This document shows positions 1-64,000 of a stretch of DNA of 64,000 nucleotides, piece after piece; position 1 is the stretch's first letter, and each line of letters starts with the position of its first letter. The notes under the pieces are model-generated. The model saw nothing but the letters and a program-made list of their open reading frames with translations, ran no database searches and had not been told where the DNA came from. Location: positions 806,001 to 870,000 of the forward strand of contig NZ_CP021377.1 in NCBI RefSeq assembly GCF_002157895.1, in the 5' to 3' direction. A program made the translations under genes and the position numbers. This stretch comes from Oceanisphaera profunda (lineage in GTDB: Bacteria > Pseudomonadota > Gammaproteobacteria > Enterobacterales > Aeromonadaceae).

Positions 1-17
1 GCGGGATTTGTATTTTT

Positions 18-118
18 GTCGTCATCCTGACGCACGTCAGGATCTAGTTTTAAGTTTGTAAGACAAAAAGCGAGATACGGTCGCAGGTCCGGTATTCCGT
101 GGCAAAGAGGGGGTGATT
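18..118. repeat. Dispersed palindromic repeat, degenerate
   Basis: A hairpin of the type GTCATCCTGA-cgcacg-TCAGGAT is followed about 20 bases later by a second arm with a GAGATACGGTC...CCGGTAT core and by TATTCCGTGGCAAAG, the end motif of another dispersed family. This is one member of the composite palindrome family found in many gaps of this window. It lies downstream of the rraA-like gene and has no coding capacity. Confidence 0.6.
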
Positions 119-119
119 T

Positions 120-611
120 TTAAAAAGAGTGGTGACTCAAGGCTTCTTGAGAGACCAAAATGCCGTTGATATCTGCATAGATATAATCACCGGTATTAAT
201 GGTCACTCCGGCGAAGGTGACGGCTATGTCAGTGTCGCCTAAGCCGCGTTTCTCGGTTTTCATGGGGCTGGCGGCCAGTGCTTTAACCCCGATCGCCATG
301 GTGCTAATGGTAGCTGCATCGCGAATTGCGCCATTGATTACCACGCCAGCCCAGCCGTTTTCCAGTGCGGTGGCGGCCACTTGATCGCCCATTAGCGCGC
401 GACTTACAGAACCGCCGCCATCCACCACCAATACTTTGCCCGTGCCAGGCGTGGCGACGAGCTCGCGAACCCGTGAGTTATCTTCAAAACAGCGCACCGT
501 CACGACTTTGCCCCAAAAGGTGGTTTGTGCGCCAAAGTCTTTAAATATTGGCGCTAATATCTCAACCTTTTCTGGGTGTTCATCACATAAATCTGGTAAT
601 AAATCCAACAT
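120..611 (-). CDS. RraA family protein (putative 4-hydroxy-4-methyl-2-oxoglutarate aldolase / RNase E regulator-like)
   Basis: The 163-residue product matches the compact single-domain RraA fold over its whole length, close to E. coli RraA (161 residues). A VLVVDGGGSVSRALMGD segment near residue 65 is typical of the family. The stretch INGAIRDAATI near residue 95 carries an Arg-Asp pair, which in class II pyruvate aldolases of this family helps bind substrate and metal; E. coli RraA, a protein inhibitor of RNase E, reads GAVRQVDD there. This copy may therefore be an aldolase-type member rather than a true RNase E regulator. The start is supported by a GGAG motif about 7 bases upstream. It stands alone, with repeats on both sides. 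Family assignment is secure; the precise role is not. Confidence 0.8.
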   Translation of the reverse strand: MLDLLPDLCDEHPEKVEILAPIFKDFGAQTTFWGKVVTVRCFEDNSRVRELVATPGTGKVLVVDGGGSVSRALMGDQVAATALENGWAGVVINGAIRDAATISTMAIGVKALAASPMKTEKRGLGDTDIAVTFAGVTINTGDYIYADINGILVSQEALSHHSF

Positions 612-654
612 TTCTTACTCCTATATACATGTCTTAAATATATTAACTAAATAA

Positions 655-896
655 AAACACTAAGCTTTAAAGCTATCTTGCCACGGAATACAGATTTTAA
701 AAACTAAAGCTCCTTGGCCACGGAATACACGGAAGAACACGGAAAATGAAGATAAAATCTGAATAAATATGTTTAGGGTGAAGCGTAAAGAGTGAAGGGT
801 AAACCCTAAGCCCTTTCTCGGCGCAGGGCACTATGTTTATCATTCAACATTAAAAACCATGGATTGCCGCGTCGTTGCACTCCTCGCAATGGCCAA
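655..896. repeat. Intergenic repeat block (three dispersed families)
   Basis: This gene-free stretch contains two CCACGGAATAC-type motifs (677-750), a run of four 7-base units GTGAAGC GTAAAGA GTGAAGG GTAAACC (778-805), and one arm of a REP-like palindrome, TGGATTGCCGCGTCGTTGCA (about 859-878) continuing to CTCGCAATGG. The last motif has another copy near 25,843-25,880. The block ends where the IS110-family element begins. No ORF is supported. Confidence 0.65.
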
Positions 897-916
897 GGAG
901 TCTTCCTATGCTTTCC

Positions 917-1095
917 CTGTTGGTTATAGACGTATAATCCAACAACCAAAAGAGAGGGGCTGAGGCTTTATTTGTCTTTAGTCTTTAAAGACTGTTCGCA
1001 ATGATAGCCGCCCTCTCTTGTTTAAGTAAATTTCGAACAGTTCATTGAGGCTAAGACCTCGTATTTAGGATTGCTGAAACTGCTTAAGCACCGGT
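917..1095 (+). ncRNA. Candidate bridge RNA (seekRNA) of the IS110 element
   Basis: Three successive hairpins fill the non-coding left end. A 5' hairpin is formed by GTTGG...CCAAC (919-944). A large loop is closed by AAGAGAGGG (950-958) with CCCTCTCTT (1011-1019) and contains the palindrome GTCTTTAAAGAC (981-992). A second loop is closed by TTAAG (1022-1026) with CTTAA and contains GAGG/CCTC. This is the order 5' stem, target loop, donor loop known for IS110 bridge RNAs. In the first loop, GTTCGCAATG (994-1003) pairs with the right flank CATTGCGAGC (2026-2035) over 10 nt with one G-U. In the second, ACAGTTCATTG (1037-1047) is identical to the right junction at 2020-2030. Expression and exact ends are not shown. 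Confidence 0.65.
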
Positions 1096-1117
1096 ATGTG
1101 CAACAGGAGAAACAAGA

Positions 1118-2011
1118 ATGAAAGTGGTTGTAGGTATAGATGTTAGCAAAGACTGGTTTGATATTGCCTGGAAAGAAAATGACCGCATTAAAACTCAGCG
1201 CTTTGACTCCACTGCTAGTGGAATAAATCAGCTTATGAAGGCCACGCCAGCAGACGCAATTTACGTGATGGAAGCCACGGGCGTTTATCATGCTCGCTTA
1301 GCTGTCACGCTCTTTGAAACCGAGCGTAAAGTGGCGGTGATAAACCCGTTAGTAATTAAGCGCTATGGGCAAATGAGGCTGTCTCGCGTTAAAACAGACA
1401 CCGCTGATGCAAGCTTGATTTTGAGCTACGGCGAAAACGTAGAATTTATGCTCTGGAAGCCTGAGCCTCACCACATACAAGAGCTGAAAGTCGCGCAAGG
1501 CTGGCTAGACGACCTCACTGAAGACATGACACGCTTGTCTAATCGTGGGCATGCACAGAGCTACTTAGTGGTCAGAAGTACAATGGTAGACAGGCAGTTT
1601 TTAAGGCGCAAAGAGCAACTTAAACAGGACATTACAGAGTGCGAAGCGCACTTGGAAAAACAAGTAAAAAAGCATTTTGCTGAGCTGTATAAGCTACTCA
1701 ACAGTATTCCCTCAATCGGTAGTAAAACAGCGACTCAGTTGATTATATCTACGGGTGGATTTACTAAGTTTATTAGTATTAAACAGCTCAGCGCTTATGT
1801 AGGCGTAAGCCCCACGACTTACGAATCTGGCAGCTCTGTTAGAGGGCGAGGTGGCATAGCCAAAATGGGGCAAGGCCGGCTACGTCAACTGCTGTATCTA
1901 TGCAGCTGGACAGCAAGAAAATGCAATCCATCCTGCGTGGCTCTGTATGAACGACTTCAAGCATTTGCAGTGGCAACTAAAAAAACAGCCTATTCACCAG
2001 AATTTGCTTGA
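1118..2011 (+). CDS. IS110-family DEDD transposase (bridge-RNA-guided recombinase), probably shortened at the C terminus
   Basis: The 297-residue protein has the N-terminal RuvC-like DEDD domain: Asp8 in GIDVSK, Glu in VMEATGVYH near residue 52, and the Asp pair in KTDTADAS near residue 92. A coiled-coil-like middle follows, then the C-terminal Tnp domain with the helix-hairpin-helix-like SIPSIGSKTATQL and the SGSSVRGRGG segment that carries the catalytic Ser in this family. The protein catalyses element excision and insertion guided by its RNA. After LYERLQ the sequence jumps directly to AFAVATKKTAYSPEFA; relatives have about 20 more residues here, of the type GK..-ALIAVANKLLKQ. I infer a small in-frame deletion that could inactivate the enzyme. 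RBS AGGAG lies upstream at about 1106. Confidence is high on family, moderate on the deletion. Confidence 0.88.
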   Translation: MKVVVGIDVSKDWFDIAWKENDRIKTQRFDSTASGINQLMKATPADAIYVMEATGVYHARLAVTLFETERKVAVINPLVIKRYGQMRLSRVKTDTADASLILSYGENVEFMLWKPEPHHIQELKVAQGWLDDLTEDMTRLSNRGHAQSYLVVRSTMVDRQFLRRKEQLKQDITECEAHLEKQVKKHFAELYKLLNSIPSIGSKTATQLIISTGGFTKFISIKQLSAYVGVSPTTYESGSSVRGRGGIAKMGQGRLRQLLYLCSWTARKCNPSCVALYERLQAFAVATKKTAYSPEFA

Positions 2012-2025
2012 AAAAAAGCACAGTT

Positions 2026-2125
2026 CATTGCGAGCGTAGCGAAGCAATCCAGTCTTAGTCATAGCCTTCTTGGCGCTGGGAGCTGTGTTTTTCACTCAAC
2101 ATTAAAAATTAAAAATTCAACATTG
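2026..2125. repeat. REP-like arm and 7-base repeat units right of the IS110 element
   Basis: The arm CATTGCGAGCGTAGCGAAGC continues to AATCCAG. It is followed by TTGGCGC TGGGAGC (2070-2083) and by CTCAACA TTAAAAA TTAAAAA TTCAACA (about 2096-2123). All of the latter keep a 7-base register. These are local members of the dispersed heptamer repeats described elsewhere in the window. Confidence 0.6.
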
Positions 2126-2138
2126 CCCTTCACCTAGG

Positions 2139-2152
2139 TTGACCTTGATCAA
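2139..2152 (+). promoter_or_regulatory. FNR-like operator upstream of arcA
   Basis: TTGAC-CTTG-ATCAA matches the FNR consensus TTGAT-N4-ATCAA with one mismatch; the centre ACCTTGATCAAGGT is a perfect palindrome. It lies about 345 bases before the arcA start. E. coli arcA is activated by FNR and has long leader transcripts, so an anaerobic activator site here is plausible. The A/T-rich TATTTAACAT at 2169 could be the -10 of a promoter activated from -41.5, but no start site is proven. The rest of the leader (2220-2497) shows no ORF. Confidence 0.45.
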
Positions 2153-2497
2153 GGTTACGTTTAAAACTATTTAACATTTCCGAGCTTGACTATTGTTATG
2201 CTCCTGTTAACTGTTAAAATAGTGCAACTTTAGGTAATGGACCTCTGTTTGTCCCGTCGGTCTATTTTGAGCACCATGCAGTAACCACATGGCAGCAACC
2301 ACAGGGGATGGCAGCAACTGCATGGGATGCAAATAAAAAAAGCTCAAAGCAGGCAGTGTCACTGGGCCGAAAGCTCGCTACTTAAACAGTAGTGTAGCGC
2401 TGCGTAAGAGGGTAGAAGCGTTACAAATGATCCACATTTCCTACTCCAGCGACGGTTGATACTCAACTCTATTTACATCTAATAAACAGGTAGGCAC

Positions 2498-3214
2498 ATG
2501 CAGACTCCACATATTCTTATTGTTGAAGACGAGTTAGTTACTCGTAATACCTTGAAAGGCATTTTTGAAGCAGAAGGTTATTCTGTTTTAGAAGCCACCG
2601 ATGGCGACGAGATGTATAAGGCGCTGTCGAATAACAACATCAACTTGGTGATCATGGATATCAACCTGCCAGGCAAAAATGGCTTGTTGCTGGCCCGTGA
2701 ATTGCGCGAGCAGCACAACCTCGCCTTGATGTTTTTGACCGGTCGCGATAACGAAGTCGATAAGATTTTGGGCCTAGAAATTGGCGCCGATGATTATATT
2801 ACTAAGCCCTTTAATCCTCGTGAGCTGACCATACGGGCACGCAACCTGTTAAGCCGCACCATGCAAACGCCGGAAGCGCCAGAAGAAGAGCGCCAAGTTG
2901 AAGCCTATCGTTTTAATGGTTGGACGCTAGACATTAACAGCCGTGCTTTGGTGAGCCCCAATAACGAAGTGTTCAAACTGCCGCGCAGTGAATTTCGCGC
3001 CATGATCCATTTTTGTGAGCAGCCTGGCCAAATTCAAAGCCGTGCCGAGCTACTGAAAAAGATGACCGGCCGCGAGCTTAAGCCTCATGATCGCACGGTA
3101 GACGTCACCATTCGTCGCATTCGTAAGCACTTTGAGTCTATGCCAGACACGCCAGAAATTATCGCCACCATCCACGGCGAAGGCTATCGCTTTTGCGGTG
3201 ACTTAGAAAGCTAA
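2498..3214 (+). CDS. arcA: ArcA, aerobic respiration control response regulator
   Basis: This 238-residue OmpR/PhoB-class response regulator is nearly identical to E. coli ArcA in length and sequence. The receiver domain (1-120) has the acidic pocket Glu10/Asp11, phospho-acceptor Asp54 in VIMDINLPG, Thr in LTGRD and Lys in TKPF. The winged-helix DNA-binding domain (about 135-235) includes [10 protein letters not shown] and HGEGYRFCG. When phosphorylated by ArcB under low oxygen, it represses aerobic respiration genes and activates fermentative ones. It is a single-gene unit with a long leader carrying an FNR-like site and a strong terminator just after the stop. The start [12 protein letters not shown] is the same as in E. 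coli. Confidence 0.98.
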
Positions 3215-3235
3215 GCACCAATCTAATACCCACTT

Positions 3236-3261
3236 AAAAACCCCGCCCGCGCGGGGTTTTT
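3236..3261 (+). terminator. Rho-independent terminator of arcA
   Basis: AAAAACCCCGC and GCGGGGTTTTT form an 11-bp stem with a CCGC loop, beginning about 22 bases after the arcA stop and ending in a T run. Confidence 0.92.
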
Positions 3262-3265
3262 CGTT

Positions 3266-3649
3266 TTAAGCTGGCGAACAGATACCAACCTAAGTAAGAG
3301 GATGATCTAAATACAAAATGATATCTAAGTCTTATCTCTTGTAGCTGCCAACTTGTTCGGCAGTCCTGCGGAGCAGGATAATATGATCAGTTAGTTTTAC
3401 AGAATGGTATAATGCATAAAACCGTGGCGAATAAATTGCCACCTACAAAAGTCAAATGCTATGTAGCCGTCCGGCTCTACGGTGAAGAGGACTTCGACGG
3501 TCTTGCGAAGCAGGATAATATGAGCAGTGTTCGCCTACAAAAAACAATTCTCAACACTCTTTAATGTTCCGCGCGCCTACAAAAGCTAGGGTCTCTTTTT
3601 AGGGCTGTTTTTGTTATTGTGCAGCTTCTGTTTATTAAGTATTTTTGCC
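3266..3649. repeat. Intergenic repeat block between arcA and rluE
   Basis: The block contains fragments of the element copied in full near 23,008 and 33,406. These are TGTAGCTGCCAACTTGTTCGGCA at 3341, then GGCGAATAAATTGCCACCTACAAAA near 3425-3449 as the opposite arm, and a second variant pair around 3460-3540 (GTAGCCGTCC...GACGGTCTTGC...CGCCTACAAAA). The motif TTTTACAGAATGGTA at about 3395 recurs inverted near 10,171-10,190. No ORF is supported apart from the upstream extension of rluE. Confidence 0.55.
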
Positions 3650-4258
3650 ATGAACGCCAAGAAACCACGCCCCAACTTTAGATCAAAATCGAAAGTCACC
3701 ACTAAAGCCCCAGCTAGTACTGGCCCTGCCGTGACGCTGCTGTTTAACAAACCTTATATGGTGCTATGCCAATTTACCGATGGTGAGGGCCGCCAAACCT
3801 TGGCGGATTTTATCAAGCAGCCGGGGGTATATGCGGCGGGTCGCTTGGACAGAGACAGCGAAGGCCTATTAGTACTTACCAATAACGGCGCACTTAATGC
3901 GCGCCTTACCCAACCTGGGCGTAAAACCGCCAAAACCTACTGGGCTCAGGTAGAAGGTGTACCCAGCGCCGCAGATTTGAATTTACTGCGCCACGGCGTG
4001 ACCTTAAAAGACGGTCCCACCCTGCCCGCCGAAGTGCGCATTATGGCAGAGCCCGACGTTTGGCCACGCACTCCGCCCATTCGAGATCGCCAGCACATTC
4101 CCACCACTTGGCTAGAGATCCGCATTATAGAAGGTCGTAATCGCCAAGTAAGACGCATGACCGCACACATTGGTTTTGCCACCTTGCGCTTAATTCGCTA
4201 CGCCGTGGGCGACTGGACCTTGGACGATTTACCCTCGGGCCAATGGAGAGCGGTATGA
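3650..4258 (+). CDS. rluE: RluE, 23S rRNA pseudouridine synthase
   Basis: An RsuA/RluB/E/F-family synthase that in E. coli makes pseudouridine 2457 in 23S rRNA. The protein is about 202 residues if started at the ATG at 3650 (MNAKKPRPN); a start 39 bases upstream is possible but adds a hydrophobic leader unlike the family. The LFNKPY motif opens the catalytic domain, and [17 protein letters not shown] contains the catalytic Asp. Near the C terminus, [20 protein letters not shown] is the conserved RNA-contact motif. There is no S4 domain, as in E. coli RluE. The stop overlaps the nudJ start (ATGA), so the two are translationally coupled, the same pair order as E. coli ymfC-ymfB. Confidence 0.94.
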
Positions 4259-4710
4259 GTCATCATCCTTTTGCGGTGACCGTGGCCATGATAGTGCACG
4301 CCGGTGAGCGCTTTTTAATGGTGGAAGAATGGCAGCAGGGTCGTATTCGTTATAATCAACCGGCCGGTCACCTTGAACCTGGCGAGTCTATCTTGGCGGG
4401 CGCCCAGCGGGAATTGCTCGAAGAAACTGGGCTGGATATTAAGCTCAAGCAAGGGGTGGCCATTTATCAATTTGAAGCACCGGATAACGGCACCCACTTT
4501 GTGCGCTTTACGTTTTGTGCAGAGGTGCCTAAGCCGCTTGCCACCCACCCTCAAGATCCTGATGGCGATATTATTCGCTGCCATTGGTTAACGCTGAGTG
4601 AGATTGAAGCCTTAGGCGAACAATTACGCAGCCCAATGATTTTAGCCTCGTTTAAAGATTATCTGGCAGGGGCGCGTTTTGAACTCAGCACCTTGAAACA
4701 GCAGCACTAA
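4255..4710 (+). CDS. nudJ: NudJ, Nudix phosphatase (HMP-PP / nucleoside phosphate hydrolase)
   Basis: The 151-residue Nudix hydrolase carries the full Nudix box: [20 protein letters not shown] continuing TGL, fitting GX5EX7REUXEEXGU. E. coli NudJ hydrolyses thiamine-precursor HMP-PP and nucleoside di- and triphosphates in the cytoplasm, using Mg2+ bound by the box glutamates. The start is taken at 4255, overlapping the rluE stop by four bases. An in-frame ATG four codons earlier lies inside rluE and is less likely. In E. coli, rluE-nudJ continue directly into mnmA-hflD-purB; here those three lie 11.4 kb further on. Confidence 0.92.
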
Positions 4711-5318
4711 CGTAGGCTAAATGTTGAATTTTTAGTGTTGAATGTTGAATGAAGAGCTGGAAGCTAAAAGTCGGAAGAAAGAGCTGGATTGCTACGCTCG
4801 CAATGAAATAAGAGCACAAACTCTGCAAAGCACACCGCCTTTTGTTTTATGCCGTCTTACCGGTACTGAATCTTCGTCATGCTGAACTTGATTCAGTATC
4901 AGCATGACGGCCCCGGTATCTCGTTCTTAGGTACTAAAACCTAAACCGAGATCCTGATTTTCATCAGGATGACGACTAAGAGCGGTGCCGAGCTAAACGC
5001 ATAAACACCGCCCTCTGTGTCCTTGCGATGAGTGCAACGACGCGGCAATCCATACCCACCTTTGGCGAGCGGTGAGCTTTCAGCTAAACAAAGAACAAGA
5101 TCCTGAAGCAAGTTCAGGATGACGGCTAATAACAGTCAAATGAAATTCAACATTCAACATTCAACATTCCACAGCGCCGCTTAAGCTTGCTATTAAAAAA
5201 TCAATCACTTAGCATTTATACCAGTAAAGTTTGCCTCATTTATGTCTAAAAATTGCGTAGTTCGCAGATTTTTTAGCTGATATATAGCGCCTCTTGGGTT
5301 ATCACGCGGAGCAGTAGT
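4711..5318. repeat. Intergenic repeat block between nudJ and mgtE
   Basis: About 600 bases packed with dispersed repeats. At 4723-4750 GTTGAAT-type units keep a 7-base register. At 4872-4978 there is a two-hairpin composite palindrome (CTGAACTTGATTCAG ... GATCCTGATTTTCATCAGGA). REP-like arms lie near 5020-5055, GATCCTGAAGCAAGTTCAGG at 5099, and ATTCAAC x3 at 5145-5168. A short TGCG/CGCA hairpin followed by six T's lies near 5255-5275 just before mgtE. I see no M-box riboswitch and no gene. Confidence 0.6.
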
Positions 5319-6659
5319 ATGGATCATAGAGAACTCGCGTTGGTATTAGGCAACGCCATTGAGCAACAGCAATTCGAAATCGCACTCGAACGAGTCAAGG
5401 GCATGCGCCCGGTTGATATCGCCGATACCTTAGCCGAGATAAATCCCGCGCTCGCTTGGCGGCTGCTGGACAAAGTGCCCGATCGCGCCAGCATTTTTTC
5501 TTATTTGGATGACGACGAACAGGTCGCCATGGCACGGGAGTTTCCGCGCGCCAACTTGGCTCGCCTGGTGTCTGAAATGCCCTCTGATGAGCGTGCCGAC
5601 TTATATAATCACCTCGACCAAGGGCAAAAAGATGCCTTGCTGCCAGCACTGGCTCAGGCCGAGCGCGAAGATATTCGAAAGTTAGCCTCCTATCGCGAAG
5701 GCACGGCTGGCGCCTTAATGTCTTCAGATTACGCCACTCTAGATGGCAACATGAACGTGAGTGAGGCGCTCGCCGCCCTGCGCACCGAGGCACCGGATGC
5801 AGAAACCATTTATCACGCCTATGTGATTGATGAGGGTCGCAAGCTATTGGGCGTAGTTTCACTGCGCGCCCTTATTTTAGCCGCCCCGCCGACCTTGATG
5901 CACAGCTTGATGATCAGCTCCCCCATTCATTGTCGAGTTAATGACGACCAAGAAGACGTGGCCAAAACCGTGGCTCGTTATGACTTAATTGCACTGCCTA
6001 TTACCGATGAGGATGGCGCCTTAGTGGGCATAGTCACCCACGATGACGCCATGGACGTGCTCAGCGAAGAAGCCACCGATGACTTCCATAGATCCGGTGG
6101 TGTTAGCACCATGATCGGCAATATGAAAGATGTCAGCATTCGCGTGTTATATCAAAAACGGGTGTTTTGGTTGGTGCTATTAGTATTCGGTAACTTATTT
6201 TCCGGTCTCGGTATTGCCCATTTTGAAGACTTGATTGCGGCCAACATCGTCTTGGTATTCTTTTTACCCTTATTGGTGGGCAGTGGCGGTAACGCCGGCT
6301 CTCAATCCGCGACTTTGATGGTGCGCGCGCTCGCCACCGGCGAGGTGGTGATGCGAGATTGGTTTAGATTGTTAGGCCGAGAAGCCTTAGTGGCTTTATC
6401 TTTAGGTGCCACTATGGCGGTGGCGATTTCTGCCATTGGCTATCTGCGCGGTGACGCCACCGTCGCTATGGTGCTGGCTCTAAGCATGTTACTGGTGGTG
6501 ATGATTGGCTGTATTATTGGCATGAGTTTACCCTTTGTGCTGAACAAAATGGGCTTTGACCCCGCCAGCGCCAGCGCGCCTTTGATCACCACAGTATGTG
6601 ATGCCTCCGGCGTACTTATCTACTTGATAATAGCCGCACAATTTTTACCGCTGGGGTGA
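5319..6659 (+). CDS. mgtE: MgtE magnesium transporter
   Basis: The 446-residue inner-membrane Mg2+ channel has the standard MgtE layout. An N domain of helical repeats comes first (about 10-125, including the SEMPSDERADLYNHL segment). Two CBS domains follow (about 135-255), then a plug helix and five membrane segments from about 280 to the end. The signature LLVGSGGNAGSQSATLMVRA near residue 330 and the C-terminal MGFDPASASAPLITT, which includes the pore Asp, are intact. Cytoplasmic Mg2+ bound by the N and CBS domains closes the pore in characterised homologues. The ATG has a GGAG motif 9-10 bases upstream. It is monocistronic, between two repeat-rich gaps. Confidence 0.95.
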   Translation: MDHRELALVLGNAIEQQQFEIALERVKGMRPVDIADTLAEINPALAWRLLDKVPDRASIFSYLDDDEQVAMAREFPRANLARLVSEMPSDERADLYNHLDQGQKDALLPALAQAEREDIRKLASYREGTAGALMSSDYATLDGNMNVSEALAALRTEAPDAETIYHAYVIDEGRKLLGVVSLRALILAAPPTLMHSLMISSPIHCRVNDDQEDVAKTVARYDLIALPITDEDGALVGIVTHDDAMDVLSEEATDDFHRSGGVSTMIGNMKDVSIRVLYQKRVFWLVLLVFGNLFSGLGIAHFEDLIAANIVLVFFLPLLVGSGGNAGSQSATLMVRALATGEVVMRDWFRLLGREALVALSLGATMAVAISAIGYLRGDATVAMVLALSMLLVVMIGCIIGMSLPFVLNKMGFDPASASAPLITTVCDASGVLIYLIIAAQFLPLG

Positions 6660-6699
6660 ACATAGCGCACCGCTTTTTAGTGTTGAGTGTTGAATTTTT

Positions 6700-7076
6700 C
6701 CGTCATCCTGACGCACGTCAGGATCTCGCTTTAAGTTTTAGGGCTAAGAGCAAGATACCGGGGCCGTCATGCTGAACTTGATTCAGTACCGGTATGACAG
6801 CAAGGGGCCAATGTCTGCATTTAAGCCGTCATCCTGATGCACATCAGGATCTCGCTTTAGGCTCTAGGGCAAAGAGCGAGATACCGGGGCCGTCATGCTG
6901 AACTTGATTCAGTACCGGTATGACGACAGGGAGCGGGATTTGGCTTTATGCCGTCATCCTGATGCACGTCAGGATCACGCTTTAGGCTCTAGGGCAAAGA
7001 GCGAGATACCGGGGCGAACCCGGTATGACAGCAAGGGGCCAATGTCTGCATTTAAGCCGTCATCCTGACCCTCACC
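6700..7076. repeat. Tandem cluster of composite two-hairpin palindromes
   Basis: Three copies stand head to tail (6700-6801, 6825-6927, 6950-7032), with a truncated fourth at 7056-7076. Each begins with CCGTCATCCTGA-YGCACR-TCAGGATC, continues through about 30 A/T-rich bases, and ends with GAGATACCGGGG...CCGGTATGAC. The 40-base stretch 6799-6838 recurs exactly at 7030-7069, which shows a 231-bp tandem duplication. Copies differ by paired changes (CCTGACGCACGTCAGG versus CCTGATGCACATCAGG) that keep the stem. No ORF. Confidence 0.8.
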
Positions 7077-7182
7077 AATTTTTCGCCGTTACCTTCGGCG
7101 GCCCCACATATTTTGCGTACTCTGTGGTTTTGGGTACAATATTGAGCAACTTCTAATACAATTAACTTACAGGTCTGTAACC

Positions 7183-8637
7183 ATGGTCGTTAAATCCCGT
7201 ATTGCTGCACTGATCACCCATTTGCAGCAAGGGCTGCTAGAACGGGATACACCGGCCAGACTAGCCCTGCTGGCGGCCTTATCTGGCGAGCACTTGTTAT
7301 TACTCGGCCCACCGGGCACCGCCAAGAGTGAACTGGCGCGCCGCTTGCACACTATCGTCGATGACAACCGTTATTTTGAACGATTACTGACCCGTTTCTC
7401 GGTACCTGAAGAGCTGTTTGGCCCCTTATCTATTAAGGCGCTGGAACAAGACAGATACTTGCGCCAAACCGAGGGCTACCTGCCAGAAACCGCCATCGCT
7501 TTTATCGATGAAATCTTTAAAGCCAATAGCGCCATCTTAAACAGCCTGCTGACCATTCTAAACGAACGCCAATTTGATAACGGCAGTAAGCGCGTTAAGG
7601 TGCCCTTGATTGCGGTGATTGCCGCCAGTAATGAGTTGCCTGAAGGTGCTGAGCTGAATGCCTTGTATGACCGCTTCTTACTGCGCTTTGAAGTAGCGCC
7701 CGTGCAAGATGAAAGCTTTACCCAGTTATTGACTCTTAATCACAATTACCAAGCACCGGCTGATGCGGATCGTCTCAGTACTGAGGACTTAACCGCCATC
7801 CGTGAGGGCGCCAGCAGCTTGTTATTGTCGGATGCATTGATCCGTTTACTGCACAGCTTGCGCCACTTCTTGGCTGAGCAAGAAATAGTGGTCTCTGACC
7901 GTCGCTGGCGCAAAGTAGTTAAGCTGTTGAAAGTTTCGGCTTTTTGTAATGGCGACAACGAAGCCGGCTTATACGATGCTTGGGTGTTACCTCATTGTTT
8001 ATGGCAAAAGCCGGAGCAATATGGCCTGTTAAGCCAGTGGCTGGCGCAAAATATTGCCTCAGATCCGGGCTTTAACGCCGAGCTAATGACTGAACTAGTC
8101 GACAGCTGGCAGCAGCGACTCGATCAAGATGCAGACCCCATCGTGCCCGCGCTCGATGAGCAAGGTTATCAGCTGTATTTGGACGAGCAAGGTCAAACCG
8201 TAGTAGAAGCACAAGGCCAGCGCCAAAAGCGCAACGAGCTTGGCGATTTACTGTATCGCCAACCGCGGGTGCCAAATACCAGCTTTACCCAAGATGAAAT
8301 ACGCAATCTTGGCAGCAACCTCGACTTATACGAACCCATTATGGAGCAATATCAGCGCCAAAGTGCTCTGCAGCCCAAAGCATGGCCGGCGGCACACATT
8401 GCCTCACGCTTGCGCCAACTTAATGAGCGTATTGCAGAGCTCAAGCAGTATTTAGTCTGGCTAGAGCAGCAATTAAGCGGTTTGACTGAACGTTTGGCGG
8501 ATCATTTGTGGTTAGAGCAAACCTTAGCCACTCAAGCCCAACGCCAATTGGAGCGTCAGCAGCAGCAACTCAGTCAACAAAATGCGCGCTTGCAAGAACT
8601 GCATCACGCCTTTGCCGCTCTGCCAGTTAAGGACTAA
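7183..8637 (+). CDS. ravA: RavA, MoxR-family AAA+ ATPase
   Basis: The 484-residue ATPase has Walker A GPPGTAKS (about 43-50), Walker B IAFIDEIF, a sensor AASNELPEG motif and an arginine-containing LYDRFLLRF segment. A triple-helical and LARA-like C-terminal region follows, ending in a long coiled coil rich in Gln. It resembles E. coli RavA in order and length (498 residues). In E. coli, RavA works with the VWA protein ViaA; it binds the inducible lysine decarboxylase LdcI and respiratory complexes such as fumarate reductase and Nuo. The viaA gene follows after three bases, so the pair is an operon. The ATG at 7183 is the best start. Confidence 0.92.
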   Translation: MVVKSRIAALITHLQQGLLERDTPARLALLAALSGEHLLLLGPPGTAKSELARRLHTIVDDNRYFERLLTRFSVPEELFGPLSIKALEQDRYLRQTEGYLPETAIAFIDEIFKANSAILNSLLTILNERQFDNGSKRVKVPLIAVIAASNELPEGAELNALYDRFLLRFEVAPVQDESFTQLLTLNHNYQAPADADRLSTEDLTAIREGASSLLLSDALIRLLHSLRHFLAEQEIVVSDRRWRKVVKLLKVSAFCNGDNEAGLYDAWVLPHCLWQKPEQYGLLSQWLAQNIASDPGFNAELMTELVDSWQQRLDQDADPIVPALDEQGYQLYLDEQGQTVVEAQGQRQKRNELGDLLYRQPRVPNTSFTQDEIRNLGSNLDLYEPIMEQYQRQSALQPKAWPAAHIASRLRQLNERIAELKQYLVWLEQQLSGLTERLADHLWLEQTLATQAQRQLERQQQQLSQQNARLQELHHAFAALPVKD

Positions 8638-8640
8638 GCC

Positions 8641-10083
8641 ATGGCCTCCCCGCTACCGGTTGGACTGGCACCCCTTGCTGCCCTGCCCGAAAACTTATTT
8701 GCGCTGGTGGTGACACACCCACTGGGCAGCCTCTTGCCCAGAGCCGTGACCGTGCAGCACTGGCTTCAGCAATTGGACAAAGGCGAATTAGTGCGTCCCG
8801 ATGCTCATCGAGACAAGAGCTGGCTAAGCAATAGCACTGAACGGCGGGTGCGGGTCTTACTCGCTAAGTCTGGCGCGCTGGATTACAGCCAAGACACGCC
8901 AGAAGTGGCGCAGGCGGTAGTACAAGATATTTTGTTAGCACTAGAGCAAGTAGAGCTGGCTTGGCCCGCCACCGCCGGTGGCTTAAGTTTGCACGGTATG
9001 GCGCCGCAGTTGGTCGAGCAAAAAGCCCGCGCCCGCCATACTTGGTTGGCGCTGCACCAACTGGCCGAACAATGGCAGCACAGAGTCAGTCTTTGGCAGT
9101 CTATGGATCAGGTCGCCGAAGAGCTCGGTATTGCGCCCGCCATCGGTAATGACCAAAACCGCGGAGATCTGCGGGATCGTGCTTGGTTTGACCTGTTGCG
9201 CTTAAGCAATTGGATAGCCCAAATACAACCGCTGCAAAAACTGCTGCAGCTATTAGGCCAACAAAATCCGGATCCTGAGCAAAGCGCCAGCCTCAGTCAT
9301 TTATTACAAAAGATGAGCCCCCAAGAACAAGGCCCGCAAGAGCGTAAAATCCCGGGTGTGCCCATGGAAACCGAGGGCATTACCCGCTCCGACAATCTGG
9401 CCCGTATGCTGCCCTTAGAAGCGGCGTTTATGGGCCATGAAGTGCTGCGTATTCTCTGGCATGCCAGACGCGCCGAGCAAGGGCTGCTCAGCTATGCGGT
9501 AGCGGGTGTGATGCCCATAGATGCGGGCAATGATTGGACCTCGCCACGTTCGGGCAAAGGCGAAGGTGCGGGCCAAGGGCTGCAACAAGGGCCCATTATT
9601 TTGTGTCTTGATACTTCCGCCTCCATGCATGGTCTTGCGGAGCAAGTGTCTAAAGCCTTGGTTTTAGAAGCGCTGCGCGTAGCAAAGCAGCAAAACCGCG
9701 GCTGCTTGGTCTATTTATTCGGCGGCACCGATGAGCTGTTAACGCTCGATAATCAAACGCTTAATTTGCCAGAATTATTAGATATGCTGCGCGGCTCTTT
9801 TAGTGGCGGCACCGATGTTAACACCCCACTCTTGGCCGCTTTGAAGAATCTCAAACAACAAGCTTGGCAACAGGCAGATATCTTGCTGGTCAGTGATGGG
9901 GAGTTTCAGGTAACCGATGAATTACGCCAACAAGTGGCTCAGGCCAAAGACGAACAAGGAGTGCGCATGTTTGGCTTGCAATTAGGCTATGCCACCGCCC
10001 TGCACGCCATGAATCAACTGTGCGATCCGGTGCACTTATTCAGTGACTGGAAAACCCTAGAGCAAGCGGCGCGGTTGCAGTAA
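8641..10083 (+). CDS. viaA: ViaA, VWA-domain partner of RavA
   Basis: The 480-residue protein has a poorly conserved helical N-terminal two-thirds and a C-terminal von Willebrand A domain from about residue 315. A complete MIDAS metal site is visible: DTSAS, Thr in SGGTDVNTP and Asp in LLVSDGEF. In E. coli, ViaA stimulates RavA ATPase and links the complex to membrane respiratory chains; the pair affects sensitivity to aminoglycosides. The gene begins three bases after the ravA stop and so is certainly cotranscribed. No lysine decarboxylase or frd gene lies in this window. Confidence 0.92.
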   Translation: MASPLPVGLAPLAALPENLFALVVTHPLGSLLPRAVTVQHWLQQLDKGELVRPDAHRDKSWLSNSTERRVRVLLAKSGALDYSQDTPEVAQAVVQDILLALEQVELAWPATAGGLSLHGMAPQLVEQKARARHTWLALHQLAEQWQHRVSLWQSMDQVAEELGIAPAIGNDQNRGDLRDRAWFDLLRLSNWIAQIQPLQKLLQLLGQQNPDPEQSASLSHLLQKMSPQEQGPQERKIPGVPMETEGITRSDNLARMLPLEAAFMGHEVLRILWHARRAEQGLLSYAVAGVMPIDAGNDWTSPRSGKGEGAGQGLQQGPIILCLDTSASMHGLAEQVSKALVLEALRVAKQQNRGCLVYLFGGTDELLTLDNQTLNLPELLDMLRGSFSGGTDVNTPLLAALKNLKQQAWQQADILLVSDGEFQVTDELRQQVAQAKDEQGVRMFGLQLGYATALHAMNQLCDPVHLFSDWKTLEQAARLQ

Positions 10084-10333
10084 TTGAAAATGGTGAAGGG
10101 TAAGGGGTGAAGAGTGAAGAGTGAAGAGAACGACATAAACCAGCGCCAAGCCTGCAAAAGACGGTGAAGTAATACCATTCTGTAAAACTAGCTGTTCAGT
10201 ATTATCACTCTTAGTAAATACAGCACCTAAAGTCAGGCTGGACGGTGTTTTGTAGTCTAGCGCTTCAGCTGCTAGTCCCGCCTGAGCGGGAATGTTTAAA
10301 GCCTTCTTGCTTTGCAAGACCCACTACAAGGGT
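10084..10333. repeat. Repeat-rich spacer with five 7-base units
   Basis: GTGAAGG GTAAGGG GTGAAGA GTGAAGA GTGAAGA run in perfect 7-base register at 10,093-10,127, starting about 10 bases after the viaA stop. Further on are TACCATTCTGTAAAACTA (inverse of the motif at 3395) and TCCCGCCTGAGCGGGAA. A minus-strand 86-codon frame here is made wholly of repeat sequence and is not credible as a gene. The spacer ends with the left copy of the IS4 target duplication. Confidence 0.7.
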
Positions 10334-11764
10334 TAACACCATTCAGTTAAGCGTGTTTAGACCGAATGGGGTACCGAGTTTTTGATATCCGAACGGTCCT
10401 ACTCTTGGGCCGTTTTCTTTTTTCAGGCAGAATATAACGCTTCACACGCTCACGCATGGCCCGGAGTTTCTTCGGGATACTGCCGGGCGAGGCTATCGCA
10501 CACCACATCACTTCATCCTGAATGTCTCTTAATGCCATTACAAAGCTGATCCGCAAGGGAGAGACCTCTGCTTCGTGGGCGATGCGACTGATCTCCACGC
10601 GCACTAGATTGTAGGCAAGTAAAATCCCCCAAAGCTCCTGTGTAACTCCCTGAATCGACTGGCTACGCAACAAAACCGTGTCTTCCAGCATCTTGTGTTT
10701 GATTTCTCCGTAGCTGCTTTCGATTTCCCATCGCTCAAAATATACATCCAAAAGATCTTGAGCCGGATATTGCTGAGCGTCGATCAGCGAGCACAGCACA
10801 CCCTTGATATGATTGGGGCCGGTTGGGTTCGGATAAAGCACCAGACGCGCTTGCCAGAGTTCCGGCAGCGAGGGGTCTAGCTTTCTCGCTTGAGGTGAGA
10901 CCTGCATTTCCACCAGATGATCACGTTTTGAGAGTGATTTCAGAATCGTGTATTTCGTGTTTCCTTTTATCGGCACCATCCAGTGAGAATACGGGTGTTG
11001 GCGTTGCCAGTTGACCAGTAGTTCTGCACTCAGGTAGCAGCGATCAAACAGCGTCAGGCTGTTATCCGGGACATCGGTCAACAGTTGTTTGGCGTAGGTG
11101 ACTTCTCCTTTACGGCTGGGACCAAAGGCGACGTTATGGATCATCCGGCTGCGCAGTGAGCTGAAGGCACATAAACGAACAATGGGATATTCGGTATGAG
11201 ACGTTTTACTGTGCTTGATGTAGCCGAAGTGATCTGCCAGCTCAGGGGTATCAGCCGTGCGGAATTGGGTCCCGTCTATAGAAAAAAGTCGCAGCCCATG
11301 CCAAGTATCCTTGCTATCTTCTTCAACCCAGTGTGCAGCGGTGAGGTTAAACAAGGCTTCTAATGGCTCGCTGGTCAGACGTTGTCTGGCTTGGGGGATG
11401 GCACTGGGAGCCACTGAGTCTCCAAGCTTATCGGTGAGTTTAAGGTCGAGCTTATCAACGACATCGCTAATCGGACGATCTCGAAAAAGTCCCATAGCGA
11501 TGACCAACCATACCAACAACTCGGCAGGTAGTTTGCGTCGTCTTACGCTGGCTTTATCGGTCTGCTCCAGCGCGGTGTGGATCCAGTCCAAGGGAATGTG
11601 TTTTTGGAATGTCGATAGGGCTTCGGGAGCAGCAAATGTATCGGTGTCGAGTAACCAGTGTTCAAGCAAAATAATACCCTCATACCAGATGGTGATGAGG
11701 GTATTTTGGCACTACCTAAATATCGGTCAACCGCTCGCTAAAGTTTCTTAACTGAATGGTGTTA
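10334..11764 (-). mobile_element. Intact IS4-family insertion sequence (1431 bp)
   Basis: Perfect 18-bp terminal inverted repeats TAACACCATTCAGTTAAG lie at 10,334-10,351 and, inverted, at 11,747-11,764. An 11-bp target duplication ACTACAAGGGT is present at 10,323-10,333 and 11,765-11,775. E. coli IS4 is 1426 bp with 18-bp ends that also finish in CAGTTAAG, and makes 11-13 bp duplications. One transposase gene fills the element. Exact ends and an exact duplication point to a recent insertion, into intergenic repeat DNA downstream of viaA. Confidence 0.96.
10347..11669 (-). CDS. IS4-family transposase
   Basis: The 440-residue DDE transposase is full length for IS4 (442 residues in E. coli). 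It has an N-terminal DUF4372/IS4-type domain and then the catalytic core. The first Asp lies in LFSIDGTQFR, the second in TLFDRCYLS, and Glu in YFERWEIESSYGEIK, which fits the IS4-family YREK signature Y-x2-R-x3-E-x6-K exactly. The C terminus is basic. The gene is read from the right end of the element, its stop lies within the left inverted repeat, and no frameshift is seen. The element should be competent for transposition. Confidence 0.96.
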   Translation of the reverse strand: MLEHWLLDTDTFAAPEALSTFQKHIPLDWIHTALEQTDKASVRRRKLPAELLVWLVIAMGLFRDRPISDVVDKLDLKLTDKLGDSVAPSAIPQARQRLTSEPLEALFNLTAAHWVEEDSKDTWHGLRLFSIDGTQFRTADTPELADHFGYIKHSKTSHTEYPIVRLCAFSSLRSRMIHNVAFGPSRKGEVTYAKQLLTDVPDNSLTLFDRCYLSAELLVNWQRQHPYSHWMVPIKGNTKYTILKSLSKRDHLVEMQVSPQARKLDPSLPELWQARLVLYPNPTGPNHIKGVLCSLIDAQQYPAQDLLDVYFERWEIESSYGEIKHKMLEDTVLLRSQSIQGVTQELWGILLAYNLVRVEISRIAHEAEVSPLRISFVMALRDIQDEVMWCAIASPGSIPKKLRAMRERVKRYILPEKRKRPKSRTVRISKTRYPIRSKHA

Positions 11765-11775
11765 ACTACAAGGGT

Positions 11776-12203
11776 GGCACTTATCTTTGTGATTCGCTTA
11801 AACAGGCCACTTCTTTACTTAGATTGGTATAAACCAAGACTGAATATGCAGGCTGACTTGGTTGTTGTCCTTTATGCCGTCTTCCTGACGCAGGTCAGGA
11901 TCTCGATCTTAATGTTTGGGTTTAGGGTTAACCCTTCACTCCTTACACTTCACCGCTCTTGTGTAGGCGAACGCTTGTCGTAGGTAAAAGTACAATCGCA
12001 TTTCAACCCAGGCTGAACGATTTAAAACCCGCAGACCTGCAAACATAAAACAAAACCGGGCCGAAGTCCTCTTCGCCGAAGAGACGGGCCCTACAAAACC
12101 AACACCGCCCTTGTAGGCGAACGCTTGCTCTCGCATTACGCCGCAGGCGGAACGGGTTAGGTTAATCACCAACCCCCTAAAACATAAAACCGCGAGCATA
12201 CGC
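11776..12203. repeat. Repeat block between IS4 element and GNAT gene
   Basis: The block holds CCGTCTTCCTGACGCAGGTC (about 11,879), a 7-base-period run CTTCACT CCTTACA CTTCACC (about 11,934-11,954), and AAACCGGGCCGAAGTCCTCTTCGCCGAAGAGACGGGCCCTACAAAA-type hairpins (about 12,052-12,098) related to the 285-bp element. Short ORFs overlapping this block run through repeats and are not supported. Confidence 0.55.
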
Positions 12204-12686
12204 TTACTCTTCACACGGCTTAACTCGCACCAACACCTGTCTTGGCTCATTTGGCCCAAAGTAATCTGCTTCAGCACTTTCAAATCTAAAACCACAGCTG
12301 TGATATAAGTGCAGCGCCCTATTGTCTGGATGCACGGTTAAACGTAATTGCTTGCAACCCATACTGGTGGCGCGCGCAATGAACTGCTCCAATAACGCCT
12401 TGCCTACGCCTTTACCTCGCGCGGACTCAGTCACCGCCAACGATAATACCCACCCCTGAGCTTTTACTTCTCCCAAACTGCCCACCACGTAGCCCAAGAA
12501 GGCACTATTTCGCTCGCTACACGCAGATTCATCTGTTGATTCGGCCTCGGCCACCAGTAACAAACTCGGCGATAGATCTAACCATTGGCGAAACAGAAAA
12601 TCCGGATAGCAATGTTCGCCAAAGGCCGCCTGCTCTAATTGAAAAATCTGCGCCATATCGGCTTTGGTGGCTGTTCTGATGTTCAT
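12204..12686 (-). CDS. GNAT family N-acetyltransferase (RimI-like)
   Basis: This 160-residue single-domain GNAT acetyltransferase has acetyl-CoA pyrophosphate loop ARGKGVGKALL at about 91-101 (the R/Q-x-x-G-x-G/A signature) and a following HPDNRALHLYHSCGF motif with the Tyr that usually acts as general acid. Overall it resembles RimI-type enzymes that acetylate N-terminal or small-molecule amines; the substrate cannot be told from sequence. It is single-gene and leftward, with a repeat block downstream. An alternative is an antibiotic or amino-acid acetyltransferase. Confidence 0.82.
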   Translation of the reverse strand: MNIRTATKADMAQIFQLEQAAFGEHCYPDFLFRQWLDLSPSLLLVAEAESTDESACSERNSAFLGYVVGSLGEVKAQGWVLSLAVTESARGKGVGKALLEQFIARATSMGCKQLRLTVHPDNRALHLYHSCGFRFESAEADYFGPNEPRQVLVRVKPCEE

Positions 12687-12994
12687 AGTGTCTGTTGTTT
12701 ATCTGCCAAGTAATAACGGCAAATGATAAAGCAAAACACAGCTAAGGCACAAATACCTCCCCTGCCCTCACGCCGCACATACGACCGTATCTCGCTCTTT
12801 GCCCTAGAACTTAAAGCGAGATCCTGACTTTCGTCAGGATGACGGCTGAAGGGAGAGATCTTGATGCTCTTGAGCATGGCGCCTAACAATAGCGTATTTG
12901 TTTAGCGTCGGATCACTCCCTACTGCCGCACAAAAAACCATCAACCCATGACTAGTGCACTAGGCTTAAATAACCATACAGCGGGAGCAGAGTC
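12687..12994. other. Divergent intergenic region, GNAT gene / nfeD
   Basis: The region contains one half-decayed composite palindrome (GAGATCCTGACTTTCGTCAG... at about 12,818-12,845, with a degenerate left arm near 12,788). The rest has no gene. nfeD has a GGGAG ribosome site at about 12,981. The promoters of both flanking genes must lie here but are not obvious. Confidence 0.5.
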
Positions 12995-14368
12995 ATGAAG
13001 TGGTGTGCACTGATATGGCTATTACTTAGTCTGAGCCTGCCAACACTGGCCCAGGAGAAGTATTGGCAGCTGGATATTAAAGGCCCTATCGGCTCGGGCA
13101 CCGCTGACTTTATTGTAACGGAGCTGGCTCAAGCAGAAGTCAAACAGCCGGCGTTTATATTACTCACGCTCGACACACCCGGCGGTTTATATGATGCCAC
13201 TCGCAACATTATTAGTGCCATGTTGGCGTCGAATATTCCGGTGGTGGTGTATGTGGCTCCCAGTGGTGCCCGTGCCGCGTCGGCAGGCACCTATATTCTC
13301 TATGCCAGTCATGTGGCAGCCATGGCACCGGGCACTCATTTAGGCGCAGCTACGCCGGTGCAGTTAACGTCGCAAGTGTCCAAAAACGACTCAATACGGC
13401 CCGCTGCAGAGCCTCTCGATAACACTGATGCGGCGCCCAAAGCGAAAAGTAGCAGCGCCATGGAGCGTAAGATACTCAATGACGCTATTGCTTACATACG
13501 TTCTTTGGCGCAACTGCGTGGGCGTAATGCCGAATGGGCAGAGTTAGCGGTGCGCGACGCTGCAACCCTCACCGCCAGCGAAGCACTGAGCGAGCATGTG
13601 ATTGAGCTGCTCGTGGATGACGTGCCTAGCCTGTTGCGCGCGCTCGATGGCCAACCGTTAACCATTAATGGCACTCCTTACACATTCGCCACCGCTAATT
13701 TTAGCGTTGAGTTAAACGCAGAGCTGCGCCGCCCCAACTGGCGTCAGCAATTTATCATCACCATCAGTAACCCTAATATCACCTACTTACTGCTGCTGGT
13801 CGGCGTTTATGGTTTGGTGCTGGAGTTTATGAGCCCAGGCTTTGGCGTAGCGGGCATCAGCGGTGCTATTTGCTTATTACTGGCCGCCATGGCGTTGCAA
13901 ATGCTGCCCTTTAGCACAGTTGGCTTAAGTCTATTGGCGTTAGGCTTGGTGTTTATAGTGGCGGAGGCGATAACGCCAACTTTGGGCGTGTTGGGTTTAG
14001 GCGGGGTGGTGGCATTTGTGATGGGCTCAGTACTGCTGTTTGATACGCCCGACCAAGCATTTCGTGTGGCTTGGCCCTTGATTGCAGCCTTGGCCTTGGT
14101 GTCCCTGGGTTTAATGCTGGTGGTGGTGCGTCTGATCATAAAACAGCGCCATCGGCCTGTAATATCTGGCGTACAGACCATGGTGGGTTTGCAGGGTGAG
14201 GCTCTCACGGATATTGCACCAACCGGTTATGTGATGGTGCAAGGCGAGCGTTGGCAAGCCCGCAGTGTTGAGCCCATAGCGGCGCAGCAAACCATAGTGG
14301 TGCTGGCGGTCGACCAACTAACTTTGAGCGTGCGCCCGCTAACTCATATTCAAACCGGCAGTTCATAA
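12995..14368 (+). CDS. NfeD1b membrane-bound serine protease (ClpP-class), slipin partner
   Basis: The 457-residue protein starts with a signal peptide (about 1-19, cut after LAQ). A ClpP-like periplasmic protease domain follows, with LDTPGGLYDATR and the nucleophile Ser in RAASAGTYI; a conserved Lys in the ERKILNDAIAYIRSLA helix is the likely base. Four or five membrane segments (about 255-380) and a C-terminal NfeD OB-fold (about 395-450) complete it. Characterised archaeal homologues cleave the C-terminal region of the stomatin encoded next door. Here the slipin gene begins 12 bases downstream, so the pair is an operon likely to act on membrane microdomains. Function in this organism is inferred. 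Confidence 0.9.
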   Translation: MKWCALIWLLLSLSLPTLAQEKYWQLDIKGPIGSGTADFIVTELAQAEVKQPAFILLTLDTPGGLYDATRNIISAMLASNIPVVVYVAPSGARAASAGTYILYASHVAAMAPGTHLGAATPVQLTSQVSKNDSIRPAAEPLDNTDAAPKAKSSSAMERKILNDAIAYIRSLAQLRGRNAEWAELAVRDAATLTASEALSEHVIELLVDDVPSLLRALDGQPLTINGTPYTFATANFSVELNAELRRPNWRQQFIITISNPNITYLLLLVGVYGLVLEFMSPGFGVAGISGAICLLLAAMALQMLPFSTVGLSLLALGLVFIVAEAITPTLGVLGLGGVVAFVMGSVLLFDTPDQAFRVAWPLIAALALVSLGLMLVVVRLIIKQRHRPVISGVQTMVGLQGEALTDIAPTGYVMVQGERWQARSVEPIAAQQTIVVLAVDQLTLSVRPLTHIQTGSS

Positions 14369-14380
14369 GGAGTGAGGATA

Positions 14381-15184
14381 ATGATCATCGACTTTATGTA
14401 TTTTCAGATCTTGATGGTGGTGCTGCTGGTGATGCTCTTTGCCAGTACCTTTCGGATCTTACGTGAGTATGAGCGCGGCGTGATTTTCTTACTGGGTCGT
14501 TTTCATAAAATTAAAGGCCCGGGGCTTATCTTGGTGATCCCGTTTGTGCAGCAAATAGTACGAGTGGACTTGCGTATCATCACCATGGATATTCCATCAC
14601 AAGATATTATCTCTAAAGATAACGTTACCGTTAAGGTGAATGCGGTACTGTACTTTAAAGTCGCAGATCCGCAAAAAGCCATTATTAATATTGAAAACTA
14701 CTTAGAGGCCACCAGCCAACTAGCACAAACCACCATGCGTTCGGTGCTGGGCCAACATGAGTTAGACGATATTTTGTCGGCGCGCGATACCTTAAATGCC
14801 GACTTACAACGTATCTTGGATCAAAGTACCGATAATTGGGGCATCAAGGTCACGGCGGTAGAGATCAAGCACGTGGATCTGGACGAATCTATGATCCGTG
14901 CCATTGCCCGTCAGGCAGAAGCCGAGCGCTCACGTCGTGCCAAGGTTATCCACGCCACCGGTGAGTTGGAAGCCTCTCAACAATTGTTAGAAGCGGCACG
15001 CATGTTGGGTAAACAACCGGAGGCGATACAGCTGCGTTACTTACAGACCCTGACCGAGATCACCAACGACAACAGTAAGATTATTGTATTCCCGCTGCCG
15101 CTGGAGTTCGGTAAAATGTTTCAATCGATCACCGAGCAACCGCTGCCGCCCACTGAGACCCCCTCACCCAACGAGATAACTTAG
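14381..15184 (+). CDS. SPFH/Band 7 slipin (stomatin-like membrane protein)
   Basis: About 267 residues: one N-terminal membrane segment (about 5-25), then the SPFH domain with [14 protein letters not shown] and the long R-A-E-R-containing helix [22 protein letters not shown]-terminal oligomerisation helix and LPLEFGKMF follow. The protein assembles at the inner membrane and is the expected partner or substrate of the NfeD protease upstream. I start it at the ATG at 14,381, because AGGAG at 14,368-14,372 is correctly spaced for it; the GTG nine bases earlier overlaps the ribosome site. Confidence 0.92.
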
Positions 15185-15234
15185 GGTCGGTTTTTAGCGC
15201 TGTGCGGCACTTCGCATAGAAAAAGAGCACCATC

Positions 15235-15639
15235 ATGAACAATTTACCCCTTTATGGCCAAGGCGACAGCTCGCTGCAAGCCGCCGGTGGTTTTGCCGGT
15301 TTACAAAAACTGGCGGCAGATTTTTATCAGGCCATGAACACCCGTGCCGATGCGGCCATTATTCGTGCCATGCACCCAGCAGATTTATCTGATAGCACCG
15401 ATAAGCTGGCGCGCTTTTTAACCGGCTGGCTGGGAGGTCCTTCTTTATACCGTGAAAAATACGGGCCCATTAGCATACCGCGTGCCCATGCTCACTTAGC
15501 AATTGGCCCCAATGAGCGTGATGCATGGCTGGCATGCATGAATGAGGCGCTCACTAAACAAGACTATGCAACCGAGTTTAACGCCTATTTGTTACGCGCC
15601 TTAAGCGTACCCGCCGAGCGTTGCCGGACCCGAGATTGA
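15235..15639 (+). CDS. Group II truncated haemoglobin
   Basis: The 134-residue 2-on-2 globin has family II features: the GGFAGLQKLAADFYQAM start of helix A/B, MHPADL, and the LTGWLGGPSLYREKYG loop. PRAHAHLAIG bears the proximal His F8, and ERDAWLACM the Trp of helix G. Such proteins bind O2 and NO in the cytoplasm and serve in oxygen or nitrosative stress roles; which applies here is unknown. The gene sits 50 bases after the slipin gene on the same strand, so it may be cotranscribed with nfeD-slipin, though that linkage is not standard. Confidence 0.88.
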   Translation: MNNLPLYGQGDSSLQAAGGFAGLQKLAADFYQAMNTRADAAIIRAMHPADLSDSTDKLARFLTGWLGGPSLYREKYGPISIPRAHAHLAIGPNERDAWLACMNEALTKQDYATEFNAYLLRALSVPAERCRTRD

Positions 15640-16158
15640 AGCCTTAACGGCAGCGGTTAGCTGTCAGTTAAACAAAGGGCCAAAGCGGTGCCGAGCGATA
15701 CCAAGAGCCATGCTTATCTTTAGGCCGTCTTCCTGACGCACGTCAGGATCTCGCTTTAAGCCTTTAAATATAAAAACAAGATCCTGAAACAAGTTCAGGA
15801 TGACGGCCAAGAGCGATGTTTTGGTTTAGCTCGGCGCTAAGCGCCTGAAACTGTCACTTTAGCGTCTTCCTGACGCACGTCAGGATCTCGTTTTAAGCCT
15901 TTACACATAAAAACGAGATCCGGTCGCCGTCATGCCGTGCCACGACACGGTATCAGGATGACGGCTGAAGGCGATTTTTTGGTTTAGGTGCCGTCTCTTT
16001 GGTAAAGAGGACTTCGGCACAGTTTCGTTTCAGCAAACTTTTGCTACGCAAAACTCTCACACAGATAATCAAAGCCAATCTATTCGTCGGATGGCCTCCC
16101 GCTGGCGGCCTTTGTCTGTTAAAATGTGAGCCGTTTTGCAACCAGGTGACGGCGAGTA
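15640..16158. repeat. Repeat block upstream of mnmA
   Basis: Two composite palindromes lie here. At 15,722-15,806 CTTCCTGACGCACGTCAGG pairs across to GATCCTGAAACAAGTTCAGG. At 15,861-15,963 a variant has a nested GTCATGCCGTGCCACGACAC hairpin. GTCTCTTTGGTAAAGAGGAC, a hairpin seen inverted near 25,980, lies at about 15,993. No gene; mnmA has its own GGTGA-type ribosome site. Confidence 0.6.
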
Positions 16159-17265
16159 ATGAGCGATAACAGTCAGTTAAAAGTGATTGTCGGCATGTCC
16201 GGCGGTGTGGATTCTTCAGTATCGGCCTATTTGCTGCAACAGCAGGGTTATCAGGTGGAAGGCCTGTTTATGAAAAACTGGGAAGAAGACGACACTGACG
16301 AGTTTTGCTCTGCCGCCGAAGACTTGCACGATGCACAAGCGGTGTGCGATAAGCTCGGCATGACGCTCCACACCATCAACTTTGCGTCCGAGTATTGGGA
16401 CAATGTATTCGAGCACTTTTTAGCGGAATACAAAGCCGGCCGTACGCCTAATCCCGATATCTTGTGCAATAAAGAAATCAAATTTAAAGCCTTCCTCGAA
16501 TTTGCAGCCGAAGACTTAGGTGCCGACTTTATTGCCACCGGCCATTACGTGCGCCGCACCTTTGACGAGCAGCCTAAATTGCTGCGCGGTCTCGATGGCA
16601 ACAAAGACCAAAGCTACTTCTTATATACCTTAAGCTCGGCCCAAGTGGCCAAGAGCCTGTTCCCGGTCGGTGAGATTGAAAAGCCGGAAGTGCGCCGCAT
16701 CGCCGAGCAGCTGGAATTAGTCACCGCTAAGAAGAAAGACTCCACCGGTATCTGTTTTATTGGCGAGCGTAAATTTACCGACTTTCTCGCCCAGTATTTA
16801 CCGGCCCAACCAGGTGAAATTGAAACCGTAGACGGCAAAGTGATTGGCCAGCATCAAGGCTTGATGTATCACACCTTGGGCCAGCGCAAAGGCTTAGGCA
16901 TTGGTGGCTTAAAAAATGCCAGTGATGACCCTTGGTATGTGGTAGATAAAGAGCTGGAGCGCAACGTGCTGGTGGTGGCTCAAGGCGATCATCCACGTTT
17001 GTACTCTAAAGGGCTGATTGCTCGCCAGTTACACTGGGTGGATCGCACACCACTGACCGCACCGGTGCGTTGCACGGTGAAAACGCGCTACCGCCAAACC
17101 GATATTGCTTGTCTTATCGAGCCCCTCGATGATGAAACAATCAGAGTGACCTTCGATGAGCCACAAGCGGCCGTCACCCCCGGCCAGTCGGCAGTATTTT
17201 ATGCAGATGAAATCTGCTTAGGCGGCGGCATCATTGAAAGCCGCTTTAATGAGGAGTCCGCATGA
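16159..17265 (+). CDS. mnmA: MnmA, tRNA-uridine 2-sulfurtransferase
   Basis: The 368-residue enzyme performs the last step of 2-thiolation of wobble U34 in tRNA for Lys, Glu and Gln. It adenylates the tRNA and transfers sulfur relayed by the Tus proteins. The PP-loop SGGVDSS is at 14-20. Catalytic Cys103 lies in [12 protein letters not shown], and a second Cys in [10 protein letters not shown] near 200 accepts the persulfide. The length equals E. coli MnmA (368). The hflD start overlaps the stop by four bases (ATGA), and purB follows, the same mnmA-hflD-purB order as E. coli. Confidence 0.97.
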
Positions 17266-17888
17266 GCCATAACCTTGAAAACCAAGTACTGGCCTTTGCC
17301 GGTATTTGCCAAGCGGCCAGTCTAGTACAGCAAGTAGCACGCCAAGGCACTATCAAAGATAAAGACCAGCTGAGCGCTACCTTAAACAGTATTTTAATGA
17401 CAGACGCGGATCAAACCGCCGATATTTATGGCGGCAAGGCGCAGCTGGCACTGGGCTATCAAACCATTATCGATCAGTTGGGCAGCAACGAAGGCCGTAA
17501 GAACGCCGAGCTCACTCGTTATCTGGTCGGCACTGTGGCCCTAGAGCGCAAATTGGCTAAACGCCGTGACTTAATGGCCATGCTGGGTGAGCGCATCAAT
17601 CAGGTGAAACGCCAGCGCCACCACTTTGAGTTACTCGACGAGCAAGTGCTGGCCAATCTTGCCAGCATTTATAGTGATATCGTCAGCCCCATAGGGCCGC
17701 GCATTCAAGTGGCCGGCGAGCCCAATTTTCTCCAGCAACCCTTGGTACAGCATCAAATTCGCGCCCTATTATTGGCCGGTATTCGCAGCGCCGTACTGTG
17801 GCGCCAGCTCGGTGGCCAACGCCGCCAAATTTTGTTTTCGCGCAAACGTCTTGTGACCCAAGCCCAAGCGGCCTTGCGCGAAATATAA
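17262..17888 (+). CDS. hflD: HflD, lysogenization regulator homologue
   Basis: This 208-residue all-helical protein is similar in length and pattern to E. coli HflD (213 residues). The N-terminal [20 protein letters not shown] and the central [18 protein letters not shown] are conserved. In E. coli it is a membrane-associated protein that binds phage lambda CII and lowers lysogeny; its role in normal cells is unclear. It is translationally coupled to mnmA by an ATGA overlap, and purB starts 62 bases later. Confidence 0.93.
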
Positions 17889-17938
17889 TGCTTTAGCTCT
17901 ACCCACCCTATTATTTACCTTAAATCCCCCTTGTTTAG

Positions 17939-19318
<1,380 letters not shown>

Positions 19319-19323
19319 AAACA

Positions 19324-19461
19324 GCGCCAGGCGCCTAGCACCAAGCGCCTAGCTAAAAAACACCGAGCCTTTAAAAGCTCGGTGTTTTTATTCATACACC
19401 AAACCTACAGAACAATGCTGTTTATCTTTAAGCTGGGCGCTAGGCGCTTAGTGCTCGGCGC
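19324..19461. repeat. Inverted pair of 7-base repeat arrays around the purB terminator
   Basis: The left array is GCGCCAG GCGCCTA GCACCAA GCGCCTA (19,324-19,351). The right array is its inverse type, TGGGCGC TAGGCGC TTAGTGC TCGGCGC (19,434-19,461). Both hold a strict 7-base register and could fold back on each other, enclosing the purB terminator. Confidence 0.8.
19355..19389 (+). terminator. Rho-independent terminator of purB
   Basis: AAAAAACACCGAGC pairs with GCTCGGTGTTTTT across the loop CTTTAAAA, with T run at the end. It lies between two inverted heptamer arrays. Confidence 0.92.
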
Positions 19462-19549
19462 TGTATTTCCCCAAATCTATCAATCTCGGCTACGCCTTGG
19501 CATAATAGCTGGCTATTCTTACCTTACTCCCCCTTAATGACAGGTTGCC

Positions 19550-20695
19550 ATGCAGAGCGCACTCAAACTCGATATCACGGATTTTTTGGCTCACTACTGG
19601 CAAAAGAAGCCACTGCTGATCAAAGCAGGATTTGCTCAGTTTGAGGATCCTCTTAGCCCAGATGAATTAGCCGGACTCGCCTTAGAACCACAGGTTGAAG
19701 CGCGCCGCGTGTGGCGTGCCGACGATCGCTGGCATGCAGAGAGCGGCCCCTTCGACAACTATGATCATTTAGGCGAAACCGATTGGACCTTATTGGTTCA
19801 GGCGGTGAACCAATGGCACCCAGACGTGCAAGAATTGGCGGATGCGTTTCGCTTTATCCCAGGTTGGCGCTTTGATGATGTGATGGTGAGCTTTTCCACA
19901 CCCGGCGGCGGTGTGGGCCCCCATATCGACCAATACGGCGTGTTCATTATTCAGGGCTCCGGCAGCCGTCGCTGGCGGGTAGGTTTACCGCAAAGCTTGG
20001 AGCAGTTTGCCGCCAACGGCGCATTGCGCCACTGCGAAGACTTTGTGGCCGAGATAGACGAAGTGCTAACCCCAGGGGATGTGCTTTATATTCCGCCGGG
20101 CTGCCCCCATGAAGGCTATGCCGAAACGCCAGCGCTCAACTATTCGGTAGGCTTTCGTGCCCCGGATGCGCGGGATTTAATCTCGGGCTTTGCGGATCAT
20201 ATGCTGGCTCATGAGACCGACAGCCGTCGCTTTGATGATGTGGGCATGACTGCTGCCATCGCACACGGGCGCATTGAGCCTGAGGTGTTGGACCAAGTAA
20301 AAAATCTGATGACGGAGTTATTAGCTGATCCTGCGCGCTTGGCGAACTGGTTTGGCCAAATGACCTCAGAAGCTAAGCACGACTTGGATCTTGAGCCTGC
20401 AGAGCCAGCTTATAGTCTGGAAGAATTAGTATTGCGTTTGGATCACGGCGATTATTTGTATCGTTTAGCCGGCGCGCGCTGCTTTTACATAGCCGATGAA
20501 ACTGCCGTGTTTTACCTAGACGGTGAGCGTTACCAACTGGCTGAGCCAGACGTAGCAGCCATTGCCCTGCTCTGCGACCAATCGCGCATTCACGGCCCAC
20601 AAATCGCCTGCCTAGCTCATCCCCAAGCACTGCTGGAAGTACTGCTACCCTTGGTCAATCAAGGTTATTGGTATTTTGAAGAAGACGAAGAATAA
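19550..20695 (+). CDS. roxA: RoxA (YcfD), 50S ribosomal protein uL16 3-hydroxylase
   Basis: This 381-residue JmjC-type 2-oxoglutarate/Fe(II) oxygenase in E. coli hydroxylates an arginine of ribosomal protein uL16. The iron triad is visible at His125 and Asp127 (GPHIDQYG) and His187 (GCPHEGYAE), the same positions as in E. coli. The dimerisation and winged-helix C-terminal region (about 210-381) is present. It is single-gene, with its own upstream spacer after the purB terminator and two hairpin terminators downstream shared with the convergent GNAT gene. Confidence 0.95.
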   Translation: MQSALKLDITDFLAHYWQKKPLLIKAGFAQFEDPLSPDELAGLALEPQVEARRVWRADDRWHAESGPFDNYDHLGETDWTLLVQAVNQWHPDVQELADAFRFIPGWRFDDVMVSFSTPGGGVGPHIDQYGVFIIQGSGSRRWRVGLPQSLEQFAANGALRHCEDFVAEIDEVLTPGDVLYIPPGCPHEGYAETPALNYSVGFRAPDARDLISGFADHMLAHETDSRRFDDVGMTAAIAHGRIEPEVLDQVKNLMTELLADPARLANWFGQMTSEAKHDLDLEPAEPAYSLEELVLRLDHGDYLYRLAGARCFYIADETAVFYLDGERYQLAEPDVAAIALLCDQSRIHGPQIACLAHPQALLEVLLPLVNQGYWYFEEDEE

Positions 20696-20698
20696 AAA

Positions 20699-20733
20699 GC
20701 GCCGAGCGCCAAGCACCAAGCACCAAGCGTCTA
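20699..20733. repeat. 7-base repeat array GCGCCGA/GCGCCAA/GCACCAA
   Basis: Five units in register, GCGCCGA GCGCCAA GCACCAA GCACCAA GCGTCTA, begin three bases after the roxA stop and precede its terminator. Confidence 0.85.
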
Positions 20734-20742
20734 GTCTAAGTG

Positions 20743-20775
20743 AAAAAGCCCCAGAACAGCTGTTCTGGGGCTTTT
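20743..20775 (+). terminator. Terminator downstream of roxA
   Basis: AAAAAGCCCCAGAACAGC and its complement TGTTCTGGGGCTTTTT form a long near-perfect stem with a T run. Confidence 0.92.
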
Positions 20776-20779
20776 TATT

Positions 20780-20880
20780 GGTCATGCTGAACTTGATTCA
20801 GTATCAGCATGACGGCCCCGGTATCTCGCTCTTATCTTTAAAACTCCAACTCCAGATCCTGACTTTCGTCAGGATGACGG
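20780..20880. repeat. Composite two-hairpin palindrome
   Basis: GTCATGCTGAACTTGATTCAG leads through GGCCCCGGTATCTCGCT to AGATCCTGACTTTCGTCAGG ATGACGGC. It has the same architecture as the cluster at 6700-7076 but different inner stems. Confidence 0.65.
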
Positions 20881-20888
20881 CAAAGACA

Positions 20889-20919
20889 AAACACCGAATC
20901 AACAGGTTCGGTGTTTTGT
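20889..20919 (-). terminator. Hairpin terminator of the convergent GNAT gene
   Basis: AAAACACCGAA and TTCGGTGTTTT form an 11-bp stem, T-rich on either strand. It is placed after the stop of the leftward GNAT gene at 20,947. Confidence 0.85.
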
Positions 20920-20946
20920 ACTCTTCACGTTTTACACTTCATATTC

Positions 20947-21441
20947 TTATCCAAACGCAGGATGATAAGTGACTCGACCTTTAGCCACAGGCGGCTTAAA
21001 CGCCATGGCCAGCAAGATTTCGCCGGTGCTGGCGGCCTCCGATTTAAGGCTGAGGCCAAGATCCTGCGCGGGCTTAAAACCAAAGCGGCCATAAAATTCA
21101 GGATCACCTAATAGCACCACGCCCGCCCAATCTAACTCATTGGCGCAATCCAGCGCGGCGATAATCAAGGCACTGGCTATCCCTTGGCGCTGACACTCAG
21201 GCCACACGCTAATGGGAGCTAATGCCAGCCAGCCGGTGTCTTCACCTTCGATCAATATCGGGCTCATTAACAGATGGCCAATAATGGCGTCTTCGTATTC
21301 GGCCACTTGGCTCATGCTAATGGCGCCCTGCTCGCGCAGTGCCCACACTAAGTCGCCTTCTTGCTCGCGGCCAAAGGCGGCACACACCAGCTCATCTATC
21401 TCGTCACCGTCACCGGGTCGTTCGGTTCTGCAGATCAGCAT
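20947..21441 (-). CDS. GNAT family N-acetyltransferase (YhbS-like)
   Basis: The 164-residue acetyltransferase belongs to the YhbS-type subgroup. It begins MLICRTERPGDGDEIDEL; the acetyl-CoA loop is WPECQRQGIASALI near 81-94. The C-terminal half carries the subgroup-typical VLLGDPEFYGRFGFKPA motif. The substrate is unknown; members acetylate protein N termini or small amines. It is convergent with roxA and downstream of nothing on its own strand, so it is a single-gene unit. Confidence 0.85.
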   Translation of the reverse strand: MLICRTERPGDGDEIDELVCAAFGREQEGDLVWALREQGAISMSQVAEYEDAIIGHLLMSPILIEGEDTGWLALAPISVWPECQRQGIASALIIAALDCANELDWAGVVLLGDPEFYGRFGFKPAQDLGLSLKSEAASTGEILLAMAFKPPVAKGRVTYHPAFG

Positions 21442-21529
21442 AAATTACCTTTAAAAATTTATTCGCCACACTCTTAGTGCTGAATGTTGAATGAAAAACA
21501 TAGCGCCCAGCTAACAAGGGACTAAAGAT

Positions 21530-21736
21530 TTTTTTGCAACGGAAGAACGCGGAACCAACGGAAAAATTAAGATGGGATAAGTGCGACAAGAGCCAACATA
21601 TTTAATGGTAAGAGCTCCCCTCGTTCAGGCTAGGGCTTTGGCTTTGGCTCTTACCATTAATATTCTTATCTTAGTTTTGGCTCTTTCAAATTTGATCACT
21701 ACTATTCTGTCGGTTTCGCGGATTCCGTTGCAAATA
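21530..21736. repeat. Non-coding element with terminal and inner inverted repeats (207 bp)
   Basis: The ends are TTTTTTGCAACGGAAGAACG and its rough inverse GCGGATTCCGTTGCAAAT. Inside, TTAATGGTAAGAGC (21,602-21,615) and GCTCTTACCATTAA (21,647-21,660) form a perfect 14-bp stem. There is no ORF. A related 183-bp unit lies at 58,888-59,070. It looks like a miniature transposable element or structured repeat. Confidence 0.7.
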
Positions 21737-21764
21737 GGTTTTAGTCACTAAGATCTACAGCAAG

Positions 21765-21925
21765 ATCCTGAAACGAGTTCAGGATGACGGCCTAAACATC
21801 AACACAGCCCTTTGATGGTTGGCTGTTTGGCTCCTACCTCCAAAGCTTTTATCTTAGCTTTGGCTCTTTCAGATTTGATCACTATTTTTCCGATCTTTGT
21901 CCGTGGCTTCCGTTGCAAAAATATT
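21765..21925. repeat. Palindromic repeat and half of the CAACGGAA-type element
   Basis: AGATCCTGAAACGAGTTCAG (21,768) is one arm of the composite palindrome. TTGTCCGTGGCTTCCGTTGC (about 21,897-21,916) is a single end of the element type at 21,530. No gene lies in 21,442-21,930. Confidence 0.55.
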
Positions 21926-21930
21926 TATTT

Positions 21931-22566
21931 TTAAGGCGCTAAGCGGTCGATCGACCAACCCGACTCTTGGCGCTGGTATAAGAAACGGTCATGCAGACGA
22001 TTAGCACCGCCCTGCCAAAACTCAACTGAGTCAAACTTCACTCTAAAGCCACCCCAAAAGCTCGGCAGCGGCACTTCGCCTTTGGCAAACTTTTGCTTCA
22101 TTTCCAAAAACTTACCTTCCAGTACGCCACGGGCCGAGATACGGGCGGATTGATGGGACACCCAAGCGCCTATCTGGCTGTCTTTGGGGCGACTGCTAAA
22201 GTACTTCATGACTTCTAGCGCCGACAAACGCTCTACCTGACCGGTAACGTGCACTTGACGTTCGAGAATATGCCAAGGAAAGAGCAGGCTAATGCGGGGG
22301 TTATTGGCCAATTGGCTGGCCTTACGGCTGCCCATATTGGTGTAAAATACGAAGCCTTTTTCATCCAAGTGCTTGAGTAATACGATGCGCTGATATGGCT
22401 GACCCTGTTCGTCGACCGTGCCCACCACCATGGCGGTAGGATCCATCAAGTCTGCCTGCACCGCTTGCTGCATCCAAGTTTCAAACAAAGACAAAGGGTT
22501 GTCCGGCAAGTTGTTACGACGCAAGCCGCCTTGCAGATATTCACGCCGATAGTTAGCCAGTTCCAT
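21931..22566 (-). CDS. pdxH: PdxH, pyridoxamine/pyridoxine 5'-phosphate oxidase
   Basis: The 211-residue FMN enzyme makes pyridoxal 5'-phosphate, the last step of B6 synthesis and salvage. The N-terminal [20 protein letters not shown] and the FMN-binding [19 protein letters not shown] are conserved. The C-terminal [15 protein letters not shown] carries the substrate-contacting Arg and His. The length fits E. coli PdxH (218). The gene is leftward and monocistronic; the divergent yfhL gene starts 169 bases away. Confidence 0.96.
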
Positions 22567-22711
22567 AGATAAGTCTCATCAGGGAGGGATAACATATTGT
22601 GCTCGGCCAAGCTGGCATTGGCAAGGCAAGCCCGCTCTGACTGAGACCACAAAACCGACGATTGGCGCTATTAAAGCCGAGAAAATGCTATGCTGTGCTC
22701 GATATTTTTAA

Positions 22712-22990
<279 letters not shown>

Positions 22991-23007
22991 GTGCCCCTGG
23001 CTAATAA

Positions 23008-23292
23008 GCTTACCTGATTACGTATGAACCTCAGCCATAATGCACCCTGTTTCGGTTTGTTCTTTGTAGCTGCCCAATTTATTCGGCAGGCCAGCTCTGC
23101 TGGCTGTTACTGAGGTTTAGATTTAAACCAAAACACCAAACCGGGCCGAATAAATTGGCCCCTACAAGGTCAAAATACCAAACTGGGCCTAATATTCTTT
23201 ACCGAAGAGGCGGCACCTACCTGTGACCCATTGAATTAATTAATGATTAGTTCTCTGAAAAATGGCTGAGCTTTGTGGGTAATCAGGTAAGC
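23008..23292. mobile_element. Non-coding 285-bp element with nested inverted repeats, copy 1 (MITE-like)
   Basis: The terminal arms are GCTTACCTGATTAC (23,008-23,021) and GTAATCAGGTAAGC (23,279-23,292). After a 9-base unpaired gap on each side there is a second pair, TCAGCCAT (23,031-23,038) and ATGGCTGA (23,262-23,269). A central pair, TTGTAGCTGCCCAATTTATT... (23,064-23,087) and GCCGAATAAATTGGCCCCTA... (23,145-23,167), plus the small hairpin CCAGC-TCT-GCTGG, completes it. No ORF is supported. A second full copy lies at 33,406-33,687 and fragments at 3341 and 25,905. It abuts the emrD stop codon. Confidence 0.8.
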
Positions 23293-24501
23293 CTACAGAC
23301 CCGGCTCTGGCAGTGCGTGATGAGCGGGCAGCAATAGCCATAGGGTAAGGCCGGCAAACGCCAGTAGTAGGCCTCCCAAGACGCTTTGATTCATTTGCGG
23401 TAAGCCGCCCTGCACTAGCAAAAACACGCCTCCGCCTAAATTAGAGCAACCGCCGAGTAGCGCGCCGGCGCTACCACTGTGGCGGGCAAAAGGCTCTACC
23501 GCCGCCGAGGTCGCCACCGGAAACAATAAACCGGCACCAGCAAAATATAGACCCCCACCCAGCACTAAGCCCACCAAGCTCAATTCAGCTTCAAACGCCG
23601 ACACCAGTATCACTCCCGCCCCCAACAATAAGCTTATGGTGGCTACCCACTGTAACCGAGCCACAGACCAGCGGCCGGCGGTTATCGCCGCCAGCATAGC
23701 GCCGGCAAAATACAATGGGAGCGGCAGAATAAACAGCACGCTGAGCTCACGACTGGTTAAAGTGGCGTGTTGGCTGGCCACCACCGCAAACTCAGCTTCA
23801 TATAAAATCACCCCCGCAAAAGCCGCCATTAACATGCCCAGCTGTCGACAAAAAGCATGACTGTGTAAGACGTGTAAATAGGCGGGCAAGATGGATTGTT
23901 GATGACGGCGCTCAACGGGTAAGGTTTCTTTAAAGCAGTAGAAAATGATCACCGTGCAGCTTAACCCCAGTAGCAGCAAAAACAGATACATAGACTGCCA
24001 GCCAAAGTGCTGGTTAAGGTAGCCACCAAGCAAGGGTGCAAGCAGTGGTGCCAGCATAATGCCCATCGACACATAGCCGTTGTAGCGCACTAGGGCTGTG
24101 CCTTCGAATTTATCGCGCATTAGGCTACGGCATAAGCTGCCCGCCGCCGCCGTGCCTGCGCCTTGAATAAAGCTGCCCACTAATAACATGGGGTAGCTCG
24201 GCCACAGCACAATTAAACCTGAGCCCAGCACATAAATACTCAAACCCACCAGTAACACCGGACGGCGGCCTAAGCGGTCCGACAGGGGCCCGTAAATAAA
24301 CTGAAACAAGCCGTAAGGGATCAGGTAGCAGGCCATCAGCAGCGGCAAGCTATCTTTGGCGACCAAAAGCGCATCCGCCATGTCGGTCATGGCCGGCACA
24401 TACAAGGTTTGGGTCATTTGACCCGAGGCCACCATTAACACCGTCAACAACACCAAAGACAGGCCCGACATGTCGCGCTCCAAAACAGCCTCAATAGGCA
24501 A
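23293..24501 (-). CDS. emrD: EmrD-like multidrug efflux transporter (MFS, DHA1 family)
   Basis: This 402-residue major facilitator protein has 12 predicted membrane segments and resembles E. coli EmrD (394). After the first helix comes GQMTQTLYVPAMTDMA; the MFS loop-2 signature is YGPLSDRLGRRPVLL, and motif C is LAPLLAPLLGGYL. It is a proton-driven exporter of hydrophobic drugs at the inner membrane; the actual substrates are not known. A second in-frame Met nine codons in (MSGLSLV) is an equally possible start. It is single-gene, with its 3' end fused to the 285-bp repeat element. Confidence 0.86.
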   Translation of the reverse strand: MPIEAVLERDMSGLSLVLLTVLMVASGQMTQTLYVPAMTDMADALLVAKDSLPLLMACYLIPYGLFQFIYGPLSDRLGRRPVLLVGLSIYVLGSGLIVLWPSYPMLLVGSFIQGAGTAAAGSLCRSLMRDKFEGTALVRYNGYVSMGIMLAPLLAPLLGGYLNQHFGWQSMYLFLLLLGLSCTVIIFYCFKETLPVERRHQQSILPAYLHVLHSHAFCRQLGMLMAAFAGVILYEAEFAVVASQHATLTSRELSVLFILPLPLYFAGAMLAAITAGRWSVARLQWVATISLLLGAGVILVSAFEAELSLVGLVLGGGLYFAGAGLLFPVATSAAVEPFARHSGSAGALLGGCSNLGGGVFLLVQGGLPQMNQSVLGGLLLAFAGLTLWLLLPAHHALPEPGL

Positions 24502-24754
24502 TTATTATAAGGCTAGCATGATAGCGAGCAGTGGCATTAACTAGCAACTGTATTCAGAACGACCTTTTATAATGGCTAGACCTAGTTTTTCTAATCACCT
24601 GCATTTGTCATAGACGATGTTTAGCTATCATTTTCTGTTACTGAGATTTTATACGAACAGATTCATGCATAGCGCAGGGTTTCAGGCTTCGTTTCGATGA
24701 GTCGTTTGCACTCATTGGGGCGGTGAATTGACGGCTCGGGATCAGATTTAACTC

Positions 24755-24782
24755 TTGCCTAGTTTTCGTTCACAGGTATAAT
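24755..24782 (+). promoter_or_regulatory. Sigma-70 promoter of suhB
   Basis: TTGCCT (24,755-24,760) and a perfect TATAAT (24,777-24,782) are 16 bases apart. Transcription should begin near 24,789, which leaves a leader of about 40 bases before the suhB ATG at 24,828 and rules out the ATG at 24,783 as the translation start. Confidence 0.8.
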
Positions 24783-24827
24783 ATGCCGCTCAAATTTCGT
24801 TCTTTAACATCAAGTGGGTTCACTCAT

Positions 24828-25631
24828 ATGCATCCGATGCTGAATATCGCGATACGCGCTGCGCGTAACGCTGGTCAAGTTATCGTCAAAGGTTTTGCCA
24901 ATCCTGAGAACATCGAAACTCGTCAAAAAGGCCAGAACGATTTTGTTACTAATTTCGATCTAGACGCAGAAAACGCCGTCGTTAATACCATCCGTAAGTC
25001 TTATCCGGAGCACACCATTATTGGTGAAGAATGTGGTGAACTAACCGGCAGCAACCCTGATTATCAGTGGGTTGTTGATGCACTTGATGGCACGACCAAC
25101 TTCATGAATGGTATTCCTCACTTTGCCGTATCCATTGCGCTACGTGTAAAAGGCCGCACCGAACAAGCCGTAGTTTACGATCCAATTCGTGATGAACTGT
25201 TTACCGCCAGCCGCGGCGCCGGTGCTCAGTTGAACGGCTATCGTATTCGTACTGGCAAAGCAAAAGACTTAGCCAACACAGTACTGGTTACCGGTTTTCC
25301 TTCTAAGCAAAAACACCACGCCGATGCCTATTTAGGTATGTTTAAAGACCTGTTTGTACAGTGCTCTGACATTCGCCGTGCCGGTGCCCCTAGCTTAGAT
25401 CTGGTATATGTGGCCGCAGGCCGCGCAGACGGTTACTGGGAACTGGGTTTAAAGCCGTGGGACTTTGCTGCAGGCAGCCTAATTGCCCGTGAAGCCGGTG
25501 CCATTGTCACTGACTTCGTAGGTGGCCATAACTTTGAGCGCAGCGGTAACCTAGTGTGTGCGAACCCTAAGGTGTTAAAAATCATGCTCTCTACCATTCG
25601 TGAGCACCTGCCTGAGTCATTAGCGCAGTAA
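24828..25631 (+). CDS. suhB: SuhB, inositol-1-monophosphatase / rRNA antitermination factor
   Basis: The 267-residue Mg2+-dependent phosphatase has GEECGE, DALDGTTNF (metal-binding Asp pair; the usual Pro is Ala here) and the C-terminal WDFAAGSLIAREAG motif. It is close to E. coli SuhB over its full length and begins MHPMLNIAIRAARNAG in the same way. E. coli SuhB also joins the NusA-NusB-NusG complex on rRNA operons and autoregulates. The longer frame from 24,783 is rejected because it overlaps the promoter. A strong terminator follows. Confidence 0.96.
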   Translation: MHPMLNIAIRAARNAGQVIVKGFANPENIETRQKGQNDFVTNFDLDAENAVVNTIRKSYPEHTIIGEECGELTGSNPDYQWVVDALDGTTNFMNGIPHFAVSIALRVKGRTEQAVVYDPIRDELFTASRGAGAQLNGYRIRTGKAKDLANTVLVTGFPSKQKHHADAYLGMFKDLFVQCSDIRRAGAPSLDLVYVAAGRADGYWELGLKPWDFAAGSLIAREAGAIVTDFVGGHNFERSGNLVCANPKVLKIMLSTIREHLPESLAQ

Positions 25632-25660
25632 GATTTGACCTTAGCACCAAGCAAAATGAT

Positions 25661-25694
25661 AAACGCCGCACTCTCAGAGTGCGGCGTTTTTTTA
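25661..25694 (+). terminator. Terminator of suhB
   Basis: AAACGCCGCACTCT and AGAGTGCGGCGTTT form a 14-bp stem with a one-base centre and seven T's, about 30 bases after the suhB stop. Confidence 0.95.
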
Positions 25695-26170
25695 TGGGAG
25701 CGGAAAACAACGCTTTACGTCATACGCTGCCCGTTAAAGCTAAACACCGACAACCGCGCCGATATTTAATCTTTAATGTTGAATTTGGACTTGCGAGCGT
25801 AGCGAAGCAATCCATGCTACAGCGGCGCGGTACATAACTCTGGATTGCCGCGTTGCTGCACTCCTCGCAATGACCAAGGTTAGGGTTTGGCTCTGGTCTT
25901 TTGTAGGTGCAAATTTATTCAGCACGGTTTGGCTTTAGGTTTGAATCTAAACCCATCCAACTACGCTGGCCTGCCAAAGTCCTCTTTACCAAAGAGACGG
26001 GCAGCTACACTGTTCAAGCTGGCAACGCTGGATTTGGTGCACAAGCGATATTGCACAGCTATAGCTGTGCCTACAAGAAGCTACTTCCCATCACCCTAAT
26101 ATTATCTTTCCGTGTATTCCGTGGCAAAAATCTCTAGTCTTTCGCTTTTAAACTTCACGCTTCACAAAAA
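25695..26170. repeat. Repeat block between suhB and deaD
   Basis: Contents in order: REP-like arms GCGAGCGTAGCGAAGCAATCC (about 25,792) and TGGATTGCCGCGTTGCTGCA (about 25,852), the uninterrupted type of site that the IS110 element occupies near 900-2030. Next is a fragment of the 285-bp element (about 25,900-26,010) with CCTCTTTACCAAAGAGACGG. Then come TCCGTGTATTCCGTGGCAAA (about 26,108) and CTTCACG CTTCACA at about 26,152-26,165 in 7-base register. The small ORFs here are made of repeats and not supported. Confidence 0.6.
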
Positions 26171-26172
26171 AC

Positions 26173-26204
26173 AAAAAGGCCTGTCATTGCTGACAGGCCT
26201 TTTT
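26173..26204 (-). terminator. Terminator of deaD
   Basis: AAAAAGGCCTGTCA and TGACAGGCCTTTTT form a 14-bp stem with a TTGC loop, 22 bases beyond the deaD stop on the minus strand; it is symmetric and can work both ways. Confidence 0.93.
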
Positions 26205-26225
26205 CATGTTGCTCTTAAGCGGGGA

Positions 26226-28007
26226 TTAGCCGTTTAAGCGCTCAGTACGACGTGGGCTACGTGGCTTGCGGTCGTCGTTTGGACGAAAGCTTGCACGGCG
26301 TGGCATAGGGCCACCTTCGTATTTAGCCAAGTTCAACGGACGCTGACACACACGTACGTTTTGCAGTACTTTGTGTACTTCTGCAGTCATGCCTTGTGGC
26401 AGGTCTACAGTCGAGAAGTCATCGTGGATTTGGATTTGACCAATAAAGCGTGACTCAAGATCTGCTTCGTTAGCAATCGCACCTACCAAGTGACCTGGCT
26501 TAACACCGTGTACACGACCTACGTCTACGCGGAAGGTTTCCATGGCTACTTCGTCACGGCCTGAGCGTGGTGCACGTGGAGCGCGCTCACCACGGTCGCT
26601 GCGGTCATTACGATCGTTGCGGTCACGGCTTTCACGTACTTCTGGGCGACGAGCGGCTTGCGGGCGGTCTTCCATAAACAATGGACGGTCGCCTTGCAGT
26701 AAGCGCGCTAAACCAGCGGCTAACTGTGAGCTATCGATGCCTTCTTCTTCTAAAGACTCAATCATTTCTACGAACGGTGCCAGAGATTTCTCATCGGCTT
26801 CTACACTAACACGCAGGCTAGTTTTGAAACGCTCGGCACGGATCTTGTTGATCTCGTCAGCAGACGGCATCTGCATTTCTTCGATTGGTTGGCGAGTATG
26901 ACGCTCAAGGTTGAACAGGCTGCGCTTTTCACGACCCGTAACAAACAAGATTGCATCACCTTCGCGGCCAGCACGACCGGTACGACCAATACGGTGTACG
27001 TATGATTCGTTGTCGTGAGGCATATCGAAGTTTACTACGTGACTGATACGCTCAACGTCCAGACCACGAGCAACTACGTCGGTAGCTACCAAGATGTTCA
27101 AGCGACCGTTCTTGAGGCGCTCAATCACTTTTTCACGCAATTTCTGCGGAATATCACCGTGCAAGGCTTCACAAGCGTGACCTTCGCGGCTCATCATCTC
27201 GGCCAGATCTTCAGCGTCTTTACGAGTACGTACGAATACCAGCATGGCATCCATTTTTTCGGTTTCTACCAAACGGCACAAACCTTCATGTTTGTTCATA
27301 CCACGTACAAACCAGTAACGCTGTTTGATGCTGGAGTTAGTACGGGTTTTGTTCTCGATGCGCACTTCTTTAGGGTTGTTCAGGTATTTCTGAGCAACGC
27401 GCTGGATAACCGGCGGCATAGTAGCTGAGAACAGAGCAATCTGGCGAGTAGCTGGAGTTTGTTCCAAAATCCATTCTACGTCGTCGATAAAGCCCATGCG
27501 CAACATCTCATCGGCCTCATCCAGCACTAATGCTTTCAGATTATCCAATTTCAGAGTGCCACGACGCATGTGGTCCATTACGCGACCTGGAGTACCAACC
27601 ACGATATCAACACCACGCTTCAATGAGCGAATTTGAGTGTCGTACGCTTGGCCACCATAGATGGACATAATGCGGATGTCTTTGCGGTATTTGGCATAGC
27701 CTTCAAACGACTCGGCAACCTGGATAGCCAGTTCGCGAGTAGGTGCTAATACCAATACTTGAGGAGTGTTGTTACCACCGGTAATGGTGCTCAACAGCGG
27801 CAGTGCGAACGCAGCTGTTTTACCAGTACCAGTTTGTGCCAAGCCTAAAACGTCACGGCCTTCAAGCAAAGTAGGAATGGCGGCAGCCTGAATAGCAGAA
27901 GGCGTCACATAACCGGCATCGGTCAGTGCTTGTAAGATTTCAGGAGCCAGACCTAATTCAGTAAAGGCAGGGGCATTTTCAGCAAGTACAAGTGTAGAAT
28001 TTGTCAT
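26226..28007 (-). CDS. deaD: DeaD (CsdA), DEAD-box ATP-dependent RNA helicase
   Basis: The 593-residue cold-shock RNA helicase acts in 50S ribosome assembly and mRNA decay. Motifs in order are the Q motif, AQTGTGKT (I), PTRELAIQ (Ia), TPGR (Ib), DEAD (II), SAT (III), ATDVVARGLDVE (V) and HRIGRTGRAGREG (VI). After the helicase core comes a charged linker rich in Asp-Arg (RDRNDRNDRSDRGER), then a DbpA-like RNA-binding fold (about 485-560) and a basic tail. It is monocistronic, with a long leader of more than 400 bases, as in E. coli deaD. Confidence 0.95.
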   Translation of the reverse strand: MTNSTLVLAENAPAFTELGLAPEILQALTDAGYVTPSAIQAAAIPTLLEGRDVLGLAQTGTGKTAAFALPLLSTITGGNNTPQVLVLAPTRELAIQVAESFEGYAKYRKDIRIMSIYGGQAYDTQIRSLKRGVDIVVGTPGRVMDHMRRGTLKLDNLKALVLDEADEMLRMGFIDDVEWILEQTPATRQIALFSATMPPVIQRVAQKYLNNPKEVRIENKTRTNSSIKQRYWFVRGMNKHEGLCRLVETEKMDAMLVFVRTRKDAEDLAEMMSREGHACEALHGDIPQKLREKVIERLKNGRLNILVATDVVARGLDVERISHVVNFDMPHDNESYVHRIGRTGRAGREGDAILFVTGREKRSLFNLERHTRQPIEEMQMPSADEINKIRAERFKTSLRVSVEADEKSLAPFVEMIESLEEEGIDSSQLAAGLARLLQGDRPLFMEDRPQAARRPEVRESRDRNDRNDRSDRGERAPRAPRSGRDEVAMETFRVDVGRVHGVKPGHLVGAIANEADLESRFIGQIQIHDDFSTVDLPQGMTAEVHKVLQNVRVCQRPLNLAKYEGGPMPRRASFRPNDDRKPRSPRRTERLNG

Positions 28008-28470
28008 TTAACAGTTCCGAATAAATAGAATGTCGGCGGACTGATACAATAGGGCCAAGGACAACCTATTCTCACCAAGGTGAGGGTTTCCTTTACAGAG
28101 TGTGTTTAACACTAAGATTCACAAGGCTAATCTGGCCATTTTTGTCTCAACACCGCCATGGTAACGAGCCGACTAATGCCGGTGCGTCTTTCTCATCATG
28201 GATGTCGATCTGCCAGACTTGTGTCGTCGCGCCCAATGGAGGGGACGGGCAACCCGAAAAGGGTCGCGTCGTTTGGCGCGGACGTGATGCGTTATGTTCC
28301 TAAAAAACGCAATATAACCCGCTTCAACGCACATACTTTGGCAGCTACATAAACCCAGGGTCTTAACGAATTCAACATTAAATGTATTTAAACACTTAGT
28401 CGAATCGCCATGTAGCATGCCGAATAGGCGGGTTATAACGATATAAAGCACTATTTCTCTGCTTGAATAT
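28008..28470 (-). other. Long untranslated leader / upstream region of deaD
   Basis: No ORF in this 460-base stretch is convincing. It contains several short inverted repeats (for example AGGGTTTCC/GGACAACC near 28,060-28,090) and A/T-rich promoter-like sequence read leftward at about 28,430-28,450 (TTATATCGTTATAAC). Cold-shock helicase genes in enterobacteria carry long structured leaders that control translation with temperature. I infer the same here, without a recognisable cold-box motif. Confidence 0.4.
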
Positions 28471-28486
28471 CGTGACCCACATCACA
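28471..28486 (-). promoter_or_regulatory. CRP-like operator upstream of deaD
   Basis: Read leftward, TGTGA-TGTGGG-TCACG matches the CRP consensus TGTGA-N6-TCACA except for the last base. It lies about 25-40 bases upstream (in the deaD direction) of an A/T-rich promoter-like segment. Glucose/cAMP control of deaD is inferred only. Confidence 0.4.
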
Positions 28487-28709
28487 AAAGGTCATGCCCA
28501 ACTGGGCTGAGGGCGCATTCTCTGTTAATTGACAGTGAATGTCCAGTATTATTTTGAAAAGAGGAGTGAAAGCGCCCAGCGCCGAGCTCCCTGCGCCAAG
28601 CTAAAAATCAGACCAACTAACATCGGCGCACTGTTTCATCTAACCACAGTGTTATCTAACCAACTTCAGTACCCGCTCTTTGTTAAGCTTGGTGCTGGGC
28701 GCTTATCTT
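28487..28709. repeat. Inverted 7-base repeat arrays between deaD and the GlsB-like gene
   Basis: GCGCCCA GCGCCGA GCTCCCT GCGCCAA (28,572-28,599) faces the inverse array TTGGTGC TGGGCGC (28,689-28,702), about 90 bases apart. The latter ends just before the stop of the small membrane-protein gene. The sequence between has no gene. Confidence 0.7.
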
Positions 28710-28949
28710 TTACTTTTTAATCTTGCGGGCTATATAGAGCAGTAATGCCGCACCTATGGTCGATATCACCAGTGAGCCAATTATGCCCGTGGATGCAAGT
28801 CCGAGCAGGCGAAATACAATGGCACCGAAAAAGCCGCCCACGACACCTAGCAGAATATTACCCACTACGCCAAAACCGCGGCCTTTCATCAGGTTGCCGG
28901 CAATCCAACCGGCTAAACCACCGATAATTAAATTTAAAATAATTCCCAT
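28710..28949 (-). CDS. GlsB/YeaQ/YmgE family small membrane protein (transglycosylase-associated)
   Basis: The 79-residue, very Gly-rich protein has three short hydrophobic helices: IILNLIIGGLAGWIAGNLM, then VVGNILLGVVGGFFGAIVF, then IIGSLVISTIGAALLLYIA. The first helix and the Gly-x-x-x-Gly pattern define the family, found in stress regulons of many bacteria (E. coli YeaQ, YmgE). The biochemical role is unknown. It is a single gene flanked on both sides by heptamer repeats. Confidence 0.88.
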   Translation of the reverse strand: MGIILNLIIGGLAGWIAGNLMKGRGFGVVGNILLGVVGGFFGAIVFRLLGLASTGIIGSLVISTIGAALLLYIARKIKK

Positions 28950-28973
28950 GTTGTTTCCTTAATTGATTTAGTA

Positions 28974-29169
28974 GCGCTAGGCGCCCTGCACCCAGCGCCT
29001 AGTTGAATGAAAAACATCGTCTTTTATTGACCTTCGCACTATGCCGTCATACTGGGCTTGCCCCCAGTATCTCGCTGTTAGTTTTAGAACCTAAATAGAG
29101 ATCCTGACTTTCGTCAGGATGACGGCAAAAATAAAAACCACGCACTTTGTTAAGCTTGGCGCTTGGCGC
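28974..29169. repeat. Heptamer arrays flanking a composite palindrome
   Basis: GCGCTAG GCGCCCT GCACCCA GCGCCTA (28,974-29,001) and the inverse TTGGCGC TTGGCGC (29,156-29,169) enclose a complete two-hairpin palindrome (29,043-29,126). In that palindrome the left stem is ACTGGG/CCCAGT and the right stem CCTGA/TCAGG, joined by ATCTCGC and AGAGAT arms. There is no gene in 28,950-29,194. Confidence 0.75.
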
Positions 29170-29194
29170 TATAACTTATTTAAGTAGCCTCAAC

Positions 29195-32100
29195 TTATTT
29201 CAGCAACCCCAACAATGCCTGCACTGGATGTTGAATGCCCTGCCCTTCGATGCGTTTTACTTGGGCACGGCAAGAAAAACCGGTGGCCAAACAGCGATCG
29301 TTGGGTCGTTTGCGCAGCGGCTCAGCCCAGCTCATGGTGTATAACTGTTTAGAGCCGTCTAGGTGCTCGCGCTCATGACCATAAGTACCGGCCATGCCGC
29401 AACAGCCAACTGGCACTGCTTCAAGCTTGGCGCCCAAGTGCGCAAATATACCCGCCCAGTCTTGATGCGTGGTGGGCTTGGCGGTTTTTTCGGTGCAATG
29501 GGCAAATAAATACCAAGACTCGCCGGCTATGTCTTGGGCTGGAAGGGTCGGCAATTGTTGCAATAACCATTCTTGGGGCAATAACACTTCAAAATCGCCG
29601 CGGGCTGCGCCCAAAATTGTTTTATATTCATCGCGATAGCAGAGTACGAGGGACGGATCCACGCCCATCATAGGAATGCCAAGGCGTGCCAAATGATTTA
29701 AGAATTGGGCACTGTCGGCAGCCATATGGGCAAAACGACGTAAAAAGCCTTTTACGTGGGCCGGTTTACCGTTGGGTTTAAAGGGCAACACCACCGGATT
29801 AAAGCCTAAGCGGCGGGCTAACTGCACCAAATCAAACACCACGTTAGCATCATAAAATGAGGTGAACGGGTCTTGGACGATTAACACCGTCTTGGCTTTT
29901 TGCTCAGGGCTTAAGCGCTCCAGCTCGTTTAAGTCAAACGGCGTGTTAGCGCCATCCGCCAATAACTTGGTCAGGCTCGGCTGGCTCACTAATGGCATAT
30001 CAACCATGCCTAATAACGAGCTGGCACTGGCTTTCACCAGCTTATTGTTCATCAGCGGGTTAATTAAGCCCGGCACTTTAGCCATCCACGGCGTGTACGA
30101 CTCCACGAACGAGACTAAATAATCCTTGGGTGGGCGCTGATAACGCTGATGATACAGCTGTAAGAAACGGGCACGGAACGTCGGCACGTCTACCTTAACG
30201 GGGCACTGGCTGGAGCAGGCTTTACAAGCCAAGCACCCGTCCATGGCTTCTTTTACTTCATGAGAAAAGTCGTATTCGCCGCGCTGCTTTTGCCACGTAA
30301 ACTTAACGCGCTCTACTAAGCCTTTGACGCTGGTGCGCCCAGTCATAATCGCTGCTTCTTCCGCCATGGGATCGAAGCCTTGAGCCGAAAGTTGGCGCAG
30401 CCATTCACGCACTAATCCGGCGCGACCTTTGGGCGAGTGACGGCGATCGGAGGTGAGCTTCATCGACGGGCACATGGGTGAGTTCACATCAAAGTCGAAG
30501 CACAAGCCATTGCCGTTACAATCCATGGCGGGGGTGTAGCTGTCACGCACATGAATGGGGATTTGGCGATCATAAAAGCCGCGCTTAGTGGCATCCACCG
30601 ACACTAATTGGTCTAGGCTGTCGAGCGGCGTACAAATCTTGCCCGGATTTAAGCGGTTAAAGGGGTCAAATGCCGACTTAATACGGCGCAGCTCGGTAAA
30701 CAACACTTCACCAAAAAAGGTCGGGCTGTATTCAGAACGAAAGCCTTTGCCGTGCTCGCCCCACATTAAGCCGCCGTATTTGGCGGTTAAAGCGTTCACC
30801 TTATCTGAGATTTTGCGCAAGGTGACTTCTTGGGCAGGATCCGTCATGTCCAGTGCCGGTCGTACGTGCAGCACGCCGGCATCTACGTGGCCAAACATGC
30901 CGTATTGCAGCTGATTAGCATCCAGCAGTGCACGAAACTCGACGATATAATCCGCCAAGTTTTCCGGTGGTACAGCGGTATCTTCGACGAAGGCAATCGG
31001 CTTTTGCCGGCCTTTGGTATTACCCAGCAAGCCCACGGCTTTTTTGCGCATTGCATAAATGCGATTAAGTGAGGCTAAGTCGTCACTGACTTGATAGCCG
31101 ATAATGCCGGCTTCACCGCGCGCCATTATGCCATCAAGCTGGGCACACAGGGCATCGACTTTTTCGCGCTGGGAATCGGGGTCATGATCCGCATATTCGA
31201 CCATATTTAGGCCGTCCATCACCTTGCCGGGCACGTCTTGAATCAAGTCGCTTACCGAGTGCCAAATGATGTCTTCGCGCGCCAGCCCCAGCACTTTAGA
31301 GTCAACGGTTTCTACCGATAGCGCTTTGGCTTTCACCATCAAGGGCGCATTGCGCAGCGCCGACAAGAAGCTGTCGTATTTGACGTTGACCAAGGTGCGA
31401 TACGGCGGGATCGGCGTGAGATCCAGCCAAGCTTCGGCGATAAAGGCCAGTGAGCCCTCACTGCCACACAAGATGCGGGTCAAATCCAGGGTATGGCTGG
31501 CCTTATGGTACACATGCTTTAAGTCATAACCGGTTAAGAAGCGATTGAGCTTAGGAAAGCGTTTTTCAATCTCGCCCGCATGCTCGGTGACGCTGGTATA
31601 CACACAGCGATACAGCTCGCCTTCGCGGCTGTCTTCTTCCAGTTTAGCGTCTAATGCCGCCCCGCTCACCGGGCCGGTTTCGATAATGCTGCCGTCCACT
31701 AAAACGGCAGTGACGCCCAGTATATGATCGGAGGTTTTACCGTACACCAAAGAGCCTTGGCCCGAGGCATCGGTATTGATCATACCGCCTAAGGTGGCGC
31801 GATTACTGGTGGAAAGATCTGGCGAGAAGAATAAATCATGACCCGCGACCAGCTGATTAAGCTTGTCTTTCACGATACCGGTTTGCACCCGTGCCCGTTT
31901 GCCGGGCACATCCATGGTGAGCAGCTGATTAAGGTGGCGCGAGCTGTCCACCACTATGGTCTCGGTTAATGACTGGCCGTTAGTGCCGGTGCCGCCGCCC
32001 CGGGGGGTAAACTTAATATCTTGAAACGCCGGTTTCGTGCCCAAGCTCAGCAGTAGGCTTAAGTCTTGAACTGAGCGCGGAAACACCACCGCTTGCGGCA

Positions 32101-32251
32101 ACATTTGATAAACGCTGTTATCGGTGGCTACCGCTAGCCGGCTGGCGTAGCTGCGCTCAATGTCACCGCGAAAGCCGCTCTCGGCTAAGGCGTCAAGAAA
32201 TTCAAAATAGGTGGGAGTTATCTGCGCTTGCAGATCTATCCTTGGGATCAT
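29195..32251 (-). CDS. ydiJ: YdiJ, FAD-linked D-2-hydroxyglutarate dehydrogenase with Fe-S domain
   Basis: About 1018 residues if started at MIPRIDLQAQ (32,251), equal to E. coli YdiJ; an in-frame extension of 46 codons upstream runs through repeat DNA and is rejected. The N-terminal PCMH FAD domain has PRGGGTGTNGQSL and the TSNRATLGGMINTDASGQGS segment. The FAD-oxidase C domain ends with GEHGKGFRSEYSP. A 4Fe-4S ferredoxin motif CLACKACSSQCPVKVDVP lies near residue 660, and a CCG-type domain (VGCCGMAGTYGHE) near the end. YdiJ-type enzymes oxidise D-2-hydroxyglutarate, a by-product of serine synthesis. It is probably cotranscribed with the luxR-type gene 119 bases upstream. Confidence 0.93.
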   Translation of the reverse strand: MIPRIDLQAQITPTYFEFLDALAESGFRGDIERSYASRLAVATDNSVYQMLPQAVVFPRSVQDLSLLLSLGTKPAFQDIKFTPRGGGTGTNGQSLTETIVVDSSRHLNQLLTMDVPGKRARVQTGIVKDKLNQLVAGHDLFFSPDLSTSNRATLGGMINTDASGQGSLVYGKTSDHILGVTAVLVDGSIIETGPVSGAALDAKLEEDSREGELYRCVYTSVTEHAGEIEKRFPKLNRFLTGYDLKHVYHKASHTLDLTRILCGSEGSLAFIAEAWLDLTPIPPYRTLVNVKYDSFLSALRNAPLMVKAKALSVETVDSKVLGLAREDIIWHSVSDLIQDVPGKVMDGLNMVEYADHDPDSQREKVDALCAQLDGIMARGEAGIIGYQVSDDLASLNRIYAMRKKAVGLLGNTKGRQKPIAFVEDTAVPPENLADYIVEFRALLDANQLQYGMFGHVDAGVLHVRPALDMTDPAQEVTLRKISDKVNALTAKYGGLMWGEHGKGFRSEYSPTFFGEVLFTELRRIKSAFDPFNRLNPGKICTPLDSLDQLVSVDATKRGFYDRQIPIHVRDSYTPAMDCNGNGLCFDFDVNSPMCPSMKLTSDRRHSPKGRAGLVREWLRQLSAQGFDPMAEEAAIMTGRTSVKGLVERVKFTWQKQRGEYDFSHEVKEAMDGCLACKACSSQCPVKVDVPTFRARFLQLYHQRYQRPPKDYLVSFVESYTPWMAKVPGLINPLMNNKLVKASASSLLGMVDMPLVSQPSLTKLLADGANTPFDLNELERLSPEQKAKTVLIVQDPFTSFYDANVVFDLVQLARRLGFNPVVLPFKPNGKPAHVKGFLRRFAHMAADSAQFLNHLARLGIPMMGVDPSLVLCYRDEYKTILGAARGDFEVLLPQEWLLQQLPTLPAQDIAGESWYLFAHCTEKTAKPTTHQDWAGIFAHLGAKLEAVPVGCCGMAGTYGHEREHLDGSKQLYTMSWAEPLRKRPNDRCLATGFSCRAQVKRIEGQGIQHPVQALLGLLK

Positions 32252-32341
32252 AACGGCCAGTTCCCTGTGATTGGTACTTATTGTAGGTAATAAGTATTGG
32301 TATAAGTGCGCCCAGAATGGAGTGCAGTATACAGAAAAATA

Positions 32342-32433
32342 GCGCCCAGCGCCTAGATCCAAGCGCCGAGCTAAAAAACTAATCCACACTTTTTACCGGC
32401 TGGATGTTGAGCTGGGCGCTTGGTGCTCGGCGC
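32342..32433. repeat. Inverted heptamer arrays overlapping the 3' end of the luxR-type gene
   Basis: The left array is GCGCCCA GCGCCTA GATCCAA GCGCCGA (32,342-32,369). The inverse array is TGGGCGC TTGGTGC TCGGCGC (32,413-32,433). The second array lies inside the coding region of the regulator and encodes part of its tail. Confidence 0.8.
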
Positions 32434-33312
32434 TGAGTCATAAGTAATTAGATGATTCATAAAGCGGGCGAACAGCGCGGCTTGGCTATCTATGGCCAGC
32501 TTGGCGTACAAATGCTTGCGATGATTTTTCACCGTGCCCTCGCCGATACCTAATTGCTGCGCGATGGCGGCGTTATCTTGGCCCTGTACCAATAGCATCG
32601 CCACCTGTTGCTCCCGTGGTGTTAGCCGTGATTGACCAAAGCTGATTAAGGCTTGCTCAACGCGTACCCGCATCGATGCCGTGGTATTAGGAGAGGTGGT
32701 GTTAGGAACAGTGGTATTAAGGCGAGCTAAGCTCGGCGGTACAGGCGCATCAACAATCGACCTTTGCGCCGGGCTTTGAGCTAACGTTTCTGTACCCTTG
32801 GGCCAGTGCTGACGACACAAGGCACTGAGAATAGGCAGGAGCTGGCGTAGCTCCTGCTGTTCAGCGCCGCTAAAAGGAGTGGCGGTTAAGCGGCCTAAAA
32901 ACAGCGTTAGCCATTGCTGCTCGTTGAGTGCTAATACTATGCCAAGCTCTTGCTGCCAGCCCGTTGCCTGATAAAAATCAGCCATATAATCGGGGTCATT
33001 CACGCCCTGTTGCTGCATAACGGCACTCAGCGAATAGACACCGTCATTTAAGCCGTGGCGCAGTGCGCGATAGAAAGGGTCTTGGGCATAAATGCCATTT
33101 AAATACTCACTAAATAGCAGCTCCCGCCTATCCGCCAAATTATCATACAAATACACCGCCGAGCCCGCTGCTTGATAGCTCAAGATTATACAGCAATCGC
33201 TATCGACATAAGAACTCACCAGCTTAGCCAAGCGCCGAGCAAAGGCAACTGAGCCTATGGCCTCGATAGCCTCAGCCAACGCCTGCTGCTTATTTTCATT
33301 GCCTATCGACAT
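32371..33312 (-). CDS. LuxR-family transcriptional regulator
   Basis: The 313-residue protein has an N-terminal sensor-like region (about 1-165, predicted alpha/beta, no clear ligand motif). A Ser/Thr/Asn-rich linker contains TTVPNTTSPNTT, and a C-terminal LuxR helix-turn-helix spans about 228-290: LTPREQQVAMLLVQGQDNAA, then IAQQLGIGEGTVKNHRKHLY. The last 20 or so residues (SAPSTKRPAQHPAGKK) come from an intergenic heptamer repeat array and look like a repeat-derived extension. It probably controls the downstream ydiJ gene or metabolism of its substrate; the inducer is unknown. No acyl-homoserine-lactone synthase is nearby. Confidence 0.85.
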   Translation of the reverse strand: MSIGNENKQQALAEAIEAIGSVAFARRLAKLVSSYVDSDCCIILSYQAAGSAVYLYDNLADRRELLFSEYLNGIYAQDPFYRALRHGLNDGVYSLSAVMQQQGVNDPDYMADFYQATGWQQELGIVLALNEQQWLTLFLGRLTATPFSGAEQQELRQLLPILSALCRQHWPKGTETLAQSPAQRSIVDAPVPPSLARLNTTVPNTTSPNTTASMRVRVEQALISFGQSRLTPREQQVAMLLVQGQDNAAIAQQLGIGEGTVKNHRKHLYAKLAIDSQAALFARFMNHLITYDSAPSTKRPAQHPAGKKCGLVF

Positions 33313-33358
33313 AAGAGACCTTGAGTAATAGCGCTCAGATAAACATCAAACCTGAGCC

Positions 33359-33385
33359 CTCTTTGCAACGAAAGCCGCGAAATCC
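33359..33385. repeat. End fragment of the CAACGGAA-type element
   Basis: CTCTTTGCAACGAAAGCCGC followed by GAAATCC resembles the end motif of the units at 21,530 and 58,888; only one end is visible here. Confidence 0.4.
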
Positions 33386-33405
33386 ACTAAAAGATCAACA
33401 TAACA

Positions 33406-33687
33406 TTACCTGATTACGTATGAACTTCAGCCATGATGCGCGTTGTTTTGGTTTGTTCTTTGTAGCAGCCAATTTATTCGGCTGGCCAGCTTTGGCTGGC
33501 TGTTACTGAGGTTTAGATTTAGACCAAAACACCAAACCGGGCCGAATAAATTGGCCCCTACAAGGTCAAAATACCAAACTGAGCCTCATATTCATTACCG
33601 AATAGGCGGGCAGCTCACTGTAACCTATTGAATTAATTGATGCTTAACTCACTGAAACATGGCTGATCTTTGTGGGTAATCAGGTTC
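33406..33687. mobile_element. Non-coding 285-bp element with nested inverted repeats, copy 2 (MITE-like)
   Basis: This copy is about 85% alike to the one at 23,008 by eye, in the same orientation. The terminal arms are ACCTGATTAC (33,408-33,417) and GTAATCAGGT (33,676-33,685). The central arms with AATTTATTCGGC and GCCGAATAAATTGG are kept, and the small hairpin CCAGC-TTTG-GCTGG has a different loop but the same stem. The 62-codon frame inside is not conserved in copy 1. It lies between the divergent luxR-type and tyrS genes. Confidence 0.8.
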
Positions 33688-33806
33688 GGCTTTATTTTAT
33701 GCTTGGTGCTTGGTGCTGACATTATACCGAAAACTATCCCTAAAGGGACATAGGCAAGCAGGGGTGACTTAAGTGAGCATAAGACTTTAAATTATTCGAA
33801 GAGTTG

Positions 33807-35132
33807 ATGATGACAGACTTCACTACGCCTAACTTAACTGCGCCCAATGCCTTATTAGCGGAGCTGACCGAGCGCGGCTTAATAGCACAACTCTCTAACG
33901 CTGACATACTGCATCAACATCTGAATCAAGCACCACGAGTGTTGTATTGCGGCTTTGATCCTACGGCGGGCAGTTTGCATATCGGCCACTTAGTGCCGCT
34001 GCTTATGTTGCGCCGCTTTAAAGAAGCGGGCCATAAAGTCATCGCGCTGGTGGGCGGTGCCACCGGCATGATAGGCGACCCCAGTTTTAAGGCCAGCGAG
34101 CGCAACCTTAACGACACGGCGCAAGTACAAAGTTGGGTAAGTGAGTTGCAGAGCCAAATTGCGCCCTTGCTGGGGGTAACCATAGAGAGCATTAATACAG
34201 ATCTCGGCGAGCAGGATGCAGTTCAGCTGCTCGATAATGCGGACTGGATGAATAAGCTCGACTTATTTAGCTTCTTGCGCGATATCGGTAAACACTTTTC
34301 GGTGAACGCCATGATCGCCAAAGACTCGGTGAAGCAGCGCTTAGCGCGGCCCGACCAAGGCTTATCTTTTACCGAGTTTGCTTACTCTTTATTGCAGTCT
34401 TACGACTTTGCCGAGCTCAACCGCAGCCAAAACTGCACGCTGCAAATTGGCGGCAACGATCAATGGGGCAATATTACCAGCGGCATTGATCTCACGCGCC
34501 GGCTTAATCAACAGCAGGTATTTGGCTTAACGCTGCCCTTGATCACTAAAAGCGACGGTACCAAGTTTGGTAAAACCGAAACTGGCACTGTTTGGCTAGA
34601 TGCCACTAAAACTTCACCTTATGCCTTTTATCAATTTTGGCTCAATACCGCCGATGCCGACGTATATCAGTTTTTACGCTTTTACAGCTTGCGTACTGTG
34701 GCCGAGATTGCCGCCATTGAAGCTGCGGACATACAGGCGACAGGCAAACCCCAAGCCCAGCGCTTATTAGCAGAAGAGCTCACTGCTTTAGTGCATGGCG
34801 AGGCGGCATTAGCGGCCGCTCAGCGTATTAGTGAGGCACTCTTCACCGGAAAGTTTAATGCGTTAACGCTGAGCGAATTGGCCCAGCTTGAGCAAGACGG
34901 CATGCCATTAACTGTCATCACTGACATTAAACTGCCACCTCTTAGCCAACTGCTGGTAGACAGCACACTGGCCAGCTCCTTACGTCACGCCCGAGAGCTG
35001 ATTGCGAACAGCGCCATTACGGTGAATGGCAGCTTGATTACTGCGGATACGGAACAGCTAGCGCCACTCCAAGAGCAATATTTGATCCTGCGCCGCGGCA
35101 AGAAGCATTTTCATTTGATTAAATCTGCATAG
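33807..35132 (+). CDS. tyrS: TyrS, tyrosyl-tRNA synthetase
   Basis: This class I synthetase of about 441 residues charges tRNA-Tyr. The HIGH motif is in [12 protein letters not shown] near residue 58. The substrate-binding [12 protein letters not shown] and [11 protein letters not shown] are present, the KMSKS motif is KFGKT in [10 protein letters not shown], and a C-terminal S4-like RNA-binding domain spans about 370-440. Two adjacent ATGs (33,807 and 33,810) follow GAAGAG; either may start. A heptamer repeat pair lies about 90 bases upstream. It is convergent with rluF. Confidence 0.96.
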
Positions 35133-35364
35133 AGTTAAGGGCTGCACAAGCGTAGAGCTAGCCCGAAATACTGCCGCTTATTGGCTCTGGATCCTTAGCT
35201 GTCTTACCGGGCTCGCCCCGGTATCTCGCTTGTGTGTTTAATACCTAAAAATAAAACCAAGATCCTGATGGTCATCAGGAAGACGGCCTAAAGATAAACA
35301 CCGTCTCGGCCATTTATCGTTCCCTTCACTCTTTACCTCTCGCCCTTCACGCCCTTCACGCTCT
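35133..35364. repeat. Composite palindrome between convergent tyrS and rluF
   Basis: CTTACCGGGCTCGCCCCGGT plus ATCTCGCTT is followed by AAGATCCTGATGGTCATCAGG and AAGACGGC (35,201-35,289). The left stem is ACCGGG/CCCGGT and the right stem CCTGAT/ATCAGG. CCCTTCAC-type units near 35,330-35,365 run into the end of rluF. No classical terminator was seen. Confidence 0.6.
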
Positions 35365-36471
35365 TTAACGCTTGCCGCGATTGCTTTGTGGCAAGGAGCC
35401 TTTGCTGGATGCGCGGCCTTTGCCCGTAGCCTGAGTACGCGAGCCGCCATTTTTTGCACCGGTTTTAGCTTCAGGTTTAGCGCCAGTATTGGCAGGGCGC
35501 GGCTTTCCGGACCCTTTAGGTTTGGCATTAGCAGCGGCATGGCTGGCACTGGCTGAACGCGCACGGGTTCTGCGGTTGGCACTGGGTTTGGCCTGAGCAT
35601 GAGCTGCAGTTTGTTCAGGGGTTAAGTCTTTAATGCGCGGGCCACTGCGGGCCGCCTTGGGTTGTTCAAGCTGTGAGGCTTCTTCGGTACTGCTTGAGTC
35701 ACCAATCATGGCGTTGATCAGCGCCAACTCCGACTCTGTCACATAGCGCCACTGACCGGGTTTAAGCTCACCGAGTTCGATATTCATGATCCGCACTCGT
35801 TTGAGGCTGGTCACGCTAAAGTCGAGGTAATCGGCCATGCGGCGAATTTGACGATTTAAGCCCTGAGTCAAAATAATATTAATGGTGTTATGGCCAATTT
35901 TTCGCACTTTACACGGCTTAGTGATGGTATCGAGTATCGGCACGCCCGCGCCCATGTCCGCCACAAAACGGTCAGTAATGGGCTTATCCATGGACACTAT
36001 GTATTCTTTTTCATGGGCATTACCAGCGCGCAAGATCTTATTCACTATGTCGCCATCGTTGGTCAGTAAAATTAAGCCGCTAGAAGGCTTGTCGAGTCGA
36101 CCGATAGGGAAGATGCGCGACTTTTTATAGCCCACTGCATCCACGATATTTTCTGGGATCTCAGGATCCGTAGTGCAGGTAATGCCAATTGGCTTGTTAT
36201 ACACCAAATACACCGGCGCCGGTTTGGCACGCAGCGGCTTATTGTTTACCCGCACATCATCGGCAAGGCTGACCTTAACACCCATGCCCGCCACCACGCC
36301 GTTTACCTTAACTCGCCCTTGATCAATCAATCGATCCGCTTCTCGACGCGAACAAATACCCGTTTCACTGATAAATTTATTAAGGCGAGTCAGATTGTCT
36401 TGAGCCTGCTCTGAGTTTTGGCCTGAAGGCTGCCCTGAGGCTGTTCCAGAGGTATAAGGCGCGTCACTCAT
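35365..36471 (-). CDS. rluF: RluF, 23S rRNA pseudouridine synthase
   Basis: The 368-residue RsuA-family synthase has an N-terminal S4 domain (RLNKFISETGICSRREADRL, about 28-90). The catalytic domain has GRLDKPSSGLILLTNDG holding the active Asp, and QGLNRQIRRMADYL. The RluF-specific ILRAGNAHEKEYIVS is present. In E. coli the enzyme modifies U2604 of 23S rRNA and also U35 of tRNA-Tyr. The C-terminal 95 residues are a low-complexity Ala/Lys/Arg/Gly tail, longer than in E. coli. It lies convergent to tyrS, whose product charges the same tRNA. Confidence 0.93.
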   Translation of the reverse strand: MSDAPYTSGTASGQPSGQNSEQAQDNLTRLNKFISETGICSRREADRLIDQGRVKVNGVVAGMGVKVSLADDVRVNNKPLRAKPAPVYLVYNKPIGITCTTDPEIPENIVDAVGYKKSRIFPIGRLDKPSSGLILLTNDGDIVNKILRAGNAHEKEYIVSMDKPITDRFVADMGAGVPILDTITKPCKVRKIGHNTINIILTQGLNRQIRRMADYLDFSVTSLKRVRIMNIELGELKPGQWRYVTESELALINAMIGDSSSTEEASQLEQPKAARSGPRIKDLTPEQTAAHAQAKPSANRRTRARSASASHAAANAKPKGSGKPRPANTGAKPEAKTGAKNGGSRTQATGKGRASSKGSLPQSNRGKR

Positions 36472-36541
36472 GGGGTTATCTCTCCCGAAAATAAAAAGGC
36501 CAAGTGTAAAGCGGCGAGCAGCGAGTCACAAGCGCTAGCGC

Positions 36542-37042
36542 TTATAACCAGCGGCGTACCCGCTGGCAATATTGCTGGTAGGCAAGGCCAAACTTTGTCT
36601 GCAGCGCCTGCTCTTCGGCGGCAATTTGCACCTTGCTCATATACAGTACAAACAAGGCCAGCCACAGCACATTAATGACGTTGCCGAGCCAGATCGCCCA
36701 TGCCAGCAACAACATAAGGTCGCCCACATAAATAGGGTTACGGCTGTAGCTAAATACCCCTTGGGTGACCAAGGCGGTGGCGCGTTCTGGCGCAAAGGGC
36801 AAAAGCGTGGTGTGAGCGCGGCGCAAGGTGAATGCCGAGATCAACATCAGTAGCAAACCTGCTATTCCCACTGCTATCGACATTAAAAACAGCCACGGCT
36901 GCCCTGCTATGCCACTACCCGCCAACTCAATCTCACTTACCCCACCGCCCGCAAGCTTGGTACTTGTTAACCACATCATTAAGGCGGCGAGTCCGGTGAT
37001 GACTGGCGGTGGCAGCCATAATAAACGTTGTCGCCAGCTCAT
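36542..37042 (-). CDS. Isoprenylcysteine carboxyl methyltransferase-like membrane methyltransferase
   Basis: The 166-residue membrane protein has four hydrophobic segments and the family signature GVFSYSRNPIYVGDLMLLLA near 95-114. This is followed by EEQALQTKFGLAYQQYCQRV, the ICMT/PEMT SAM-binding C-terminal region. The substrate is unknown; bacterial members methylate lipids or small molecules. Its ATG overlaps the stop of the SulP gene (ATGA), with GGAGC as ribosome site inside that gene, so translation is coupled. Confidence 0.82.
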   Translation of the reverse strand: MSWRQRLLWLPPPVITGLAALMMWLTSTKLAGGGVSEIELAGSGIAGQPWLFLMSIAVGIAGLLLMLISAFTLRRAHTTLLPFAPERATALVTQGVFSYSRNPIYVGDLMLLLAWAIWLGNVINVLWLALFVLYMSKVQIAAEEQALQTKFGLAYQQYCQRVRRWL

Positions 37043-39264
37043 TTTTTAGCTCCTAAATCAAAGCGAGAGCCAGTGCGGGTGGCATCATTCATGTGCGCTT
37101 CAAGTTGAATAATGCTCTCGCCGGCTTTGGGCTCCAACAAAGGGAACTTAAGCTCAGCTTGCGCCGCGCCCGAGGTCGCTTGGGTAACGCCGGTTTCTAA
37201 ATGAACGTTTAAGGCCGCTTGGGATCGCTCTTGCGCATATTGCTTACGCTCTTTCGATCCCAGCTTAAGATCTAATAAGGGCGCAACCTCCGGCTGAGGC
37301 TGCATACTTTTTTCCAATACTCTGGGCTGCAGCTTGTTGGTCTGCAAAAAGTTGGTCTGCAAAAGGTTTGTCTGCAGAAAGCTTGGCGGCAAAGACAGCT
37401 CTGCAACCGGCTCACTTATCTCAGTGGCGGCCTCTCGCTCTGCAAGCTGTGACTCTCGTGCACTGGGCGACAACACCGATAATTCCAGCTGGGCAAGCGC
37501 TTGCAGGCGCTCATCTTCGGCGATGTCGTTGGCCTCTGATTCTAAGGTAATAGTCTCCGGCTCTTCATCCCAATAGCAACTGGTCATGCGCAGTGCTTGG
37601 TATACATCGGGATACACTAAGATGCCCTCTTCGCCGACGCGGATCCCTGCTTGCTTTAGCCAGAGCGTCATTTGCCCACGCCTTCCTGCCATCACCATAT
37701 GAATGCCGCTGCGTTTCAGCTCTTTATGCAGCTCACCCACCATGGTCATCACGCTGATATCTTGATGAGTAAAACAGGATACCGCATCAATGATCAGGCA
37801 CTTAGCTGGCTTCTTTTCACTGGCCAGCAACACCAATACCCGGCGCTTAAAATAGGCGGCATTAAAGTAGGTGAGCGGCGAGTTAAAACGATAAATTAAC
37901 ACGCCGGTAATGGCTTTCACTTCTTCGTTATGACCTAAAGTATGCACCACCCCTTCGTCATTCATGCCCATTAACTGCTCTGTGGGGCGCATGACGTTGC
38001 GTAAAAACTGAAATAAGCCCAGTAACACCGCCAAAGCAATGCCAGGAATAACACCCACTAACAACACGCTGAAAAAGGTGACCCAAGCCAGCCAAAAGGC
38101 CGAGCTGTCCGAATGGCGCAGTGCCCAAATGCTGCGAAAATCCGTCATCGACAGTGAGGCTAAAATCAGTATCACGCCCAGTGCGGCGGTAGGTATATAT
38201 TGCAAGGGTGAGTACAAATAAAAAGTCACCGCGGCGGTAGCCAAGGCGGCCACTAACGACACCATCTGGGTTTTACCGCCATTGGCGTCATTCACCGCAG
38301 TGCGCGAGCCTGCACCACTCACCGCAAAACCTTGGGAGACGGCAGAGGCAATATTAGCAATGCCAAGGGCGCGAAACTCCGCATCTGCGTCTATGTCATA
38401 GCCATTGCGCGCGGCAAAACTGCGCGCGGTAAGCATTAAAGACACAAAACTTATCATGGCCAGGTTGAGCGCCGGCAATACCAGCTCGCGGATCAGCCCT
38501 GGCGGAAATTCAGGAATTTGAAAATCTGGGAAACGACCACTTAAGGTGCCAATCACGGCCACGTCTTGCACCCGAGCCCCTAATGCCCAGAGCACAGTTG
38601 CCGTGACTGCTAATGCCAGTAAAGAAGTAGGCCACAAGGGGTTAAGCCGTTTACCCACCAGCATCACCAGCAAGGTCAGTAAACTAAAGCCTAGCGTAAT
38701 CAGGTGCACTTCTGACACATAATTGGGCGCCGCTAATACCCGCTCTACCAAGCCTTGCTCGTGATAGGTAAAGCCAAATACGCTCGACAGCTGGCCCACA
38801 ATAATGGTGATGGCCACGCCGTTCAGTAAGCCCATTAAGATGGGGCTGGATAAAAAATCCGCCAGCACACCCAACCTTAGTCGGCTGGCAATGAGGCACC
38901 ATACGCCGGTCATGGCGGTCATGGTCATCACCAATTGCCAATGTCGAGTAGGATCGCCCAGCGCCAGTGGCGTCACCACGGCAGCAATCACCGCACAGGT
39001 CGCCGCATCGGGCCCGACGATTAACTGGCGTGAGGAGCCAAAAATAGCATAGGCAATCATGGGTAAAATACTGGAATACAAGCCCGCCTCGGCACCCACG
39101 CCCGTTAGCTCGGCATAGGCAATAGCCACGGGCAAGCCCACGGCGGCTACCGACACCCCAGCCCGTACATCCGCCATCAACCAGGCTCTTTGGTAACCTA
39201 ACAGCGTCATTAAACCTGGCATCCAGCGCCCCAGAGAAAAGCGTTTATTCATTTTTTCAGCCAA
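37039..39264 (-). CDS. SulP family anion transporter with STAS domain and long repeat-bearing tail
   Basis: The 741-residue inner-membrane transporter has 12-14 membrane segments (about 25-430) with the SulP motif AGVSVAAVGLPVAIAYAELTG near residue 36. A cytoplasmic STAS domain (about 450-565) follows, with LIIDAVSCFTHQD. The substrate could be sulfate, bicarbonate or a dicarboxylate. Unusually there are about 170 further residues, charged and Gln-rich, containing LQTNLLQTNFLQTNKLQ, a five-residue repeat from a 15-bp tandem repeat (37,327-37,386). MAEKMNKRFS offers two close starts. It is transcribed with the overlapping methyltransferase gene. Confidence 0.88.
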   Translation of the reverse strand: MAEKMNKRFSLGRWMPGLMTLLGYQRAWLMADVRAGVSVAAVGLPVAIAYAELTGVGAEAGLYSSILPMIAYAIFGSSRQLIVGPDAATCAVIAAVVTPLALGDPTRHWQLVMTMTAMTGVWCLIASRLRLGVLADFLSSPILMGLLNGVAITIIVGQLSSVFGFTYHEQGLVERVLAAPNYVSEVHLITLGFSLLTLLVMLVGKRLNPLWPTSLLALAVTATVLWALGARVQDVAVIGTLSGRFPDFQIPEFPPGLIRELVLPALNLAMISFVSLMLTARSFAARNGYDIDADAEFRALGIANIASAVSQGFAVSGAGSRTAVNDANGGKTQMVSLVAALATAAVTFYLYSPLQYIPTAALGVILILASLSMTDFRSIWALRHSDSSAFWLAWVTFFSVLLVGVIPGIALAVLLGLFQFLRNVMRPTEQLMGMNDEGVVHTLGHNEEVKAITGVLIYRFNSPLTYFNAAYFKRRVLVLLASEKKPAKCLIIDAVSCFTHQDISVMTMVGELHKELKRSGIHMVMAGRRGQMTLWLKQAGIRVGEEGILVYPDVYQALRMTSCYWDEEPETITLESEANDIAEDERLQALAQLELSVLSPSARESQLAEREAATEISEPVAELSLPPSFLQTNLLQTNFLQTNKLQPRVLEKSMQPQPEVAPLLDLKLGSKERKQYAQERSQAALNVHLETGVTQATSGAAQAELKFPLLEPKAGESIIQLEAHMNDATRTGSRFDLGAKK

Positions 39265-39615
39265 TTGTAGTGAGGCTACTTAAAGCGAGACGGCTCAAAG
39301 AGAGACGACTTCAAGTGCACTCACTGTGATTTATGAAGGCTAAGCGCATCCTTGCCTCGTACAAAAGCCAAGGGTTATCACCTTTAGCTAGATCTGTATT
39401 TTAAGCGACTAATTAAGCCCTAAGATAGGCTTTAGTCACATATATTATATCGACACTTAACGAGAGGCTTTACGCTAAGTTTACACGCTCTTTATTCTAA
39501 AAAGGGTTTCGTTTGTTTCCTGTTAACTGAACACTAACTGTGATTGAATACTCTTATGCGCTAAACAGACCTTGTAACCGCTTATCACTCGCAAACAATC
39601 AGGTATTAACGTGGT
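39265..39615. other. Divergent promoter region, sulP / receiver-CheC gene
   Basis: A/T-rich DNA, including ACATATATTATATCGAC near 39,435, should hold both promoters. No repeat family member and no ORF were seen here, which is unusual for a gap of this size in this window. Confidence 0.4.
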
Positions 39616-40634
39616 ATGAAAACCCATATTTTAATTTGTGATGACTCTTTGGTGGCCCGTAAACAAATGGCCAGTACCTTGCCCGCCGATTGGCCGGTAC
39701 AGCTGCACTTTGCCGAAGATGGCAAACAGGCATTGGCTTTCTTACAGCATTATGGCGCCGATGTGTTATTTCTTGACTTGAATATGCCAGAGCTCGACGG
39801 CTATGGCGTGCTCAATGAAATTAAAAAACAGGGATTATCCGTTATTACCGTGGTTGTTTCCGGTGACATTCAGCCAGAAGCTCAACACAAAGTACGCGCG
39901 CTCGGTGCCATTGGCTTTATTAACAAACCCATCGTTAAGTCTGAGTTAGCACAGCTCTTAACTGAATACGGCCTATACCGCCCTCATGGCGCAGCGCCTG
40001 TTTCCCACAACCTTCCCGCACCCGCTAACCAAGAGTTAGACGACGCCGTCACCTTGTTTGAGTATCTGCAAGAGATGGCCAACATTGCCATGGGGCAGGC
40101 TTCAAACTTACTGGCTCAACTACTACAAGTTTTTATTCATCAGCCCATTCCTAAAGTGGCTTTGATTGCGCGCAGCGAGCTCAATATGGCGATTTCTGCC
40201 ATTGAAGGCAATACCGACTATGCCGCCGTGTGTCAGGGTTTTGTGGGTGCGGGGGTGTCTGGTGAAGCCTTGCTGTTATTTACCGACACCAACAGCGAGC
40301 AAATGGCCAAATTGCTGCACTATGAAGATGAGACTTGCTCTGCCCCGAGATCGAAGTGTTACTCGACATGTCGAACATTCTGTTCAGCGCTTTTATTAAA
40401 GGTTTAGGCCAGCAATTAGATATTTGCTTTGGCTTAGGTCAACCCCATCTATTGTCCCGCCCTCAACATATTGAAGGCTTACTTGCTCATCATCGGCAAC
40501 AGACAGAGCAGTTGTTATGTATTGAAATTCCCTATGAGCTTGAACAACAAAACATTAATTGTAATCTGCTGGTTTTGCTGACAGAAGATTCAGTCACGCG
40601 CCTAGAGCAACGATTGTCTTATTTACTGGAATAA
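39616..40634 (+). pseudogene. Receiver-CheC/CheX fusion gene interrupted by a frameshift
   Basis: The first frame encodes a receiver domain (about 1-120) with DD at 8-9 region, phospho-acceptor Asp in LFLDLNMPELDG and Lys in FINKPI. It continues into the start of a CheC-like domain (ELDDAVTLFEYLQEMANIAM and GFVGAGVSGEALLLF). At about 40,340 it leaves the frame. The rest of the CheC-like domain (EIEVLLDMSNILFSAFIKGL) continues without stops in the -1 frame to 40,634. A single missing base beside the run CCCC (about 40,344-40,347) explains this. It could be a real mutation, a sequencing error or, less likely, programmed slippage. Such proteins act as phosphatase-type response regulators; the cyclase gene follows after 17 bases. 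Confidence 0.8.
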
Positions 40635-40651
40635 GTCTGATGGAGTAAGTC

Positions 40652-41611
40652 ATGCCCCTCGCAACACAGGATGCCCACGCCTTTCATTTTCTGGTCGACA
40701 TGCTCGAGTCAGTGGAAATTGGCCTAGTCGTATTAGATTTAGAATTTAAAGTACAGCTGTGGAATGGCTTTATGGAAAACCACAGCGGACTTACGTCAAC
40801 GGCGGTACGGGAGCAGAATATTTTCTTACTGTTTCCTGAATTACCCGCAACTTGGCTAAAACGAAAAATAGACACGGTAGTGATGCTTAATACCCGCGCC
40901 TTTACCTCTTGGGAGTTGCGCCCTTATCTCTTTCGCTTTGGCAGTAGCCGCCCCATTACCGGCACTTCACCTTACATGTATCAAAACGTGACTATTAGCC
41001 CGCTCGCTGAGCCCGATGGCAGCATAAAACGCGTTTCTTTGATGGTGTACGATGTCACCGATGTGGCCTGTAGCCGCATTGAGCTAGAACAAGCGAATGC
41101 TCAGCTTAATTGTTTAAGTAAGACCGACAACTTAACCAAGTTGCTTAATCGTGGCGCCTGGGAAAGCCATCTCAATAGCGAATTTGAGCGCTTTCGGCGC
41201 TACGGTCATGATTGCACCCTGATCATGCTCGATATCGACAACTTCAAACGCGTCAACGATCAATATGGTCATCAGGTGGGGGATGACGTTATTCGCCACC
41301 TCGCCGAGACCATGCGCGCTTGCCTGCGCAGTACGGATCATTTAGGTCGCTACGGCGGCGAAGAATTTGCCATTATTTTGCCGGAAACTAGCCTTGAAGG
41401 CGCCTGTGTAATTGCTGAGCGATTGCGCCAAACCATCGCCCAAGCCGAGGTCCGCAGTCACAATGCGAATGTGAGTTATACCGTCAGCTTAGGACTAGCG
41501 ACCTTGCATAAGCAAACGGCCAGCAGCCAACAATGGTTACGCCAAGCGGACGAGGCCTTATATGCGGCCAAGCATGCGGGTAGAAACCAAGTGCTGTGTG
41601 CGGGCTTGTGA
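40652..41611 (+). CDS. PAS-GGDEF diguanylate cyclase
   Basis: The 319-residue cytoplasmic protein has an N-terminal PAS-like domain (about 10-130, LVVLDLEFKVQLWN). A short coiled coil and a GGDEF domain (about 150-315) follow. The active site is YGGEEF, the Mg-binding Asp lies in LIMLDIDNFKRVNDQYGH, and the inhibitory I-site RSTD stands five residues before GGEEF. All parts needed to make cyclic di-GMP from two GTP are present, with product feedback expected. It forms an operon with the frameshifted receiver-CheC gene. Repeats GTGAGGC overlap its stop codon. Confidence 0.93.
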   Translation: MPLATQDAHAFHFLVDMLESVEIGLVVLDLEFKVQLWNGFMENHSGLTSTAVREQNIFLLFPELPATWLKRKIDTVVMLNTRAFTSWELRPYLFRFGSSRPITGTSPYMYQNVTISPLAEPDGSIKRVSLMVYDVTDVACSRIELEQANAQLNCLSKTDNLTKLLNRGAWESHLNSEFERFRRYGHDCTLIMLDIDNFKRVNDQYGHQVGDDVIRHLAETMRACLRSTDHLGRYGGEEFAIILPETSLEGACVIAERLRQTIAQAEVRSHNANVSYTVSLGLATLHKQTASSQQWLRQADEALYAAKHAGRNQVLCAGL

Positions 41612-41635
41612 GGCGTGAGGCGTGAGGCGTGAGGC
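41608..41635. repeat. GTGAGGC x4 tandem repeat
   Basis: Four perfect 7-base units begin within the stop codon of the cyclase gene. The same unit is repeated at 46,404. Confidence 0.92.
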
Positions 41636-41682
41636 AAAATAGTTAAGTAGAGCCACGCTAAACAACAAACCTAAATACCATT

Positions 41683-41719
41683 AAAAAAAGCCCAGTCGCA
41701 TAACACGACTGGGCTTTTT
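41683..41719. terminator. Bidirectional terminator between the cyclase gene and fabV
   Basis: AAAAAAAGCCCAGTCG pairs with CGACTGGGCTTTTT across the loop CATAACA, A-rich on the left and T-rich on the right, serving the convergent genes. Confidence 0.93.
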
Positions 41720-41740
41720 ACTACTGTGATTTAACTGCGT

Positions 41741-42940
41741 TTACGCCAGTTCAATCACTTCAAAATTCACTTGTGGGTCTACGTCTGCTTCGTAATCAAC
41801 GCCAGTTAGACCAAAGCCGAACAAACGCAAAAATTCATCTTTATAACCCTGATAATCAGTTAACTGATAAATATTGTCGTCTTGAACTTGAGTCCAAATT
41901 TCGCGACAAGCATCTTGTACCGCATCACGCAATTCCCAGTCATCCAAACGCAGACGATTTTCTTCATCCAACTGCGCTGGCTGCTCACCATACAACTGAG
42001 TGGTAAATAAGCGCTGAATTTGCTCGATACAGCCTTCGTGAATGCCCTGCTCTTTCATCACCTTAAAGGCCATGGAGATATACAAAGGCATTACCGGAAT
42101 GGCCGCAGAGGCTTGGGTTACCACAGACTTCAGCACGGCTACGTGGGCATTACCGCCATGAGCTTTCAGCTTGGCATCAATAGCCTGCGCGGCGCGATCT
42201 AAGTCTTCTTTGGCTTTACCCAAAGTTCCGTGCCAGTAAATAGGCCAAGTTAAGCTGGTGCCGATATAGGAATACGCCACCGACTTAGCGCCGTCCGCCA
42301 ATACGCCTGCATCCGCCAGCGCATTCATCCATAATTCCCAATCTTGTCCGCCCATCACTTGAATGGTGTCGGCAATTTCTTGCTCGTTGGCCGGCTCAAC
42401 TTCCGCTTCAATCAACACATCTTTATTGGTATCGAGGGCAGTAGACTTATACACCTCGCCAATCGGCTTCAACGCAGAGCGTACTACTTCGCCGGTGTCG
42501 GGCATTTTGCGCACCGGTGAGGCCAACGAATAGACCACTAAGTCAATTTGACCCAAGTCTTGCTTGATCAACTCTATTACTTGCTCACGGCAGGCATTAG
42601 AGAAGGCGTCACCGTTGATGCTTTTTGAATACAAACCTTCGGCCTTGGCGGCTTTATCAAAGGCGGCAGAATTGTACCAACCGGCAGAGGCGGTTTTTTT
42701 CTCGGTGGCCGCTTTTTCAAAAAACACGCCGATAGTGGCCGCATCACTGCCAAAAGCAGCATTAATGCGTGACGCCAAGCCGTAGCCCGTAGATGCGCCA
42801 ATCACCAGCACCTTTTTAGGGCCATGTTCCAGTTTACCATTGGCTTTTACGTAAGCAATTTGCTCGGCTACGTTCGCCGCACAACCAACAGGATGGGTAG
42901 TGGTACAGATAAAGCCACGAACCTTGGGTTTAATAATCAT
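41741..42940 (-). CDS. fabV: FabV, NADH-dependent trans-2-enoyl-ACP reductase
   Basis: The 399-residue enzyme carries out the last reduction in each fatty-acid elongation cycle. It has the N-terminal [20 protein letters not shown], the NAD-binding [16 protein letters not shown], and the FabV-type active site with Tyr-x8-Lys in [10 protein letters not shown] (about 235-244). SDR-type FabI has Tyr-x6-Lys and is smaller. FabV is naturally tolerant of triclosan. It is monocistronic and leftward; no fabI is visible in the window. Confidence 0.97.
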
Positions 42941-43055
42941 GAAGTTATGTGCCTCGGTTGCTCTTAGAAAGAGTTCTTAGATAGATGCTAAAGATACCTT
43001 ATTCTAAAGCAAAGTGAGGTAGGAACCAAAGCGGGAAGACAGACCTTAAGGACTA

Positions 43056-43095
43056 TCGCAACGGAATCCACGAAACCCACGGAAAAATAGAGATC
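43056..43095. repeat. End motif of the CAACGGAA-type element
   Basis: ATCGCAACGGAATCCACGAA ACCCACGGAAAAATAG corresponds to one end of the repeat units at 21,530 and 58,888; the matching other end is not visible before the IS3 element. Confidence 0.45.
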
Positions 43096-43259
43096 AAATC
43101 TGAAAAAAATTTTATTGATAACAGCCTAACAAAAGGCAGCAGCACGCTCTCTTAAAGCCATTAGGTTTAGTTGTTATCAATCAAATGCCTTGGTCTTTCG
43201 ATCAGATACTGGTGGAATGGCCCCGAATAAGTAGACACTTCTTCAGAGTGAGGAAGTGT

Positions 43260-43583
43260 ATGCAATACCGAACCAAACGTAAATTTAGTAATGAATTTAA
43301 GCGGGAAGCCGTTAAACTCTCTGTTTCATCACCTAAAACATTAGCTGACATCTCCAGTGAGCTGGGGGTGCATCCGAACGTATTAAGCCGTTGGCGTCGA
43401 GAGTGGATAATGGACAAACCAGATTCGAAACAGGATAAGCCCGTTAAAAATGAAGGGCCAGATAAAAGCCTTCGTCAGTTAGAGCAAGAGAATAAGCGTC
43501 TTAAGAAAAAGCTAGAGCGCGCTGAACTGGAGCTCGATATCTTAAAAAAGCTGGAAGAGTACGCTACCAAGACACGGCGATAA
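43260..43583 (+). CDS. IS3-family transposase OrfA
   Basis: The 107-residue DNA-binding subunit has a helix-turn-helix (KFSNEFKREAVKLSVSSP, then LADISSELGVHPNVLSRWRR) and a C-terminal leucine-zipper coiled coil (LRQLEQENKRLKKKLERAEL). The start is the ATG at 43,260 preceded by GAGGAAG; the longer frame from 43,185 begins outside the element and is rejected. At 43,544-43,550, A-AAA-AAG in the zero frame allows -1 slippage to give the OrfAB transposase. Confidence 0.93.
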   Translation: MQYRTKRKFSNEFKREAVKLSVSSPKTLADISSELGVHPNVLSRWRREWIMDKPDSKQDKPVKNEGPDKSLRQLEQENKRLKKKLERAELELDILKKLEEYATKTRR

Positions 43584-44452
43584 AATTTGCCTTCATCGAC
43601 CGGTATCGCAGCATGAGCTGGACGGTACTGGTGATGTGTCGCGTACTCCAGGTATCTCGTGCGGGTTTTTATTGTTGGAAGCAGCGCCAACGAGAGCCTT
43701 CGGTTCAGGCGGAGCGTCATCGCAGTTTGCTCGCCTTTTTATTGGCTGAAGCTGAACAGCAACATGGTATTGCGGGTTATCGGAAATTGTGGCGCGAAGC
43801 GGTTGACCAAGGCTTTGCTTGTGGTAAGAATCAAGTGCAACGCCTATTACAGAGTGTGGGCTACCGTTCTTGTGTCGCGCCTAAGCCTGGGCATCGTAAA
43901 CATAAGCCAGGCATCGCTGCGACGCCGAATCTGTTAAACCGACAGTTTACGGTTGCAGAAGAGAACCGTGTTTGGGTGTCAGATATAACTCAAATACGCT
44001 GTGAAGAAGGCTGGCTCTATCTGGCGGTGATAATCGATCTTGCTACCAGACAGGTAGTGGGCAAGGCTCAAGGGCCGGTTAATAGTGCTGAATTAGTGAT
44101 TAAGGCCTTAAAGCAGGCTTGGAAGAAGCAGAAGCCTGATGGCCGAGAGCTGATGTTCCACTCAGACCAGGGCAGCCAATATCATTGTATGGCGACCATG
44201 ACGTGGTTGAATAAACGTAAAGTGACTATCAGCATGTCTCGCCGGGGAAACTGCTGGGATAATGCGTGTTCAGAAAGCTTTTTTGCTTTACTGAAAAAGG
44301 AATGGACCCGTCGTTTAGGGCTGTTAACTCGTAAAGAGATGGCAGAAGAAATACACTTCTACATCACGCAGTATTACCACAAAGTAAGACAACACACTGC
44401 GCTGGGAGGATTAACCCCCAACGCATATGCGCAGCAACTTAATGCTGCTTAA
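43550..44452 (+). CDS. IS3-family transposase OrfB (DDE integrase part, reached by -1 frameshift)
   Basis: Read from the slippage point, this gives 300 residues. HTH_21 region FIDRYRSMSWTVLVMCRVLQ comes first, then an rve integrase core. The catalytic residues are Asp in WVSDITQIRC, Asp in FHSDQGSQYH, and Glu in NCWDNACSESFFALLKKEW, a DDE triad with the usual D-D-35-E spacing style. The C-terminal YYHKVRQHTALGGLTPNAYA is typical of the IS3 family. There is no stop between the slip site and the core. The first internal ATG is at 43,613. Confidence 0.93.
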   Translation, partial: AGRVRYQDTAIKFAFIDRYRSMSWTVLVMCRVLQVSRAGFYCWKQRQREPSVQAERHRSLLAFLLAEAEQQHGIAGYRKLWREAVDQGFACGKNQVQRLLQSVGYRSCVAPKPGHRKHKPGIAATPNLLNRQFTVAEENRVWVSDITQIRCEEGWLYLAVIIDLATRQVVGKAQGPVNSAELVIKALKQAWKKQKPDGRELMFHSDQGSQYHCMATMTWLNKRKVTISMSRRGNCWDNACSESFFALLKKEWTRRLGLLTRKEMAEEIHFYITQYYHKVRQHTALGGLTPNAYAQQLNAA

Positions 44453-44543
44453 ACTGGTGTCTACTTTAGTCGGGCCATTCCATGGCTGTCGTTTTCACCT
44501 TCCAGCTCTCAGCTTCTGGCTGACGGCTGTCTTTCTTCCCCCT

Positions 44544-44571
44544 CACCCTTCACGCTTCACTCCTCACGCCC
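44544..44571. repeat. 7-base repeat run CACCCTT CACGCTT CACTCCT CACGCCC
   Basis: Four units in 7-base register, the complement of the GTRARGN type, lie in the spacer between the IS3 element and radD. Confidence 0.75.
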
Positions 44572-44639
44572 TTTATTTTTGATTTCTTAGCTTTTTATTA
44601 GCACACTGCTGCTCTGTTCGCTTACCGTTAAAGTCGATT

Positions 44640-46394
44640 ATGTTTACCCTGCGCCCTTATCAGCAAGAGGCGGTGGAGCGCACGCTCACCTACTTTCGCC
44701 GCCATGATGACCCTGCCGTATTAGTGCTGCCTACCGGTGCGGGCAAGAGCTTGGTGATTGCCGAGTTGGCACGCCTCGCCCGCGGCCGTGTCTTGGTTTT
44801 GGCGCACGTGAAAGAGCTGGTGGAGCAAAACCACGCTAAGTATCAAAGCTACGGTAAAGAGGCGGCGATATTCTCGGCAGGCCTCGGTAAAAAAGAGGCC
44901 CACACTCAGGTGGTGTTTGGCTCTGTGCAGTCGGTGGCGCGCAACTTGGAGGCTTTTAGCCAATTTAGCTTAGTTATCATCGATGAATGCCATCGGGTAT
45001 CCGATGATGACGACAGCCAATACTTGCAAGTGGTGAATCATCTGCACGAGTCCAATCCTAAGCTCAAAGTGCTGGGCCTAACGGCGACGCCCTATCGCTT
45101 AGGCATGGGCTGGATTTATCAAACCCATTATCATGGTTTTGTGCGCAGCCGTAAGCCGCGTTTTTTTAAGCATTGCTTATTTGAGCTGCCGCTGCGGCTG
45201 ATGATCAAACAAGGTTATCTTTGCCCGCCAGATATCGTTGATGCACCTGTGGTGCATTATGATTTTTCAAGGCTCTATGAACAGGGCTTATTTACTGAGC
45301 AAGCATTAGAACAAGAGCTGGCGCGCCAACCCAGAGTTACCCCACACATAGTGCAGCAAATCCAAGACTATGCAGTGGAGCGTGTGGGCGTGATGGTGTT
45401 TGCCAGCACGGTGCGCCACGCGGCAGAAGTAGCTGGGCTGTTACCGCCGAAGCAAACCGCCCTGATCACTGGCGATACCCCAGGGCCTGAGCGCGATGAG
45501 ATTATTCGCCGCTTTAAAGCCCGCGAGCTGAAGTTTTTAGTGAACGTGTCTGTGCTGACTACCGGCTTTGATGCGCCGCACGTGGATGTGATTGCCCTGC
45601 TGCGCCCCACCCAATCAGTGGCGCTATATCAGCAAATCATTGGTCGAGGCTTGCGCCTAAGCCCCGATAAAACCAACTGTTTAGTTTTGGATTACGCGGG
45701 CAATAATATGGACATTTTCGCCCCCGATGTGGGCGAGCCCAGACCCAATCCGGATACCACGCAGGTGCAAGTGCTGTGCCCAGCTTGTGGCTTTGCCAAT
45801 ATTTTTTGGGGTAAAACCGACGAACAAGGCAATGTGCTGGAGCACTTTGGCCGTCGCTGTCAGGGTTTATTCTCTCATGCAGACGAGCCAGAGGAATTAG
45901 GCGAGCCTTGCGGTTATCGTTTTCGCTTTAAATCTTGCCCGCAATGCTTGGCTGAAAATGACATCGCCGCCCGCCAATGCCACGACTGCGGCTGTGTGTT
46001 GGTGGATCCCGACAAGAAGCTTAAAGAAGCGCTGGCGCTGAAAGATGCGCTTATCTTACGCTGTGCCGGCATGAGCTTAGATGAGGGCTCCGGAAAATTT
46101 GGCCCAGCCCTCAAAGCCACCTATTACGATGAAGATGGCACTGAGCTACAGCAATGGTATGCTTTTGACGCTAAGGGCAAGACAGGGCGTTTTTATCTGG
46201 AATTTGTACGCCCCCACTGGCCCGCGCCGGGCTTTGAGCCTGAGCTTAATAACCTAGCCGACGTGCTGGCACTGGCTGAAAAGTTTCGCCACCCAGACTT
46301 TGTAATAGCCCGTAAACATAAAAAAGGCTGGCGTGTTAAAGAAACCCTGTTTGATTACCAAGGCCGCTTTCGACTGGCGAATGCTTTGTCTTAG
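44640..46394 (+). CDS. radD: RadD (YejH), superfamily 2 helicase-like DNA repair ATPase
   Basis: The 584-residue protein has [10 protein letters not shown] (Q-like motif), Walker [11 protein letters not shown] (about 31-40), DECH box (IIDECHRV), [10 protein letters not shown] (motif III) and [12 protein letters not shown] (motif VI). Next comes a zinc-binding region with cysteines CPACGF...CQGLF...CPQCL...CHDCG (about 380-455). E. coli RadD interacts with SSB and stimulates RecA strand exchange in double-strand-break repair. The start at 44,640 gives MFTLRPYQQ as in the family. It is monocistronic; a heptamer microsatellite follows the stop. Confidence 0.94.
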
Positions 46395-46397
46395 GCC

Positions 46398-46477
46398 GTG
46401 AGGGTGAGGCGTGAGGCGTGAGGCGTGAGGCGTGAGGCGTGAGGCGTAAGGCGTAAGGCGTAAGGCGTAAGGCGTAA
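46398..46477. repeat. Heptanucleotide microsatellite: GTGAGGC x6 then GTAAGGC x4
   Basis: There are ten perfect 7-base units (46,404-46,445 and 46,446-46,473), with partial units on both sides, between radD and dacB. The one-base switch from GTGAGGC to GTAAGGC divides the array into two homogeneous blocks, as expected from copy-number growth of each variant. It is about 70 bases upstream of dacB. Confidence 0.96.
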
Positions 46478-46547
46478 TTATTAGCCCGATAAAAGTAAGC
46501 TCAACCTAATTTTCCATCATTTTATTACTGAAAACGAAGAGACATTA

Positions 46548-48002
46548 ATGCGTTCAACTATTGTCGGCCTTTCGGCCTTGCTGCTCAGCGTGAGTGCGGT
46601 GATTAATACCGCGCACGCCACTGTTTCACCTGCCCCCGCCAATGGCCAAGCGGCCTGGATACTGGCAGATGCTAAAACGGGAAACATTGAAGCCAGCCAC
46701 AACAGTGAGCTGTTATTAAAACCCGCTTCTACGCAAAAGTTAGTGACTACTTTGGCGGGCGCCTTAGCATTGGGCCCAGATTGGCGCTACCAAACGCAAG
46801 TCTATTATCGTGGCGTGCTTGATAACGGTCATTTAGTGGGTGATTTATTGGTCGACTTCGTCGGTGACCCCACCCTCAAACGCGAGCAGTTACGTGACCT
46901 ACTTAAGCGTAGCGGCGTCAAGCAAGTGAGCGGTAACCTGCTGCTTAATCAACAGCGTTTTAGCGGCTACGACCGAGGCAATGGTTGGTCTTGGAATGAC
47001 TTAAGCGTGTGTTATACCTCCCCCGTAGCGGCGCTAATTTTAGACCGCAACTGCGTGCAAGGTGCCTTGTATGCCAATACTGGCCAAGCGGCGCGGGCCA
47101 CCGTGCCCGCCCATCAGCCCGTTAAGGTCAGTGCCGAGGTTAAAGTGGTGAACAGTGCCGAGCAAAAACGCAGCTTTTGCTCGTTGGATGTTGAGATGAC
47201 ACCGCCTAACCAATATCGCCTTACGGGCTGTATTGGCCCGCGAAAAGAGCCCTGGCCCTTACGTTTTGCTATTCAAGATGTGAACGCTTGGGGTAAAGAT
47301 TTAAGCCGCTGGGCACTGGGGCAAGCGGGCATTCGCCTTTCTGGCACTATTAAAGACAGCAGTATTCTCGTGCAAACAAGCACTCACTTAGCCGCGCAGG
47401 ATTGGCAGCCAGTGGCCAGCCATCAATCGCCGTCCTTAAAAGAGCTAAGTCGCACTATCTTAGAGCACTCAGATAATCTGTATGCAGACAGCTTGTTGCG
47501 CACACTCGGTGCCGAACATTTTCGCCAGCCCGGTAGCTTCGCTAATGGCACTCAAGCAGTTCGCGAAATACTACTAAAAGAAGCCAATCTCGACTTAGGC
47601 CCCAGCTGGCTTGCAGACGGTTCAGGGTTATCGGCGCACAATTTACTGCGCGCCCAAGACTTGCTAGCCGTGTTGTTAGTGATTGCCAATGAACCGCGCG
47701 CTCAGTGGTTAAAGGCGCTCTTACCGGTGAGTGGCGAAAGCGGCACCTTGTTGTATCGCAAGAGCGTGCAAGACCCCAGCCTTAAAGGCAAAATTCAGGC
47801 GAAAACCGGCACCATTGCTCATGTGCAAAACTTGGCCGGATTTTTAGATACCAACAGCGGCCAGCAAAAAGTGTTTGTGCTGTTACAAAATGGCTTATCT
47901 ATTAGCCCCCAACATGAAAAAGACATCGCCGCCGGCGTGGGCGAATGGCCAGCCCGGCGCTTTGAGCGTGAGTGGCTCACGGAGAAAGTGATTAGGGATT
48001 AG
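46548..48002 (+). CDS. dacB: DacB (PBP4), D-alanyl-D-alanine carboxypeptidase/endopeptidase
   Basis: The 484-residue class C penicillin-binding protein has a signal peptide (about 1-24, cut after AHA). The nucleophile motif SxxK is Ser61-Thr-Gln-Lys64 (KPASTQKLV), SxN is in EHSDNLYADS, and KTG is in QAKTGTIAHVQN. A large insert domain between the first two motifs (about 90-290) is typical of PBP4. It removes terminal D-Ala and cleaves cross-links in the periplasm. The heptamer microsatellite immediately upstream could affect its promoter spacing. Confidence 0.96.
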   Translation: MRSTIVGLSALLLSVSAVINTAHATVSPAPANGQAAWILADAKTGNIEASHNSELLLKPASTQKLVTTLAGALALGPDWRYQTQVYYRGVLDNGHLVGDLLVDFVGDPTLKREQLRDLLKRSGVKQVSGNLLLNQQRFSGYDRGNGWSWNDLSVCYTSPVAALILDRNCVQGALYANTGQAARATVPAHQPVKVSAEVKVVNSAEQKRSFCSLDVEMTPPNQYRLTGCIGPRKEPWPLRFAIQDVNAWGKDLSRWALGQAGIRLSGTIKDSSILVQTSTHLAAQDWQPVASHQSPSLKELSRTILEHSDNLYADSLLRTLGAEHFRQPGSFANGTQAVREILLKEANLDLGPSWLADGSGLSAHNLLRAQDLLAVLLVIANEPRAQWLKALLPVSGESGTLLYRKSVQDPSLKGKIQAKTGTIAHVQNLAGFLDTNSGQQKVFVLLQNGLSISPQHEKDIAAGVGEWPARRFEREWLTEKVIRD

Positions 48003-48547
48003 GGACTGGTGAGTGCTGAGTGCTGAGTAAAATAAAGTATAGCGCCCGGCGCTAAGCACCAAGCTCAATAAGAAGCGGTGTTTATCCCTATGCCGTCATC
48101 CTGACGCACCTCAGGATCTCGCTTTTATCTTTAGGCTTTAAACATAAAAGCGAGATACCGGAGCGAGTCCGGTATGACAGCAAATAATCAAAACCTAGCC
48201 CCCTGCCGTCATCCTGACGCACGTCAGGATCTCGCTTTAGATCTTTAAAGACTAAAACCTATTTGCCACGGAAGGCACGGACAAAGGTCGGAAAAATAGT
48301 GATCAGATCTGAATAAAACCGGAGAGGAGTGAGGGGTAAATGGTGAAGAGGACTAGCCTTAAGGGCAGTGCGAGCACCAAGCTCAACAAAAGACGGGGTG
48401 ATTGTTTATGCCGTCTTCCTAATGCACATCAGGATCTCGGTTTAGTGTGTGGGTACTACCTGCTTATCACTTAGCTTGTCCGCTTTACGCTTCACACCAC
48501 ATTCACACCTGTTAAACTGGGTGCAATTAATTCGTTAGGAGATAGGT
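48003..48547. repeat. Repeat block between dacB and grxA
   Basis: In order: GAGTGCT x2 (48,011-48,024); GCGCCCG GCGCTAA GCACCAA (48,042-48,062); a composite palindrome (48,093-48,178) and half of another (48,205-48,232); CTATTTGCCACGGAAGGCAC (about 48,261); GTGAGGG GTAAATG GTGAAGA (48,329-48,349); another palindrome half at about 48,412; and CTTTACG CTTCACA near 48,484. No gene. Confidence 0.65.
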
Positions 48548-48811
48548 ATGTTTGTAGTTATTTTTGGTCGTCCTGGTTGTCCTTTTTGTGTGCGTGCCAA
48601 AGAGCTGGCCGAAAAGTTAACCGCACAGCGCGATGACTTCGAGTTTCGTTATATCGATATTCATGCAGAAGGCATTTCTCAAGCCGATTTAGAAAAAACC
48701 GTGGGTAAGCCAGTAGAAACCGTGCCGCAAATCTTCCTCGACCAAGCACACATTGGCGGCTACACCGAATTTGAAGCCTACGCCAAAGCTAACTTAGGCT
48801 TGTTTGATTAA
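48548..48811 (+). CDS. grxA: GrxA, glutaredoxin 1
   Basis: The 87-residue thioredoxin-fold dithiol glutaredoxin reduces ribonucleotide reductase and other disulfides with glutathione. The active site is CPFC (residues 12-15; E. coli has CPYC), with the cis-Pro motif VETVPQIF and the glutathione-binding GGYTEFEAY. The length equals E. coli GrxA within two residues. AGGAG-type ribosome site precedes the ATG by about 6 bases. It is monocistronic, with a hairpin terminator. Confidence 0.95.
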   Translation: MFVVIFGRPGCPFCVRAKELAEKLTAQRDDFEFRYIDIHAEGISQADLEKTVGKPVETVPQIFLDQAHIGGYTEFEAYAKANLGLFD

Positions 48812-48816
48812 ACACA

Positions 48817-49024
48817 GCGCCCGGCTCCGAGCTGAAAAATAAAACTGAGCACTAAAGATAAGTATTTAGCTCTGCGCACAAAAAACATCGAGCCGTAAAT
48901 TCGATGTTTTTTTGTTTGCGCTGCCCACCCCATCACTAGCACTGCACTGAACTTCAAAACTGAGAATGTCAAGCATAACACCGTCTTTTGTTGAGCTTGG
49001 CGCTCGGCGCTGGGGGCTTAGCGC
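48817..49024. repeat. Inverted heptamer arrays around the grxA terminator
   Basis: GCGCCCG GCTCCGA (48,817-48,830) faces TTGGCGC TCGGCGC TGGGGGC TTAGCGC (48,997-49,024), enclosing the grxA terminator. This arrangement matches the one at purB (19,324-19,461). Confidence 0.75.
48880..48913 (+). terminator. Terminator of grxA
   Basis: AAAAAACATCGA and TCGATGTTTTTTT form the stem, loop GCCGTAAAT, ending with seven T's. Confidence 0.88.
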
Positions 49025-49255
49025 TGTTTTTCATCACAATACTCTGCTTACCCCTTTTCATCTTGGCTACAAAGTCTCATCATGGGCTCATATCTCTTTA
49101 TTTTATTAACCAGCCCTTACTGCTTATTTTTCGCTCTTCTTTGATCACGCCCTTGTTGTAGAAACTCTGCTGTCAGAAAGCAGCAGCGAGAAAGTAACGT
49201 GAAAAAAGCGGAGATGACAGCCAAGCTGGTGCCTATGTTGAGGCCATGAACACTT
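49025..49255 (+). promoter_or_regulatory. Leader region of alaA
   Basis: The spacer has no ORF. A hairpin CTGCT-GTCAGAA-AGCAG is at about 49,167-49,183, followed by GCAGCGAGAAAGTAACG. It might be part of a leader or regulator site, but I recognise no known operator. Confidence 0.3.
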
Positions 49256-50470
49256 ATGTATTCCGTAGATAAATCTCACAAGCTCGATAATGTTTGCTAT
49301 GACATTCGTGGCCCAGTACACAAAGAAGCCCGTCGTTTAGAAGACGAAGGCCATCGTATTTTAAAGCTTAATATCGGTAACCCCGCCTCCTTTGGCTTTG
49401 ATGCGCCAGAAGAGCTATTAAAAGACGTAATAGTAAATCTGCCTACTAGCCAAGGCTACTGCGAGTCCAAGGGGTTGTTTTCGGCCCGCAAAGCCATCAT
49501 GCAGTACTATCAGCAGAAAGGGCTGCGCACCGTCGACTTGGAAGATATCTACATCGGCAACGGCGTATCTGAGCTGATCGTCATGGCCATGCAAGCGCTG
49601 CTGAATAACGGTGATGAAATTTTAGTGCCCTCTCCGGATTACCCGCTGTGGACTGCCGCCGTAAACTTGTCTGGCGGTAAAGCCGTGCATTACTTATGTG
49701 ATGAGCAAGCGGACTGGTATCCGGATTTAGATGATATTAAGTCTAAAATCGGCCCGCGCACCAAAGGCATAGTGCTGATTAACCCCAACAATCCGACCGG
49801 TGCCGTATATGGCAGTGAATTTTTGCTGGAAATAGTAGAAATTGCCCGCCAACACAAACTGATCATTTTTGCCGACGAAATTTACGACAAGATCCTCTAT
49901 GACGATGTGGCTCACCATTCGGTGTGCACCTTGTGTGACGATGTATTGGTGGCCACTTTTAACGGCCTGTCAAAAAGCTACCGCGCCGCTGGCTTTCGTC
50001 AAGGTTGGATGCTGATCAGTGGCCCTAAGCATCAGGCAAAAGGCTATATCGAAGGCTTAGAAATGCTGTCCTCGATGCGCCTGTGCGCCAACGTGCCCAT
50101 GCAGCATTCCATTCAAGCGGCATTAGGCGGCTATCAGAGCATTAATGAGCTGGTGTTGCCTGGTGGCCGATTGCGCCAGCAACGAGATCTTGCGTGGCAG
50201 TTATTGAATGATATTCCGGGTGTGTCTTGTGTAAAGCCCAAAGGCGCAATTTATATGTTTCCGCGCTTGGATCCTAAAGTCTACGCCATTAAAGACGACC
50301 AAAAGATGGTCTACGACTTACTACTGCAAGAAAAGATGCTGGTAGTACAAGGCACCGGCTTTAACTGGCCAACGCCGGATCACATTCGCATCGTGACCTT
50401 GCCGCGCGTTGAAGAATTAGAAGATGCCATCGGCCGCCTCGCCCGCTTCCTGAAGAATTATCAGCAGTAA
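49256..50470 (+). CDS. alaA: AlaA, glutamate-pyruvate aminotransferase
   Basis: The 404-residue class I PLP aminotransferase makes alanine from pyruvate and glutamate. The PLP Lys is in NGLSKSYRAAGFRQGW. The substrate- and cofactor-binding NPNNPTGAVYG, FADEIYDKILYDD and the C-terminal HIRIVTLPRVEE Arg are present. The length and N terminus (KLDNVCYDIRGPVHKEARRL) match E. coli AlaA (405). It is monocistronic, ending at a bidirectional terminator shared with clsA. Confidence 0.96.
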   Translation: MYSVDKSHKLDNVCYDIRGPVHKEARRLEDEGHRILKLNIGNPASFGFDAPEELLKDVIVNLPTSQGYCESKGLFSARKAIMQYYQQKGLRTVDLEDIYIGNGVSELIVMAMQALLNNGDEILVPSPDYPLWTAAVNLSGGKAVHYLCDEQADWYPDLDDIKSKIGPRTKGIVLINPNNPTGAVYGSEFLLEIVEIARQHKLIIFADEIYDKILYDDVAHHSVCTLCDDVLVATFNGLSKSYRAAGFRQGWMLISGPKHQAKGYIEGLEMLSSMRLCANVPMQHSIQAALGGYQSINELVLPGGRLRQQRDLAWQLLNDIPGVSCVKPKGAIYMFPRLDPKVYAIKDDQKMVYDLLLQEKMLVVQGTGFNWPTPDHIRIVTLPRVEELEDAIGRLARFLKNYQQ

Positions 50471-50496
50471 AAAAAGCCATACGCTATACGTCAAAT

Positions 50497-50534
50497 AAAA
50501 ATACCGAGCCTGATGTAGGCTCGGTATTTTTTTC
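50497..50534. terminator. Bidirectional terminator between alaA and clsA
   Basis: AAAAATACCGAGCC and GGCTCGGTATTTTT form a 14-bp stem around TGATGTA, A-rich before and T-rich after. Confidence 0.94.
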
Positions 50535-50564
50535 TTACGACGTAAAGCGTTCTACGTAAGGCGT

Positions 50565-52022
50565 TTACAGCAACGGACTCAACAGATAGAAGAGGTTTTC
50601 TAGCACGCGCTTGCGCAAGGGGCGCTTTCGCCATTCTAGCCAAGAGACGCGCCGGGTTTCAGAGAGATAACTGTCAGCTAGGTGTAATAGCTCGCCCATG
50701 GCTTGGCCGTCATCAATCAGCAGGGTCATTTCAAAGTTTAGCCACAGGCTGCGCTTATCTAAGTTCACCGTACCCACCAAGCCAAACTGATGGTCCACTA
50801 ACACGCACTTGGTATGTAACAAGCCAGCACCATAAAGGTGGATCTCTACGCCTGAGCGCAACAATTCTTCAAAAAACGCATTACAGGCGTAATTCACCAT
50901 GCGCGAGTCGTTTTTCTCCGGCAAGATTAATTGCACTTCTACGCCGCGATCCGCCGCCGAGCACAAGGCGGCAACCAGTGCGTCGTCAGGCACAAAATAG
51001 GGCGTGATCAACACCAGTCTGCGGCGTGCCTGATACACGGCCGTTAACAAACTTTGCTGAATGGCATCGCCGCCCATAAAGGGGCCTGAGGGCAATAATT
51101 GTAATTTGAGCTGACTGTCTAGGCAGCTGATGGGGTGATATTCAAGTTGCTCGAGTAAGCGCTCACCGGTTTCCATTTCCCAGTCCCAGACAAACAAGGA
51201 CCAAAAAATCGGCACTATGGGCCCGCGAATACGCAGCATAATATCGACCCATTCTCCCACGCCGGCGCCTTGTTTAAAGCAGCTCGGATCCACCAAGTTC
51301 ATGGAGCCGGTATAGGCCACATCATCATCTATCACCACTAACTTACGATGCATCCGCAAATCTTGGCGCTCAAACAATAATCTAAACGCGCCCACGGGCA
51401 GCACTTCGACGACCTTAACGCCGGCTTGGCGCAACTTGCTCGGCCAGTGGCTGCGAAAAAAGCCGGCACTGCCCACCGAGTCCAGTAGTAAACGGCAATC
51501 TACACCGCGGGCCGCGGCGGCCATTAATTCAATGGCGATATCGTCGGCGCGCCCCCCGGCATGCCAGATATAAAACTCTAAATAACAGGAGCTGCGGGCG
51601 TTGCGAATATCATCTTGTAATGCCCCTAAAATACGCCCTGGTTCTTCCAGTAAATGCATGGCATTACCGCTCAGCATGGGCATATTAAGCCGTGCTTTGA
51701 CCAGTTCATAAATGGGCAGCGCCGGCTCGCTTACCTCAAACGACTGCCCAGGAAAGCGGCTGACCAGCACATTTATCCAATCTGCGTAGGGCTTATACAT
51801 AGCCTTGGCTCGCTCGGCGCGTTTGCGACCTAAGCGCACTTCGCCAAGCAAGATATAGGTGGCCACCCCCAAAATGGGGATCGCATAAATCAGCGCCAGC
51901 CAGGCCAAAGACACGCCCACCGGGCGGCGTTTCATCACTACCCTAAAGGTCACGCCGAGCACTAAGCTGGTATGGACCAGAAATAACAGCCAACCGAGCG
52001 CGGTGTAAATATAATCAGTCAA
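50565..52022 (-). CDS. clsA: ClsA, cardiolipin synthase
   Basis: The 485-residue phospholipase-D-superfamily enzyme joins two phosphatidylglycerols to cardiolipin at the inner membrane. Two N-terminal membrane helices (about 8-25 and 38-58) come first. The two HKD motifs are HRKLVVIDDDVAYTGSMN (about 224) and HTKCVLVDHQFGLVGTVN (about 402). The length equals E. coli ClsA (486). It is monocistronic, divergent from the YceB-like gene. Confidence 0.95.
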   Translation of the reverse strand: MTDYIYTALGWLLFLVHTSLVLGVTFRVVMKRRPVGVSLAWLALIYAIPILGVATYILLGEVRLGRKRAERAKAMYKPYADWINVLVSRFPGQSFEVSEPALPIYELVKARLNMPMLSGNAMHLLEEPGRILGALQDDIRNARSSCYLEFYIWHAGGRADDIAIELMAAAARGVDCRLLLDSVGSAGFFRSHWPSKLRQAGVKVVEVLPVGAFRLLFERQDLRMHRKLVVIDDDVAYTGSMNLVDPSCFKQGAGVGEWVDIMLRIRGPIVPIFWSLFVWDWEMETGERLLEQLEYHPISCLDSQLKLQLLPSGPFMGGDAIQQSLLTAVYQARRRLVLITPYFVPDDALVAALCSAADRGVEVQLILPEKNDSRMVNYACNAFFEELLRSGVEIHLYGAGLLHTKCVLVDHQFGLVGTVNLDKRSLWLNFEMTLLIDDGQAMGELLHLADSYLSETRRVSWLEWRKRPLRKRVLENLFYLLSPLL

Positions 52023-52109
52023 AAATGGCTTGCTCCTGTTAAGTGAGACGGTGCAGACTAGCGACTGCCGTAATAAAGGTACAGAAAATTAGGGAAGGGA
52101 TACAGACCG

Positions 52110-52655
52110 ATGAAAATTATAATGTTTTTACTGATACTTGCCACCAGTGGCGGCGCATGGGCTCAAGCATTAACACTCAGCGAGCAGCAATTAAATCAGG
52201 GTTTAAATCAACAGCTGGGTAAAGATTTTCCCTTAGGCCTTGGCTCTTGGTTATCGGCTAAGGTAAAAATGCAGGACGTGAAAGTGGAGCTGGGTCGCCA
52301 AGCGCCTGATAAGGCGCGGGTGCTGGGCCAAGCTTTAATCACGCTTAACCAAGGCCAAAACCGCTACCACTGGGACATAGCCGGCGACTTTAATGCTCGG
52401 CCTCGTTACGATAACGAGCAAGGCGCACTGTTTTTAGATGAGTTTGAACTGCTCAATTACCAATTAAATGAGGGCAGCAGCTCGCCTCAAGCACGCTTTA
52501 TGCTGCCGATGTTACTGCAAGCACTCACCGGTTATCTGTCGCAATATCCGGTATATACGCTCGATGACAACGACCCTTTACAGCGCCAATTAAAAAGCCA
52601 GCCTCTGAGCTTAGAGATAACACCCGGCCAAGTTTCCCTATTCAGCGTCAACTAA
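52110..52655 (+). CDS. DUF1439 (YceB-like) periplasmic protein
   Basis: The 181-residue protein has a signal peptide (about 1-19, cut after AWAQA). The DUF1439 domain includes LTLSEQQLNQGLNQQLGKDF and the YLSQYPVYTL segment. E. coli YceB is a lipoprotein; no lipobox cysteine is present here, so this one would be soluble in the periplasm. The family has a lipid-binding-type (SMP/TULIP-like) fold in predictions; the function is unknown. It is a single gene sharing a bidirectional terminator with purL. Confidence 0.82.
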   Translation: MKIIMFLLILATSGGAWAQALTLSEQQLNQGLNQQLGKDFPLGLGSWLSAKVKMQDVKVELGRQAPDKARVLGQALITLNQGQNRYHWDIAGDFNARPRYDNEQGALFLDEFELLNYQLNEGSSSPQARFMLPMLLQALTGYLSQYPVYTLDDNDPLQRQLKSQPLSLEITPGQVSLFSVN

Positions 52656-52751
52656 TGGCGTACGGCGTCGAGTAGGCGCCCCACGCGGTAAGCCTGCCTG
52701 ATGCACCACAACTCAAGTCTGCGCCTGAACCAAAATATAGACTCACATAAA

Positions 52752-52785
52752 AATAACAAGCCCGCATCAAAGCGGGCTTGTTATT
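52752..52785. terminator. Bidirectional terminator between the YceB-like gene and purL
   Basis: AATAACAAGCCCGC and GCGGGCTTGTTATT form a perfect 14-bp stem with loop ATCAAA. Confidence 0.92.
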
Positions 52786-52820
52786 ATTCGTAGTGGCTTA
52801 AAAGTTTAGACTTAAGCTGC

Positions 52821-55800
52821 CTAGCCGATGTGCTTGCGGGCATTACGGAACATGCGCATCCAAGCGCCGTCTTCCGCCCACTCGTCTGGGTGCCATGAGT
52901 TAGCCACGGTGCGGAACACCCGCTCCGGATGCGGCATCATAATGGTCACGCGACCATCACGATTGCTTAAGCCGGTAATGCCGTTCGCCGAACCGTTAGG
53001 GTTAAACGGATACTGCTCTGTGCTTTGTCCCTGATGATCCACAAAACGCAGCGCCACAGTGCCGCTGGCTTCGATGGCGTTTACGTCGGCATTCAAGGTT
53101 TGAATACGTCCTTCACCGTGAGACACCGCTATCGGCATACGAGAACCCGCCATGCCCGATAAGAACAAGCTTGGGGATTCTTGCACTTCCACCAAGCTAA
53201 AGCGTGCTTCAAAACGCTCGGACTGGTTGCGTACAAAATCCGGCCAGTGCGCAGCACCTGGGATCAGGTCGCGCAGGCGAGATAACATCTGACAACCGTT
53301 ACACACACCGAGTGCGATACTGTCTTCACGGGCAAAGAAAGCGGCAAACTGCGCGCGCAAGGCTTCGTTAAACAGCACCGACTTAGCCCAACCACCGCCA
53401 GCACCTAATACGTCACCGTAAGAGAAGCCACCACAAGCCACCATGCCTGCGAACTCATCTAAGCGGTAACGACCACTTTGTAAGTCGCTCATGTGTACGT
53501 CTACGGCGGCAAAACCGGCGCGGTCAAAGGCGGCGGCCATTTCTACGTGAGAGTTAACACCTTGCTCACGCAAAATTGCTATCCGTGGCTGCACACCTTT
53601 AGCGATAAAGGGCGCGGCTATGTCTTGTTTAGGATCAAAGCTCAAACTTACTGACAAGCCTGGGTTAGTTGCGTCCAATTGGGCGGCAAATTCGGCTTTG
53701 GCAGACTCGGGGTTATCACGCAGGGTTTGCATCTGAAAGCTGGTTTCAGACCACAAACGGCGCAGCTCGACTCGCGACTCGCTGTACAACTCTTTGCCGG
53801 CAAAGGCGAAGCGCACTTGGTTATCCGAGTTCGGCTTACCCACGACATGACTACAGGCGGCCAAACCATGACCGGCTAAGCAGGTTAATACGGCTTCTTT
53901 GTCTGCTTGACGCACTTGCAGCACGGCACCTAACTCTTCGTTAAACAAAGTGGCTAAGTGATCGGCACCTAAAGAGTCCAGCTCGATATCGAGGCCGGTA
54001 TTACCGGCAAACGCCATCTCGGTCAAGGTAGCAAATAAGCCACCGTCGCCACGGTCGTGATAGGCCAGTAACTTGTTATCGGCCACCAAGGTTTGGATGG
54101 CGTAGAAGAAATTTTTCAGCTGAGCTGGGTTATCCAAATCAGCCGGTGTGTCACCAAGCTGGCGGTACACTTGTGCCAAAGCAGACGCACCGAGGCGGTT
54201 TTTACCATTACCTAAGTCAATCAGGATCAGGTTGGTGTCGCCAAGATCAGTACGCAACCAAGGAGTAATGGTGTTGCGCACATCACTGACGCGGGCAAAG
54301 GCGGTGATCACGAGCGACAAAGGTGAGGTCACTGATTTATCAACGCCCTCCTCAGTCCAGCTGGTCTTCATGGACATGGAGTCTTTGCCCACCGGAATGG
54401 TCAGCTCTAACTCAGGGCACAGCTCTTCGCCGACCGCTTTTACCGCTTCATATAGGCCGGCATCTTCACCTGGGTGACCAGCAGCAGACATCCAGTTGGC
54501 AGACAGCTTAATGTTTTTCAGCTCACCAATTTGGGTGGCGGCGATATTGGTGATGGCTTCTGCCACCGCCAAACGGGCCGAGGCCGCATAGTCGAGCAGT
54601 GCTACGGGCGCGCGCTCACCCAGCGACATGGCTTCACCGGCGTAGGTATCAAAACTGGCAGCGGTAACCGCGCAGTTTGCCACCGGTACCTGCCAAGGGC
54701 CAACCATTTGGTCACGGGCCACTAAACCGGTCACACTGCGGTCACCGATAGTAATCAAGAAGCTCTTATCAGCCACGCTCGGTAACGTCAGCACGCGCTC
54801 GGCGGCGTCTTGGATGCTGATATTACTTAAATCTAATGCTGGGCTGTGATGGCTCGCGGTAGTCGCATCACGCTGCATCTTAGGCGCCTTGCCTAACAGT
54901 ACGTCCAGCGGCATATCGATGGGCTGATTATCGAAGTGCTCGTCGTGCAAGCTTAAATGACGCTCGGCAGTGGCTTCACCCACCACCGCGAACGGGGCGC
55001 GCTCACGATGACAAATAGCTTCAAATTCGGCCAAACGCTCCGGAGCCACCGACATCACGTAGCGCTCTTGGGATTCGTTACACCAGATTTGCAGCGGGCT
55101 CATGCCCGGCTCGTCGTTGGGAATATCGCGCAGCTCAAAACGACCACCGCGATTGGCGTCATTCACCAACTCTGGCATGGCGTTGGATAAACCGCCGGCA
55201 CCCACGTCGTGAATAAACTGAATCGGGTTGTTGTCACCCATGGCCCAGCAGCGGTCGATCACTTCCTGACAGCGGCGCTCCATTTCTGGGTTTTCACGCT
55301 GTACCGAGGCAAAGTCCAGATTTTCACAAGACTCACCAGAAGCCATGCTCGAGGCCGCACCGCCGCCTAAACCGATATTCATGGCCGGGCCGCCCAGTAC
55401 GATCAGCTTGGCACCGACGGTGATTTCGCCTTTTTGCACGTGCTCGGCGCGAATGTTACCCAAACCACCGGCTAACATGATTGGCTTATGATAGCCGCGC
55501 ACTTCTTCGCCGTTAAAGCTGGAGACTTTTTCTTCGAAGGTACGGAAATAACCGAGCAAGGCCGGACGACCAAATTCGTTATTAAAGGCAGCCCCACCCA
55601 GTGGGCCTTCGATCATAATGTCCAAGGCGCTGACGATGCGCTCTGGCTTACCAAAGTCGTGTTCCCACGGGCGCGCGTAGTTAGGAATCTTCAGGTTAGA
55701 CACACTGAAACCGACTAAGCCAGCTTTGGGCTTAGAGCCGCGGCCAGTGGCACCTTCATCACGAATTTCGCCGCCAGAGCCGGTAGCGGCACCAGAGAAA

Positions 55801-56711
55801 GGGGCGATCGCCGTCGGGTGGTTATGGGTTTCGACCTTCATCAAGATATGAATATCTTCTTGATGGTAGTCGTATTCACCGGACTCAGGCTTAGCAAAGA
55901 AGCGACCAGCCTTGGAGCCTTCCATGACGGCGGCGTTATCTTTATAAGCCGACAACACTTGCTCAGGCACTAACTTGTGGGTGTTCTTGATCATGCTAAA
56001 CAGCGACTTAGGCTGCTCGACGCCGTCTATGGTCCAGTCGGCGTTAAAAATCTTATGACGACAGTGCTCAGAGTTTGCCTGGGCAAACATATACAGCTCA
56101 ATGTCGTTAGGGTTACGGCCTAAACCATTAAAACCCTCAAACAAGTAATCGATTTCATCTTCAGCCAAGGCCAAGCCTAAGCGCAGGTTGGCTTCGACTA
56201 AGGCATTACGGCCTTGAGCCAGAATATCCACTGAGCTGACCGGTGCCGGCTCGGCTTGGGCAAACAAGCAAGCGGCGTCTTCGAGTGCGTCAAAGGTAGC
56301 TTCGGTCATGCGGTCGAACAACAAGCCCTTAATGGCTGCCAATTCGGCGGCATTGGGCGCGCGGCTAAAGCTTAAGTAGTAGCAAATACCGCGCTCAATC
56401 CGCTGTACTTGATGCAGACCGCAGTTATGGGCAATGTCAGTGGCTTTCGTCGACCAAGGGGAAAGCGTGCCGGGCCTTGGGGTCACCAATACCAGCAAAC
56501 TGGCTGCTGCAGGCACTATGCCTTGGGCTGGGCTGTCGAGTAAGTCGATAAGGGTGTTGCGAGTGTCCGCCTCGAGGTTGGCGTTCAGGGCAACAAAATG
56601 TACGTATTCGGTTTCAATCTCAGCCAGCGGTAAGGCCAGTTGCTGAGCTTGGCGAACCAAGGCTTGGGTTCTAAAACCGGACAAGGCGGGTAAGCCGCGC
56701 AGTATTTCCAT
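52821..56711 (-). CDS. purL: PurL, phosphoribosylformylglycinamidine synthase
   Basis: The 1296-residue single-chain FGAM synthase catalyses the fourth step of purine synthesis. The N-terminal FGAR-binding domain begins [13 protein letters not shown], as in E. coli; the frame open 28 codons upstream is rejected. Two AIRS-type ATP domains follow, with [31 protein letters not shown] and [11 protein letters not shown]. The C-terminal class I glutamine amidotransferase has nucleophile Cys in GVCNGCQML and His in [10 protein letters not shown]. No PurR box was seen upstream. It is divergent from mltF, as in E. coli. Confidence 0.98.
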
Positions 56712-57054
56712 AGTGGTAATTCTCAAAGCTGAGTGAATGGGGGGATGAGAAGTTGCGCTATTATAGGTTTCCCCTCCTGCTCTGTCGACGCCCATTTATA
56801 AGCCGGCGTATTAAGGCTTCACTTAAGGCTCGGCCCTTAATTTAGCAAGGTGGTGGTTTACCCGACGCAGCTTGCCAAGTTCTGACGCCCCGCCTATAAG
56901 GAACAGTGATTTATTACTGGTCATGGGTCGGGAACCAAAGCCGACATAACCAGCAACCAAGTCGTTAATTCATAGCTTTTGCTAAGTTAATGAATAAAGT
57001 TCTGCGCTGATAAGCCACAGCTGGTCTGACGCAAGTAGTAACTTCTGTTATAGA
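56712..57054. other. Divergent promoter region, purL / mltF
   Basis: The 343 bases hold no ORF and no member of the dispersed repeat families. A loose inverted pair ATTCAT/ATGAAT lies at about 56,970-56,995. I looked for the PurR operator ACGCAAACGTTTGCGT and found no good match. Confidence 0.4.
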
Positions 57055-58494
57055 ATGGTCACTGTGCTACATGAGGGACAGCTTTTGCGCCATATATTAT
57101 TATCCACACTGCTGTTAATGAGCTTGCTGCTGCAGGGCTGTGATCAGGCTGAGCCTAGCAGCAATCAAATAGAGCATATTCAAGCTCGCGGCCAACTGCG
57201 AGTGGGCACCTTGTATCATCCACTTTATTACTTTTTGCGCGATGGCCAACAAGAAGGCTTGGATTATGAGCTGGCCTCTCAGTTTGCTCACTCTTTGGGG
57301 GTTGAGTTGTCCATGGTGCCCGCTTATAACTTAAATGCGTTATTTGCCCTGTTGGACTCCGGAGAAGTAGACATGCTGGCGGCGGGCCTCGCCAATACTG
57401 CGGTGCGGCGCCAGCATTATCGCTTTAGCCCCAGCTACTATCATATTGCGCACACCTTGGTGCATCGCAAAGGCACCCGCAAGCCGCTGAATGTGAGTCA
57501 AATCGACGGCACTATTGCGGTGCTTGCTGGCTCCAGCCAAGCCCAGTCCTTATATCAATTGCAACAAGAGCTACCCGAGCTGCAGTGGGAGCCACGCTTT
57601 GATGCAGACGAAGAAGACTTATTGCGCCAAGTGGCCGAAAGTAACACCGACTACACAGTGGTGGCCGATATTTTACTGGCCAGAACACAGCGTTATTATC
57701 CGAATATTGAGGCCGCCTTTACGCTAGGCGAACCGCAGCCCGTGGCTTGGGTGTGGGATAAACGTGCCGACGACAGTGCACTTGGCGCCATGCTGGATTT
57801 TTTTGCCGAACAAACTGACAGTGGCGCCTTAGCGCGCTTACATGAAAAATATTTTGGTCATATACAGCACTTTGATTATGTGGATACTCGCACCTTTTTA
57901 AGCCGCATAGACACCTTATTGCCGCGCTATCAGCCGTTGTTTGAACGCCATGCGGGCGAGCTGGATTGGCGGTTATTGGCGGCCATGAGCTATCAAGAGT
58001 CACACTGGGATCCGAATGCCGAGTCTTATACTGGCGTACGAGGTATGATGATGCTGACTGAAGATACAGCCAGCATGGTGGGAGTCACCAATCGACTGGA
58101 TGCGGAGCAAAGTATTCGCGGTGGTGCCCAATATTTAGCCTCATTAATAGGCCGCTTACCGGACTCAATACCTGAGAGCGAGCGAGTCTGGTTTGCGCTG
58201 GCGTCCTACAATATCGGCTTAGGTCATGTGTTAGATGTGCGCCGTCTTACTCAACAATTAGGCCAAGACCCCGATACTTGGGCGCAAGTAAAAGCCAATT
58301 TACCGCTGCTGCATCAACCTAAGTGGTACAGTCAAACCCGCTATGGCTATGCGCGGGGCCGAGAAACCAAACAATTTGTGAATAATATTCGCCAGTATTA
58401 TCAAAGCTTGCTCTGGCAAGATAATGCGCGCACCGACTCCAGCCAAAGCGCGCAAACAGAGCCGACTAGCCCCCTGCCTCTGCCGGAGTCGTAA
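57055..58494 (+). CDS. mltF: MltF, membrane-bound lytic murein transglycosylase F
   Basis: The 479-residue outer-membrane lipoprotein begins with a signal sequence ending in lipobox LLQGC (Cys about 29). Next is an SBP_bac_3 regulatory domain (about 42-265) with RGQLRVGTLYHPL. The C-terminal SLT catalytic domain (about 290-450) has the catalytic Glu in MSYQESHWDPNAES and the motifs GVRGMMMLT and ASYNIGLGHV. It cleaves peptidoglycan glycan strands to give 1,6-anhydroMurNAc ends. The ATG at 57,055 has a weak ribosome site. Its divergent placement to purL is conserved with E. coli. Confidence 0.94.
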   Translation: MVTVLHEGQLLRHILLSTLLLMSLLLQGCDQAEPSSNQIEHIQARGQLRVGTLYHPLYYFLRDGQQEGLDYELASQFAHSLGVELSMVPAYNLNALFALLDSGEVDMLAAGLANTAVRRQHYRFSPSYYHIAHTLVHRKGTRKPLNVSQIDGTIAVLAGSSQAQSLYQLQQELPELQWEPRFDADEEDLLRQVAESNTDYTVVADILLARTQRYYPNIEAAFTLGEPQPVAWVWDKRADDSALGAMLDFFAEQTDSGALARLHEKYFGHIQHFDYVDTRTFLSRIDTLLPRYQPLFERHAGELDWRLLAAMSYQESHWDPNAESYTGVRGMMMLTEDTASMVGVTNRLDAEQSIRGGAQYLASLIGRLPDSIPESERVWFALASYNIGLGHVLDVRRLTQQLGQDPDTWAQVKANLPLLHQPKWYSQTRYGYARGRETKQFVNNIRQYYQSLLWQDNARTDSSQSAQTEPTSPLPLPES

Positions 58495-58644
58495 TAAGCA
58501 GTCACCACCAAGAACCGTAACAAGATTCGTAATAGAGAGCCGTAATAAAAATGTCACTTTACCTTAGGTAACCGCTGATATTTACTACCCTCCCACACAC
58601 AGCGCAGGCCATCTGCCAGCGCGACCGCCATATAAGGACCTAGG

Positions 58645-58812
58645 ATGCAAAAGCGAAAGAATAGTGTATTAAAACAGCGTAAAACCGTTGGGTCTTCACG
58701 GCGCAACATTTTACTGCAAAAAGTACGACGCAAAATACTGCGCCGTAATAACGCCTACTTTCTAACTAGCCATGATCACAGCGAACACCCAGCGCCTGTA
58801 GCAACTGTGTAA
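58645..58812 (+). CDS. Small basic protein, 55 residues, unknown
   Basis: ATG at 58,645 follows AGGA at about 10 bases upstream. The frame encodes MQKRKNSVLKQRKTVGSSRR, then NILLQKVRRKILRRNNAYFL, and a His/Pro tail TSHDHSEHPAPVATV. Roughly 15 of the first 36 residues are Lys or Arg, and Leu/Ile/Val are spaced as in an amphipathic helix, suggesting a nucleic-acid or ribosome-binding peptide. I do not recognise a family. The stop overlaps the first of three 12-base repeats. It could also be a chance frame; the ribosome site and composition favour a gene. Confidence 0.5.
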   Translation: MQKRKNSVLKQRKTVGSSRRNILLQKVRRKILRRNNAYFLTSHDHSEHPAPVATV

Positions 58813-58842
58813 GTACCGGCGTAAGTACTTGTGTAAGTACAA
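58807..58842. repeat. Three 12-base tandem repeats
   Basis: GTGTAAGTACCG, GCGTAAGTACTT and GTGTAAGTACAA are in tandem; the first contains the TAA stop of the small basic ORF, and each copy carries a TAA in the same relative position. Confidence 0.85.
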
Positions 58843-58887
58843 TAAATTGCCCGTTGTAACAACGATAAAACAGGGCTAATCCAATAA

Positions 58888-59070
58888 TTTTTTGCAACGG
58901 AACCCACAGCAGAACACGGAACAATAAAGATAAGTTCGAAAGATATTTTATTTGTAAAGCCTCAACCAAAACAGCGTTCAGCTGCTAGGTTTGCTCTGAC
59001 CAACCAGAACCTTTGGTTCTTTTCGAACTTCTCTGAGCTTAATTTTTCTGTGTATTCCGTGGCAAAAATA
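58888..59070. repeat. Non-coding element with terminal and inner inverted repeats (183 bp)
   Basis: The ends are TTTTTTGCAACGGAACCCAC and the inverse GTGTATTCCGTGGCAAAAAT. Inside, AAGTTCGAAA (58,932-58,941) pairs with TTTCGAACTT (59,021-59,030), and AGAACC-TTT-GGTTCT forms a hairpin at 59,006-59,020. The outer ends are related to the element at 21,530-21,736, but the inner stem sequence is different. No ORF. Confidence 0.7.
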
Positions 59071-59120
59071 GGTTTATCTTGAGTTATGCGTTATTTATCT
59101 ACCATTAACAGATTCTTTGA

Positions 59121-59561
59121 TTAACGAACGGTGATAACGCCGCACTTGGCACTGTGGTTCACTTTATGGGAAATACTGCCCAGCGCCATGCCCTCTAGGT
59201 TGCCCAAGCCCCGACATCCCAACACAATCACATCCACGCCTAGCTTCTGCGCCTCTTGAATAATAGCGTGCGCCGGCTCCCCTCGAACCACGTGCCCCTG
59301 AACATGCGCCACCCCTAAAGCGCTCGCCTCCTGTATCGCGCGCTCCACTATTTTATTGCCGGTGACTTCTAGCTCCTCACGACTATCGTCAAGTGACACC
59401 GAGCCTATGCCCCAAGTCATCATAGCGGGATGCTGTAACGCCTGAGGTGCATGGACTATATGCACTTGGGCATCATCTTGCCGAGCTAAATGACAGGCTA
59501 AGGTCAGGGCTTTTTCACTTTGTTTAGAACCATCAATCGCAACCAATAATGACTTATACAT
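59121..59561 (-). CDS. Universal stress protein (UspA family)
   Basis: This is a 146-residue single-domain Usp starting MYKSLLVAIDGSKQSEKAL at 59,561, with GGAGG at the right distance; the frame 43 codons longer has no ribosome site and is rejected. The ATP-binding signature G-2x-G-9x-G-S appears as GCRGLGNLEGMALGSISHK. Members bind ATP and raise survival under starvation or membrane stress. It is single-gene, downstream of the der terminator on the same strand. Confidence 0.92.
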   Translation of the reverse strand: MYKSLLVAIDGSKQSEKALTLACHLARQDDAQVHIVHAPQALQHPAMMTWGIGSVSLDDSREELEVTGNKIVERAIQEASALGVAHVQGHVVRGEPAHAIIQEAQKLGVDVIVLGCRGLGNLEGMALGSISHKVNHSAKCGVITVR

Positions 59562-59703
59562 ACGTGCCTCCACATCCATAGCAACCATGTTGTTATTCAA
59601 TCTTAGCCGATGAACAGGATCCAGCATCGAGCCATTGCGGGTAAGCGACGGTAGAGCCGCGCGCAGTAGCCCGCTAACAACAATCTGCACTTAAAGCTAA
59701 ACC

Positions 59704-59733
59704 AAAAAAAACGCCAGCTAAGCTGGCGTTTTT
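59704..59733 (-). terminator. Terminator of the hisS-yfgM-bamB-der operon
   Basis: AAAACGCCAGCT and AGCTGGCGTTTTT make a 12-bp stem just beyond the der stop on the minus strand, with T's on both sides. Confidence 0.92.
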
Positions 59734-59758
59734 ATTAAACTTGACTTTGAGAAAAGTG

Positions 59759-61300
59759 TTATTTTTTCTTTTTGTTAAACTTCATCAAACGCTTACGCTT
59801 GCGCATCTGGTTTGGTGTTAACTTGTTCTTGATACCTGCGTACGGGTTTTCACCTTCGTTGAATTCCACCCGTATCGGCGTGCCCATAATTTGTAAGGAA
59901 CGACGGAAGTAGTTAATCAAGTAACGCTTATAAGACTCGGGTAAGGCTTTTACTTGATTACCGTGCACGATAATGCGCGGTGGGTTATAACCGCCCGCGT
60001 GAGCATATTTCAGCTTCACCCGACGACCGCTCACCAAGGGTGGCTGGTGATCGTCCTGCGCCATCATCATAATGCGGGTCAGCATCGAGGTATTAACGCG
60101 CTTGGTGGCAGAGGTGTACGCCTCTTTAACCGAATCAAATAAGTTACCCACGCCGCTGCCGTGCAGTGCCGAGATAAAGTGCAAGCGGGCAAAGTCGATA
60201 AAGCCTAAGCGACGATCTAATTCGCGCTTAATTTCTTCGCGCGCGTCATTCTCTAGCCCGTCCCACTTATTAACCGCTAATACGATACTGCGGCCCGCAT
60301 TCAGCACAAAACCGAGCAAGCTCAAATCTTGTTCGGAAATACCCTCGCGCGCGTCCACGATCAACAGCACTACGTTGGCATCTTCGATGGCTTTTAGAGT
60401 TTTGATCACCGAGAATTTCTCAACGGTTTCATTTACTCGTCCGCGACGACGCACGCCCGCAGTATCGATCAAGATATAATCTTGCTCGTCACGCTGCATT
60501 GGAATATACACAGAGTCACGGGTAGTACCGGGTTGGTCGTAAACCACGACCCGCTCTTCGCCTAAGATGCGGTTGGTCAGCGTCGATTTGCCCACGTTGG
60601 GGCGACCCACGATGGCGAGCTTGATCGGTAAGTCGGCAAACTGCTGGGCATCTTCTTCGTTGGCTTCATCCATGACCGCGAGCAAGTCTTGAATTTGATC
60701 TTCATCGAGATCCGAGAAATCAAACTCATCATCGGCTTCTTCATCGGCGTCTGCCTCAGCGTCTGCTTCTGCGGCGGCAACCATTTGCTCATGCTCGGCG
60801 GCCAGCTGTTCAAGCTGGGGTGCTAAGGCAATTTCAATCAGGCTGAGTACGCCACGGCCGTGAGTAGCGGCAATGGGATACACTTCGCCTAAGCCCAGCT
60901 GATAAAATTCGCTGACGGCGGAATCGGCGTCTATGCCGTCGGTTTTGTTTACCACCAGTAAAGTGCGCTTATGACAGCGGCGTAAGTGCGCCGCTATGCC
61001 TTCATCGGCTGAGCTTAAGCCCGCTCGGCCATCAACCATAAACAGCACGACATCTGCTTCATCAATGGCGGCCAGTGACTGCTCGGCCATTTTCAGCTCT
61101 ATGCCTTCTTCTGTGCCATCGATACCGCCAGTATCGACCACAATAAATTCCAGCTCACCAATTTTGGCTTGGCCGTATTGGCGATCGCGGGTTAAACCGG
61201 GAAAGTTGGCGACAAGCGCATCTCGGGTGCGGGTTAAACGGTTAAATAAAGTGGATTTGCCCACGTTCGGGCGACCCACCAGAGCCACAACTGGCATCAT
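59759..61300 (-). CDS. der: Der (EngA), ribosome assembly GTPase with two G domains
   Basis: About 513 residues. G domain 1 has [13 protein letters not shown] and NKTD; G domain 2 has [13 protein letters not shown] and NKWD. A C-terminal KH-like domain ends in a Lys-rich tail. It binds the 50S subunit during maturation and is essential in E. coli. The start is the ATG at 61,300 (MMPVVALVG), nine bases after GGAG. The linker between G domains is long and very acidic (about 60 residues, [18 protein letters not shown]). It is the last gene of hisS-yfgM-bamB-der, separated from bamB by a strong hairpin. Confidence 0.97.
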
Positions 61301-61326
61301 AAAATCTGTCTCCAAAAAACAATAAC

Positions 61327-61352
61327 GGCTCCTGATCGCAGGATCAGGAGCC
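61327..61352 (-). other. Perfect 11-bp hairpin between bamB and der
   Basis: GGCTCCTGATC and GATCAGGAGCC pair across loop GCAG, followed on the minus strand by GTTATTGTTTTTT. It sits in the 76-base gap between bamB and der. It may be a partial terminator or an mRNA-stabilising structure that sets a different level for der. Confidence 0.7.
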
Positions 61353-61376
61353 GGTGGTGTCACTTAACTGCCGGGA

Positions 61377-62555
61377 TCAGGGTTGGTCTATGGCCAACAA
61401 ATCTCCACTGCGGCTTTGCACATAAAGCGTATTACCGGCGACAATAGGTGCTACATAAAGCCCCTTACTATCAATACGCTGTAGCGATTTAAGTACACCA
61501 GTTTGGCTATCAAACCAGTACAAATAACCCTGTGCATCCCCGGCCACCAGATAATCACCAAACACGACCGATGCGGTTAGCTGGCGGTTTTCTAGCTCGG
61601 TGTTCGACCATACTTCCATGCCACTGCGGGCATCGACCGCAAACAAGTGGCTGCGGCTATCGCTGATATAAAGTAGGCGTCCGTCGGTGCTGAGATCCTG
61701 AGAGCCCTGATATTGGCGCTTCCACAATTCTTGCCCCGAAATCAACTGATGAGCAGTTAGCTGGCCATTATATGCGATAGTGAACAGAATATCGCCCAAA
61801 ATCACCGGTTTGGCCGCCACATCCACCATGCGTTCCAACTCGGTGGCACCGCGCGGATTAGCAATACGGGTATCGCGTACCGGCTGCCCATTGGCCAACA
61901 AGGCAATACCTAAGCGGCCATCGGCACGACCGTATAATACGGCGCCGCCTGCGGTCACGGGGGTAGCTTGGCTGCGCAGTGTTAAGCTGGGCTGCTCATT
62001 ACGCAACTGCCATTGCTGGACGCCAGTACTGGAGTCGAGGGCAATTAAGTTGCCAGCGCTGGTGTGCACTACCACTTTGCCATCGTCCACGGCTGGTGCG
62101 GCTAATACTTCACCTGCTACCGTTTGTGTCCAGAGCAAGTCGCCGTCTGCTTGGCTTACGGCATACACCAAGCCATTTTCTGAGCCAAAGTAGAGATTGC
62201 CATAGGCGGCTACTAAGCCACCGGCAATGCGCGGGCTACGCTGTTGTTCGTTAACGGCGAGCTTATCGAGTCGCAACTGCCATTGGCGTTTGCCTGTTTC
62301 TTTATCATAAGCGGCCAGCATCCCATCACGGGAAGCAGCAAACACACGATCACCTTCAACCACAGGTTTAAGCTGTGAATAATACTCACCCACACCGTTA
62401 CCGATAGAGGTAGACCAGCGGGCCTTGGTGTTTAGGGTATTACCCACCTCCGGCAAGGGGCTAGCCGGCGCGAGATCAGGCGTGCTTGAGCAAGCCGCTA
62501 TGCTTAAGCCCAACAGGGCTGGCAGCAGCAAGTTTAAGGATTTGCGTACACTCAT
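61377..62555 (-). CDS. bamB: BamB, outer-membrane protein assembly lipoprotein
   Basis: The 392-residue lipoprotein has a signal sequence ending in lipobox SIAAC (Cys about 22). An eight-bladed PQQ/WD-like beta-propeller follows, with repeated G-x-x-x-A-x-D-x-x-T/S-G motifs (for example AYDKETGKRQWQL, ALDSSTGVQQWQL, AVDARSGMEVWSN). It is part of the BAM complex that inserts beta-barrel proteins and helps deliver substrates to BamA. Its start overlaps the yfgM stop (ATGA), giving translational coupling. The gene order yfgM-bamB-der equals E. coli. Confidence 0.96.
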   Translation of the reverse strand: MSVRKSLNLLLPALLGLSIAACSSTPDLAPASPLPEVGNTLNTKARWSTSIGNGVGEYYSQLKPVVEGDRVFAASRDGMLAAYDKETGKRQWQLRLDKLAVNEQQRSPRIAGGLVAAYGNLYFGSENGLVYAVSQADGDLLWTQTVAGEVLAAPAVDDGKVVVHTSAGNLIALDSSTGVQQWQLRNEQPSLTLRSQATPVTAGGAVLYGRADGRLGIALLANGQPVRDTRIANPRGATELERMVDVAAKPVILGDILFTIAYNGQLTAHQLISGQELWKRQYQGSQDLSTDGRLLYISDSRSHLFAVDARSGMEVWSNTELENRQLTASVVFGDYLVAGDAQGYLYWFDSQTGVLKSLQRIDSKGLYVAPIVAGNTLYVQSRSGDLLAIDQP

Positions 62556-63208
62556 ACTTTATCGCTCTCTGCAGGAGTAGCAGCAGGATTGACCGCCAAG
62601 TTGTCCAATTTCAGCTTCAGTGCCGGATTATTATTTAAACCGCCCGCTTCTTCCGCGGCTTGGTAAGCCTTATAAGCCTCATCCGTATTGCCTTGGGCTG
62701 AGTACAGATCACCTTGAATTTCACTGCGCTGGGCACTGAAGGCGTCTTGCTTAACACCATTAAGCTGGGCTTGTGCTTCGTCAGCCTTGTCTTGGGCTAA
62801 TAGCACTCGCGCTAAACGTAGGCGTATGGTCTCGCTAATGGCCGCATCTTTCGTGTTAGCCAAAGCAAATTCCAACTGTTGCTGTGCCAGCGGCAGCTGA
62901 TTAGCTTTTACGGCTTCGCCTGCCAGCAATAAAGCGGCCAGCTCACCGTAATTGTTGCCTTGGTTTTGTTCAACAAACGCCGCCACCTCAGTAAAGGCAT
63001 CGGGCCCTTGGGTGGCTAGCTGAGTGCTGACATTGGCAAAGTTATCGGCACCGGCAGCGCGCGTTTCAACTTGATGCTCTTGATAATAACGCCAGCCAAA
63101 TAAACCGCCTAAGCCCACCACGGCACCCAAAATAATGGACTTACCGTATTCTGCCCACCAACGCTTGAGGGTTTCTAGTTGCTGTTCTTCCGTGCTATTA
63201 AAATCCAC
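62552..63208 (-). CDS. yfgM: YfgM, SecYEG translocon-associated TPR protein
   Basis: This 218-residue inner-membrane protein has a short cytoplasmic start STEEQQLETLKRWWAEYGK, one membrane helix (about 22-42, SIILGAVVGLGGLFGWRYY) and a periplasmic TPR-like domain. E. coli YfgM binds SecYEG with PpiD and is linked to RcsB stress control. It starts with GTG directly after the hisS TAA, with AGGTGA inside hisS as ribosome site, and overlaps bamB. Confidence 0.93.
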   Translation of the reverse strand: MDFNSTEEQQLETLKRWWAEYGKSIILGAVVGLGGLFGWRYYQEHQVETRAAGADNFANVSTQLATQGPDAFTEVAAFVEQNQGNNYGELAALLLAGEAVKANQLPLAQQQLEFALANTKDAAISETIRLRLARVLLAQDKADEAQAQLNGVKQDAFSAQRSEIQGDLYSAQGNTDEAYKAYQAAEEAGGLNNNPALKLKLDNLAVNPAATPAESDKV

Positions 63209-64000
63209 TTAGATCACCTTTTTCAGCTGTGCGATAACTTCATCCAGCGCCAAGGTTTGTTGTTCACCTTGACCGCGTAAATATTTAACTGTGACTTCAG
63301 AGCGGGCAATTTCATCTTCACCCAAGATCAAGGCAATACCGGCGCCACTCTTGTCGGCACGTTTTAATTGCTTTTTAAAGTTACCGCCGCCGCAATGGCT
63401 GAGCACTTTAAGTTCGGGTAATTGGTCGCGCAATTGCTCGGCCAGTGCAAAACCCGCCGTTTGAGTGCTGTCACCCATAATGGCGATATAAATATCAGCT
63501 AAGGCAGGCTCGCTCGCAGCTGAATTAAGAGTTTCGAGCAACAAGACTAAACGCTCCATGCCCATGGCAAAGCCTACCGCAGGGGTGGCTTGGCCGCCTA
63601 ACTGCTCGACTAAACCGTCGTAACGGCCGCCACCACATACTGTGCCTTGGGCGCCTAAGCTCGTCGTTACCCACTCAAATACCGTGAGATTGTAATAATC
63701 AAGGCCACGTACCAAGCGCGGATTAATCTCAAACTCAATACCGGCGGCGGTGAGTAACGCCGTTAAGCCAGTAAAGTGGGCTTGAGTTGCTTCGCCAAAG
63801 TAATCGCTAAGTACGGGTGCGTCATGCAACAGCGCTTGTACGTCTGGGTTTTTACTGTCCAGTACGCGCAGCGGATTAGTGTGCAAGCGGCGCTGGCTGT
63901 CTTCATCGAGCTGGTCAAAAAACTGCTCTAGGTAAGCCACCAAGGCTTGGCGATATTCAGCCCGCTCACTCGGTTGGCCAAGGCTATTGAGCTGCAGCAC
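63209..64000 (-). CDS. hisS: HisS, histidyl-tRNA synthetase (C-terminal part; cut by window end)
   Basis: Only the last 263 codons are in the window; the gene continues past 64,000, so the GTG at the edge is not a start. The class II core is visible: the histidine-binding [27 protein letters not shown] and motif 3 [15 protein letters not shown]. The C-terminal anticodon-binding domain is at the end ([21 protein letters not shown]). It is the upstream gene of the hisS-yfgM-bamB-der operon, with yfgM starting one base after its stop. Confidence 0.95.

Follow-up and report, generated by a model that had tools for sequence, protein, structure and literature searches.

The window analysed here, a stretch of 64,000 nucleotides from the genome of Oceanisphaera profunda, carries short tandem arrays of 7-base units (heptads) that are located at or between protein-coding ORFs and not within a 23S rRNA helix. 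Class A arrays (GTRARGN) are found at 778-797 (+), 10093-10126 (+; a stop codon lies 10 nt before), 11934-11953 (-) and 44541-44567 (-), with a class A-like array at 48329-48349 (+). At 41608-41635 (+) the array is (GTGAGGC)4, whose first unit includes the stop codon (41609-41611) that ends the upstream gene, and the longest array of the window, (GTGAGGC)6(GTAAGGC)4 at 46404-46477 (+), follows the radD stop codon by 10 nt. Class B (GCRCCNA) forms left and right arms at 19324-19353 (+, directly past a stop at 19318) and 19432-19461 (-), with a terminator-like hairpin seen by eye between them, and again at 28572-28601 (+) and 28687-28702 (-), 28974-29001 (+) and 29154-29170 (-), and 32342-32369 (+) and 32411-32433 (-); the partners at 28687 and 29154, both facing inward, were absent from the earlier list of arrays. 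Further class B arrays occur at 20699-20728 (+, 4 nt after a stop), 33701-33716 (-), 48042-48070 (+) and 48995-49018 (-, past a hairpin judged terminator-like by eye), and a weak remnant of the GGCGCT type at 2070-2083 (-). The class C array (GTTGART) at 4720-4751 (+), about 10 nt past a stop at 4710, is closed by an inward ATTCAAC arm at 5145-5173 (-). Several array pairs in the window constitute inverted terminal arms. Class C-like or ATTAAAA-type heptads at 2096-2124 are unassigned as to strand, and GATTAGG followed by TGAGTGC heptads at 47987-48028 (+) spans the dacB stop codon (48000-48002).

The first-pass annotation had described strict 7-base runs at 20 positions, and a heptad-class match was indeed present at 20/20 of them, weakly at 2070, by loose regular expressions composed once those positions had been seen. 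Period 7 outnumbers every other period among the short arrays identified by Tandem Repeats Finder, and exact runs with 10 or more matches numbered 10 at period 7, 1 at period 6, 0 at period 8 and 1 at period 9. In a sample of 864 kb of the 3.51 Mb genome, made up of the window and 40 stretches of 20 kb, we counted 54 intergenic arrays of period 7, 5 of period 6, 1 of period 8 and 13 of period 9; five approximate dinucleotide shuffles yielded on average 0.6 arrays of period 7. The dominance of period 7 is thus real in this Oceanisphaera-like genome; the statement that no other period is common needs the qualification that period 9 is present and ranks next. Across the whole genome, GTRARGN in four copies gave 107 overlapping matches and GCRCCNA in three copies 113, with none for either reversed control. 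The arrays have the two properties of heptanucleotide simple sequence repeats, in that tandem 7-nt units exceed other periods and the number of units differs among relatives.

The arrays also have a marked orientation. Among 204 arrays, stop-proximal ones comprised 78 sense and 4 antisense; this strand lock is weak in distant genomes (9 sense and 4 antisense among 26 arrays). Many arrays are paired, two of the same heptad class facing inward, in many cases with a terminator between them. Under strict patterns, solo arrays of class B gave 20 inward and 0 outward pairs and those of class A 5 inward and 0 outward, while looser patterns, which take in two non-heptad repeats, gave 61 inward and 14 outward pairs of same-class neighbours. 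Same-class closure was seen for 54/81 tokens (5 of the 54 being the non-heptad CACGGAA repeat), compared with a null of 25.4 and a maximum of 38 in 2000. Arrays were most frequent in convergent gaps (50/108) and least frequent in divergent ones (12/115), and same-class right arms were present in 17 tandem gaps, where there is no convergent gene end. Facing solo arms were no more alike (similarity 0.886) than same-class arms elsewhere (0.891) and the pairs are therefore not fresh copies of one another; on this basis both arm-to-arm copying and selection for fine base pairing were rejected. The provision of stop codons in all frames was discarded as a purpose by unscored reasoning, since some classes contain no stops, and Rho sites, as well as recognition by known proteins in the manner of CsrA or TRAP, were considered and set aside.

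Comparison with related genomes revealed at least six unit classes, some of which grade into each other. The units had been described as unrelated and of at least three types; the plurality stands, and "unrelated" is only partly right because a GC-centred skeleton is common to GCRCCNA, AGCYNNA and ACGYNNT. Between species, orthologous sites differ in class, often in both arms at once: the sister genome G040 carries class A on either side at the 19324/19432 site, class A arms (by eye) at the site of the 28687 arm and chiefly class F matches at the site of the 46404 array. Several arrays common to the two genomes differ by whole units, the G040 copy of the 29154 arm being two units longer, and at the orthologous alaA-cls site relatives with closely similar flanks have either a single AGCTGGA unit or about 9 to 11 of them. 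Phylogenetic signal was absent from the class found at alaA-cls, and the longest arrays are homogeneous. At one orthologous site the terminator was unchanged while both arms were replaced, and at others the interior was replaced as well, so that whole-cassette exchange does not account for the changes as a single mode. Inspection of these orthologous comparisons by eye turned up neither a target duplication nor a clean empty site. Class E was tried as a phylum-wide marker and abandoned, as it matched in 4/398 genomes and its reversed control also in 4, two of which (that of the window and G368) were matched by both. One of the G040 cassettes contains a dispersed element of about 280 bp, which is a distinct repeat.

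PF05635 (TIGR02436) is the protein family of 23S rRNA intervening sequences (IVS), and a homologue with a solved structure is XCC0516 (PDB 2GSC), which from its locus name we take to be a Xanthomonas campestris protein. No PF05635 gene lies beside any array of the window. Elsewhere, a period-7 array adjoins 32/38 distinct PF05635 loci, counted after merging proteins more than 85% identical (12/14 in the genus, 14/17 on plasmids and 6/7 on viral contigs), and lies on both sides at 21 of the 38; beside the same 38 loci, arrays of period 6 occurred at 3, of period 8 at 4, of period 9 at 1, of period 11 at 2 and of periods 5 and 10 at none. Before merging, the counts were 23/25 in the genus (both sides at 11), against 186/1536 for control genes (both sides at 12), 15/18 on plasmids (18 loci fetched among 30 hits) and 10/11 on viral contigs. 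Within the genus, PF05635 genes occupy 30 places in 18/23 genomes with the same arm classes as the arrays, each of classes A to F being found beside some such gene; at all five of the 30 places that were not located by the locus tests, class C arrays lie near the gene. The genome of the window has three of these genes, accompanied by degenerate, sub-threshold class A arms recognised by eye (L348), by class C-like arrays (L372) and by GGGATGA-like arms (L363). A copy on an Azospirillum plasmid (L390) sits inside 23S rRNA (RF02541) and bears heptad arms.

Gene and arrays do not always coincide within a genome. Five of the 23 genus genomes, two of them incomplete, gave no PF05635 hit, and one of those without a hit (G020) has 156 GTGAGGN matches nonetheless. 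The presence of any PF05635 gene did not predict the GTGAGGN count (p 0.44); genomes with a class A gene had more GTGAGGN matches in a comparison picked post hoc (p 0.008, 4 vs 19 genomes). A class B gene was not found in G000 or G040, although both are rich in class B arrays, and at distant class A places the gene was found at 1/20 read (L325).

The sequence of the arms follows that of the protein. At 28 two-armed PF05635 loci, near copies included, the match between upstream and downstream arms was 0.659 (null 0.149, maximum 0.316 in 5000; same-strand control 0.138). Similarity of arms correlated with similarity of proteins over 29 representatives (Mantel r 0.56) and over the 13 from the genus (Mantel r 0.78), with 0/5000 permutations as high in either case. 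Related proteins thus tend toward related heptads; at 7/29 representatives the arms of the nearest protein showed no more than average similarity, and among the proteins the distant class A member L325 does not fall closest to those of class A from the genus.

What was observed comprises the arms with their usual polarity, how they pair and where they lie, their rapid switches of class, their association with the gene and the correlation of arm with protein. These observations are probably best explained if the window's arrays derive, as copies without the ORF or as relics, from IVS-like elements whose inverted ends are heptad arrays. A full element would consist of a heptad arm, a gene for a four-helix-bundle protein of about 120 residues (PF05635/TIGR02436) and an inverted heptad arm, with arms and gene presumably moving as one unit, and ORF-less copies would have settled directly past stop codons and around terminators. 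The protein may recognise the heptads, perhaps as an oligomer with one heptad to each subunit; this would set the period while some positions stayed free. Later slippage could then extend the arrays by 7-base steps.

Several other explanations were weighed against this one. The heptamers may be plain microsatellites, born and grown by replication slippage in 7-base steps, for which a polymerase-footprint idea exists (PMC4692102), and gathering in unconstrained post-stop sequence. The differing unit numbers of close relatives whose flanks are similar, the homogeneity of the longest arrays and the heptamer excess known in other bacteria (PMC4692102) agree with slippage. Copying in 7-base steps does occur, as the whole-unit differences at alaA-cls and from G040 show, and the earlier suggestion of a common copying mechanism that adds such steps is partly supported. 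Slippage alone is insufficient, however, because it predicts neither the sense-strand lock past stop codons, nor the 25:0 inward polarity under strict patterns and same-class closure, nor the joint change of arms, nor the two-sided arms and protein-arm correlation at PF05635 loci; moreover, intergenic arrays at 65 outgroup loci, mostly from Halomonas and Marinobacter, were equally frequent at periods 7 and 6 (4 each). We consider this explanation improbable. It is somewhat less unlikely that the arrays exist for another reason and that the four-helix-bundle gene is a late guest, homing into the array class that its protein recognises, given that the majority of arrays are gene-free, that arrays persist in genomes without the gene and that in the cysD-cysN gap a distant genome (L338) has solo class A arms where the genus has class D or F elements with the gene. 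A guest would, however, be expected often to lie elsewhere, whereas 32/38 distinct PF05635 loci in the sets examined have period-7 arms, as does the copy within 23S rRNA.

A function at the RNA level, with the arms selected at gene ends as 3'-UTR hairpins or protein-binding elements, would account for the stop-proximal sense-strand placement, the preference for convergent over divergent gaps and the terminator retained while both arms changed, and G-U pairing could tolerate the R/Y variation of the units. The right arms in tandem gaps, the lack of fine pairing between facing arms and the lack of phylogenetic signal in the alaA-cls class make it very unlikely. REP, BIME and REPIN sequences are short extragenic elements that occur as inverted pairs dispersed at gene ends, and our arrays, being extragenic, paired and dispersed, resemble them; PF01797 (Y1 transposase) hits are moreover present in 18/23 genus genomes, three of them in that of the window. 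Mobilisation by a RAYT transposase is nevertheless highly improbable, since the one of these three genes that was read is flanked, by eye, by repeats of the GTAG type with no heptad arms, and the five genomes without PF01797 include two (G001 and G052) with heptad arms at alaA-cls.

The Coxiella IVS has inverted terminal repeats around the S23 ORF, with a 28-bp terminal stem, and variable-number heptameric direct repeats upstream of this ORF (PMC4990558). RNase III cleavage is reported for rRNA forms of IVS. Inverted terminal repeats enclosing an S23/PF05635 ORF are thus common to both systems, but the elements described here lie between protein genes, mostly lack an ORF, are many per genome and have several heptad classes. 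The first-pass annotation knew of no described system of this kind in this group, and a search of one open library for Oceanisphaera gave a single paper, on another topic judging from title and abstract, but intergenic heptamer repeats have been published in other gammaproteobacteria, namely Xanthomonas (PMC4692102) and Beggiatoaceae (PMC4679880). Class E is almost the same word as the Xanthomonas and Nostoc heptamers GGGNATC and GGGGAYT, which are intergenic, have fixed and free positions, and lie near the 3' end of the upstream gene, with 70 convergent pairs in one Xanthomonas genome and 75 in another; the accessible sections of that report view them as G-quadruplex-forming repeats and name no protein partner (PMC4692102). 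The TAACTGA direct repeats of Beggiatoaceae, cyanobacteria and Bacteroidetes share with our arrays their intergenic heptamer organisation, indels mainly in 7-nt steps (between two Cyanothece strains) and a patchy distribution; in the Guaymas genome, however, they lie mainly just 5' of start codons, in 169 direct sets and 1 indirect set, and thus not as inverted pairs (PMC4679880). One four-helix-bundle protein of the window's genome is a weak relative of Avd, the accessory protein of diversity-generating retroelements (NF033474, E 1.2e-5, below the cut-off). In the titles and abstract openings of one open library, we found no literature tying intergenic heptamers to PF05635 proteins.

PF05635 proteins are widespread, their relatives with solved structures comprise two distinct sequences, and, apart from rRNA insertions, no setting is known to us in which their function is established. 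More tentatively, heptamer repeats in general, in this genus, filamentous cyanobacteria, Xanthomonas and perhaps Beggiatoaceae, might belong, as ends or relics, to a single widespread class of minimal selfish elements with a four-helix-bundle protein as their only product. The oligomer of this protein would read one heptad per subunit, on RNA or DNA, and, with no known transposase involved, would drive insertion at hairpins, rRNA loops and the 3' ends of genes; period 7 would then be the subunit spacing and the free positions unread bases. The sections available of the two reports on cyanobacterial, Xanthomonas and giant sulfur bacterial heptamers give no settled reason for the period (PMC4692102, PMC4679880). 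Linking the repeats to the PF05635 family provides a candidate protein for the former and a candidate target for the latter, together with a prediction of the heptads to be bound by each protein. If the elements move, they would represent a class of mobile element without a known transposase and, if our reading is true, bacterial heptamer repeats would gain a protein partner and a testable explanation.

Our analysis showed that period 7 is the commonest among short tandem arrays in the window, in keeping with the 7-base periodicity that the first-pass annotation had claimed. In an 864 kb sample of the window's genome (3.51 Mb in one contig, with the window at bases 806001-870000), 54 intergenic arrays had period 7, compared with 5 of period 6, 1 of period 8 and 13 of period 9, and shuffling reduced the period-7 arrays to 0.6. 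Period 14 was likewise common, as expected where neighbouring units alternate. Over the whole genome, two heptad classes gave 107 and 113 overlapping matches and the reversed-pattern controls none. Intergenic period-7 arrays, counted at an identical threshold, numbered 12 per 152 kb in Oceanisphaera pacifica, 3 per 120 kb in O. litoralis, 1 per 200 kb in Zobellella maritima and 0 in the 100 kb sampled of Oceanimonas baumannii. An outgroup of 65 loci (1.29 Mb, mostly Halomonas and Marinobacter) had four, not above period 6. Three successive GTGAGGN units were present in 18 of the family's 61 genomes, each of them from the window's genus. Within this genus, the radD protein of the window shares 94% identity with its Ca. 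Oceanisphaera merdipullorum counterpart and 85-87% with those of other Oceanisphaera, and DNA blocks aligned with the sister genome G040 are 86-97% identical, mostly 91-97%.

The arrays fall into classes that we named A (GTRARGN), B (GCRCCNA), C (GTTGART), D (AGCYNNA), E (RGGGAYT) and F (ACGYNNT) for this analysis. Their placement was assessed against our own ORF calls rather than the annotation: 78 of the 204 arrays with at least two units in the sample were in sense orientation and within -20 to +30 of a stop codon, compared with 4 in antisense orientation, while the 30 nt 3' of stops make up 10.4% of its intergenic bases. In relatives, 28 of 86 arrays were stop-proximal in sense orientation and 3 in antisense. 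Arrays occupied 50/108 convergent, 72/315 tandem and 12/115 divergent gaps. Their pair polarity was inward under strict patterns (20 vs 0 for class B, 5 vs 0 for class A) and predominantly so (61 vs 14) with looser tokens that include two non-heptad repeats. Pairing also favoured a single class, as 54 of the 81 left-hand tokens followed by an opposite token within 450 nt met their own class (5 of the 54 through a CACGGAA repeat), compared with 25.4, and at most 38, in 2000 label shuffles.

At window 47987-48005, a GATTAGG repeat contains the dacB stop codon (48000-48002) and encodes the last DacB residues. Dispersed intergenic repeats of other kinds (window 6700-7015 and elsewhere), which include a GCCGTCATCCTGACG type, a CCACGGAA type and an element of about 280 bp matched tens of times in full or in part, at times nest shell-like with heptad arms. 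By eye, ORFs at window 1118-2011, 10347-11669 and 43185-44452 resemble insertion-sequence transposases, and a RAYT-like Y1 transposase gene lies between apparent GTAG-type REP sequences (L131 5400-6860; about 85400-86860 of the window's genome).

Period-7 arrays are associated with genes of PF05635, the four-helix-bundle family of 23S rRNA intervening sequences (IVS), of which an Azospirillum copy lies inside 23S rRNA (Rfam). In the phylum scan, class A grammar occurs in 18 of the 398 genomes, including the window's (the reversed pattern matches 4); among 20 of these places, from seven genomes, one in G294 has inward class A arms enclosing an ORF, a PF05635 (23S_rRNA_IVP) gene. Within the genus, 18 of 23 genomes have PF05635, at 30 places in all, and 0/14 control genomes had a match. 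A period-7 array lay within about 300 nt of 23 of the 25 tblastn-located loci, on both sides in 11, compared with 186 and 12 of 1536 control genes; the five further places all had class C arrays nearby. With centred windows, period 7 occurred at 25 of 28 loci and periods 8 and 6 at 1 each. Plasmid loci, mostly cyanobacterial, had a period-7 array in 15 of the 18 fetched, and viral-contig loci in 10 of 11. Near copies are numerous among these loci; after collapsing proteins more than 85% identical, the array was present at 12/14 genus, 14/17 plasmid and 6/7 viral loci (32/38 in total), with period 8 at 4, period 6 at 3, period 9 at 1 and period 11 at 2 of the 38. On cyanobacterial plasmids (L374, L375, L378, L388), PF05635 genes are flanked by ribonucleotide reductase genes or by CRISPR-associated genes. 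Several genomes carry PF05635 elements in the operon gap that we named cysD-cysN by eye (L349-L351, L353, L356-L358, L362, L366), several with a hairpin in which the 3'-terminal codons of the upstream gene pair with their own inverted repeat just 5' of the heptads; ORF-less inverted class A arms in G235, a distant genome of the phylum (L338, about 880-1010), apparently occupy the same gap. At L347, L361 and L363, the predicted N-termini of the PF05635 ORFs run through the array, giving repetitive peptides.

Arms and proteins vary together. Among 28 two-armed PF05635 loci, near copies included, the downstream arm resembled the reverse complement of the upstream arm (0.659 vs 0.149; same-strand control 0.138). 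Arm and protein similarity correlated with r 0.56 over 29 representatives and r 0.78 over 13 of the genus, values reached by 0 of 5000 permutations, and the nearest protein had nearer-than-average arms for 22 of the 29, not for 7. Every class has a gene-bearing example within the genus: A (L344-L346), B (L354), C (L360, L368, L369, L372, L373), D (L349, L359 and others), E (L352 and others) and F (L366); D and F are close, with 83% protein identity between L350 and L366. The nearest relative of solved structure is XCC0516 (2GSC, E 2.8e-34). This protein presumably comes from Xanthomonas campestris and forms a pentamer, with which the five chains of 2GSC agree. PMC4692102 describes GGGAATC heptamers in X. 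campestris among other organisms.

Turnover is seen at orthologous sites. Where the window's genome, G040 or both had an array in an orthologous gap (44 gaps), class strings were unlike in 32 and alike in 12, some of the 32 differences stemming from pattern thresholds. At concatenated position 143379 (about 903379 of the window's genome), one genome has class B arms and the other class F, round a conserved terminator. Paired arms change jointly and are not copies of each other. Across 23 genus genomes, classes assigned by eye at alaA-cls require 14 changes on a protein tree, close to the number for shuffled labels (mean 14.4), yet the arms match each other in sense orientation (mean score 12.1 in 20 genomes; null 6.5, maximum 10.3 over 5000), which may be partly due to arms that double as terminator stem. 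Unit number also changes: in Zobellella-type genomes, AGCTGGA is present once or repeated about 9 to 11 times between closely similar flanks.

Our reading is that the arrays would be arms of small IVS-like elements, and solo arrays ORF-less copies or relics. Several observations count against it. Some genomes have many arrays and no PF05635 gene (G020: 156 GTGAGGN matches, no PF05635 hits), class B arrays are abundant where the search found no class B gene, and no duplications were noticed by eye. Strand lock is weak in distant genomes (9 vs 4), and one of the 20 distant class A places carries the gene. Array number is linked to class A genes (p 0.008, in a test picked after seeing the data) and not to PF05635 genes generally (p 0.44).

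Heptamer repeats and IVS elements have both been published, and PMC4990558 describes heptameric repeats of variable number adjoining the ORF of the Coxiella IVS; we found no paper linking intergenic heptamers with PF05635 in one open-access library. If the arrays are IVS-like arms, the gene-bearing form would be the parent element from which solo arms derive, and the PF05635 protein would recognise the heptads, possibly as an oligomer in which each subunit reads one unit, giving a fixed step with free positions, while arrays may lengthen by slippage.
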